A DNA stretch of 44,169 nucleotides from the NCBI GenBank assembly GCA_029247845.1, contig JAQWKM010000173.1:1-44169 (forward strand). Reading direction: 5' to 3'. Below are positions 1-44,169 of the stretch, one piece after another (position 1 is the first letter of the stretch; every line of letters starts with the position of its first letter). A program made the translations under genes and the position numbers. The notes under the pieces are model-generated. The model ran no database searches, had not been told where the DNA came from, and was given only the letters and a program-made list of their open reading frames with translations. Source of the DNA: Paracoccaceae bacterium (GTDB lineage Bacteria > Pseudomonadota > Alphaproteobacteria > Rhodobacterales > Rhodobacteraceae).

Positions 1-477
1 GAGATCTGCGCGCGCTCTTACGCCGTTATGAAGTGTTACAATGATAACCCAGAGGCTACCGCTACTACGATTGATGAAGAAGGTTGGCTACACACTAGAG
101 ACTTAAGTACAATGGACCCTCAAGGTTTTGTTCGGGTCACCAGTCGCGTCAAGGGTATGATCATCCGAGGTGGTGAAAACCATTTCCCAGCTGAGATCGA
201 AGCTGCCATTATCACCCACCCGGACGTGGTTCAGGTTGCATTGGTCGGCCTACTGGATGAAAAATGGGGAGAGGTCATTGCCGCGTTTATCCTGTGCGAG
301 ATGGTAACAGACTTGACCGGTTTGCGCGATCATTGCAAAATTTTTTTGTCTGCCCAGAAAAAGCCGTCTGTATGGGTGCATTTGCCAAATTTCCCTCTAA
401 CTGGGTCTGGAAAGGTGCAAAAATTTGTTATTCGTGAAAGGTTTATCGCAGGCAACTATGGAGAGATTTTGTCATGA
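1..477 (+). CDS. AMP-dependent acyl-CoA synthetase, C-terminal part (5' end outside window)
   Basis: Frame is open from base 1 (EICARSYAVMKCYNDNPEATATTIDEEGWLHTRDL...RVKGMIIRGGENHFPAEIEAAI...GKVQKFVIRE), typical ANL-family C-terminal motifs; the supplied ATG at 28 is internal. Confidence 0.9.
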   Translation, partial: EICARSYAVMKCYNDNPEATATTIDEEGWLHTRDLSTMDPQGFVRVTSRVKGMIIRGGENHFPAEIEAAIITHPDVVQVALVGLLDEKWGEVIAAFILCEMVTDLTGLRDHCKIFLSAQKKPSVWVHLPNFPLTGSGKVQKFVIRERFIAGNYGEILS

Positions 478-1265
478 CCGTGCGCATTGAAAAGGACGGC
501 CCAGTCTGGACCGTGATCCATTCCCGACCTGAGGCGCGCAACGCTATGGATCCCAAAAGTGCTAAAGCTATATATGAAGCTTTTAAGGCGTTCGATACCG
601 ATGAGAACGCTAGAACTGCCATATTCTGGGGCGAAGGAGGGTCGTTCTGTGCCGGTTGGGATCTAAAGCATGCCGCATCACTTACCGGAGCGGAAGCATT
701 GGACATGCACGATTTTCCAGATGAGGGCGAACCGCCGATGGCGGCAATGGGACCCAGCCGAATGGAGCTATCCAAGCCTGTGATCGCGGCAATTTCTGGG
801 CCAGCCGTTGCTGGCGGCATGGAACTTGCGCTTTGGTGTGATATCCGAGTTATGGAAGAAACTGCCTACATGGGTGTATATTGTCGTCGCTGGGGCATCC
901 CACTTATCGACGGAGGTACTGTACGTTTGCCGCGGCTCGTGGGTGAAGGTAGAGCTATGGACTTGGTTCTGACTGGCCGTCGTGTGGATGCGGATGAGTC
1001 CCTGAGGATTGGACTTTGCGAATATATAGTGCCTGAAGGTAAGGCACGGGCTAAGGCGGAAGCATTAGCCCATGACATTGCACGCTTCCCTCAAAGCTGC
1101 CTTTTGGCGGATCGAAAATCCGTTCGTGCTCAAAACGGGTTGGTGATGCGCACTGCCTTGCGCCAAGAATGGCTTATCAGCAAGCAGGAAGTCACAAAGG
1201 GAGTTAAAGGTGCTGCCCGTTTTGCTGAGGGAAAGGGGCGTGGAGGTGATTTTAAAAATGTATGA
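474..1265 (+). CDS. enoyl-CoA hydratase/isomerase (crotonase) family protein
   Basis: Crotonase motifs SFCAGWDLK, KPVIAAISGPAVAGGMELALWCDIRV, CRRWGIPLIDGGTVRLPRL; 4-nt overlap with upstream gene. Confidence 0.92.
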   Translation: MTVRIEKDGPVWTVIHSRPEARNAMDPKSAKAIYEAFKAFDTDENARTAIFWGEGGSFCAGWDLKHAASLTGAEALDMHDFPDEGEPPMAAMGPSRMELSKPVIAAISGPAVAGGMELALWCDIRVMEETAYMGVYCRRWGIPLIDGGTVRLPRLVGEGRAMDLVLTGRRVDADESLRIGLCEYIVPEGKARAKAEALAHDIARFPQSCLLADRKSVRAQNGLVMRTALRQEWLISKQEVTKGVKGAARFAEGKGRGGDFKNV

Positions 1266-1358
1266 TCTTGGTCTTCCTGCGTCTCATGCCTATTATTTGA
1301 ATTTACAAAACGGTCCAGTCTTCACATTTTGAAAAAAGCAAAAAGAAAGTAAATCAAT

Positions 1359-2021
1359 ATGATAGATCTTTACACTTCTCCAACACCGAATGGGTGGAAG
1401 GCAGCCATGGCGCTGGAGGAATTACAACTAGAATATAATGTCAACTACATTGATCTTGCGGCGGGAGACCAACATTTGCCTGATTTTCTAGCGATGAATC
1501 CCAATGGGCGCATTCCGGTCATAGTCGATCATAATGCGGATGACTTAATTGTCTTTGATTCAAACGCTATTCTGTTTTATCTGGCAGAAAAGACCGGAAA
1601 GCTGTTACCCAAAGATGGAGCGGAGCGGCATGTTGTAATTCAATGGTTAATGTTTCAGGCCAGTGGGATTGGCCCGATGCAGGGCCAAGCTGTAGCATTT
1701 GAACGTTATTTTCCCGAAGATGTTCCTGCCGCTCGAAGCCGTTATCACAATGAGACACGGCGACTTTATGCGGTTTTAAACACTCAATTGGAACAGCGAA
1801 AATGGCTTGCAGTTGATTTCTCGATTGCCGATATTTCGAACTGGTCTTGGATACGCAGTCACCGATGGGCCCGTGTCCCAACTGAAGGCTTGCTGCATCT
1901 TGAACGCTGGATGGAGCAATTACGCGCACGGCCTGCCTGTGAGCGTGGTCTAAATATTCCTCCTACACCAGGTCGTGCGGACGCAGTCAAATCTCTTGGC
2001 AGTGCGATGACAACAACATGA
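1359..2021 (+). CDS. glutathione S-transferase family protein (YfcG/Nu-like)
   Basis: N-terminal thioredoxin-fold MIDLYTSPTPNGWKAAMALEEL...NPNGRIPVIVD, C-terminal FSIADISNW. Confidence 0.88.
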   Translation: MIDLYTSPTPNGWKAAMALEELQLEYNVNYIDLAAGDQHLPDFLAMNPNGRIPVIVDHNADDLIVFDSNAILFYLAEKTGKLLPKDGAERHVVIQWLMFQASGIGPMQGQAVAFERYFPEDVPAARSRYHNETRRLYAVLNTQLEQRKWLAVDFSIADISNWSWIRSHRWARVPTEGLLHLERWMEQLRARPACERGLNIPPTPGRADAVKSLGSAMTTT

Positions 2022-2521
2022 GTAGCGATCAGCCAGACATTGCCATAAACGGAATGGCACACGTGATATTGACAGTCAGTCAGTTTGATAAAGCCCGCAC
2101 ATTTTATTCAGGCTTATTACCAAAATTTGGAATGACTTGCGTCCACGACGGGCCGGATTTTTGCTATCATGTTGGAGCACGTACCGCAATCGGTGTCCGC
2201 AAATGCGACCCCACATTCAAAGAAGAGCGTTTTCAGCAATACCGCGTTGGCCTTCATCATCTCTGCCTGCGCGCTCGATCTCGCGAGGATGTTAACAAAA
2301 CAGCGACCCTGGCGTCTGGGCTTGGGGCAAAAATTGTGCGGGGTCCGGAGGAACGCGACTGGGCACAAGGTTACTACTATGTCTTGTTCGAAGATCCTGA
2401 TGGGATACGTCTGGAGGTCAATTTTATTCCTGGCGCTGGTTTGTTCAACAAGGATGAAGTTTTCGGCTCTGGCGATGACTATGTTCGCGTAGATGGGCAG
2501 GACCTGACTAAGAAAAGCTAG
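2018..2521 (+). CDS. VOC (glyoxalase/extradiol-dioxygenase fold) family protein
   Basis: AHVILTVSQFDKARTFYSGLL...VGLHHLCLRARS...YYYVLFEDPDGIRLEVNF. Confidence 0.88.
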   Translation: MSSDQPDIAINGMAHVILTVSQFDKARTFYSGLLPKFGMTCVHDGPDFCYHVGARTAIGVRKCDPTFKEERFQQYRVGLHHLCLRARSREDVNKTATLASGLGAKIVRGPEERDWAQGYYYVLFEDPDGIRLEVNFIPGAGLFNKDEVFGSGDDYVRVDGQDLTKKS

Positions 2522-2541
2522 TATCCAATTGCAGAGAAGCG

Positions 2542-4260
2542 ATGAAAACCGACAAGAAATCAAAGGACAAGAGGATGCTTAATACTAACCCTATTAAAGG
2601 ATTGTCTTACGTTATTGGCGATAAATCTGAGCCGCTGAGCGAACAAACTATCCCTGAGCTGCTCGCCAGAACAGCCTCAGCTTTTCCAGACCGGGAAGCA
2701 GTGGTTTTTCCGACGCAGGATATCCGTTGGACCTGGAGAGAATTTACGAGACAGGTCGACCGACTGGCAGGTGGCTTAATCAGCCTTGGTGTAAGGAAAG
2801 GTGAGCGGGTGGGCATTTGGTCCCCAAACCGTATCGAATGGATTATGACCCAGTTTGCGACAGCGCGGATTGGTGCGATCCTTGTTTGCATCAACCCAGC
2901 CTATCGCCCTTATGAACTTGAATTTGCTCTCAATAAGGTTGGCTGCAAGGTGCTTGTAACGGCGCGCAGCTTTAAATCCTCAGATTACATCAGCATGCTT
3001 CAGGGTCTCGCCCCCGAACTCTCAGCAACCGCGCCCGGCGACCTTCGTGCGGCGAAGGTGCCTGATCTACGCACGATAATTACCGCTAGCCACGAGAGAC
3101 CGCCACAGGGGATGCTTTCTTTTAAAACCACCTTGGAACTTGGTGACGACGTCCGGGTGGCAGACCTTGACGCGATCACTGACACGCTGGACCAAAACGA
3201 TCCTATCAATATCCAATTCACCTCAGGTACGACTGGCAGCCCAAAAGGTGCATGCCTCACGCATCGCAACATCGTAAATAATGCGCATTTCGTAACTTCA
3301 CGAATGAACTTTACCGAGGAAGACCGTCTTTGCATTCCAGTGCCTTTTTATCATTGTTTTGGCATGGTCATGGGGACGCTTGGCTGTGTCACCAAAGGAG
3401 CGGCTATGATTGTCCCAGGCGAGGGATTTGATCCGTCAGATACACTTAACGCAATCTCCAATGAAAGTTGTACGGCTCTCTACGGTGTACCCACCATGTT
3501 TGCTGCAGAATTGGATCTTCCAGAGTTTTACAACTACGATCTCTCTTCACTGCGCACAGGCATTATGGCCGGGTCTCCCTGTCCAGCCAGCGTCATGCGG
3601 GCGGTCTTTGCAAAAATGAACATGACAGAGGTGACAATCTGTTATGGGATGACGGAAACATCTCCTGTTTCATTCCAGACTGCAGTGGACGCTCCAACTG
3701 AAAAACGAGTTTCAACGGTTGGTACAATCCACCCACATGTAGAGTGCAAAGTAGTGAACCAGGCAGGCGAAACTGTTGAAGTGGGACAGCAGGGAGAACT
3801 TTTGACACGTGGTTACTCCGTAATGCGCGAATACTGGAACGACCCGGAACGGACTGCCAATAGCATCAAGAAAGGCTGGATGCATACCGGTGATCTTGCT
3901 GTGCTTGATCAAGATGGGTATTGTGACATCACTGGCCGAGTAAAGGATATGATCATCAGGGGTGGTGAGAATATCTATCCTAAGGAAGTCGAGGAGTTCC
4001 TTTATACGCACCCTGATGTTGGGCAGGCGCAAGTCTTTGGCATCCCAGACACAACACTTGGTGAAGTAGTTTGCGCGTGGATCGTACCTAAGGAAGACTC
4101 AGACATTGATGTCGAAGCCCTGCGCAATTTCTGCAAAGGCCAGATTGCACATTACAAGGTGCCGCTTCATTTTAGACTAAAAGACGAGCTGCCTATGACA
4201 ATCTCTGGCAAGCCCCAGAAATTCATTATGAGCGATGAGATGATAAAGGAACTGCAATGA
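2542..4260 (+). CDS. AMP-dependent acyl-CoA synthetase (AMP-binding family)
   Basis: INIQFTSGTTGSPKGACLTHRNIVNN (P-loop-like A3 motif), YGMTETSP, GWMHTGDL, VKDMIIRGGENIYPKEVEE. The start may be the downstream ATG at 2575. Confidence 0.93.
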   Translation: MKTDKKSKDKRMLNTNPIKGLSYVIGDKSEPLSEQTIPELLARTASAFPDREAVVFPTQDIRWTWREFTRQVDRLAGGLISLGVRKGERVGIWSPNRIEWIMTQFATARIGAILVCINPAYRPYELEFALNKVGCKVLVTARSFKSSDYISMLQGLAPELSATAPGDLRAAKVPDLRTIITASHERPPQGMLSFKTTLELGDDVRVADLDAITDTLDQNDPINIQFTSGTTGSPKGACLTHRNIVNNAHFVTSRMNFTEEDRLCIPVPFYHCFGMVMGTLGCVTKGAAMIVPGEGFDPSDTLNAISNESCTALYGVPTMFAAELDLPEFYNYDLSSLRTGIMAGSPCPASVMRAVFAKMNMTEVTICYGMTETSPVSFQTAVDAPTEKRVSTVGTIHPHVECKVVNQAGETVEVGQQGELLTRGYSVMREYWNDPERTANSIKKGWMHTGDLAVLDQDGYCDITGRVKDMIIRGGENIYPKEVEEFLYTHPDVGQAQVFGIPDTTLGEVVCAWIVPKEDSDIDVEALRNFCKGQIAHYKVPLHFRLKDELPMTISGKPQKFIMSDEMIKELQ

Positions 4261-4348
4261 TTTGCTGTGCGTGGCTAAGTAGGCTTAGGGCTTCGGCTAG
4301 ATCAACTTATTACAATATAAACTGTTCAACCGATAAGGAGACCCGAAC

Positions 4349-4981
4349 ATGACCAACGCAAAATGGTATTTTGATTTCATTTCGCCCTTTGCCTATTTGC
4401 AACTGGGCCGGTTTTTGCAATTACCCACTGATTTGGACGTGACCCCGGTTCCTGTGGTTTTTGGTGCCATACTTAAGCATTGGGGGCAGTTGGGACCCGC
4501 GGAAATCCCGCCTAAGCGGCGCTTTGTCTATCGGTTCTTTCAGTGGAATGCTGATCGATTGGGCATTCCCTTTGCGATACCGCCGTTGCATCCATTTAAC
4601 CCTCTACCTGCGCTTCGGCTTTGCGTTGCTGCGGGGGGACAAATCGAACATACGCGCGCAGTGTTTGATATTATTTATGGTAAAGGTATTCAACCGGATG
4701 GACCCAACGGTGTCCAGGCAATCGCCGACGCACTAGGCATTTCTGACCCTGAAGCCGCGATGTCGGACACCTCGGTCAAGGACATCCTTCGCAGTAACAC
4801 CGAAGCCGCAATTGCCGATGGTGCATTCGGCGTCCCCACCTTCGTTGTCGAAGGCGAGGTTTTCTGGGGAGGCGATGCTACAGATATGATGCTGAGTTTT
4901 CTGGACAATCCGTCTCTGTTCGAGACTGCCGAGATGAAACGCATATCCGATATGCCGATGGGTTTGACCCGCACCAGATGA
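4349..4981 (+). CDS. 2-hydroxychromene-2-carboxylate isomerase-like (DsbA/kappa-GST fold) protein
   Basis: WYFDFISPFAYLQ, VFGAILKHWGQLGPAEIPPKRRFVYR, AIADGAFGVPTFVVEGEVFWGGDATDML-like C-terminus. Confidence 0.87.
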   Translation: MTNAKWYFDFISPFAYLQLGRFLQLPTDLDVTPVPVVFGAILKHWGQLGPAEIPPKRRFVYRFFQWNADRLGIPFAIPPLHPFNPLPALRLCVAAGGQIEHTRAVFDIIYGKGIQPDGPNGVQAIADALGISDPEAAMSDTSVKDILRSNTEAAIADGAFGVPTFVVEGEVFWGGDATDMMLSFLDNPSLFETAEMKRISDMPMGLTRTR

Positions 4982-5251
4982 CAAATACATCCCCTATCAT
5001 AGGGTCACCTATGCAACTTCGCCTGATGAAAAGGTCGCCCATATCGCTACTTTAAAATCAGTTATGAGTTTGCTGCATGATCTTGCTTAGACCCTTGGAG
5101 CTATAACTAAGAACTGGCAGCAGATAAGAGAGCATCTATTACATGATCCACCGCACAAATATTAAATAAAATATTTCAAAAAACTTTCTAATCAAAAAAA
5201 AATTGTTCTCATATGATTATCTAACGTTAAAATAACTCAGTAAAGTTTATC

Positions 5252-5500
5252 TCAATCTTCGCTCGATTTCTCTAGAGTATTTACCAGTTCTTGTAAACTT
5301 TTGAGCGTATCAGTCGCAATTTCAATTCGATTGGTAAGCGGCAGTCCACCTTTATTTTCAGCGAGACTTAAAACATCAAACATTTGCACTTTAATCCAAG
5401 AAAACTTGGCGGAAAGATGATGTTCTAATTTATTGCTTTTATTGTCATTGGCAAGTTTCTGGAAATCGCCCAGTAATTCACTAAATTCCTTCGTAGTCAT
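5252..5500 (-). CDS. hypothetical protein (82 aa)
   Basis: Complete ORF with plausible RBS (GGAGGACGAAT) upstream; no recognised family. Confidence 0.5.
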   Translation of the reverse strand: MTTKEFSELLGDFQKLANDNKSNKLEHHLSAKFSWIKVQMFDVLSLAENKGGLPLTNRIEIATDTLKSLQELVNTLEKSSED

Positions 5501-5731
5501 ATTCGTCCTCCAAAAGATGGTGGCGTTAGAAATATGAAGTATTAAACACGCTATGTATTATATCACAAAAACTCTGATCTTAATAAAACTTATAAATATT
5601 TTATTCCATAAGGTTATCTCTAATTAGAAAATTTTTCAGTTCCAAAGTGAATGTGTTCCCATTAAAAATTTCCTGCTTCATTCGCAATCCAGTAATAGAT
5701 AAGGTAATCCGTCTGCTCAAGTATTTTTAAA

Positions 5732-6145
5732 TTATGACTTTGGCGGCGGCGTTCTCTCAAAACAGGGAACTCCATCAGGTATCTGATGGAAAGGCTGTTT
5801 ATCTATGCAATAGATTGCAGTTTGAGGGTTAAACCAAGAATGGTCGTCTAAAGTTCCAATTTTCAAAACTAACATGCCTGGCCGAGGTGGACTTTCAACA
5901 CAGATATGGGTAGCGCAATTTCCACAAAAATAACGGGTTCTTGGGATATCTAAATCACCTCTTGCGAACGTTTTTAAATTACCTTGCGTTACACGAAAAT
6001 TTTTCTCAAAAATTACGATAGAGGCGTTTGGTTCGCCACCCGAAAGATACCGACATTCTCGGCAATGACATAGAAGTTGAGAATGTATTGGGTCGTCAAA
6101 CTCAAACTTAACATCTCCACAATAACATCTACCTGTATGGCTCAT
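5732..6145 (-). CDS. GFA (CENP-V/glutathione-dependent formaldehyde-activating enzyme-like) family protein
   Basis: Zn-binding cysteine pattern GRCYCGDVKFEF...LLCHCRECRYLSG...FCGNCATHI. Confidence 0.88.
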   Translation of the reverse strand: MSHTGRCYCGDVKFEFDDPIHSQLLCHCRECRYLSGGEPNASIVIFEKNFRVTQGNLKTFARGDLDIPRTRYFCGNCATHICVESPPRPGMLVLKIGTLDDHSWFNPQTAIYCIDKQPFHQIPDGVPCFERTPPPKS

Positions 6146-7882
6146 TTAACTTGTTCCACTTCTCTGAAAGGACACTGGGGTTATTATGACCTAAAATATT
6201 TTCTTGGTCATTAAGTTTGTCTCTATAATGAAGGTTTCTCTTTTTCACTCATCACTTCGTGTTGACTGTTTTCCTGAGTTGATTAATTTCTTTTAAAGAG
6301 ACTTTGTCGATTTCATGCTGAAGAATTCGCTAGGTATTTTAGATGATACGTTTTGATTTTAGAAAAAATATTCAAAAATCTTTTTGTTTAGAATTGATTG
6401 GAGAGGTGTTTTGAAGACTTGCCACCCTCTGTCGCGGGATTAGCATGTCTCAAAGAGTTATTTCGAGCGCCTCTTCCAGACAAATGAATTAGGAACTTGC
6501 TTTTGTATTAAGAAGTGTAATTCGATTTTCTTTAACGCATCTAACACTTAACTAAGCAAGCAACAGATTGCATTTCATAATAAAGTAGATCACAATTACT
6601 CACCTTAGATGGAACTTCAATTAATGATTGAAAATTTCAAGTTTGTTTGTAGTCACCACCCAATTCAAAACAAAATAACATTACTATATATAGGATTTCG
6701 AGTTTCAATTTTCACATAGGTTACAATATTTTTCAGAATTGAAACGAAGATTTTCCTAGACGTTCGAAATGCGTTTTGTACCTCAGACGGTGCTTTGGCA
6801 TAGTTGAAGAAAGCAAAATGAGACCTAAGCATTAAAACATTCACCAGTTTTAGGTGTTGCCTTTGTCAATGCCTTAGACTTTACAAAAATATTCTCTTAA
6901 TTTTTCTGTAATAGATCGTGGTCAGTGAACCCTTAAATGGAAATATTACCGTTGGAAATCCATGAGTAAAAATATCCTAAAACCTGCATCTGATAGTTGA
7001 GTTTAAAATTGAGAAATCTAACCCTCCTAGTACATCAAATTTGCGTATTTCCGAGTATTTCATCGAGCAAGACAGTAGAAATTTATTCTCTAAATCAAAT
7101 GTATGATTACAGTGTTTATTGCATCGATATCATAGAGCACAAATCAAAAGCGAGAATTAATAAAGGAAGTCAGGCGCACACCTATTACTCATAGCAAGGA
7201 AAGATCGCCGTTGATCAGGACTTTTACCCTGTAAAATTGACCAATAACGAATTCTTTTTACCTGCCTTTGATGTTTGTATGGATGCGGCATCATTTACTG
7301 CATCAGCAACTTTAAGGCTCAACAAATGCCAAGATTTAAAACTTCGAAAATTTAAATTGGATGACAAAGGCGGAATTCATCTGACGAAAAGTCTTTCATG
7401 GCAATTTTGCAGTGATACCCTTGAACCATTTCAAATGTGGGATATTCGAACGATCGAATAAAGTTAAACTTCCATGAAAAATCCAACATTTAATATTAAA
7501 ACCATTGTTCCAGTGATACATAGTCTAGTTGGGTAAATGCGATGATCTATTTACATCAAAAGTCATAACATCATTGCCCTACGATCACAATTTCAACTAC
7601 TTGCAGAATTATACGGGAGCGTAAAGGCATCTTGGTCCAAGTGAATCGTATCGACAAGTACAGCCAAGCTAATGGCAAATTATAATTGGCAAAATTCAAA
7701 CAACGGCCGTCTTAATATTGCCCTTTCAGTCAGCCCAGAAATTAAACCCAGACAAGTAGGTATGAGGATCAGATCACTTGCGACAACAGTTATAAAGATT
7801 CGTGGCTGGCAAAAGTCACAAGTCTTTGTTTTTTTAGCTTTTAATTTCTTCGCAACAGTGTTTTAAGCTTTTGGCGCTATTA

Positions 7883-8047
7883 CTACTTTAGACTTATTCT
7901 CAATTTGATTGGGCTCTTTGGAGATCTTATCACGGACATATTAACAAGCGATGCAAATCCCAACTTAGCTGCTTTTTTAGCTTCGTAGTTTTTCCGACCT
8001 TTTAAATTTATAATAAAGCCTTCAACTTTCTTTTCTTTTATTAACAT
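7883..8047 (-). CDS. hypothetical small protein (54 aa)
   Basis: My own translation: MLIKEKKVEGFIINLKGRKNYEAKKAAKLGFASLVNMSVIRSPKSPIKLRISLK*; Lys-rich. Coding status uncertain. Confidence 0.3.
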   Translation of the reverse strand: MLIKEKKVEGFIINLKGRKNYEAKKAAKLGFASLVNMSVIRSPKSPIKLRISLK

Positions 8048-8063
8048 AGTTTATTTAACTGCC

Positions 8064-8297
8064 TTAGCCGATAGTTTTTCCTTCAATTAAATCGGTCTCT
8101 TTTTCAATACTATATTTACGGTCCTTAAACATTTGTCCGTCTTGTACTCTATCCAAGTCCTTCAGAGAAAGTATAGGGTCGCCAGCACGTAAAAACGCTT
8201 TTTTATTCGCGCTCTGTACAGACTTGGGTTTCCCAGGCAAAGCTGCATAGTTTAGCCAAATCCGTAGTATTTTCGGCATTTTAACAAACTCTGACAT
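8064..8297 (-). CDS. hypothetical protein (77 aa)
   Basis: ORF in AT-rich region, amino-acid composition plausible; no recognised family. Confidence 0.35.
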   Translation of the reverse strand: MSEFVKMPKILRIWLNYAALPGKPKSVQSANKKAFLRAGDPILSLKDLDRVQDGQMFKDRKYSIEKETDLIEGKTIG

Positions 8298-8430
8298 AAT
8301 GTCAGAATTCCTGCGGCGTTTACGTAATTTGTTTTCTTAAGTTCCTTCTCATAACTTTTACCCATTACTTATGATTAAAAATGTACTAATTTTTCTTACT
8401 TATTCTGGACAAGCTAAAGTAAGTTTTTCA

Positions 8431-8464
8431 AATCCAACCGACGCCAAGTTGCACCGATTGGATT
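8431..8464 (-). terminator. Stem-loop immediately downstream of znuA
   Basis: Minus-strand RNA AAUCCAAUCGGUGC-AACUU-GGCGUCGGUUGGAUU forms about 14 pairs counting G:U; 10 nt after the znuA stop. T-tract is weak. Confidence 0.45.
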
Positions 8465-8473
8465 ATGCAAATT

Positions 8474-9442
8474 TTATAAGCAGTCAGTTATAGTCTTAGC
8501 CATTTTGCGGATCAGTTGAGTATATAATTCTGGGCCAGGCTCTAGTTTAAAACCTAACGGGTCAATTACACCAGTTTTAGCATCGGTTCCAGCTAGCACA
8601 GTATCAACAATTCCTGGATTGAACTGGGGTTCTGCAAGCACACAAGACACATTCTGATTTTTCACCCTTTTATGAATTTCAGCTACTCGAGACGGGCTCG
8701 GGTCAGAAGCATCACTTAGAGAAATTGCTCCCGCCGCGGGGAAATCAAAGCTGTTCTCGAAGTACTGATATGCATCGTGGAACACGACAAAACTTTTTCC
8801 CCTTACCGGATCCAGAATTCCATTTATCTCTGTAATCAGATCATCTATCTCTGATCGTCCAGCAGCAGCATTTCCAAAGTATGTTCCTGCATTTTCTGGG
8901 TCGGCTAATGACAATTCGGCAGCAATCAAATTCAACCAAGTTTTTGCGTTTTCGACTGAAAGCCATGCATGCGGATCGTGCGCACCGTGTCCGTGATCAT
9001 CTTTTTTGTCATGGTCATCGTGATCGTCGTGATCATCTTTTTTGTCATGCTCCTCATGGTCATGTTCTTCAAAAAGAGCACCCTCTCTGAACTTAAGTAG
9101 CTTTGTTTCACTGGCTTCCAGAAGTGTTATTACTTTGGCATTTTGAGAGAGCGTTTCCACTGCATTTTCCATCCAGGGGGTTAGACCTTCACCCATCCAA
9201 AACACTAAAATTGCATCCTGCAACGCTTTAGCCTCGGAAGGACGCAGCCGATATTCGTGAGGTGAGGCACCAGGTTGGATAATGAGCTTTGGTGCCCCTA
9301 CACCTGCCATTACGCGCGAGACTAGTGAATGTATCGGTGCTATATCAACCGCCACATTTGGCGTATCGGCCATAGCTGTGCTGCCTACCAAAGCGGCAAC
9401 CACCGTCAGTGAAGCAAGTTTTCTGGACATTATTTTCTCCAC
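8474..9442 (-). CDS. znuA: zinc ABC transporter substrate-binding protein ZnuA
   Basis: Signal peptide, VDIAPIHSLVSRVMAGVG, GASPHEYRLRPSEAKAL, His/Asp-rich loop (EEHDHEEHDKKDDHDDHDDHDKKDDHGHGAHDPHAWLS), FHDAYQYFE. Start possibly 9430. Confidence 0.95.
   Translation of the reverse strand: MEKIMSRKLASLTVVAALVGSTAMADTPNVAVDIAPIHSLVSRVMAGVGAPKLIIQPGASPHEYRLRPSEAKALQDAILVFWMGEGLTPWMENAVETLSQNAKVITLLEASETKLLKFREGALFEEHDHEEHDKKDDHDDHDDHDKKDDHGHGAHDPHAWLSVENAKTWLNLIAAELSLADPENAGTYFGNAAAGRSEIDDLITEINGILDPVRGKSFVVFHDAYQYFENSFDFPAAGAISLSDASDPSPSRVAEIHKRVKNQNVSCVLAEPQFNPGIVDTVLAGTDAKTGVIDPLGFKLEPGPELYTQLIRKMAKTITDCL
8993..9049 (-). repeat. 21-bp direct repeat encoding the DDHDKKDDH-type units of the ZnuA metal loop
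   Basis: GTGATCATCTTTTTTGTCATG occurs at 8993-9013 and 9029-9049 (+ strand), offset 36 bp, i.e. 12 codons. Confidence 0.85.
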
Positions 9443-9476
9443 GATATAGTATTACATAACGCTGTTTATATTATTA

Positions 9477-9491
9477 TGTTATAATATTGCA
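9477..9491. promoter_or_regulatory. Candidate Zur operator in the znuA/zur divergent intergenic region
   Basis: TGTTATAATATTGCA, imperfect AT-rich dyad resembling TGTTATAnTATAACA-type Zur sites, placed between divergent znuA and zur. Confidence 0.4.
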
Positions 9492-9506
9492 ATAGGAGAC
9501 TTAGAC

Positions 9507-10004
9507 TTGTCTGACGGAAAACCCATTTCGATTGCCTTTGAACAACATGATCATAACGCATGTTTGGGCAAAGCGATGCAAGCTGCGCAAGGCTATTGCG
9601 AAGAGCACAAGCTCCAACTCACTCCGGCGCGGCGCAAAGTTCTTGAATTACTTCTTCAGGAACACCGTGCGCTTGGAGCCTATACGATCCTCGATTTATT
9701 GCGAGAGGCAGGGTTTAATTCTCAGCCACCGGTCGCATATCGAGCCCTTGATTTCCTTGTTGAAAACGGCTTTGCACATAGAATAGAACGATTAAATGCT
9801 TTTGTGGCTTGCGCCCTCCCCGGCACAGAACATTCACCAGCCTTTATGATTTGCCGACAGTGTGAAACCGTGGCAGAAACACAATCGTCTGAGTCTAACT
9901 TCAACTTTTCAACGACCGCAGACTTTTCAGGTTTTAAAATCGAGCAAACCATTATTGAGGCCAAGGGTGTGTGTAATTCCTGTGCAGAAATAGAACAATT
10001 ATGA
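9507..10004 (+). CDS. zur: Fur-family transcriptional regulator, zinc-responsive (Zur)
   Basis: LTPARRKVLELLLQEHRALGAYTILDLLREAGFNSQPPVAYRALDFLVENGFAHRIE, CRQCET and CNSC zinc ligands; TTG start; first gene before znuCB. Confidence 0.92.
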   Translation: MSDGKPISIAFEQHDHNACLGKAMQAAQGYCEEHKLQLTPARRKVLELLLQEHRALGAYTILDLLREAGFNSQPPVAYRALDFLVENGFAHRIERLNAFVACALPGTEHSPAFMICRQCETVAETQSSESNFNFSTTADFSGFKIEQTIIEAKGVCNSCAEIEQL

Positions 10005-10741
10005 ACCTAATTTCTGTTAAAAACCTTGCTGTAAAGTACGGCGGCAATACGGTACTGCAAAAGGTTGACCTTGACATTGAACAGGGCGAGATTGTGACCG
10101 TCGTTGGTCCCAACGGTTCAGGAAAGACCAGTCTTTTGAAAGCCATCATTGGAGCGGTTGAGCCTGCCACAGGGCTTGTGACGCTCAAACCAGAATTGAA
10201 AATTGGTTATGTACCTCAGCGATTGAATTTTAATCCAACGCTACCGATCACTGTAGAACGCTTTATGCGGCTCACTGCCAAAGCCGAAACAAAATCTTGT
10301 ATCACAGCTTTAGAGACAGCAGGAGTGCCGGAGCTACTTAAGGGGCAAATGTCGGAGCTCTCTGGTGGTCAATTTCAACGCGTTCTCCTTGCCAGCGCTT
10401 TACTAGGCTGTCCAGAAATCCTGCTTTTGGATGAGGCTACCCAAGGTCTTGATCAACCAGGATCGGCAGCATTTTACCGCCAGATCGAGGCCGTACGACG
10501 TGACACAGGCTGTGCAGTTTTGATGATTAGCCATGACCTACACGTAGTAATGAGTGCTTCCGATCGCGTAATATGCCTTAATGGCCATGTATGTTGCGCT
10601 GGCACTCCAGCAGTTGTTGCCTCAACACCAGAGTATAAGGCTTTATTTGGAGATGGCACAGATGGGGCGCTGGCTTTATATCGGCACGATCATGACCATC
10701 ACCATGATAATAGCGCAAAGATCCATGAGGTGGCTGATTAA
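10001..10741 (+). CDS. znuC: zinc ABC transporter ATP-binding protein ZnuC
   Basis: Walker A GPNGSGKTSLLK, signature LSGGQFQRVLLA, Walker B ILLLDEAT, His-rich C-terminus HDHDHHHD. Confidence 0.94.
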   Translation: MNLISVKNLAVKYGGNTVLQKVDLDIEQGEIVTVVGPNGSGKTSLLKAIIGAVEPATGLVTLKPELKIGYVPQRLNFNPTLPITVERFMRLTAKAETKSCITALETAGVPELLKGQMSELSGGQFQRVLLASALLGCPEILLLDEATQGLDQPGSAAFYRQIEAVRRDTGCAVLMISHDLHVVMSASDRVICLNGHVCCAGTPAVVASTPEYKALFGDGTDGALALYRHDHDHHHDNSAKIHEVAD

Positions 10742-11538
10742 TGCTAGACGATTTCATGATGCGTGCTACGTTGGCAGGTATCGGAGTTTCATTAGCTGCG
10801 GCTCCATTAGGCTGTTTCGTAGTATGGCGCCGTATGGCCTATTTTGGAGATGCTACCGCGCATGCAGCGATCTTGGGCGTAGCTTTATCGTTGGCGCTGG
10901 ATGTTTCAATTTTTGCAGGTGCACTATTAGTATCTCTCGTGATGGCGTGGACAGTGACGCAGCTTTCTGTGCGAGGCTACGCAATGGATACGCTTTTAGG
11001 TGTGTTAGCGCACTCTACACTGGCTGTTGGTTTGGTCGTTGTTTCATTCCTATCTGGCGTTCGAATTGATCTGATGGCGTATCTGTTTGGAGATATTCTT
11101 GCTGTTTCGCGCGCCGATCTTGCAATAATCTGGGCTGGTGCTGTGCTGGTGATTGCACTCATCTCATGGCGGTGGTCATCCCTTTTGATCACAACACTAA
11201 ATGAGGAATTGGCTTATGCGAGCGGCCTAAACCCAAACCGCGAGAAGCTTATCCTCACTCTTGCATTGGGGATTACTGTTGCAGTTGCAATTAAAGTCGT
11301 CGGCGTCCTACTAATCGTAGCGATGTTGATCATACCTACTGCTGCAGCTCGCAGTCTGGCGCGCACACCAGAGGCAATGGCTTTCATGGGTGCTCTGATA
11401 GGTATTATTTCGACTGCAGCAGGCCTTAGGGCGGCTTACATTTTTGATACACCCACCGGCCCATCAATAGTATGCGTTGCCTCAGTCTTTTTTACAATCT
11501 TCAGCATTATAGTTCCAGTTAGAAATAAACGATTTTAG
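10741..11538 (+). CDS. znuB: zinc ABC transporter permease ZnuB
   Basis: ABC-3 family permease, GCFVVWRRMAYFGDATAHAAILGVALS; overlaps znuC stop. Confidence 0.93.
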   Translation: MLDDFMMRATLAGIGVSLAAAPLGCFVVWRRMAYFGDATAHAAILGVALSLALDVSIFAGALLVSLVMAWTVTQLSVRGYAMDTLLGVLAHSTLAVGLVVVSFLSGVRIDLMAYLFGDILAVSRADLAIIWAGAVLVIALISWRWSSLLITTLNEELAYASGLNPNREKLILTLALGITVAVAIKVVGVLLIVAMLIIPTAAARSLARTPEAMAFMGALIGIISTAAGLRAAYIFDTPTGPSIVCVASVFFTIFSIIVPVRNKRF

Positions 11539-11764
11539 TCTCTCCATCAGAGGGTGAGGTGGATAAGGGTGGATAATTCCCCACTACATCATTTTACGGA
11601 TAAAAACTATTCTGATGAAGTATTTAAAAGATTTGACCTGCAGTTATCATAGCCTATTTATAACGGCATTTATGTAACTAGCGCCTTGTCTTAGAATTAC
11701 TTCAGAGAAGTAAAGTCTTTTCGCATCTATTGGCTCCTATTTCTGTTAAATGATTGCCTAAATT

Positions 11765-13102
11765 TTATGTATCAAAAACTTTGGTAACATGTGAAAATTC
11801 ATCCATAATCATAAGATTTTTGTAAACCTCCTCACTCTCCTGATCGCTCCAGCATCTGGTAGTTAAGCTCATGTATTTATCTTTTAATTGCGCACTATCG
11901 TATGGATCCTGCCAATCACCGCGGTTAGTCTCGACTTCTGCCCGAAAGCTGGAACCATTTTTCATGGTAATGTTAACCAAGGCAGGCCTCAAGTCAGGCA
12001 ACTTAGCTGACATATGGCTGTTTTCTTTCACCGTAGTTTTGGCTGCTAACGCCAATATCGCTGGATTACTCAGGGCAGAGCCTGTAAAGCTTAGGACCTT
12101 TGACGAACGGTTGACCAAAGTAGTGGCAATTGCAAAAGGAATAGAAAACCGGGCTGCAAGTGCGTTGTGTGGCTTTTGGTCATCTAGTTCCGCCGCAAGA
12201 AAATAGCTCTCTACAAGAATGCAGGAAATTTCTTCGGGATATCGAAGTTCTGAGTGTCGATCAATCAACATCCAAACAGCATCTAAGGCAGCGTGGTTAT
12301 AGCGACAACATGCATGTAATTTGAAATAATTCCGGCTAACTTCAAATCGCTCTCCTATCTTATCTAAAGCGGCATCAACGTCGAAACAGGATGAAACGAC
12401 TCCTCCAAATACAGAGCGCAATCCATCTTTTTCACCACTAAAACCTGCGATCAGCAATCCATATGCTATGTGAGCCATTTGATTAGCGACCCCGGTATAC
12501 GCATTTCGAACCGTTCCACCTTCAACCATAGTTTTTCTGCTTGTCGCCAATGTTAGGCTCGATGCTATATTTATCAGTTCTGATAATTGTACTTCATCCA
12601 GCTGGTTAAGTGACCCTAGCGATGCAGCAGCGCCAACTACACCCCATGTCCCGTGAGGATGCATGTTAGGGTGAAGTGAAGTGGAAAGACCAACCCTAGC
12701 AGCGATGTCGTAACCTATGATGAATGATTTTAAAAAATCTTTTCCTGAAACTGGGTGAAGAGCATTTTCTGAAGCAGCAAGCAATGCTGGTAGGACATGC
12801 ATGCCCGGATGCCCACGGGCGAATTGATGCCCCTCATCCATCTCTAATACTGTACCAGCAGTTCCATTTATCAAGCTTGCCGTCTGCGGGTCAGTTACCT
12901 TTGAGTTACCCAGTATTCGCGATTTTCCAGGAGAATTTATAGAATCCACAAATGCTAACATCTCGGGTTCAGCACTGCCCCCAATTATGGCACCAATGCA
13001 ATCTGCAATGATTAACTTTGCCCTAAATATTATTTCGCTGGGAATGTGATCAAAGTTAGTTTGTCGAATAAACGCTGAAAAAACGTTGAGGTGTTCAGTC
13101 AT
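11765..13102 (-). CDS. MmgE/PrpD family protein
   Basis: GTAGTVLEMDEGHQFARGHPGMHVLPALLA, HPHGTWGVVGAAASLG, KLHACCRYNHAALDAVW motifs of the MmgE/PrpD family. Confidence 0.92.
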   Translation of the reverse strand: MTEHLNVFSAFIRQTNFDHIPSEIIFRAKLIIADCIGAIIGGSAEPEMLAFVDSINSPGKSRILGNSKVTDPQTASLINGTAGTVLEMDEGHQFARGHPGMHVLPALLAASENALHPVSGKDFLKSFIIGYDIAARVGLSTSLHPNMHPHGTWGVVGAAASLGSLNQLDEVQLSELINIASSLTLATSRKTMVEGGTVRNAYTGVANQMAHIAYGLLIAGFSGEKDGLRSVFGGVVSSCFDVDAALDKIGERFEVSRNYFKLHACCRYNHAALDAVWMLIDRHSELRYPEEISCILVESYFLAAELDDQKPHNALAARFSIPFAIATTLVNRSSKVLSFTGSALSNPAILALAAKTTVKENSHMSAKLPDLRPALVNITMKNGSSFRAEVETNRGDWQDPYDSAQLKDKYMSLTTRCWSDQESEEVYKNLMIMDEFSHVTKVFDT

Positions 13103-13237
13103 CAGAGCAACCCAGATATTGAAATTAATAGATTCGCGCTATCGTCCTTGTTATTCTTTGGACATAAGAAATCTTTTACAGTTCTATATAGTCGTAAGAA
13201 TGTACAAATACATAAAAAAAATCAACGGGAGTTTAAA

Positions 13238-14467
13238 ATGAAAAAGATAAACGAGCTACTTTCTGGCTCACGGCGTCGGTTTATGGGACAAGCTTCGGCT
13301 TCATTTGCTTTAGCATCAACAGGGTTAGCAGTTCCACATATTGCACAGGCAGCAAGTGCAGTAAAAATTGGTTTAATTCATCCAGCAACTGGCTGGGCGG
13401 CTTTCCCAGCAGCACAACTGCGCTACGGTGCACAAATGGCTATTGCAGACATCAATGCAGCGGGTGGTATTAAGTCCATGGGCGGTGCGCCTGTAGAAGC
13501 TATTCTTGGGGATTCTCAAACAAAGCCTGAAATTGGCGCCGCTGAAGTTGAGAAAATGAATGAGGCCGGTGTCGATGCTATCCAAGGCTGTTACCAGTCT
13601 GCAGTTGGCCTCGCGGCTTCAGCGGCTGCAGCTAAATACAACATTCCATTTTCAATCGATGTAGGCGTGTCAGATAAATTGGTTCAGCGCGGACTACCAA
13701 ACGTCTTTCGTATGGCTGACGGCTATGGGCGCATTGCAGCCGATGCTTCTGTTAATCTTGCAGAGATAAACAAGGCGGCAGGGTCTCCTGCGAAAACGGT
13801 TGCCATCGTGCATGAAGAGTCAGAATTTGGTACAGGAACGGCCAAGATGGTCACCAAAGCCCTTGCCAGCCATGGCTTGGACGTCATCGAAACGATCAAA
13901 CACGCCAATCCAACACGTAACTTTGACAATATCGCCCTTCGGCTTAAAGCGGCAAAACCTGATATAATCATGCCAATTAACTACCCAGGCGAATATGTTT
14001 TGCTAGCGAAAACTTTGCGCCAACAGCGTGTTGACTTTATGGCTAGCTATTCTGTTCTTGGCGGTGGCTTTAACTTTAAGTTTGTTGAAGAAATGCCTCA
14101 AATTGCCGAGAACATGATCGATGTAAACCACTGGTATAACCCGAGCTCAAGTTCTGGTCAGGCAATGCGCAAGCGTACGGAGGCAGATGGCAAATACTTC
14201 ACGTTTGAAGTATATTGTGCATATATGTCTGTCATGTTCCTTGCAGATGGGTTTGAGCGAGCAGGCACAACCGATAAAGAGGCAGTCAACGCTGCACTTT
14301 CAAGCTCAACACTTGAAGTTGATTTCATGCCATATGGACCAACTAAGATGTTGAATGGCCAAAATATGGGTTCACGCGCTGTGGCTATTCAAGCGCAGAA
14401 AGGAGATGTACAGATCATTGCACCATCTTCTTATGCATCTGCAAATGCTATATTCCCTCGGAGCTAA
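13238..14467 (+). CDS. LIV-type ABC transporter substrate-binding protein with Tat-like signal
   Basis: SRRRFMGQASASFALASTGLAVPHIAQA signal; periplasmic binding fold KIGLIHPATGWAAFPAAQLRYGAQMAIADINAAGGI. The supplied ORF start 13091 is upstream; ATG 13238 follows a GGGAG RBS. Confidence 0.92.
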   Translation: MKKINELLSGSRRRFMGQASASFALASTGLAVPHIAQAASAVKIGLIHPATGWAAFPAAQLRYGAQMAIADINAAGGIKSMGGAPVEAILGDSQTKPEIGAAEVEKMNEAGVDAIQGCYQSAVGLAASAAAAKYNIPFSIDVGVSDKLVQRGLPNVFRMADGYGRIAADASVNLAEINKAAGSPAKTVAIVHEESEFGTGTAKMVTKALASHGLDVIETIKHANPTRNFDNIALRLKAAKPDIIMPINYPGEYVLLAKTLRQQRVDFMASYSVLGGGFNFKFVEEMPQIAENMIDVNHWYNPSSSSGQAMRKRTEADGKYFTFEVYCAYMSVMFLADGFERAGTTDKEAVNAALSSSTLEVDFMPYGPTKMLNGQNMGSRAVAIQAQKGDVQIIAPSSYASANAIFPRS

Positions 14468-14483
14468 TATAATACAAACACGG

Positions 14484-14522
14484 ATTTCGTCAGTTTCAAA
14501 TGTTATCTAAAGCTGACGAAAT
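14484..14522 (+). other. Intergenic stem-loop between substrate-binding protein and livH
   Basis: Perfect 10-bp stem ATTTCGTCAG (14484-14493) / CTGACGAAAT (14513-14522), 19-nt loop. Confidence 0.65.
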
Positions 14523-14553
14523 TTCTTATTTCATTATTTAGAAGAGTCAGAAA

Positions 14554-15432
14554 ATGCTCTCAATAACGCTATCCTTGCTTCCAGCAGGTATTATAAACGG
14601 GCTCATGTTTGGGGCTATTTATGCTCTGGTTGCGCTTGGTCTAACATTAATCTACGGCGTGCTACATATTATTAACTTTGCCCATGGAGCTATGCTAATG
14701 CTGGCTCTTTATTCTGCATACTTTCTGTTCAAAGTCTTAAACATCGATCCATACGTCTCAATTCTCATTGTCACTCCGGCAAGCTATGTTTTTGGTTATA
14801 CGATATATCGTTGGGGTATAGGCAAGTTATCAGGTGGCCGCGATCAAAATATTCTACTAATTACTTTAGGGCTGTCGATTATCTTGGAGAATTCAGCGCT
14901 CTTCTTCTTTACCGGAGACCAACAAACTATAAGTCTGCCGTACAGTTACGAATCCTTTGATCTTGGTTTTCTATACCTTTCGTACCCCAAATTGATCTCA
15001 TTCGTAGCTTCTCTGATAATATGTGTCTTGCTATGGATGTTGATGACACTAACTGATCTGGGCAAAGCAATTCGAGCTGTTGCAAAAGAACGCGAGGGCG
15101 CTCGACTAGTTGGGATTGACGTTGAGCATGTCTTTGCTGTGACCTTTGGGATCGGTGTTGCTTGTTTGGGTGCGGCCGGCTGCATGTTGTTGCCAATTTT
15201 TTATGTTGATCCGTACACGGGCAATATCTTTGTCATTATCGCGTTCACGATTGTTGTACTGGGCGGCATGGGTAGCATTGTTGGCGCTTTATTGGGTGGT
15301 TTTATTATCGGGGTTACAGAATCAGTTGGAGGATTACTCTTAGGCGAAAGTCTCGGTCAAATTGGCATTTCCCTGATCTTTATCCTCATTCTAATCTTTA
15401 AACCGACTGGCATTTTTGGAAGCAAAGTATGA
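14554..15432 (+). CDS. livH: branched-chain-type ABC transporter permease (LivH-like)
   Basis: GIINGLMFGAIYALVALGLTLIYGVLHIINFAHGA; ends overlapping the next permease. Confidence 0.92.
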   Translation: MLSITLSLLPAGIINGLMFGAIYALVALGLTLIYGVLHIINFAHGAMLMLALYSAYFLFKVLNIDPYVSILIVTPASYVFGYTIYRWGIGKLSGGRDQNILLITLGLSIILENSALFFFTGDQQTISLPYSYESFDLGFLYLSYPKLISFVASLIICVLLWMLMTLTDLGKAIRAVAKEREGARLVGIDVEHVFAVTFGIGVACLGAAGCMLLPIFYVDPYTGNIFVIIAFTIVVLGGMGSIVGALLGGFIIGVTESVGGLLLGESLGQIGISLIFILILIFKPTGIFGSKV

Positions 15433-16397
15433 AATTGCCCTTTCGATCAAATATTTTCATAGCGCTTGGTTTGCTCACAGCAATGCTTGCACCGTTCGGT
15501 ATCTCGAGCAAGTTTCAGCTTGATGTACTGACCTTGATCTTCTTTACTGCCTACCTTGGTCAATCTTGGAATATTCTGGGTGGTTACGCTGGGCAGTTTT
15601 CTTTTGGTGGCGTGATGTTCTTTGGGACAGGTGCATACACTTCCTCAATATTATTGAGTAGTTTTGGGTTACCCCCGATCATAGGAATTTTTGCCGCCAT
15701 CTTCATGGGGGCACTGCTTGGATTAGTCGTAGGCTATCTTAGCTTTCGCTCAGGTTTACGGGGATCTTACTTTGCCCTTATCACACTTGCTTTTGCAGAA
15801 TTATTGCGCGTATTGGCCAATTCGGTTGAGTTTACGGGCGGCGGTGTAGGTTTATTTTTAACCTACGCGCCTGGATTGTATAATCTGCAGTTTACTTCCC
15901 CGACTGGGTTCTATTACTTCTCGCTCATTCTATTGGTGATCTCACTTGCTATAGCAATATGGCTTGAGCGCTCTCGTTTTGGAGCACAGCTGGTTGCGAT
16001 CCGAGAAAACGAAGATGCGGCAGAGGCCCTTGGCGTCGATACACTAAAATGCAAAATCTATGCAATTATGATAATGGGAGGTATGGGCGGTGCAGCAGGC
16101 ACATTTTATGCCCAGAAGTACCTTTATATTGATCCACCAATTTCATATTCGATAGCGCTTTCTGTTGAAATGCTTTTGGTCACGATTGTTGGTGGCATGG
16201 GCACAGTTTTTGGACCGCTTATTGGCTCATTTGTTCTTCATACTGTGAATGAGATTGCCCGCCACTTTATCAGCACCCCTGGACTAAGCCTGATCGTTTA
16301 CGGCTTTATTCTTATTGTGATCATCTCCTACCTACCAAATGGGCTCGTTGGGCTATTCCGCAAGACCCGAAAGAACAAGGAAAACGACGATGCTTGA
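15429..16397 (+). CDS. livM: branched-chain-type ABC transporter permease (LivM-like)
   Basis: QSWNILGGYAGQFSFGGVMFFGTGAYTSS, AIRENEDAAEALGVDTLKCK, GGMGTVFGPLIGS. Confidence 0.92.
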   Translation: MKLPFRSNIFIALGLLTAMLAPFGISSKFQLDVLTLIFFTAYLGQSWNILGGYAGQFSFGGVMFFGTGAYTSSILLSSFGLPPIIGIFAAIFMGALLGLVVGYLSFRSGLRGSYFALITLAFAELLRVLANSVEFTGGGVGLFLTYAPGLYNLQFTSPTGFYYFSLILLVISLAIAIWLERSRFGAQLVAIRENEDAAEALGVDTLKCKIYAIMIMGGMGGAAGTFYAQKYLYIDPPISYSIALSVEMLLVTIVGGMGTVFGPLIGSFVLHTVNEIARHFISTPGLSLIVYGFILIVIISYLPNGLVGLFRKTRKNKENDDA

Positions 16398-17130
16398 GGT
16401 TAAAAGCGTTACAAAACGCTTTGGCGGGCTGGTTGCGGTATCAGATGTTGATCTTGATGTTGCGAAAGGTGAGATTGTCTCGCTCATCGGACCAAATGGT
16501 GCAGGAAAGACAACATTATTTGCGAGTATTGCTGGGTTTCTAAAGCCCGATGAGGGTGAAGTCATTCTAAATGGCAAATCAATAACCAATTTGAAGCCGC
16601 ATAAAATTTGTAGGCAAGGTATGGTGAGAACGTTCCAGATCACCCAGCCTTTTGCGACTTTGAATACACTTGAGAACATCATGGTCGGTGCTTACGCAAA
16701 CACGAGTAACAAATCTCTCGCAAAATCGAACGCTGAACGCGTTGCTGAAATTGTTGGCATGACCTCTCTTCTGTATCAAACAGCGGATGGATTAACGGTA
16801 GCTGCGCGAAAACGCCTTGAGCTAGCGCGCGCCTTAGCAACCAATCCTCAACTACTGCTGCTAGACGAAGTAATGGCAGGGCTAAACCCAACCGAAATTG
16901 ACGAGATCGTAGACGTCATTCAAGGTATTCGTAACACCGGTGTGACGATTTTTTTGATCGAACATGTGATGAAGGCCGTGGTCAACCTTTCCGATCGAAC
17001 CTATGTTTTGAACGACGGTAAATTGATTGCGCATGGCACGCCCAATTCTATCGCCTCTGATCCTGCCGTTATCGAAGCATACCTCGGGCATGGCGCTGCT
17101 GAAGCTATGGCGCGTGGAGGCAAAGCATGA
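16390..17130 (+). CDS. livG: ABC transporter ATP-binding protein (LivG-like)
   Basis: GPNGAGKTTLFASIAGFLKPDEGEV, KSITNLKPHKICRQGMVRTFQ, LLLLDEVMAGLNPTE. ATG at 16390 preferred over ORF start 16339. Confidence 0.92.
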   Translation: MLEVKSVTKRFGGLVAVSDVDLDVAKGEIVSLIGPNGAGKTTLFASIAGFLKPDEGEVILNGKSITNLKPHKICRQGMVRTFQITQPFATLNTLENIMVGAYANTSNKSLAKSNAERVAEIVGMTSLLYQTADGLTVAARKRLELARALATNPQLLLLDEVMAGLNPTEIDEIVDVIQGIRNTGVTIFLIEHVMKAVVNLSDRTYVLNDGKLIAHGTPNSIASDPAVIEAYLGHGAAEAMARGGKA

Positions 17131-17828
17131 TTAAGATCAATGCATTATACGCTGGCTATGACTTGGTTAATGTCTTGCGGGATGTAAATATTGAAATTAG
17201 TGAAAGAGAAATTGTGGCTGTATTAGGCAGCAACGGAGTTGGAAAAACAACGCTAAACAATACCCTATCCGGTTTGATTAAACCAACCTCGGGTGAAATC
17301 TATTTTGAGGATGTACTCATTTCGGGCCGTGATCCAGTAGAGATTGTCGATATGGGTCTGATACATGTTCCAGAGGGACGAAAGCTTTTCCCAAATTTAT
17401 CCGTCAAGGAAAACCTTGAGCTGGGCAGCTATCGCCGTGGCAAACCTAATCGCAGCAAAAATCTTGAACGCATTTTGGAAATTTTTCCTAAGCTTAGAGA
17501 CCGTATCAGCCAAACGGCTGGAACACTTTCGGGCGGAGAGCAACAAATGGTTGCTATTGGTCGCGGTCTGATGAGCGAGCCACGTATTCTTTTGCTGGAT
17601 GAACCTTCACTCGGACTTTCGCCATTACTTGTGGAGCAAATGTTTAATTTGATTAAACAGATCAATGAAGGCGGTTTATCCGTCATTCTAGTTGAACAGA
17701 ATGTTATACAATCTCTATCAATCGCAGACCGGGCTTATGTTATTTCAGAAGGCACTGTGAGCCTCTCTGGATGCGCCAATGAGTTGCGTGAAAATAGCGA
17801 TTTGAAAAAATCATATCTTGGCTTGTGA
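17127..17828 (+). CDS. livF: ABC transporter ATP-binding protein (LivF-like)
   Basis: GSNGVGKTTLNNTLSGLIKPTSGEI, VPEGRKLFPNLSVKENLELG, LSGGEQQMVAIGRGL. Confidence 0.92.
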   Translation: MIKINALYAGYDLVNVLRDVNIEISEREIVAVLGSNGVGKTTLNNTLSGLIKPTSGEIYFEDVLISGRDPVEIVDMGLIHVPEGRKLFPNLSVKENLELGSYRRGKPNRSKNLERILEIFPKLRDRISQTAGTLSGGEQQMVAIGRGLMSEPRILLLDEPSLGLSPLLVEQMFNLIKQINEGGLSVILVEQNVIQSLSIADRAYVISEGTVSLSGCANELRENSDLKKSYLGL

Positions 17829-18593
17829 TTATTGGGCAGTAAAGCCACCATCGGCAACGACGACCTGTCCAGTAACAAAAGACGACGCCTCGGAGAGTAA
17901 GAAAACAGCGAGGTTTGCGATCTCTTCGGCTGTGCCAAACCGTCCAAGAGGAATGTCCTTTCGTAATGCGTCTGACCTGTCTTTATTTGCCCGAGTTTCA
18001 GCCGTCATATCAGTTGCGACTGGCCCAGGGGCAATCGCATTTACCCGAATATTTTCGCTTGCAAGTTCAAGTGCCATAGATCTTGCCAATCCATTAATGG
18101 CTGATTTAGATGCTGCATAAGCGGCCGCGTTGCGATGCCCAACCAATCCAATCTGACTAGAAATCATGATAATAGAACCAGATGTGCCTTGTCGCAAATA
18201 AGGTACCGAATACCGAGCAAGGTTAAAACTAGCGTTCAAATTGACGTCAAGAATACGGTCCCAATCATTGGGTTTAGTGTCTTCGCTGGTAAGCAGTTTT
18301 ATGATACCGGCTGAGGCAACAACCCCATTAAGACCACCGCAAATAGACGTCGCTTTATCAACCGCAGCCTGCAAAGCAGCGCTATCTGTAACATCCAGTT
18401 TAAAACGTCGCTCACTAGGGATGACGCCCTCCAAATTGCCGATCTGATCATCACTAAAAATAGTACCAGACACCATTGCTCCAAGGCTATGGGCAAGACG
18501 CGCCGTTGCAAGCCCGATCCCTGTTCCAGCACCGCTTATAAAGAGGCTTCTATTGACAAGTGTGATCATTGATGGCGTCCTTATACTAACCAA
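17829..18593 (-). CDS. SDR family NAD(P)-dependent oxidoreductase
   Basis: LFISGAGTGIGLATARLA, GVVASAGI, IIMISSQ...AAYAASKSAINGLARSMALELA, C-terminal SSFVTGQVVVADGGFTAQ. Likely start 18569. Confidence 0.93.
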   Translation of the reverse strand: MVSIRTPSMITLVNRSLFISGAGTGIGLATARLAHSLGAMVSGTIFSDDQIGNLEGVIPSERRFKLDVTDSAALQAAVDKATSICGGLNGVVASAGIIKLLTSEDTKPNDWDRILDVNLNASFNLARYSVPYLRQGTSGSIIMISSQIGLVGHRNAAAYAASKSAINGLARSMALELASENIRVNAIAPGPVATDMTAETRANKDRSDALRKDIPLGRFGTAEEIANLAVFLLSEASSFVTGQVVVADGGFTAQ

Positions 18594-18626
18594 GATTTAT
18601 CAATGTTTACATAGGCGCTTAAAGAT

Positions 18627-19391
18627 ATGAAGCAAATTTTAGTGATCGTCCCCTTCCCTATGTCAGATGAAAATCTGGATATGCGCAAACAGCAGCTTAA
18701 CTCTGTTCAGCTTCCTGATGACATGGAATTCACCTTCCGTCCTGTAAAAGCTGGGCCAAAAAACTATGTCTCCGAAGCGGATATGGTCCTTGCCGATGTA
18801 ACTATTCTAGAAGCGGGTTTGACCGCAGAAGTGGAAGGATTTGATGCTGTCTGTGTCGATACGATGAGCGATTCAGGTGTCGCCGCTTTACGTTCAACCC
18901 TCTCCATTCCTGTAGTTGGGCCGGGTCGTGCATCGATGCTGACGGCTATGATGCTTGGTCAGCGGTTTTCAATCGTCACGATGTGGCGCAAATGGTTTCA
19001 TCTTTATGAGAAGACGGTAAAAGATCTTGGCCTGCAGGCACACTTAGCATCTGTGCGGTCAATTGATGTTGCTCCCGACAACCAAGCCCTGCTTGGCGGA
19101 AAGGAAAATGATATTTTTCCTTTGTTAGAAAAGTCAGCGCGCCAAGCTGTAGATGAAGACGGTGCAGATGTTATTCTTTTGGGCTCAACCACGATGCATC
19201 AGGCCCATGCCTATCTTTCCAGCGTTCTGGAAGTGCCAGTGATCAATCCTGGCCCACTGACGTATAAAATGGTTGAATCACTTCTTGGCTTAGGGCTTAG
19301 CCATAGCAGTGTGGCCTATCCAAAGTCGCCAGTACCACGCGATATGATGCTGCATGCAATGCTAAAGACTGCTGGGGATTTTGACCATTAA
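18627..19391 (+). CDS. Asp/Glu/hydantoin racemase superfamily-like protein (catalytic Cys positions substituted)
   Basis: Fold motifs DAVCVDTMSDSGVAALRSTLSIPVVGPGRASM and ADVILLGSTTMHQAHAYL, where canonical members have CxxDPG-like and GCAGM motifs. Confidence 0.8.
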   Translation: MKQILVIVPFPMSDENLDMRKQQLNSVQLPDDMEFTFRPVKAGPKNYVSEADMVLADVTILEAGLTAEVEGFDAVCVDTMSDSGVAALRSTLSIPVVGPGRASMLTAMMLGQRFSIVTMWRKWFHLYEKTVKDLGLQAHLASVRSIDVAPDNQALLGGKENDIFPLLEKSARQAVDEDGADVILLGSTTMHQAHAYLSSVLEVPVINPGPLTYKMVESLLGLGLSHSSVAYPKSPVPRDMMLHAMLKTAGDFDH

Positions 19392-19780
19392 GACCGATTG
19401 GCATGGTCCAGTGTATTCTCGCCAGACATATAAACCCGAACTTCACTAAATTTATTGCCTTTGACGGTGAAGAAATTGCAGTTTGATTTATGAACGAGTT
19501 GATCATCAGGCAGTTGGTTCGTTACCTTGAAACGGACCGCTATTGTGTCGTTTTGGGTGTCTTCAACAAAGGAGAACTGATCATGGCGCACCCATTTATG
19601 ATTTGACCAAAGACGGTGGAACATTCCGCTGATCGCATCATGACCAATTAATTTTATGCCATGTGTTTCAATAGAAAACACACACTCCTCAGAAAGCGTC
19701 CCAAGCAATAATGGCAAATCTTCGTCGTCAACGCCGCAAAAATACGCTATGACCATTGATTTAAGTTTAGTCTCTCTCAA
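19388..19780 (-). CDS. nuclear transport factor 2/SnoaL-like protein
   Basis: YFCGVDDEDLPLLLGTLSEECVFSIETHGIKLIGHDAISGMFHRLW, NTF2-like pattern. Confidence 0.75.
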   Translation of the reverse strand: MRETKLKSMVIAYFCGVDDEDLPLLLGTLSEECVFSIETHGIKLIGHDAISGMFHRLWSNHKWVRHDQFSFVEDTQNDTIAVRFKVTNQLPDDQLVHKSNCNFFTVKGNKFSEVRVYMSGENTLDHANRS

Positions 19781-20342
19781 TTTTTAATACCTCTGCTTGC
19801 GCTAGGTCATTCCAAACCTCTTGATGGGTTATCTTACCATTGCTTATGCCAAACCGATCAATAAAACGAATGTTTTCAAAATGCCTTCCGTCCAGCCAAA
19901 TGCCATGCAATGTTCCATAACAATAAACCGATGCATCTTGACCTTTAAATGCAGTCTCAATGCGTTCAAACGTTTTCGAAACGGATTGATAACGAGTTCT
20001 CGTCCACGCCACTAGATCAGACAAATCTGTAAAACATTGCCCATCTGGAAATATCATCTGTGCCCCGTCGGCAAGCCACTTCTGTGCATCATCAAGCCTT
20101 CGATCCTGCATCGAGATGAGGAACTTTTTTACAATCTCATCAGGCTGTAATGGAGCAGGAGCAGGCGTTTTTTGGCTTCGGCCTCGCATGTAATTTTCCG
20201 GTGCCACTTCTTTTATTGTCACAATCACAAATTCGGGTGATGCACCAATCGCAGAACATGCCGCATCAGTAAGACGTTCTGATACCAAACGGCGTGTATC
20301 TGCATCGTATCCTTCGATTAACGTGCATTCAATTAACGGCAT
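19767..20342 (-). CDS. tautomerase (4-OT-like) / SnoaL-like domain fusion protein
   Basis: Reading from Met at 20342 gives MPLIECTLIEGYDADTRRLVSERLTDAACSAIGASPEFVIVTIKEVAPENY (Pro-1 4-OT fold), then Pro-rich linker TPAPAPLQP and NTF2-like domain. The supplied ORF extends 12 aa upstream, which would bury Pro-1. Confidence 0.8.
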   Translation of the reverse strand: MPLIECTLIEGYDADTRRLVSERLTDAACSAIGASPEFVIVTIKEVAPENYMRGRSQKTPAPAPLQPDEIVKKFLISMQDRRLDDAQKWLADGAQMIFPDGQCFTDLSDLVAWTRTRYQSVSKTFERIETAFKGQDASVYCYGTLHGIWLDGRHFENIRFIDRFGISNGKITHQEVWNDLAQAEVLKIERD

Positions 20343-20463
20343 TCTTCTCCTCCTCAAGTTTGAGACAACATCGTTCAAATATTATCAAATTACACTAATA
20401 TCTGAGACTCATTAAGGCAAAAATATTTATAGTATTGCTGACTTTATATGATACGCTTTGCTC

Positions 20464-21732
20464 ATGATTACACTGGCAAAAAAGCTACTTTCAGATGCTT
20501 CTGGAAAAGCAAACCTCGACATCGGGGATATTATTATTTGCAATGTCGACCTTGCCATGATTCATGACTCTGGCGGTCCACGAAGAGTAAAGCCTATTCT
20601 GGAACGTTTGAACCGTAATGTGTGGAATAAGGAGAAAATTGTTGTTGTCACCGACCATTACGTTCCTGTTGAAAGCGATGAAGCGCACGCGATTCAAGCT
20701 CTAACAAAAAAATGGGTAAAAGATAACGAAATTGACAATTTTTATGATGAACAAGGTATTTGTCACGTTGTATTGCCTGAACGCGGTCATCTGACCCCAG
20801 GCCTTTTTTGCGTTGGTGGAGACAGTCACTCACCCACTGGTGGGGCCTTTGGTGCCTATATGTTTGGCATTGGCGCCACTGAAATGGCTGGGGTACTGGC
20901 CACAGGATCCATTTGGATCAAAACGCCAGAAACCATCTTAATGTCATGGCAAAATCAATTGCGCAAATACGTCACTGCAAAAGACATGATGCTGGCGATG
21001 TGCCGAAAAATTGGGATGGGGGGTGGCCGGTATCAGGCCATCCAATTCGCGGGTGAAACTATCCGAAAATTGCCCATGCAAGAACGCATGACTTTATCAA
21101 ACATGGCCGCTGAACTTGGTGCGCAGGCAGGTCTTATCGCCCCTGATGAGACAACGATTGCCTATGTTGAAGCCGCTGGTGGACAGGTGCCGAATAACTG
21201 GCGCGACTTTCAAATTGAAACAGCCGAAGACACAAACAACATCATGCAGTTTGACGCGGCAAATCTATCGCCACAAATTGCAGCGCCCCATTCACCTGAA
21301 AACGCAAATGACGCGGACGAATTTCAAAACACTGCCTTTGATGTTGCTTATATTGGTGCATGCACAGGGGCAAAGTATATCGACCTTCTCGCTGCTGCTG
21401 ATGTATTAAAAGGCAGGCGTATCGCTAAGGGTGTTACATTGAAAGTTGCACCGGCTAGCTTGCGCGACCAACATCGCGCGGCAGAAGATGGCATTATGCA
21501 GATCCTTGAAGATGCTGGTGCTGAATTCTTGGCAAATTCATGTGGCATTTGTGCAGGCTATGGCGAAGACCGTCTTGCCGAGGGGCAAGTTTGTATTTCA
21601 TCTACTGCCCGTAATTTCAAAGGCAGAATGGGGGCGCAGAGTTCGTCAGTTTATTTGGCTTCGCCATATACTGTCGCGGCATCTGCGGTCACAGGAATGC
21701 TTACCGACCCTAGACTGGTCATGGGGGAGTAA
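20464..21732 (+). CDS. aconitase/LeuC-family hydratase, large subunit (candidate substituted-maleate hydratase)
   Basis: VTDHYVPV, HLTPGLFCVGGDSHSPTGGAFGAYMFGIGATEMAGVLATG, candidate Fe-S ligands in GACTGAK and NSCGICAGYG. Confidence 0.88.
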   Translation: MITLAKKLLSDASGKANLDIGDIIICNVDLAMIHDSGGPRRVKPILERLNRNVWNKEKIVVVTDHYVPVESDEAHAIQALTKKWVKDNEIDNFYDEQGICHVVLPERGHLTPGLFCVGGDSHSPTGGAFGAYMFGIGATEMAGVLATGSIWIKTPETILMSWQNQLRKYVTAKDMMLAMCRKIGMGGGRYQAIQFAGETIRKLPMQERMTLSNMAAELGAQAGLIAPDETTIAYVEAAGGQVPNNWRDFQIETAEDTNNIMQFDAANLSPQIAAPHSPENANDADEFQNTAFDVAYIGACTGAKYIDLLAAADVLKGRRIAKGVTLKVAPASLRDQHRAAEDGIMQILEDAGAEFLANSCGICAGYGEDRLAEGQVCISSTARNFKGRMGAQSSSVYLASPYTVAASAVTGMLTDPRLVMGE

Positions 21733-21735
21733 CGC

Positions 21736-22242
21736 ATGCCACGACTATGGAGGTTTGAAGGTACTATCGACACCGACGTTCTTGCCCCAGGGTTTTATAT
21801 GAAATCCCCATTGCCTAAGCTTTCAAACCATTGCCTAGAGGCTGTTCGGCCCGATTTCGCTCGTACCGTAGAAAAGGGCGACGTTTTTTTAGCCAATGCC
21901 AATATGGGGGTTGGTTCATCACGAGAACAAGCCGCTGAAGTCTTGAAATATTTAGGCATATCAGCCGTCATCGCACCAAGCTTTGCAGGTATTTTCTATC
22001 GGAACGCAATCAACCTCGGTTTGCCAGTTTTTACCATTGATCAGACACTCATGAGTATGCCCGCCTTAGTAGACGGTGCTAACGTAGAGTTTCATTTTGA
22101 CGTCGCAGAATTGAAAATTCTGGATGATGCAACCTGCATTAAACTGATCCCACTCCCCAATTTTCTCAAGGAGTTGATTTTAGATGGAGGATTAGTTCCA
22201 CACCTTGAGAAACGCTTTCAACAGGAAGGATCGTCTTCATGA
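21736..22242 (+). CDS. aconitase/LeuD-family hydratase, small subunit
   Basis: WRFEGTIDTDVLAPGFYM, LANANMGVGSSREQAAEVLKYLGISAVIAPSFAGIFYRNAINLGLPV. Confidence 0.9.
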   Translation: MPRLWRFEGTIDTDVLAPGFYMKSPLPKLSNHCLEAVRPDFARTVEKGDVFLANANMGVGSSREQAAEVLKYLGISAVIAPSFAGIFYRNAINLGLPVFTIDQTLMSMPALVDGANVEFHFDVAELKILDDATCIKLIPLPNFLKELILDGGLVPHLEKRFQQEGSSS

Positions 22243-23108
22243 GCTTACGTGATTTACTATCCGAAGATGACTTGCTGGTGGCACCAGGTATTTATGATTC
22301 TCTATCTGGCCTAATTGCAACTCAGTCCGGGGCAAAAGCGGTCTACTTATCTGGTGCAAGTATTGCCTATACAAGATTTGGGCGGTCAGACATCGGGTTG
22401 GTCAGCGTTTCCGAAGTTAATGACACCATCGCAGCCATAACTGACCGCATTTGCACGCCCATCATTGTTGATGGAGATAATGGGTTCGGGAATGCTCTCA
22501 ATGTCCAGCGTACCGTTCGAAGCTTTGAGCGATCGGGCGCGAATGCAATCCAACTTGAAGATCAATCTTTTCCAAAGAAATGCGGCCATCTAGATGGTAA
22601 AAAACTGATAAGCAAAAATGAAATGGTAGGCAAAATTCATGCTGCCCTAGACGCTCGGACTAACCAAAGCACACTGATCATTGCACGCACAGATGCCCGT
22701 GCCGTAGAGGGGTTTTCTCAGGCTATCGATCGGGCGCGAGCCTATAAAGAGGCCGGTGCAGATGTACTTTTTATAGAAGCGCCGCGATCAATGGATGAAA
22801 TGCGCAAAATTTGCGCTGAATTTTCACATGAAATCCCATTACTGGCCAATATGGTTGAAGGCGGAAAGACCCCTAGCGCATCAGCCAAAGACTTAGATAA
22901 TTTAGGATATAAAATCGTGATCTTCCCTGGCGGTGCAGTACGAGCGATCTCTCATCATATGCAAGGGTATTACAGCGGGTTACTGACAAATGGAAATAAC
23001 GATAAATTTTCAGGTAAAATGCATGATTTTAGTGGCTTAAATGATCTCATTGGCACCAAAGATTTGATTGAGCTCGGCGCTAAATATGAAGATAAAGGAA
23101 ACAAATAG
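22239..23108 (+). CDS. isocitrate lyase/PEP mutase superfamily lyase
   Basis: APGIYDSLSGLIATQSGAKAVYLSGAS, PIIVDGDNGFG, IQLEDQSFPKKCGHLDGK (KCGH motif), RTDARAVEGFSQAIDRARAY. Confidence 0.92.
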   Translation: MSLRDLLSEDDLLVAPGIYDSLSGLIATQSGAKAVYLSGASIAYTRFGRSDIGLVSVSEVNDTIAAITDRICTPIIVDGDNGFGNALNVQRTVRSFERSGANAIQLEDQSFPKKCGHLDGKKLISKNEMVGKIHAALDARTNQSTLIIARTDARAVEGFSQAIDRARAYKEAGADVLFIEAPRSMDEMRKICAEFSHEIPLLANMVEGGKTPSASAKDLDNLGYKIVIFPGGAVRAISHHMQGYYSGLLTNGNNDKFSGKMHDFSGLNDLIGTKDLIELGAKYEDKGNK

Positions 23109-23115
23109 TAATATC

Positions 23116-24789
23116 ATGAGCAAGATTAAAATGGACCCCGTGACCCTTGCGATATTGAAGGGTAGACTTGAACAAATCGCAGATGAAATGGATGCAACAC
23201 TCTTCCGTTCTGCCTTTAATCCGATTATCGCCGAAGCCCACGATGCCAGCCATGGAATTTATGATGCCATGACTGGTGATACGCTTGTTCAGGGCAAATC
23301 AGGCTTGCCAATTTTTGTTGGTGTGATGGCGTTTGCTGTAAAAGCGGTAATTGATAAAGTTGCGCGTGATGGCAGCCTCCAAGATGGGGATGTCTTCATT
23401 TTCAATGACCCATATGAAGGTGGCACACATTTATCTGATTTTAGATTGGTCAAGCCGATATATAGGAGTCATGAGGTATTTTGCTACCTTGCCTCAGTCG
23501 GTCACTGGCATGACGTTGGCGGAAATGTGCCAGGCAATTATAATCCTGAAGCAACTGAAAGTTTTCAAGAAGGGATGTTAATCCCACCAGTTAAACTTTT
23601 CTCGGCGGGTATTCTAAATAATGATATTGTTGATATATTATCCTCAAATTCACGTTTACCAAACTCGCTCTATGGCGACCTAAATGGGCAGATCAATGCC
23701 CTTGACCTAGGGCACCAGCGGCTTGATGACCTTCTCGATCATTATGGCGAAGAGAATATCAGAACTGCCCTCAACCTCTTGAAAGTTCGGGCTGAGAAAA
23801 TGATGCGTGACCATTTGTCGGAATTGCCAGATGGAACGATTTCCGTTGAAGATTTTCTTGATAATGACGGAGTTAACGACAAGGAGCTTAAGCTAGCTGT
23901 CGACATGACAATTCGCGACCAAACGCTTATTTTTGATTTCAGTCGATCCAGCCCTGCCTGCGCAGGACCTGTAAATATTTCGAGATCAACGACTATCGCA
24001 GCAACCTATGTCGCACTTAAGCATATTTTTACCGATGTGCCGGCAAATGCCGGGGTCTTACAGCCAGTCGAATTCATCATTCCCGAAGAGAGCTTTTTAA
24101 GCGTCAAAGCTCCAAAACCTGTGGGCGGATATACTGAAACTATCCTGCGTTTAATCGATGTCTTGTTTCAAGCCTTTGAAAATATTGCGCCTGAACGGGT
24201 AAATGGCTGTGCTTATGGAACGATTAATGCACTTTCTATTGCCGGTCACCGCAAAAATGGCAGTCGTTGGGTCATGTTTTCATTCTTTGGCGGTGGTCAT
24301 GGAGGTCACCCAGAAGGCGACGGCCTCAACCACGGCAATGCCCCGATTTCAACGGCGACAATCCCTCCACTAGAAATCCTAGAAGCGGCCTATCCTGTTG
24401 CCTTTACCCAATGGGCGCTAAGGCCTGACTCTGGCGGCTTAGGCAAACATCGTGGTGGTCTGGGCGCAATTTATGAAATTGAACTTTTAGAAGAGAGTGC
24501 AACCGCGTTTCTATTCGGTGAACGCGGCAAATTCGCGCCAGTAGGGGTCGTGGGCGGTGAAGCCGGAGCAATGAACAGATTTTATTATGACAGTGATGAT
24601 GAGGATGCCGTAGACAAAAAGAAATCGCCTGCACTCGTATCAAAAATGACAGGTATAAAACTATTGAAAGGTCAAAGGGTTCGACTTGAAACCCCTGGAG
24701 GCGGCGGTTACGGCAATGCCAAAAACCGACCTCAAAAGCTTATAGATAATGATATAGACCAAGGCTATGTGTCGGGGAAACGTACATGA
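23116..24789 (+). CDS. hyuB: hydantoinase B/oxoprolinase family protein
   Basis: DPVTLAILKGRLEQIADEMDATLFRSAFNPIIAEAHDASHGIYD, NDPYEGGTHLSDF, LETPGGGGYGNA. ATG 23116 preferred over ORF start 23068. Confidence 0.93.
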   Translation: MSKIKMDPVTLAILKGRLEQIADEMDATLFRSAFNPIIAEAHDASHGIYDAMTGDTLVQGKSGLPIFVGVMAFAVKAVIDKVARDGSLQDGDVFIFNDPYEGGTHLSDFRLVKPIYRSHEVFCYLASVGHWHDVGGNVPGNYNPEATESFQEGMLIPPVKLFSAGILNNDIVDILSSNSRLPNSLYGDLNGQINALDLGHQRLDDLLDHYGEENIRTALNLLKVRAEKMMRDHLSELPDGTISVEDFLDNDGVNDKELKLAVDMTIRDQTLIFDFSRSSPACAGPVNISRSTTIAATYVALKHIFTDVPANAGVLQPVEFIIPEESFLSVKAPKPVGGYTETILRLIDVLFQAFENIAPERVNGCAYGTINALSIAGHRKNGSRWVMFSFFGGGHGGHPEGDGLNHGNAPISTATIPPLEILEAAYPVAFTQWALRPDSGGLGKHRGGLGAIYEIELLEESATAFLFGERGKFAPVGVVGGEAGAMNRFYYDSDDEDAVDKKKSPALVSKMTGIKLLKGQRVRLETPGGGGYGNAKNRPQKLIDNDIDQGYVSGKRT

Positions 24790-26840
24790 AGAAATCAATC
24801 GTAATTGGCGTTGATGTTGGTGGTACCTTTACTGACATAGTCTCCCTTGATGAAGAGGCCGGTGAAGTTCGTGTTGAAAAAGTTCCATCCACAAAAGGGG
24901 ACCAATCCAGTGGTTTCTTAAGTGGTATTATGGCAGCAACCAACAATGATCTAAATTCGGTCTCAACCATCATCCATGGTACAACCGTGGCAACCAACGC
25001 TCTGCTTGAACGCAAAGGGGCAAAGGCAGGAATTATTACGACCCAGGGGTTTCGTGACGTTCTGGAAATGCGTCGCCGCGACCGCCCAACCACTTGGGGA
25101 TTATGGGGACAATTTAAACCCGTCATTGACCGACAATGTCGCCTTGAAGTTCCAGAGCGAACATTGGCTGATGGCACCGTTGTAACGAATATTGACGCAG
25201 CGTCTATCAAAGTGGCTGCCAAGGATTTGATAGGCCAAGGCTGTTTGTCTGTTTGCCTATTTTTTATCAATGGCTATGCCAATAAAGAAAATGAATCAAA
25301 AGCTGCAAAAATTTTACGCCAAGTTTGGCCAAATGAATATGTCAGCGTTGCGACCGAAATATTGCCTGAAATTAGAGAATTTGAACGCTGTTCCACCGCT
25401 AGCCTGAACGCTTATCTTCAGCCAGTAGTAGCCAAATATCTAACCCGGCTTGAGACCAAAATTGCGAAAGAAAACGCAGACTCTGAAATCCTAATTGTAC
25501 AATCTAACGGCGGTATTATGTCGGTTAGTACTGCAAAATCGTTACCGGTGCGTACAGCTCTTTCCGGCCCTGCTGCCGGCGTGGTGGCGGCACGACAAAT
25601 TGCAAAAGCTGCTGGATTTGATAATGTCATCACCGGCGATATGGGTGGTACCTCCTTTGATGTATCCCTCGTGGCAGATGGTCAAAATATGCTTACTGCT
25701 CAGGCCAGTATTGATTTCGGCATGGTCATCAGAACGCCCATGATTGAAATGTCTACAATTGGGGCGGGAGGGGGCTCGATCGCTCATATCGATGAAACTG
25801 GGCTACTTGAAATTGGCCCTGACAGTGCCGGGTCAGATCCTGGGCCTGTTTGCTATGGCCTTGGCAATGACCGCCCTACGGTAACGGACGCCAATTTGGT
25901 TTTAGGACGTATTGATGCCCGTAAACCTATAGGTAATAAGTTGACGACGCTCGACCGAAACGCAGCGGCCGCAGCAATCAAAATATATATTGCTGACCCA
26001 CTTTATATGAGTATTGAAGATGCTGCTGAAGCCATCATAAGAGTAGCGAATTCCAAGATGGCTGGTGCAATCCGCCTTATTTCTATCGAGCGTGGGCATG
26101 ACCCCAAACTATTCGCAGCGATGCCGTTTGGCGGCGGAGGTGCACTTCATGCAGGGGCGCTAATCCAAGACATCGGTTTAGCAGCGGCCATTGTGCCCCG
26201 ATACCCAGGCGTCACCTCCGCACTCGGCTGTGTCATGTCCGACTTACGACATGATGAAGTGCGAACTTTGAACATCATGCTAGAAGCACTTGATGAAGTT
26301 CATTTAAACGAACTAATCGCTGAGATAGCAAGCTCAGCTCAGGAGATTGTTCAGCAATCAAACGCAAAACTGGATAGTATCGAACGCATTATTGAGCTTG
26401 ATATGCTGTATGCCGGTCAGACACATGCCGTAGCAGTACCAATCATAAGCGATCAAGCTATTACAATTGACACGATCCAAAATGCTTTTGAGGAAAGCTA
26501 CCTCAAAGCTTACAGCCGGCTTCTAAATGAAATCCCCATTCGCATCCTGAACCTCAAGCTGTCTATCATCGGGAAACGGCCCCAAATCGACGTCAAAATG
26601 TTGGCCCGCGGTCCTCGCGCTGAAAGCGTCGAGACCTGTCGCGTGACAGGACAAGAGATATTTTCCAATGGCCAATGGCATGACGCAGCCATTTATGACC
26701 GGCTGTTATTACCTCAAGGTAGTAACATATCGGGGCCAGCATTACTGGTTCAGCCAGACGCAACAATCTATATTGATCCAGGGCTCTATGCTGTGGTTGA
26801 TGATTTTGGAAATATCATCATGAAAGAAGAGGACGCATAA
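24786..26840 (+). CDS. hyuA: hydantoinase/oxoprolinase family protein (HyuA-like)
   Basis: IGVDVGGTFTDIVSLDE, IIHGTTVATNALLERKGAKAGIITTQGFRDVLEMRRRDRP, GDMGGTSFDVSLV, STIGAGGGSIA. Confidence 0.94.
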   Translation: MKKSIVIGVDVGGTFTDIVSLDEEAGEVRVEKVPSTKGDQSSGFLSGIMAATNNDLNSVSTIIHGTTVATNALLERKGAKAGIITTQGFRDVLEMRRRDRPTTWGLWGQFKPVIDRQCRLEVPERTLADGTVVTNIDAASIKVAAKDLIGQGCLSVCLFFINGYANKENESKAAKILRQVWPNEYVSVATEILPEIREFERCSTASLNAYLQPVVAKYLTRLETKIAKENADSEILIVQSNGGIMSVSTAKSLPVRTALSGPAAGVVAARQIAKAAGFDNVITGDMGGTSFDVSLVADGQNMLTAQASIDFGMVIRTPMIEMSTIGAGGGSIAHIDETGLLEIGPDSAGSDPGPVCYGLGNDRPTVTDANLVLGRIDARKPIGNKLTTLDRNAAAAAIKIYIADPLYMSIEDAAEAIIRVANSKMAGAIRLISIERGHDPKLFAAMPFGGGGALHAGALIQDIGLAAAIVPRYPGVTSALGCVMSDLRHDEVRTLNIMLEALDEVHLNELIAEIASSAQEIVQQSNAKLDSIERIIELDMLYAGQTHAVAVPIISDQAITIDTIQNAFEESYLKAYSRLLNEIPIRILNLKLSIIGKRPQIDVKMLARGPRAESVETCRVTGQEIFSNGQWHDAAIYDRLLLPQGSNISGPALLVQPDATIYIDPGLYAVVDDFGNIIMKEEDA

Positions 26841-27455
26841 ATGTCTGAACAGCCTTTTGAACCTTCAACAACTGCCATCCTGATTGTTGACCTACAAAAT
26901 GACTTCTTACATGCTAAAGGCGCTTATGGCAGATCTGGAACGTCAAGCTCGGATATTGCTAAGCTGCCTTCAAAAGTTACGCCCCTTCTTGATGTGGTGC
27001 GCGAGGCAGGTGGCTGGATTATCTCAACACAATTCACTCTTGTGCCAGGTAAGAAGGGCGAACCATTTATCTCGGAGCATTTAAAGAAATTACGACCATT
27101 TTTGACCAACGGTGACTTCATGCCATCAGGTTGGGGCCATTCCCTTGTTGAGGAGCTTCAACCTGCTGATATCATCATTGAAAAGGTCGCCTATTCGGCT
27201 TTTTACCAATCGAGGCTCGATTTTGCAATAAACCGAGCGGGGATAAAGACCTTGATGGTATGCGGTATTGTTACCAATGGTGGCGTCGCATCAACCGTTC
27301 GTGACGCCCATGTTCGCGACATTCGCACTATAACTTTGGAAGATGGCTGTGCCGCCTTTTCCAAAAAAACCCATGATGTTTCTATAGCGTCACTCGCCAC
27401 TGTGGGTGAAGTGATGCCCATTGCTGATGCCATCAAGTTGTTTAGGGGAGGATAA
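26841..27455 (+). CDS. cysteine hydrolase (isochorismatase-like) family protein
   Basis: AILIVDLQNDFL, EKVAYSAFYQSRLD, LMVCGIVTNGGVASTVRDAHVRDI (catalytic D-K-C arrangement). Confidence 0.91.
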   Translation: MSEQPFEPSTTAILIVDLQNDFLHAKGAYGRSGTSSSDIAKLPSKVTPLLDVVREAGGWIISTQFTLVPGKKGEPFISEHLKKLRPFLTNGDFMPSGWGHSLVEELQPADIIIEKVAYSAFYQSRLDFAINRAGIKTLMVCGIVTNGGVASTVRDAHVRDIRTITLEDGCAAFSKKTHDVSIASLATVGEVMPIADAIKLFRGG

Positions 27456-27458
27456 ACT

Positions 27459-28865
27459 GTGCCAGGGGTCATTCGTTCTTCGGAATTTAAAGCTGATATT
27501 CAAGTTGATTGCTTGATAATTGGTGGTGGAGCGGCGGGACTGACAGCTGCTTTGGCAGCGTCAGAAACTGGCGCAACCGTCTTAGTTGCCGAACGTGAAA
27601 ACCGACTTTCCGGATCGACAGCATTGTCGTCTGGTCTAATTCCCGCAGCTGGCACTAAAGCTCAAGACAAACAATCTATTGCGGATAGTGAAGACATTTT
27701 TTTTGCTGATATTATGGCGAAAAACAAAAATACTGCTGATGTTGAATATGTAAAACAGATTGTAGGTCAAATTCCCAAAACCATAGATTGGCTTAGTGAT
27801 AAATACGGAATTGCGTTTCATGTGTTGGATAATTTTCTATATCCAGGGCATACAAACCATCGCATGCACACCGTACTCGAAAAAACTGGGGTTGGGCTGA
27901 TCCATCGCCTTGAGACAGCCGTCTTTGCACAAGACGTGATGGTTGCAACAGGTGTTCAAGTAAGCGAGCTTGTGGTCGATAGGACTGATAAAGCACTTGG
28001 AGCAATCTGTTTGCGCCCTGACGGTACCAATGAACGTATATCTGCCGCAGCCATCATTCTCGCCTGCAATGGCTATGGAGCCAATCCAGGTCTTATCGCA
28101 GAACATATCCCAGAAATGAAAGATGCACTTTATTTTGGTCATTCCGGCAATCAAGGTGAAGCGATATTATGGGGAAAAACTCTCGGTGCTGAGCTTTTAC
28201 ATCTCTCAGGTTACCAAGGCCATGGATCAGTTGCGCATCCGCATGGCATCTTAGTGACTTGGGCCCTGATGATGGAGGGTGGAATTCAGGTCAACGCTAA
28301 GGGTGAACGCTTTTCAAACGAACATAATGGCTATTCTGAGCAAGCGGTATCTGTGCTTGCGCAAGATGAAAAAATAGCCTTCAATATTTTTGACGAACGG
28401 TTGGCCGTTCTTGGCCGTGGATTTGATGATTTCAAAAAAGCAGAACAGAGTGGCGCGTTAATCAAAGCAGAAAGTAGTGAAAACCTAGCCAGAAAACTTG
28501 GCGTTGATCCTTCTACTTTTTACAAAACACTGGCTGAATGCGAGCAGTATGCTAGCGGGGATCAAGTCGATCCGTTTGGGCGAAATTTTGAGCCCAAAAA
28601 ACGGCTGGCCGCGCCTTACTATGCCGTAAAAGTCACAGGCGCTTTATTTCATACCCAAGGCGGATTGCGCGTGAATTGCGATGCGAAAATCTGCCGACCT
28701 AACGGAGTGCCTTTTGACAATATTTTTGCATGTGGAGGTGCTGCTTGTGGCGTATCTGGGCCAAATGTTTCAGGCTATTTGTCAGGAAATGGTTTACTGA
28801 CTGCCTTAAGCTTAGGAGAAATTACAGGGACCAAAGCAGGCAAAATGACATCTGAATCTTATTAA
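27459..28865 (+). CDS. FAD-dependent oxidoreductase (fumarate reductase/3-ketosteroid dehydrogenase-like flavoprotein)
   Basis: CLIIGGGAAGLTAALAASETGATVLVAER, LSGSTALSSGLIPAAGT, ILACNGYGANP, FHTQGGLRVN, GGAACGVSGPNVSGYLSGNGLLTALSLG. GTG start. Confidence 0.9.
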   Translation: MPGVIRSSEFKADIQVDCLIIGGGAAGLTAALAASETGATVLVAERENRLSGSTALSSGLIPAAGTKAQDKQSIADSEDIFFADIMAKNKNTADVEYVKQIVGQIPKTIDWLSDKYGIAFHVLDNFLYPGHTNHRMHTVLEKTGVGLIHRLETAVFAQDVMVATGVQVSELVVDRTDKALGAICLRPDGTNERISAAAIILACNGYGANPGLIAEHIPEMKDALYFGHSGNQGEAILWGKTLGAELLHLSGYQGHGSVAHPHGILVTWALMMEGGIQVNAKGERFSNEHNGYSEQAVSVLAQDEKIAFNIFDERLAVLGRGFDDFKKAEQSGALIKAESSENLARKLGVDPSTFYKTLAECEQYASGDQVDPFGRNFEPKKRLAAPYYAVKVTGALFHTQGGLRVNCDAKICRPNGVPFDNIFACGGAACGVSGPNVSGYLSGNGLLTALSLGEITGTKAGKMTSESY

Positions 28866-29087
28866 GAGACTTGTTTTGGTGGTAAGATTTTTGTTTTTCT
28901 ACTGTCTAGGAAGTCACAAGGTAATTAAGCTGGATCAAATATAATGGACCTATAGACACGTAAATTTAAGATCGAATTTTGTATCTCAACTTTCATGACT
29001 AAAATGGAAAAAAGCAACTAAATCATTCCAGCTGCCAAACGCAAGGATTAGGCTGCGCAAATTCCAACCATATCAGAGGTTTATCGT

Positions 29088-29113
29088 TGCATTTTCTGCA
29101 TAGCAGAAATGCA
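29088..29113. promoter_or_regulatory. Near-perfect inverted repeat containing CTGC-N3-GCAG
   Basis: TGCATTTTCTGC-ATA-GCAGAAATGCA; the CTGCN3GCAG core resembles operators described for the PHA regulator PhaR in Paracoccus. Confidence 0.4.
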
Positions 29114-29230
29114 ATCTTTGTGGCTGATGCAATCCAATATTTTGTTCTATAACGATCTCAGCAAACATTTCTTCCCTGATGTGTTAGCTACTTATAACGT
29201 TCAACTCCCTTGATGTTCGTAAGTTTCCTG

Positions 29231-29257
29231 GCGGTGCCTTTGGCACCGCTTTTTTTA
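29231..29257 (+). terminator. Rho-independent terminator
   Basis: GCGGTGCC-TTT-GGCACCGC perfect 8-bp stem followed by TTTTTTTT. Confidence 0.9.
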
Positions 29258-29461
29258 TTTGGAAAGAAAAACAAAATTAATCTGCAATCTTACTGTAACC
29301 TTTGTGGGATTCGCAGCTGGCGAGCTTTACCAAACTTTTAAATACCGCGGCTCTCGCTGTGTATACCTGCCTTATTATCATTATCCAATGGAAATGGAGA
29401 TATCTTATTTGGAAGACTGCCCGCCAAATAAATTGGTCGAAAGATAGATAAATTACTTTCC

Positions 29462-30211
29462 TCAGAATTTGTAGCCAAGCCCAAGAATAAAGCTTATTGC
29501 GTTCTTATCGATTACAATAGGGCTATTTTTCACTACAGCTGGTAAAAAATTTGCACTTATATTTGCGAAAACGCTAATGCTCTCAGTTATCTTATAAAAC
29601 GTATTTAAATCCAAGTAAGGCACGAAAACATTGCCAGGCGCATACCGAGGCCTTAGACTGGTGGTTTCAGCAGAATACACGCCATAAAGGTACTCTGAAC
29701 GGTTGCTATCGTACCATTTTGACCCAGCTCTCACGATGACTGGAATGCCCGCTACCGGTATAAACTGACTCAGGGATAGATTGGCAGAATTTCCATTAAA
29801 TTCATTCATTAATTCCATCGAGTATTTGAATTTTGCCGTTAAGCCTCTATTAATTGTATAAGAAGCTGATGCAGAGCCATCAAAGTACATATTTCGTTTC
29901 AAGCCACTAAGGTCAGCAGAATCACTGCTGTCATATGGCTTAAACTTGGGGGTGACAGAAATAGTGAAACTTGACGCCGAACCATTCAGAATTTTGTAAG
30001 ATATACCCTCTCGAAAACCGACACTGATATTCTCTCTTTCATAACTCAGTGACGGCATTACTCGAGATTTTGATCCGGCATTTGAATATACCGTTCCACT
30101 GCTTATATAAATCAGACCGGTTGAAAAATTAGCTTCTTCTTTAGCGTAACTGGCTCCTACCGGCATGATAAGCGCCAATAGTGAAACGTAAAATACATGA
30201 TTGGTTTTCAC
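29462..30211 (-). CDS. MipA/OmpV family outer-membrane protein
   Basis: Signal peptide MKTNHVFYVSLLALIMPVGASYA, beta-barrel-like pattern, YLYGVYSAETTSLRPRYAPGN, terminal FILGLGYKF. Confidence 0.75.
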   Translation of the reverse strand: MKTNHVFYVSLLALIMPVGASYAKEEANFSTGLIYISSGTVYSNAGSKSRVMPSLSYERENISVGFREGISYKILNGSASSFTISVTPKFKPYDSSDSADLSGLKRNMYFDGSASASYTINRGLTAKFKYSMELMNEFNGNSANLSLSQFIPVAGIPVIVRAGSKWYDSNRSEYLYGVYSAETTSLRPRYAPGNVFVPYLDLNTFYKITESISVFANISANFLPAVVKNSPIVIDKNAISFILGLGYKF

Positions 30212-30435
30212 TCGTATGCCTAACTTTTAAAGATTAATTTGCAAATACACAGAGACTGATACAGAGCATAGCTCACTCGTAACTTATCAGTATACGGGCG
30301 GGCAAAGAAACTGTATCAAAAATAAATGTATGTGAAAATTTTAAAGCAGTTGAGCTGATGGCCACTAGCGCTGATTCTGTGCGGCGCTTAGAAATTTCAA
30401 TAGGTAACACGGCATCACTTGTCAGTAGCCCTATG

Positions 30436-31311
30436 CTAAGTCCGGCTTGCCTCAGTCTCAGCGCTGAAGAGCGCAAATAAAACGACTGACCCAAGGACTA
30501 TAGTTCCTCCTATTATTTCGGATAAACTCATTGCTTCTCCCAGAATGATCCAAGGCCAGAAAGGCCCTAGTACACTCTCAATCAGGACTAAAATACTAAC
30601 CTCAGCCGCAGGCACATAGCTGGCACCCCAAGTGACAAAGGCAATCCCAATCCCAATCCCAAAAGCGCCCATCACCAAGATAATGAGCAAGTCAGAGCTC
30701 AAGACTGTCAAACCTGTCCCAGATACAAATGCTAGTGTCGCGCCGATAACTGCACACAGAACACCACCAATAAAGGTTCCCCCCAAAACATCCTGTTTAC
30801 CGCTTCTGCGCGCGATCACCAACATCAGCGCAAACCAAAACCCTGAGAGCAGCGCCATCAAATTACCCAGATTATTTCCTAACTGGTGCCCTGATTTCAC
30901 CATAAAATAAATTCCAATAAAGGCAAAGATCATAGCGATCCAAGTAATCTGTTTCGGCCGCTCCCCTATCCAAATCCATCCAAGGATAGCAGCCATAAAA
31001 GGTGTTGCAGACAGGATAAGTAAGGTCGATGCCACAGTGGTATGGATCATCGCAAAAACATAGCAAGTAAAGGCCAATGAGAGAACCATACCCATGAAAA
31101 AATCGTTTCTATCGATGCTTTTGAAGAATGTTATCGGTAAAACGCGCCGACGCAAACAACATACAAAGCCGACCATAAAACATAGACTTAATGAACGGTA
31201 AAATAAAATTTGGAAGCCATCAGCACTTGATAATAGGCGCATATAGAGACCAATAAAGCTCATAAAAATTCCACCCAATAGGATCAAACACACCGCGCGC
31301 TTTTGAGACAT
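30436..31311 (-). CDS. DMT (EamA) family transporter
   Basis: Ten hydrophobic segments; ILLGGIFMSFIGLYMRLL, SATPFMAAILGWIWIGERP, ESVLGPFWPWIILGEAMSLSEIIGGTIVLGSVV. Confidence 0.9.
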   Translation of the reverse strand: MSQKRAVCLILLGGIFMSFIGLYMRLLSSADGFQILFYRSLSLCFMVGFVCCLRRRVLPITFFKSIDRNDFFMGMVLSLAFTCYVFAMIHTTVASTLLILSATPFMAAILGWIWIGERPKQITWIAMIFAFIGIYFMVKSGHQLGNNLGNLMALLSGFWFALMLVIARRSGKQDVLGGTFIGGVLCAVIGATLAFVSGTGLTVLSSDLLIILVMGAFGIGIGIAFVTWGASYVPAAEVSILVLIESVLGPFWPWIILGEAMSLSEIIGGTIVLGSVVLFALFSAETEASRT

Positions 31312-31520
31312 ACAAATGCCCTTTTATTGGTTTAATAAAATATGAAGCGCAAATAGGAATAACCACCGCATCTCATACCTAACTTAATGGCAAGTTTTAG
31401 ATCATGGCGCAAAATTTATATGGTCGCCAAATAATTTGAGGATTTTTTAAAAAGTTTGCAAGAGATTTCTCACTTGAGCGAGAAATGGCTTTCTGTTCCA
31501 GCTTTTTAAAATAACTCTGT

Positions 31521-31814
31521 TTAAATACCCTCAACAATAATTAATGTCGCCTTTGACGCGCCTAATCGAATAGATTTCACTGGCTCATATTCTGCTGAAC
31601 TATGGAACTTTTTGGCATCGCTCATACTGGGAAATCTGACGATCACAATGCGCGTTGGTTCCCATAGTTCATTTTGTTCAATATGAAGTTCTCCACCTCT
31701 TGTCAGATATTCACCTCCAAATTTTTCGGCAATCGGCTTTGCGAGCGCTTTATATTTTTCGTAGGTCTCATTATCTTCTATTTTTGTATCAACAATAACG
31801 TAGGCTGGTTTCAT
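31521..31814 (-). CDS. DUF1330 domain-containing protein
   Basis: AYVIVDTKIEDNETYEKYKALAKPIAEKFGGEYLTRGG...RIVIVRFPSMSDAKKFHSSAEYEPVKSIR. Confidence 0.92.
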   Translation of the reverse strand: MKPAYVIVDTKIEDNETYEKYKALAKPIAEKFGGEYLTRGGELHIEQNELWEPTRIVIVRFPSMSDAKKFHSSAEYEPVKSIRLGASKATLIIVEGI

Positions 31815-31885
31815 GTTGGCTCTCTCATCTTAAAAAATTTTCACTTTATGTATACTGAGATTCGTCTCTCTAGCACAGTATTTTA

Positions 31886-32791
31886 TCAACTAAGCAATGT
31901 TTTTACAGCACGGATAGTTGCTGCAACCACAGTATCAGCCTCTTCTCGTTTCAAACAGAACGGTGGCGCAAAACTTAGAATATCGCCTTGCGGCATCGCA
32001 CGCGCAATCACTTTGTCTTATGAGAGAAGAGTGACCGAAACCTGTGGTCGAATCTTGTCTGCAGCATAAAAGAAAGTGCGACTATCTTTGTCTTTAAAAA
32101 ATTCTATAGCACAGATCATACCTTCGCCACGAACATCTCCAACATGGGTATGATCGCCAAGTGCCTGTTTCATTGATGCGCTGAGGTATGCCCCGACAGC
32201 ACCAGCATCGGCCACAAGATCAAGCTCCGCTATCAGTTTCAAATTTGCAACGCCGGCCGCAGCCCGAATAGGATGCGCTGAATAGGTCCATCTATGACCT
32301 ATTGGGCCACTCTCATCTGTTCCCTTTTCGAGAACTTCCCACATTTTCTTACCAATTATAGAGCCTGATAGCGGTGCATAAGCCAAAGTAAGACCTTTGG
32401 CGATGGTAATAATATCCGCCTCAAGGCCATAGTGATCAGACCTAAGCATACTGCCAAAACGCCTAAAGCCTGTGACAACCTCATCGTCCACAAGCAAAAT
32501 ATCATATTTCTTTAAGACGCTCTGAATAGCAGCCCAATAAAGACGCTCTGAATAGCAGCCCAATAGCCTGCCGGCCGCGGCACAATACCGCCTGTTCCCA
32601 AGATCGGTTCACCAATAAAGGCCTGCGAAGGCATCAAGTAATTGGTTTCCATCGCGATCTTGGATAAACACGCCACTCACAGTCTGGATAACCCGACGAG
32701 GACTTTCTCCACGCACATGTTGCGCCAAATGCGTTGACGGGTGAAAAAATTTTTTGCGGTTCCATTTGTCGAGTTGACCGTTGTTTAGCAT
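31886..32791 (-). pseudogene. class III (PLP-dependent) aminotransferase pseudogene
   Basis: N-terminal LLDAFAGLYW joined out of frame to AAFIGEPILGTGGIVP, then a 26-bp tandem duplication, then DILLVDDEVVTGFRRFG...ITIAKGLT in another frame, then in-frame TAA (32018-32020) before KVIARAMPQGDILSFAPPFCLKREEADTVV. Confidence 0.93.
32514..32565. repeat. Perfect 26-bp tandem duplication inside aminotransferase pseudogene
   Basis: AAGACGCTCTGAATAGCAGCCCAATA at 32514-32539 and 32540-32565. Confidence 0.97.
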
Positions 32792-33102
32792 TTCGCATAC
32801 CCTTTCATCCCCAGTCGAAACAAATAATTTCTATCTCATAAAACTTAACCACTGCTTTAGGCTCTCGAACCAAAACTGGCGAGCGATTAGTTACAGTTGC
32901 CACAGAAAACTACCGATTCAATATTTTAGTTCTACAATACCCAAAACATCATGTAATGGCTGGATGACACATTAGACAAGAAATGATCTATAGCTCTGTC
33001 GATAGCCTTATAGTAATATTTTGAAACGCTTGCGAGGGCCACATAAGCTTTAAGAAATGTCATTTGAATACAAAATTTGTTGTATTTAAAACTATCATCA
33101 AT

Positions 33103-34011
33103 CTAGATCCTAGCAAGACGCCAATTTGGATATATACTAGATTCAAAACAATATTTTTTTGTATCATACCCAGAGAACAGCCCGTCTTGTGTTACGAGAA
33201 CTGTTTGCCAACCGCGTGCCGCTGCACCAAGGATATCAGTATGTAAAGTATCGCCACACATTACAATCTTATGAGAGGGGATACTTGGCAGAGAGGCTTC
33301 AACCAAGTCATAGACTTCAGGAAATGGCTTACCAAAGAAACGAATATTTTTTAGTCCACAATCAGCAAGAAGATGTCCAAAGTGGCCCGGCTCTATGGAA
33401 AAACCATTGTCACGCGGCGCAACCAAATCTGGGTTTGCCACAATGACTGGCCGATCATTTTTTAATAATGACCGCTTAAGAAGTTCTTGTCCAACGTCAG
33501 TCCAAATGGAAGATGATAAAAATAAAAACCCGTCTACGAGATCATAATCTTGAGGTTGATGACCCAAGCGCAGGTAATCAACCTCAAGATCACTTAGATG
33601 ATCCTCTGTCGCCGCGATCACACCCCAAAAGCCTGAAGTTAACACCAATAGCGCTGCGTCTCTGCTGGTAATGATTTCATCGTCTTCGATTTCAATGCCA
33701 AGCTTTGAAAATTTGGCAATTGTCCCAGATCGTTCATAGCTTGCGGCATTGGTCAAGATACGGATTTTACACCCCAATGATCGTAATTCGCGCAGCCTTA
33801 GATCGGCGCCTTTGATAAGGGTTTCACCAACATTCAAGACGCCAAATGCATCAAAGACAAAAACCTCCGCCTGTTCAGCTATTTCGGTTAAGTCGTCAAT
33901 ATCACGTATGCTACTCGAGCATTGAGCTTGTGGCATGCGCGATCTCACTTCTTCATAGCGCCTAAAAATCTCAGGTGTCGTTAACATGTTTGATGAGTGT
34001 CCTTGTGGCAT
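33103..34011 (-). CDS. HAD-superfamily hydrolase (TIGR01459/NagD-like class IIA)
   Basis: VFVFDAFGVLNVGETLIKGADLRLRELRSLGCKIRILTNAASY, VIVANPDLVAPRD, KIVMCGDTLHTDILGAAARGWQTVLVTQDG. Confidence 0.88.
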   Translation of the reverse strand: MPQGHSSNMLTTPEIFRRYEEVRSRMPQAQCSSSIRDIDDLTEIAEQAEVFVFDAFGVLNVGETLIKGADLRLRELRSLGCKIRILTNAASYERSGTIAKFSKLGIEIEDDEIITSRDAALLVLTSGFWGVIAATEDHLSDLEVDYLRLGHQPQDYDLVDGFLFLSSSIWTDVGQELLKRSLLKNDRPVIVANPDLVAPRDNGFSIEPGHFGHLLADCGLKNIRFFGKPFPEVYDLVEASLPSIPSHKIVMCGDTLHTDILGAAARGWQTVLVTQDGLFSGYDTKKYCFESSIYPNWRLARI

Positions 34012-34690
34012 TCCGTAAAATCGCAGCTCTATTCAGCCTAAATATTCATTTTCGGTCATTAGTGTTAAGATTCAGGTGCTACTTATTTTTTCCTATTTTG
34101 TTGAAAACTTTGAAATGCCAACACTATAGAAAACATTATCAATTCGAGCTTTTTGATAAAATTACATTTCAACAACTAGTTATTCATCAAACATTAAACA
34201 AACTTATCAAAAACAAAAGTTAAAACTACAAAATTTCATAATTTTGTTTTTTTTATTAAGTTAAAGACACTTTAAACAGAATAAGTCACTCATTTGGTAA
34301 TATTTTTGTTGTTTTGTTGTTTTTTATGCGCAATAATCCGCACACGGGAAAATCGTAATTATAACAAATACGCCAAAGGTTTTTGTCGTTCGCTTTGAAT
34401 TAAAAAAGATAAATGGTTTTAAGATAGAAGGGCATCAAAATTAAGGAATAAAAAGTGGAGAAAAGCTAGATTTTCTATCTTAAAAAATAACTCGACTGTC
34501 AAATGAAAATTTATTCAAAACCTTTAAGCCTAACAGCGCGCCATGTCTGCAAATTTTAAGTTTAAAATAAAGAAGAAGCTATGGATAAGAGATTAATTGT
34601 GCGAAACATACCCAGAAATAAAAATATGAAACGCCTCAATTTAGAAACTGATTGTTTGGTACTGGGCGTTACGGCCAGGAAGACGAAACT

Positions 34691-35785
34691 ATGAGCGGTG
34701 CAGAGGTCACTCTTAAAAATATCTTTAAAAGCTGGAATGAAATCTCTGCATTGAATGATATATCTCTTGATGTACCTGCAGGTAAATTTACTGCATTGCT
34801 AGGTCCTTCGGGCTGTGGAAAATCAACCGCATTGAGAATTGTTTCAGGATTAGAAGAACCAACATCAGGCCAAGTCTTTATTGGAGGTAACGATGTTACG
34901 CATATACCGCCAGCAGCCCGCGATATAGCAATGGTGTTTCAGTCTTATGCTCTCTTTCCTCATCTGACTGTGGCTGAAAATATTGTGTTTGGTTTACGTG
35001 TTCGCGGTCTAGTCCGCAAGGAGAGGGACGAGAAACTCAAAGCTACAGCCCAGCTATTAGGTTTGAGCGAATTATTAGATCGAAAGCCTAGTCAACTATC
35101 GGGAGGCCAACAGCAGCGCGTTGCACTAGGCCGTGCAATCGTTGCAGATAAGTCAATTTTCTTAATGGATGAACCTTTATCAAACCTCGATGCCAAGCTG
35201 CGCGCCGAAATGCGAGAAGAGATCCGCGCCCTACAGGATCGTCTAGGGGTTACAATGTTATACGTAACTCACGACCAAGTCGAGGCGGTAACGATGGCTG
35301 ACCAAGTTGTTCTGATGAACCATGGGCGAGTAGAGCAAGTGGCATCACCACGGGTAATGTATGAAATGCCCGCAACCCTCTTCGCTGCAAAGTTTATTGG
35401 AACACCACCTATGGTTACGTTTTCACCACAACTCTTATCTCATAGCCTAACACCAAGCCTGCTAAAGAAAAGTCAAAACCTTACTTTTGGTATCAGACCG
35501 GAATCCCTGACTCTAAATGACAGCGGTTTGATTAACGGGACCGTTGGAAATGTTGAGTATCTTGGGGCTGATGCCTTGATTGAATGTAAGGTTGGAGATG
35601 AATTTCTACTTTGTCGTGCCCCTGGGCGGACCCAATTAACCGAAGGAACGCCTATAAACTTAGCATTTAATGTGAAGGACCTGCACGTATTTAATACGGC
35701 CTCAGGACAACGCACAGATAATATGCTTCCAGAGATTGAGATGGCTCTGTCATCCCAAAACGCCAGCTCTGAGCTGGCAAGTTAG
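34691..35785 (+). CDS. ugpC: ABC transporter ATP-binding protein (UgpC/MalK type)
   Basis: GPSGCGKSTALRIVSGLEEPTSGQV, AMVFQSYALFPHLTV, LSGGQQQRVALGRAIV, TOBE-like C-terminus; ATG 34691. Confidence 0.9.
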   Translation: MSGAEVTLKNIFKSWNEISALNDISLDVPAGKFTALLGPSGCGKSTALRIVSGLEEPTSGQVFIGGNDVTHIPPAARDIAMVFQSYALFPHLTVAENIVFGLRVRGLVRKERDEKLKATAQLLGLSELLDRKPSQLSGGQQQRVALGRAIVADKSIFLMDEPLSNLDAKLRAEMREEIRALQDRLGVTMLYVTHDQVEAVTMADQVVLMNHGRVEQVASPRVMYEMPATLFAAKFIGTPPMVTFSPQLLSHSLTPSLLKKSQNLTFGIRPESLTLNDSGLINGTVGNVEYLGADALIECKVGDEFLLCRAPGRTQLTEGTPINLAFNVKDLHVFNTASGQRTDNMLPEIEMALSSQNASSELAS

Positions 35786-35806
35786 ACCCAAACCTAGAGG
35801 TAAATT

Positions 35807-37090
35807 ATGTTTCAAAAAATATTCAAGATAGCCAGTACGGCTTCTTTAACATCACTCGCTTGCGTTGGCTCTGCTTTTGCAGTTGACCTCGAGTTTTACT
35901 TTCCAGTGGCAGTTGGTGGAGCAGCTGCAACGACCATTGAAAAATTAACCGCAGACTATGTAGCCGCTAATCCAGGTGTAAATATTGATGCCATCTATGC
36001 GGGTAGCTATTCAGATGCGGGCGTAAAGGCCCTTACCGCTGCACGCGGTGGTAAGCCACCACAAATTTCCGTTCTTCTATCAACTCAGATGTTCACGTTG
36101 ATTGATGAGGACGTTATCACGCCGTTTGATGATTTCGTTTCAGCAGAAGAGAAAGAAAGTTGGATTGGTGGCTTTTATCCCTCTTTTATGGAAAATAGTC
36201 AGACGGGCGGCAAAACCTACGGCATTCCCTTTCAACGTTCAACTCCAGTTCTTTATTGGAACAAAGCAGCGTTCGCTGAAGCTGGTCTAGATCCAGAAAT
36301 AGCCCCAGCAACTTGGGATGAGATGGTGGATTTCGGTAAAAAGCTTACTAAAAAAGATGCCAGCGGTAACGTTTCTCAGTGGGGTGTTCGCATTCCATCC
36401 GCTGGTTTCCCCTACTGGTTGTTTCAGGGCCTTTCGACGCCAGCAGGCGCGATACTAGCAAACTCAGACGGTAATAAAACTAACTTCAACGATCCTAAAG
36501 TTGTTGAGGCTCTTGAGTATCTGGTCGACTTGTCAGCCAAGCACGGCATAATGCAGCCAGGCTCAATTGAATGGGGTCCAACTCCTAAAGCCTTCTTTGA
36601 GGGCGAGACAGCTATGATGTGGACAACTACTGGTAACCTTGTCAATGTTCGCAAAAATGCGCCATTTGATTTTGGTGTCGCCATGTTACCTGCTAAAGAG
36701 CGCCGTGGAGCTCCAACAGGCGGTGGTAACTTTTACCTTTTCAAAGATTCTACTGACGAACAGAAGGATGCCGCTGTCGCTTTTGTGCAATGGATCACAG
36801 CGCCAGAGCAAGCTGCCATATGGTCAATTGCGACTGGCTATGTTGCGCCGCGTCCAGATGCCTGGGAAACAGATGCTATGAAAGCTTACACAAAGGACTT
36901 CCCCCCAGCCTTAATTGCAAGAGATCAATTGGAATTTGCCGTTGCTGAACTTTCAACATTTGAAAATGGGAAAGTTACACAAACACTCAACGACGCTTTA
37001 GCCGCCGCAATTGCTGGTGAAAAGACAGCTAAAGATGCTCTTGATCAAGCGCAAGCTACAGCTGATCGTATTCTTAAGCCTTATCGTTAA
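35807..37090 (+). CDS. ugpB: ABC transporter extracellular substrate-binding protein (UgpB-like)
   Basis: Signal peptide; VDLEFYFPVAVGGAAATTIEKLTADYVAANPGVNIDAIYAGSYSD, GIPFQRSTPVLYWNKAAFAEAGLDP. Confidence 0.88.
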   Translation: MFQKIFKIASTASLTSLACVGSAFAVDLEFYFPVAVGGAAATTIEKLTADYVAANPGVNIDAIYAGSYSDAGVKALTAARGGKPPQISVLLSTQMFTLIDEDVITPFDDFVSAEEKESWIGGFYPSFMENSQTGGKTYGIPFQRSTPVLYWNKAAFAEAGLDPEIAPATWDEMVDFGKKLTKKDASGNVSQWGVRIPSAGFPYWLFQGLSTPAGAILANSDGNKTNFNDPKVVEALEYLVDLSAKHGIMQPGSIEWGPTPKAFFEGETAMMWTTTGNLVNVRKNAPFDFGVAMLPAKERRGAPTGGGNFYLFKDSTDEQKDAAVAFVQWITAPEQAAIWSIATGYVAPRPDAWETDAMKAYTKDFPPALIARDQLEFAVAELSTFENGKVTQTLNDALAAAIAGEKTAKDALDQAQATADRILKPYR

Positions 37091-37101
37091 TTACTAGAAA
37101 T

Positions 37102-37129
37102 GGCTCTGTCCATTTTGTTGGGCAGGGTC
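37102..37129 (+). other. Intergenic stem-loop after the ugpB-like gene
   Basis: GGCTCTGTCC-ATTTTGTT-GGGCAGGGTC: 10 pairs in RNA counting G:U. Confidence 0.55.
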
Positions 37130-37153
37130 AAACCTTGAAAGCGATTAAAATAA

Positions 37154-38035
37154 ATGAGAAATTCTGCGAAACACCAGTGGATATATGCATGGCTGCTGCT
37201 TAGCCCAGCTATGATTTTTCTTATCACATTTACACATTACCCTGCTGTTCAGACGGTAATAAGTTCATTTTTTTCCACAGGTCGGGGGCGCCGTAAGTCA
37301 GTTTTCATTGGTTGGGATAACTATGCTACCTTGTTGTTAGACGAAGTCTTTTGGAAGGTGCTTGTAAATAATTTCTGGTACGCAATATGGACAATACCTT
37401 TATCAATTATTTTTTCATTAGCTATGGCTTTATGGGTGAACGATAAGCTAAGGGGCCGCGGCTTTTTAAGAATGGCCTATTTTACACCCACCGTCTTACC
37501 TTTGATAGCAGTCGCCAATATCTGGCTTTTCTTTTATACGCCCGGTTTTGGGTTAATTGATCAAATTCGCGGCTTATTCGGTTTCGCCGAGCAAAATTGG
37601 ATGGGGTCTCCTGATACTGCTCTTTATTCTATGATTGCCGTCGCCATCTGGAAGGAAGCTGGTTTTTTTATGATTTTTTATTTGGCAGCTTTACAAACAA
37701 TCCCGCCTTCTCTTCGGGAAGCTGCCTCTATTGAAGGAGCCAGCAAATTTTACTATTTTCGTCGGGTTATATTTCCTCTTCTTATGCCAACGACATTGTT
37801 CGTTTCGATCAATGCAGTTATAAACTCGTTCCGATTAGTTGACCATATTTTTGTTATGACGGAAGGTGGACCAAATAATTCCTCAAGCCTTTTATTATTC
37901 TATATCTATGAGGTAGCTTTTGATTATTGGGATACCGCCTATGCAGCCACCTTAACAGTGGTCATGTTGGCAATATTGACAACTGTTGCCATAGGACAAT
38001 TCTTTTTTCTTGATAAAAAAGTGCACTACAAATGA
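37154..38035 (+). CDS. ugpA: ABC transporter permease (UgpA-like)
   Basis: Membrane segments and EAA loop SLREAASIEGASKFYYFRRVIFPLLMPT. Confidence 0.9.
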   Translation: MRNSAKHQWIYAWLLLSPAMIFLITFTHYPAVQTVISSFFSTGRGRRKSVFIGWDNYATLLLDEVFWKVLVNNFWYAIWTIPLSIIFSLAMALWVNDKLRGRGFLRMAYFTPTVLPLIAVANIWLFFYTPGFGLIDQIRGLFGFAEQNWMGSPDTALYSMIAVAIWKEAGFFMIFYLAALQTIPPSLREAASIEGASKFYYFRRVIFPLLMPTTLFVSINAVINSFRLVDHIFVMTEGGPNNSSSLLLFYIYEVAFDYWDTAYAATLTVVMLAILTTVAIGQFFFLDKKVHYK

Positions 38036-38889
38036 GTTCAAAAGCCTTAAAACTGCCGCAAACAATCGACAAATTTCGATCTTTTAATTTTGATCAATCT
38101 TTGAGCACATTTGCTGCTTGGTGTTTAGCTATTCTTTGGTTGTCACCACTTGTGTACGCAGTTTGGACAGCGTTCCATCCTAGTGAATTTGAAACGCGCT
38201 TCGACCTATTTGCGCCTCTCACACTGCAAAATTTTGTACAGGCTTGGAATGAAGCGCCATTCGCTCGATATTTTTTAAACACCATAATTTTGGTCGCAGG
38301 CATTGTAGCAGCGCAATTCTTTTTATGTACGCTTGCAGCCTATGCATTCGCCCGCTTCACATTCCCCGGCCGGAATATTTTATTTACATTGGTGCTTTTA
38401 CAACTTTTGGTCATGCCAGATATCTTAATCGTACAAAACTACCAAACCATGCGTTCGCTTGGATTGATCGATACAATAGCCGCTATTGGTTTACCTTATA
38501 TTGCGTCAGGTTTTGGTATATTCCTGTTGCGGCAAACGTTTATGACTGTTCCCAAAGAATTGGATGAGGCGGCCAGGGTAGAGGGATGTTCATTCCTTGG
38601 CGTCCTATGGCGAGTATATATCCCCCTGGCCAAGCCAACCTATCTGGCTTATGGACTCGTATCGGTTAGCCACCATTGGAATAATTTTGTTTGGCCACTT
38701 ATTATAACAAATTCAGTGGAAACCCGCCCATTAACAGTTGGGCTTTCTATCTTTGCAGTAACAGACTCCGGAATTCAGTGGTCGGTCATTAATGCTGCTA
38801 CATTGATGACATCTGGACCTTTGTTGATTGCCTTTCTACTTTTCCAGCGGCAATTCGTGCAAAGCTTTGTCCGCGCCGGCATCAAGTAG
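38032..38889 (+). CDS. ugpE: ABC transporter permease (UgpE-like)
   Basis: EAA loop PKELDEAARVEGCSFLGVLWRVYIPLAKPT; overlaps ugpA by 4 nt. Confidence 0.9.
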   Translation: MSSKALKLPQTIDKFRSFNFDQSLSTFAAWCLAILWLSPLVYAVWTAFHPSEFETRFDLFAPLTLQNFVQAWNEAPFARYFLNTIILVAGIVAAQFFLCTLAAYAFARFTFPGRNILFTLVLLQLLVMPDILIVQNYQTMRSLGLIDTIAAIGLPYIASGFGIFLLRQTFMTVPKELDEAARVEGCSFLGVLWRVYIPLAKPTYLAYGLVSVSHHWNNFVWPLIITNSVETRPLTVGLSIFAVTDSGIQWSVINAATLMTSGPLLIAFLLFQRQFVQSFVRAGIK

Positions 38890-38899
38890 AGGTATTAAA

Positions 38900-39712
38900 A
38901 TGATTTCTAAAATTGGTGCAGCAATCACAATTAATAACATGGAGCCTGTGATAGAGTGGCTTTGCCATGAAAACCGCCCCATAGAAATTCAAGATTTTAC
39001 ACTCCCCAACATACTAACAGATGATGTCTCTGACGTTTTAAGCACTTACCAAAAAAGTTTAAAATCCCACAATGGAGTTCGCGGAATCCATGGACCATTC
39101 TTTGGACTTGATCTCGGCAATCCAGAAAGAGCATTTCAAAAAATTATCTCCGAACGCCTTTTAAAAGTCCTGGAATTTTGCGAGCGACTAAATGGGCAGT
39201 ATGTGGTTATACACAGTCCTTTTACAGACTGGATGAGATTGAATAGATTACAATATCCGGCTGTGAAGCCAAATACTATTATGTGCATGGATTATATTTT
39301 ACATGCACCACTGCAACGTGCCTCCGAAATTGGTTGCACGCTAGTTTTAGAAAACTGTGATGATACTGACCCCAATATGAGAATGGAGGCTATAGAAAGT
39401 ATTAACCATCCAAATCTCAAACTATCAGTTGACACGGGTCACGCGCAGCTTGCACATTGCAATTATCGAGCTCCCGCAGTGGTGGATTTTATAGCTGCGA
39501 CAGAAGATAAGTTAGCACATGTTCATCTTCAAGATGTAGATGGCTATGCTGATCGCCATTGGCATCCCGGAGAGGGAAATATTTCCTGGCAAACTGTTAT
39601 GGATGAATTACGTAAAAATCGGTCCACCCCACATTTAATCATCGAGATCCGAAAAAATATGCATCGCCTGCCAGAAACTGTTGAATTTTTGGAGAATTTG
39701 GCCGATAAGTAA
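38900..39712 (+). CDS. sugar phosphate isomerase/epimerase-type TIM-barrel protein
   Basis: VRGIHGPFFGLDLGNP, YVVIHSPF, TLVLENCDDTDPN, LKLSVDTGHAQLA, LAHVHLQDVDGYADRHWHPGEGNISW (xylose-isomerase-like TIM barrel). Confidence 0.85.
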   Translation: MISKIGAAITINNMEPVIEWLCHENRPIEIQDFTLPNILTDDVSDVLSTYQKSLKSHNGVRGIHGPFFGLDLGNPERAFQKIISERLLKVLEFCERLNGQYVVIHSPFTDWMRLNRLQYPAVKPNTIMCMDYILHAPLQRASEIGCTLVLENCDDTDPNMRMEAIESINHPNLKLSVDTGHAQLAHCNYRAPAVVDFIAATEDKLAHVHLQDVDGYADRHWHPGEGNISWQTVMDELRKNRSTPHLIIEIRKNMHRLPETVEFLENLADK

Positions 39713-39724
39713 TGGAATCATAAG

Positions 39725-40510
39725 ATGTCAGCAAAGAAAAATAAGCGACGTAAACATATCGAAAAATTCGTGCTCGAACGCGGCGCTGTTTCTATTGGCG
39801 CTTTGGCTGAAATCTTGGATGTTTCGACACAAACTATTCGCCGTGATATTGATAAACTCTGCGAAGGCGGCCTTTTAAGCCGTAGGCATGGTCGGGTCGA
39901 ATTGGCGCAAAGGCATTCTAATACTCCGTTTGATCAGCGCGTTTCAACAAATCTAGCAGAAAAGCGCGGTATTGGAGAAGCCACAGCAGAATTAATTCCA
40001 GATGGATCGACTATTTTCATCTCTATCGGATCCACGCCTCTGAGTGTTGCACGAGCCTTGAGGCGCCGTAAGGGCTTAACCATTATTACCAACAATTTAA
40101 GTGCGGCGATGGCGCTAAGTGAGGAATTGACAAACCGAATCATTTTGCCCGGGGGAGAATTAAGGCTTCCAGATCGTGATATTCTTGGCGACGAGGTGCT
40201 CGAGTTTTTTAGTCACTACAGAGCTGAATTTGGTATTTTTGGCGTTGCAGGTGTAGCCGAGGATGGCTCCTTACTGGAATTTCATGCCGCCGAGGTGCGG
40301 GCCCGCGAACAGATAAGAACAAATTCTCTGAAGTCATTTTTGGTTCTCGATCACTCTAAGTTTGGGCGACTTGCGCCTGCCGTAGGTGAAAATATTTTAG
40401 ATGTCGACACCATTATCTTGGACCAGATTCCAGATGAAAAATATAAAGAACTGCTCGAAACCATAAAAGATAAGTTAATCCTTACCGAGATCGATGACTA
40501 TGGCGCATAA
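39725..40510 (+). CDS. DeoR family transcriptional regulator (GlpR-like)
   Basis: GAVSIGALAEILDVSTQTIRRDIDKLCEGGLLSRRHGRVEL; DeoR C-terminal sensor motifs. Confidence 0.92.
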   Translation: MSAKKNKRRKHIEKFVLERGAVSIGALAEILDVSTQTIRRDIDKLCEGGLLSRRHGRVELAQRHSNTPFDQRVSTNLAEKRGIGEATAELIPDGSTIFISIGSTPLSVARALRRRKGLTIITNNLSAAMALSEELTNRIILPGGELRLPDRDILGDEVLEFFSHYRAEFGIFGVAGVAEDGSLLEFHAAEVRAREQIRTNSLKSFLVLDHSKFGRLAPAVGENILDVDTIILDQIPDEKYKELLETIKDKLILTEIDDYGA

Positions 40511-40702
40511 GCCCGATTCAATTTTGCAAAAAATATCAAAACCCCCAACAGAAGTTACACCCAAAAGCAGGTTTTGTGGAAACAGAATAAAGAGAAAAAG
40601 TCCGTAATTTCATGCCCGTAAAACAAGCTCAGTTCAAATAAAATGATACTTAACTAAATGCGACTTTTTTCGTTGCCAATTGTTTAAACTTGGAGATATG
40701 AA

Positions 40703-41503
40703 ATGACTAAGATTATTCAAATTTCAGATACCCATTTAGTTGGCGAGGGTAATTTCGTATCTAAAACCTTAGAAACCGCCGCACCTTTGGAAGATTTGAC
40801 CAGACGCATTGCAGAAATCGAATTAGAAGTTGGAGCAATTGATGCAATAATTGTTAGTGGTGATATTAGTGATGACGGCAGTGCTGAAAGCTACGCGCGA
40901 TTCAAATCAATCTTAAGCCCATTAAAATTAACATTTTTCGCAGTGCCCGGTAATCATGATGTACGATCCATTTTTCGGGCCGCCTTTTCATCAGCAGGTT
41001 ATCTTCCAGGTTCGGGTAAGTTAAATTGGCATCAGGTAGTGGGTGAGATTCATATTGTTGGCCTTGATACGCTCATAGAAGGTCAAGATGGAGGTGAATT
41101 AGACTCTGAAACGCTACAATTCTTAGAATCCACTCTGGAAAAGCTGAAAAATGTTCCCGTTATTTTGATGTTTCATCATCCACCATTTAAATCTGGCATT
41201 AAGTTTATGGACTCAATTTGCTTGCATAAAGGTCAAACGCGTTTATATGAAATCCTTAAGTCGTATCCTGGTGAATTAATTGTCGTCTGCGGTCACATTC
41301 ATAGGAATATAGTTACGCAATTAGCTGGGCACACAGTAATATCTGCACCATCTACATGCAGTAGTTTTTTGTACAACATTCACAGCGATGCACCAGTTGG
41401 TTTTTTGAAACAAGAAGGTGGGTTAATTCTCCATGATTGGTCGCAAGGGTTTAAATCAATTAGAATTGAAGCAGAGCGCGGTGCAGGTCCATTTGCATTT
41501 TAG
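40703..41503 (+). CDS. metallophosphoesterase (CpdA/GpdQ-like phosphodiesterase)
   Basis: ISDTHLV, VSGDISDDGSAESYARF, VPGNHDVRS, MFHHPPF, CGHIHRN. Confidence 0.9.
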   Translation: MTKIIQISDTHLVGEGNFVSKTLETAAPLEDLTRRIAEIELEVGAIDAIIVSGDISDDGSAESYARFKSILSPLKLTFFAVPGNHDVRSIFRAAFSSAGYLPGSGKLNWHQVVGEIHIVGLDTLIEGQDGGELDSETLQFLESTLEKLKNVPVILMFHHPPFKSGIKFMDSICLHKGQTRLYEILKSYPGELIVVCGHIHRNIVTQLAGHTVISAPSTCSSFLYNIHSDAPVGFLKQEGGLILHDWSQGFKSIRIEAERGAGPFAF

Positions 41504-41561
41504 GACAAGCGTTCAAATAGAGCAATTTCATGCATTGTCCTAATACTAAAGGCTAAGTAAC

Positions 41562-41810
41562 TTGAACGAACCTTTTATAATCATATTCTTACTGAATATC
41601 GCAGGCGCGGCAGCGCTTCTTATATGGTCTGTTCAATTGGTTCGGACTGGTGTTGAGCATGCATTTTCCAATCATTTGCGGCTCTGGCTACGTAGGTCTG
41701 GCAGCAATCGCTTTTTGGCAACGCTGACTGGAACAGTATCAGCGGTACTTTTGCAAAGCTCCACTGCGGTTGCAATTATGGTTTCCAATTTTGTCTCTGC
41801 CATATATTAA
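41562..41810 (+). pseudogene. truncated Na/Pi cotransporter family protein (N-terminal fragment)
   Basis: IAGAAALLIWSVQLVRTGVEHAFSNHLRLWLRRSGSNRFLATLTGTVSAVLLQSSTAVAIMVSNFVSA then stop; 82 aa versus several hundred in the family. TTG start. Confidence 0.75.
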
Positions 41811-41926
41811 AGCATGATATAGTTTTCACTTCACAACTTCACCCACAACGGCATGGTTTTAACATCTGTTATAGTGGACTTTGCGAGAACCTACGCTATC
41901 TTAAGCTGTCTAATATAGGAAGACCT

Positions 41927-42343
41927 ATGAGCTCAAACAAAAAGCACCCACTTTACCTGGACTGGTATGCAATAATTACATTTGTCGAAAAAGGGCTTTT
42001 AGTGGTCATAGCATTTCTAACTGTTTATGCCGTTATTGTGGAAATGATAACCGTGGTTAGTTCGCGTGCAGTAACGTTGACTGACTTGCTACTTATGTTC
42101 ATTTATGCAGAGGTTCTTGGGATGGTGGCAGCATTCTACAAATATAGAAAAATACCGATCACTGTTCCAATATTTATCGCCATTACGGCACTTTGCCGTC
42201 TTATTATTCTGCAAGGCAAGGGAATTAACACCATCGACCTGCTATATGAAAGCGGCGCAATCCTCTTACTAGCGATCTCTGCTCTGATTATAAGATGGAA
42301 CTTAATAAACTTGGTGCGAGAAGATAAACCTTTGGACGAGTAA
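41927..42343 (+). CDS. psiE: PsiE-like (phosphate-starvation-inducible) membrane protein
   Basis: EKGLLVVIAFLTVYAVIVEM, LLLMFIYAEVLGMVAAFYKYRKIPITVPIFIAITALCRLIIL. Confidence 0.82.
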   Translation: MSSNKKHPLYLDWYAIITFVEKGLLVVIAFLTVYAVIVEMITVVSSRAVTLTDLLLMFIYAEVLGMVAAFYKYRKIPITVPIFIAITALCRLIILQGKGINTIDLLYESGAILLLAISALIIRWNLINLVREDKPLDE

Positions 42344-42529
42344 CGATTACTATCCTATGAACATCTCTATTGTAAGTTTTCATATACTGGTGTCATAAAA
42401 TTTATGTGATTCGCTAAGAGCACTTTTTCAAGCAAAGTAACCCGTGATATCCATAAGGACCTTTGAGGTTTTAATATTGCGTTTAAAGGCCCTATCGCCA
42501 TATTATAATTGCTGCGTTATGAGAGACTT

Positions 42530-43150
42530 ATGTCACAAATTGAATCATTTTTCGCCACCCGCATTTACCGAGCACAGCTGGATGAATTTCGGAGCTCGCC
42601 CCCAACGTCAGAACTTGAGGCCGCATGCATCTCTATTGCTGAAGATGATGAAGCGGGGCAAGAGTGGTGCAAAGAAAATGGTTATCCAGGGTATACTAGT
42701 TATGCTTCCTTAGAAGATTTAGCGTGGCGGTTTCCTACCTTTAAAGATTTGGTGAAAGTCTTGGACAAACATGTTGCAGCTTTTGTCAAAGACCTACAAT
42801 TCAATCTTGGCGATAAGAAGATTAAGCTTGATTCTTTATGGATAAACATCTTGCCCACAGGTGGCATGCATTCGTCTCATTTACATCCACACAGCGTGAT
42901 CAGCGGTACCTCATATGTAACGATGCCAGAAGGCGCCAGTGCAATAAAATTTGAAGATCCAAGGCTTGCGATGATGATGGCAACGCCTGTTAAAAAGACA
43001 GATGCTCGGGACGAGCTGCGCAATTTTATCTACGTAACTCCGGAAGAGGGAGAGGTTTTGCTTTGGGAAAGCTGGCTACGCCACGAAGTCCCTCTCAATT
43101 TGACCGACGAAGAGCGGATTAGCGTTAGTTTTAACTATAGGTGGGCCTAA
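42530..43150 (+). CDS. putative 2OG-Fe(II) oxygenase, TIGR02466-like
   Basis: SLWINILPTGGMHSSHLHPHSVISGTSYVTMPEGASAIKFEDPR, PEEGEVLLWESWLRHEVPLN, ERISVSFNY. Confidence 0.88.
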   Translation: MSQIESFFATRIYRAQLDEFRSSPPTSELEAACISIAEDDEAGQEWCKENGYPGYTSYASLEDLAWRFPTFKDLVKVLDKHVAAFVKDLQFNLGDKKIKLDSLWINILPTGGMHSSHLHPHSVISGTSYVTMPEGASAIKFEDPRLAMMMATPVKKTDARDELRNFIYVTPEEGEVLLWESWLRHEVPLNLTDEERISVSFNYRWA

Positions 43151-43385
43151 AACTTAACTAAACAAAGCCAACCTATAATGTAAAAACGCGCAAATTTTTA
43201 GGGATCACTATTAATTATGTGCTAATAATCTTAGTCAAAATCATATTTATCGCTCTAAATTCATTTGACATGTGCAGCCACTTGTATCAACCCTCAAAGC
43301 TTGAAAATTGCCGTAAACTTTAACTCCGCAATTTAATCTAAGAATGCCGTGCGCAAGCTCATAAAGTTAAACCGGAGATGAAGAC

Positions 43386-43952
43386 ATGAAAAGATGGATG
43401 GCGCGTAAGATTTTATATCTTGCAGGATGGACAATAGACCCTACCAACCCACCCCATGAACGATGTGTTCTGATTGCGGCACCTCATACTTCAAATTGGG
43501 ATTTCCCAATGATGATACTATTCACAAATGCATTTCGCCTAAAAATAAAATGGATGGGCAAAGATAACATATTCATTTGGCCGCTTAGTTATTTTTTAAG
43601 AAGATTAGGCGGAATACCAATAGTAAGAAGTAGAAGTAACAATGTGGTAAATCAAATGATCGAGTTGTTTGCCAAAAGCGAACAATTGATGCTCGTTGTA
43701 CCAGCAGAGGGTACAAGAGGCCGCACAGAGAATTGGAAATCTGGATTTTACCATATAGCGCATGGCGCAGATGTTCCAGTTTTACCGACATTCCTTGACT
43801 ATGGTAACAAGCGAGGTGGATTTGGTATTCCTATCAAATTAACTGGCAACATAACGGTTGACATGGATATAATTCGCAAATTTTACAAGCCACATAGCGG
43901 GAAATATCCTGAACTTTCGGGTCCTATTCAGTTACTTGAAGAGGCCAACTGA
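43386..43952 (+). CDS. lysophospholipid acyltransferase (PlsC-like) family protein
   Basis: IAAPHTSNWDFPMMI (HxxxxD), GGIPIVRS, VVPAEGTRGRTENWKSGFYHIA. Confidence 0.92.
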   Translation: MKRWMARKILYLAGWTIDPTNPPHERCVLIAAPHTSNWDFPMMILFTNAFRLKIKWMGKDNIFIWPLSYFLRRLGGIPIVRSRSNNVVNQMIELFAKSEQLMLVVPAEGTRGRTENWKSGFYHIAHGADVPVLPTFLDYGNKRGGFGIPIKLTGNITVDMDIIRKFYKPHSGKYPELSGPIQLLEEAN

Positions 43953-44034
43953 AACGTAGCTTGCACGTAAGACAAATGTCTCCATGTTTTGCCTGAAAAT
44001 AGGAAAGCAAACCTTAGATCCGATATAACGCGTC

Positions 44035-44169
44035 TTAGCCAACAATCATCTCCCTCGTCTGCAAAGTTTCATACTCTATCTCTTTAAGACGAAACTGAAC
44101 CAAATCGCCTCTTGCTACCATTAACCCAATGTGTCCATCAGTAATGACAAACATATGACGGAAACGATC
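44035..44169 (-). CDS. C-terminus of a CBS-domain-like protein (5' end outside window)
   Basis: My minus-strand translation of the window end: DRFRHMFVITDGHIGLMVARGDLVQFRLKEIEYETLQTREMIVG*, matching the CBS-domain pattern RHxPV.DG...GxVSxGDLVxxRLxExE. Confidence 0.6.
   Translation of the reverse strand, partial: DRFRHMFVITDGHIGLMVARGDLVQFRLKEIEYETLQTREMIVG

Follow-up and report, generated by a model that had tools for sequence, protein, structure and literature searches.

In the fermentation of nicotinate by Eubacterium barkeri, dimethylmaleate hydratase (DmdAB) acts ahead of 2,3-dimethylmalate lyase, while degradation of creatinine and N-methylhydantoin employs HyuAB together with N-carbamoylsarcosine amidase. 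Opening of cyclic imides usually requires no ATP. The ATP-dependent lactamases, i.e. caprolactamase CapAB, 5-oxoprolinase and N-methylhydantoinase, share two subunits equipped with ATP motifs and Asp-His-Asp-His metal ligands (PMC8453981), and in Aspergillus HxnM and HxnN provide the imidase and half-amidase of cyclic imide catabolism (PMC9304392). Known cyclic imide routes stop at a dicarboxylate, e.g. hydroxyglutarate or succinate, and comprise neither hydration by a LeuCD-type enzyme nor C-C cleavage. Here we describe a locus that shares enzyme families with these systems. A search of a literature library, covering the gene set, likely substrates and related enzymes, returned no matching pathway, nor any homologous cluster whose substrate has been assigned.

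The window, i.e. the whole stretch of DNA analysed, comprises 44,169 nt from a Paracoccaceae bacterium (assembly GCA_029247845.1, contig JAQWKM010000173.1), in which the island occupies positions 11765-28865. ORF calls and Pfam/NCBIfam profiles recovered, each in its place, all gene families named in the original prediction (Table 1). Seven core genes follow one another on the forward strand in the order LeuC-LeuD-ICL/PEPM-HyuB-HyuA-isochorismatase fold-FAD, with intergenic gaps of +3, -4, ~+7, -4, 0 and +3 nt. The third value presumes that HyuB begins at ATG 23116, which is the probable start as judged from the conserved region beginning near this position; the ORF itself opens at 23068. Similarly, the binding protein probably starts at 13235, though its ORF opens at 13091, and 20342 is the probable start of the tautomerase fusion. 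The hairpin downstream of the FAD gene represents one strong pattern match, in a scan that as a whole showed no excess of hairpins over shuffled sequences.

Table 1. Features of the island and its 3' flank, with positions in the window.
Feature	Position	Strand	Profile or property
LeuC/aconitase-type large subunit (hydro-lyase)	20458..21732	+	PF00330 1.4e-91
LeuD/DmdB-type small subunit (Aconitase_C)	21736..22242	+	TIGR02087
ICL/PEPM-superfamily C-C lyase, dialkylmalate-lyase-like	22239..23108	+	PF13714
HyuB, metal subunit of ATP-dependent lactamase/hydantoinase	23116..24789	+	PF02538 9e-168
HyuA, ATP subunit	24786..26840	+	PF05378/PF01968
Isochorismatase-fold hydrolase without catalytic Cys (Gly148)	26841..27455	+	PF00857
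FAD_binding_2 dehydrogenase, flavocytochrome c-like	27459..28865	+	PF00890
LIV-type periplasmic binding protein (Peripla_BP_6)	13235..14467	+	PF13458 8e-48
LivH, LivM, LivG, LivF importer	14554-15432, 15429-16397, 16339-17130, 17127-17828	+	PF02653 x2 (BPD_transp_2), PF00005 x2 (ABC_tran)
SDR oxidoreductase, accessory	17829..18593	-	PF13561
Asp/Glu-hydantoin racemase-fold protein, accessory	18627..19391	+	PF01177
SnoaL-like protein, accessory	19388..19780	-	PF12680 9e-05, under gathering score
4-OT-type tautomerase + SnoaL-like domain fusion, accessory	19767..20342	-	PF01361
MmgE/PrpD protein, accessory	11765..13102	-	PF03972/PF19305
Terminator-like hairpin 3' of FAD gene	29230..29250	+	9 pairs, then T run

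Loci of relatives were gene-called by tblastn and a trained caller, and the 62 named loci with at least 9 kb beyond the LeuC start were counted. The check proposed in the original prediction, i.e. a search for co-occurrence of the seven families in the same order, returned the complete set in 52 of these loci, with the same order in 44; gene order varies among the 52 loci, content is constant. Operon proteins from unrelated genera are roughly 40-80% identical, and the hosts are Alpha- and Betaproteobacteria, including marine Rhodobacteraceae, SAR116-type MAGs, Roseibium, Stappia, rhizobia and Burkholderiales. Spacing and co-conservation thus mark the seven-gene core as a tightly coupled operon rather than a chance grouping. 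It usually follows the LIV-type importer present here and a GntR/UTRA regulator. A LIV-type binding protein gene lies near LeuC in 36/62 loci and LivHMGF is kept beside the operon, which bears out the predicted unit of uptake and catabolism. In other loci TRAP, TctC or other transporters stand in for the LIV system, and this variety fits a carboxylate substrate. Among the accessory genes, the tautomerase fusion is present in 29 of the 62 loci and in close relatives the SDR gene is again found next to the operon. A search of the source genome for operators yielded nothing convincing over the control and no close GntR ortholog. The genes upstream of the operon in locus L053, considered as molybdenum hydroxylases, turned out to encode FAD/GCV_T dehydrogenases, kinases and a GATase, and probably form a separate unit.

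HyuA and HyuB retain the catalytic ATP and metal residues described for ATP-dependent lactamases (PMC8453981). The HyuA motifs GVDVGGTFTD and DMGGTSFDV, the equivalents of CapA Asp11 and Asp295, are conserved in nearly all of 77 sequences, and the Asp-His-Asp-His ligands of HyuB (motifs EAHDA, GGTHxxD and HWHDVGG) in 78/78. The closest solved relative of HyuA is N-methylhydantoinase 7hk5. However, HyuAB falls far below the caprolactamase equivalog models NF050156 and NF050157 (505.5 and 299.5 bits versus a cut-off of 1000) and has other operon partners than caprolactamase. In 7 of the 28 genomes of the class sample, LeuC-LeuD-ICL occurs without HyuAB and is accompanied by a Cys-type amidase and/or PuuE-type hydrolases instead. 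This displacing module consists of a Cys-type amidase and two PuuE/cyclic-imidase-type hydrolases in place of HyuB, HyuA and the hydrolase, and in L054 the GntR regulator, the LIV importer and the FAD gene are retained around the swap. That the module could be the 5-oxoprolinase PxpABC, as guessed from protein sizes, was dismissed, since Pfam revealed isochorismatase-fold and polysaccharide-deacetylase-type (PuuE-like) proteins. The PuuE family takes in cyclic imide hydrolases (PMC9304392). Because HyuAB is swapped for cyclic-amide hydrolases, it is likely to be the enzyme that opens a ring of the cyclic amide, imide or ureide type, and the PuuE/imidase-type replacement suggests an enzyme opening a cyclic imide. 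The invariant ATP and metal residues likewise support the ring-opening role predicted for HyuAB. Genes for D-hydantoinase and N-carbamoyl-D-amino-acid hydrolase, found next to the operon in further relatives, also count in favour of cyclic-amide chemistry. In some genomes LeuC-LeuD-ICL has neither HyuAB nor the displacing module nearby and may therefore be a lower part common to several routes.

Hydrolysis of a half-amide by a cysteine hydrolase, the next step of the original prediction, did not hold for this lineage: the nucleophile position, aligned to Cys162 of TrtA and the Cys of 3kl2, is occupied by Gly148 in 75 of 75 orthologs (reference structure 6xj4 is TrtA carrying C162S). D17 and K115 are invariant and a K-x-A-(Y/F)-S-A-F motif is kept. 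Retention of these residues with Gly in place of Cys is characteristic of isochorismatases such as PhzD and EntB. The structural model (pLDDT 91.5) has triuret/biuret hydrolase and RutB as nearest folds. The amidase of the displacing module, which matches best N-carbamoylsarcosine amidohydrolase (closest) and maleamate amidase, possesses a true catalytic Cys; therefore, half-amide hydrolysis may survive for the pathway as a whole, though not by the mechanism originally stated. The locus and the creatinine/N-methylhydantoin route have in common HyuAB beside an isochorismatase-fold hydrolase, and also the N-carbamoylsarcosine-amidase-like character of the displacing amidase. However, the hydrolase here lacks the Cys, and LeuCD, lyase and FAD enzyme play no part in that route.

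The roles predicted for the LeuCD-type hydratase and the ICL-type C-C lyase are supported by intact catalytic residues. LeuC passes the cut-offs of the subfamily models PRK00402 and hacA_fam only and fails the LeuC equivalog TIGR00170 (252.5 bits versus 560); its Fe-S cysteines C302, C362 and C365 are invariant in orthologs. LeuD exceeds the cut-off of TIGR02087 (141.6 versus 108.95 bits) and belongs to the LeuD/DmdB subfamily. The lyase retains its catalytic Cys within PK(K/R)CGH, conserved across 96 sequences (KCGH here). It remains under the PrpB cut-off (TIGR02317, 288.8 bits versus 354) and carries the motif EGG, as does the petal death protein, whereas the methylisocitrate-lyase-like top match has EFG. 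Together with similarities of 179 and 169 bits to dimethylmalate-lyase/petal-death-type lyases, this makes it look like a dialkylmalate lyase rather than a methylisocitrate lyase. The likeness to DmdAB and dimethylmalate lyase is one by family and by two-step logic, an aconitase-type hydratase preceding an ICL/PEPM-type lyase; however, B12 mutase, enamidase and other upstream genes of E. barkeri are missing from the operon, and the pair is tied here to HyuAB, an isochorismatase-fold protein and an FAD enzyme, in Proteobacteria. With the 2-methylcitrate cycle (PrpD, aconitase, PrpB) the island shares the co-occurrence of an MmgE/PrpD protein, an aconitase-type hydratase and an ICL-type lyase. 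It differs in the lyase and the two-subunit LeuCD; moreover, MmgE/PrpD is encoded in only 9/62 loci and no citrate-synthase-type enzyme is found on the island.

The FAD protein scores below the flavocyto_c cut-off (240.5 versus 285). It has Tyr (conserved GYSE) where fumarate reductase has TTR, i.e. an Arg-to-Tyr exchange at the catalytic position, and the Arg of GYNRLGGNA near the C-terminus is absent; the two positions are those of the catalytic (R402-type) and C-terminal substrate-binding Arg residues of fumarate reductase/flavocytochrome c. The tautomerase fusion exhibits a Met-Pro N-terminus at its corrected start, and Pro-1 is conserved in most of 37 orthologs. In the racemase-fold protein, Thr and Ser replace both catalytic Cys residues (12/12 orthologs), and racemase-like activity is therefore unlikely. 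In one relative, the racemase-fold gene shares a regulator-like site.

With modest confidence, we propose that the operon serves catabolism of a small, carboxylate-bearing compound with a cyclic amide, in all likelihood an imide or lactam ring; as substrate, an imide or alkyl-maleate is plausible. The substrate would be imported by the LIV system and its ring opened by HyuAB at the expense of ATP. The ring nitrogen would then be released, here by the isochorismatase-fold enzyme working without nucleophilic cysteine, and the FAD dehydrogenase, acting either ahead of ring opening or later, would set a C=C bond to give a (di)substituted maleate. Hydration by the LeuCD-type enzyme would yield a substituted malate, from which the ICL/PEPM-type lyase would release a 2-oxoacid, leaving a short carboxylic acid. 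We infer these reactions, the order of nitrogen release and dehydrogenation, and the substrate. The original prediction is supported in the conserved unit, ring opening by HyuAB and the LeuCD and lyase steps with intact residues, but not in the half-amide step by a cysteine hydrolase. Imide opening followed by amide hydrolysis would be shared with cyclic imide catabolism, which accords with PuuE-type proteins in the displacing module. Several points weigh against our model: nitrogen release is left unexplained, since the hydrolase beside HyuAB lacks the amide-hydrolysis nucleophile; HyuAB fits an imide awkwardly, since imides are usually opened without ATP; genes of hydantoin type and, in one clade, of uric acid catabolism adjoin the operon, so a ureide would suit better; and LeuC-LeuD-ICL stands apart from both ring-opening modules in some genomes.

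A pathway for such a ureide appears unlikely to us, but is the alternative to be taken most seriously. Here, HyuAB would convert a hydantoin or dihydropyrimidine to an N-carbamoyl acid. Decarbamoylation of this acid by the isochorismatase-fold enzyme would yield an amino acid, which would be deaminated ahead of LeuCD and lyase. This agrees with N-methylhydantoinase as nearest solved HyuA relative, with the similarity of the displacing amidase to N-carbamoylsarcosine amidohydrolase, and with the racemase-fold protein being closest to hydantoin/allantoin racemases. Furthermore, L047, L067, L119, L120 and L135 carry genes for D-hydantoinase and N-carbamoyl-D-amino-acid hydrolase next to the operon, and in L068-L072 it is flanked by genes of urate catabolism; these urate genes look like a self-contained, complete pathway and are regarded as neighbours rather than operon parts. 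However, no version of the operon was seen to encode an ammonia-lyase or aminotransferase, which leaves a gap between amino acid and maleate, and the hydrolase and the racemase-fold protein both lack catalytic Cys.

True isochorismatases act on vinyl ethers through C=C protonation. By the same chemistry, the Cys-less enzyme might hydrolyse an enamine acid released by HyuAB from an unsaturated lactam, the lower steps then being akin to the final, dimethylmaleate-dimethylmalate part of nicotinate fermentation. This route is favoured by the presence of Gly alongside an intact Asp17, Lys115 and K-x-A-(Y/F)-S-A-F motif, by the suitability of a stable lactam for ATP use and by the LeuD/DmdB affiliation. 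We consider it improbable nonetheless, as the true Cys amidase of the displacing module argues for cleavage of an amide or ureide rather than an enamine, nicotinate-fermentation genes including that for B12 mutase are not found nearby, and the fold comes nearest to biuret/triuret hydrolases rather than isochorismatases. Little credence is also given to the operon being the so far missing bacterial route for carboxylated maleimides of tetrapyrrole breakdown (hematinic acid and relatives), in which ring opening, ammonia loss, alkyl-maleate hydration and C-C cleavage would lead to central metabolites and the Cys-independent isochorismatase-fold enzyme would perform an unrecognised step. That HyuAB is a carboxylase of the acetone/acetophenone type instead of a ring opener is very improbable: the superfamily is the same and subunits of acetone and acetophenone carboxylase are matched as well, though more weakly, but caprolactamase and N-methylhydantoinase match better, no extra carboxylase subunit is among the operon genes, and cyclic amidohydrolases displace HyuAB.

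Taken together, the swap of HyuAB for PuuE/imidase-type proteins restricts the search to cyclic-amide chemistry and brings the substrate within reach of testing. As the seven genes recur across marine and soil lineages, a natural compound common in both sea and soil is the probable substrate. The operon points to an isochorismatase-fold enzyme that functions without cysteine and provides a likely function for many genes annotated as 'hydantoinase', 'isopropylmalate dehydratase' or 'carboxyphosphonoenolpyruvate mutase'.

ORF calls and family profile matches placed every family named in the original prediction where it had been located, and the core genes are tightly packed. The search it proposed, for genomes in which all seven families co-occur in the same order, gave matches as well. 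A scan of named genomes yielded 80 loci from Alpha- and Betaproteobacteria, and among the 62 with at least 9 kb beyond the LeuC start, all seven families are present in 52, in identical order in 44; in most of the remaining loci with all seven, the lyase comes last or is joined by another lyase paralog upstream, with unchanged content. LeuC orthologs were found in 10/199 genomes of the family sample (E ≤1e-60) and 29/385 of the class sample (E ≤1e-120); both counts include the genome of the window itself. The LIV importer adjoins the operon in about 36–39 of the 62 loci and the tautomerase-SnoaL fusion is present in 29. At other loci TRAP, TctC or NMT1-type transporters stand in for this importer, which fits an organic acid as substrate. 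Two loci carrying this proteobacterial cluster are titled 'Bordetella parapertussis' MAG (L114) and 'Mesoflavibacter' chromosome (L130), titles that look wrong; both assemblies are probably mislabelled.

Features of the window and of related loci (L-numbers)
Locus	Position	Feature	Context
Window	6146-8063	~1.9 kb, no convincing ORF, only 64-74 aa frames	beside zinc ABC transporter genes; tRNA and Rfam matches sought, none found
Window	20458-28865	core genes LeuC to FAD	neighbours overlapping or few bases apart
Window	23116	HyuB start (probable)	7 bases 3' of lyase stop
Window	29230	strong terminator-like hairpin; scan overall without excess over shuffles	3' of FAD
L067; also L047, L119, L120, L135	1584-6440 (L067)	hydantoinase pair adjoining MmgE and racemase-fold gene	second ICL/PEPM lyase paralog and AllB-like amidohydrolase also in region
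L068-L072, one Rhodobacteraceae clade	about 1-9340	apparent full uric acid to glyoxylate gene set, named by eye (xdh, HIU hydrolase, OHCU decarboxylase, allantoinase, allantoicase, ureidoglycolate lyase)	directly adjoins operon
L131 (Caballeronia)	7620-12600	LeuC-LeuD-lyase without HyuAB	TauD-type dioxygenase, CoA-transferase
L136 (Ralstonia)	7628-13520	LeuC-LeuD-lyase without HyuAB	two TctC-type binding proteins, GntR regulator
L164 (genome G582)	2492-11566	GntR paralog, TRAP transporter, choline-dehydrogenase-like GMC oxidoreductase, CMD-family protein, SDR, tautomerase fusion, Amdase-family protein	separate locus; operator-like site

The draft genome to which the window belongs measures 2.6 Mb and is 75.7% complete; its closest named relatives are single-cell genomes and MAGs of Paracoccaceae/Rhodobacteraceae. 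One of their loci, L062 (94% LeuC identity), shares the flanks, ZnuB upstream and MipA and EamA downstream, and the cluster therefore holds a stable chromosomal position. Its GC content (0.456 vs. 0.44 and 0.42 in the flanks) gives little sign of recent foreign origin.

The operon most likely degrades a carboxylate-bearing cyclic imide or lactam. HyuAB would open the ring, the nitrogen would be released, the FAD protein would set a double bond, LeuCD would hydrate a disubstituted maleate and the lyase would cut the product. Every version of the operon seen lacks a deaminating enzyme; thus, a diacid must leave ring opening and nitrogen release, which ranks an imide above a hydantoin. A hydantoin route is a less likely reading, and an enamine-type route a still less likely one.

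The ring-opening module was compared in 28 class-sample genomes, the window's own excluded. HyuAB lies beside LeuC-LeuD-ICL at 12 loci. In 7/28 genomes its place is taken by polysaccharide-deacetylase-type proteins and/or an isochorismatase-fold protein that does have the Cys (TSGCVRAT). Both modules together occur in none of the 28 and neither in nine, in several of these because the contig stops. At L054 (GntR, SBP, LivHMGF, LeuC, LeuD, lyase, Cys amidase, PuuE1, PuuE2, FAD) the exchange is limited to the ring-opening module, leaving uptake, control, FAD and lower pathway unchanged. PuuE1 matches PuuE allantoinase (110 bits), a family to which HxnM and the cyclic imide hydrolase of Pseudomonas putida YZ-26 belong (PMC9304392); for the Cys amidase the best matches are to N-carbamoylsarcosine amidohydrolase (113 bits) and to maleamate amidase (97 bits). 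In one Silicimonas-type genome of the window's family (L047, L135) the HyuAB operon occurs together with PuuE1/2-like genes and with genes for D-hydantoinase and N-carbamoyl-D-amino-acid hydrolase; L067, L119 and L120 carry the hydantoinase-hydrolase pair, and the D-hydantoinase scores 702 bits, over cut-off. Thus, several unrelated kinds of predicted cyclic-amide opener accompany LeuCD and lyase, the strongest evidence for the ring-opening step. The lower module LeuC-LeuD-lyase seems to be reused elsewhere (L131, L136).

Ortholog alignment shows that HyuA and HyuB retain the ATP and metal residues that caprolactamase needs (PMC8453981). The three cluster cysteines of LeuC are intact, as is KCGH in the lyase, which has EGG where its methylisocitrate-lyase-like top match has EFG, and scores under the PrpB cut-off. 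The main weakness of the imide/lactam assignment is the absent Cys of the isochorismatase-fold protein: all 75 of 75 orthologs read GIVTNGGV, the second Gly standing at the aligned position of two cysteines, that mutated in triuret hydrolase C162S and that of 3kl2, and the predicted structure is confident (pLDDT 91.5). In the racemase-fold protein Thr and Ser replace the two catalytic Cys. In the FAD protein, Tyr occupies the TTR position of fumarate reductase and the C-terminal substrate Arg is missing; rather than a fumarate reductase, this protein is therefore more likely some other kind of C-C desaturase.

A GntR regulator is present in 59/97 loci, its UTRA domain being confirmed in the L164 paralog. 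In several genomes the palindrome ATGATATA-N4-TATATCAT lies ahead of LeuC or of the GntR gene. Further copies lie at a GntR-TRAP-tautomerase locus (L162, G199; perfect), at the GntR-TRAP-GMC oxidoreductase-CMD-SDR-tautomerase locus L164 (one mismatch) and directly 5' of a racemase-fold and MFS gene pair (L163, G585; two mismatches). These operator-like sites tie the tautomerase fusion to the predicted pathway and, more weakly and in G585 only, the racemase-fold protein; L164 probably encodes upstream steps. Neither a close GntR ortholog nor a convincing operator-like site was found in the window's genome.

The gene combination had no match in the literature searched, which covered few subscription journals; its component families are already known and heterocycle catabolism is a known kind of pathway. 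The interest of the operon is that its substrate should be a common compound, the choice being now narrowed to a testable panel.
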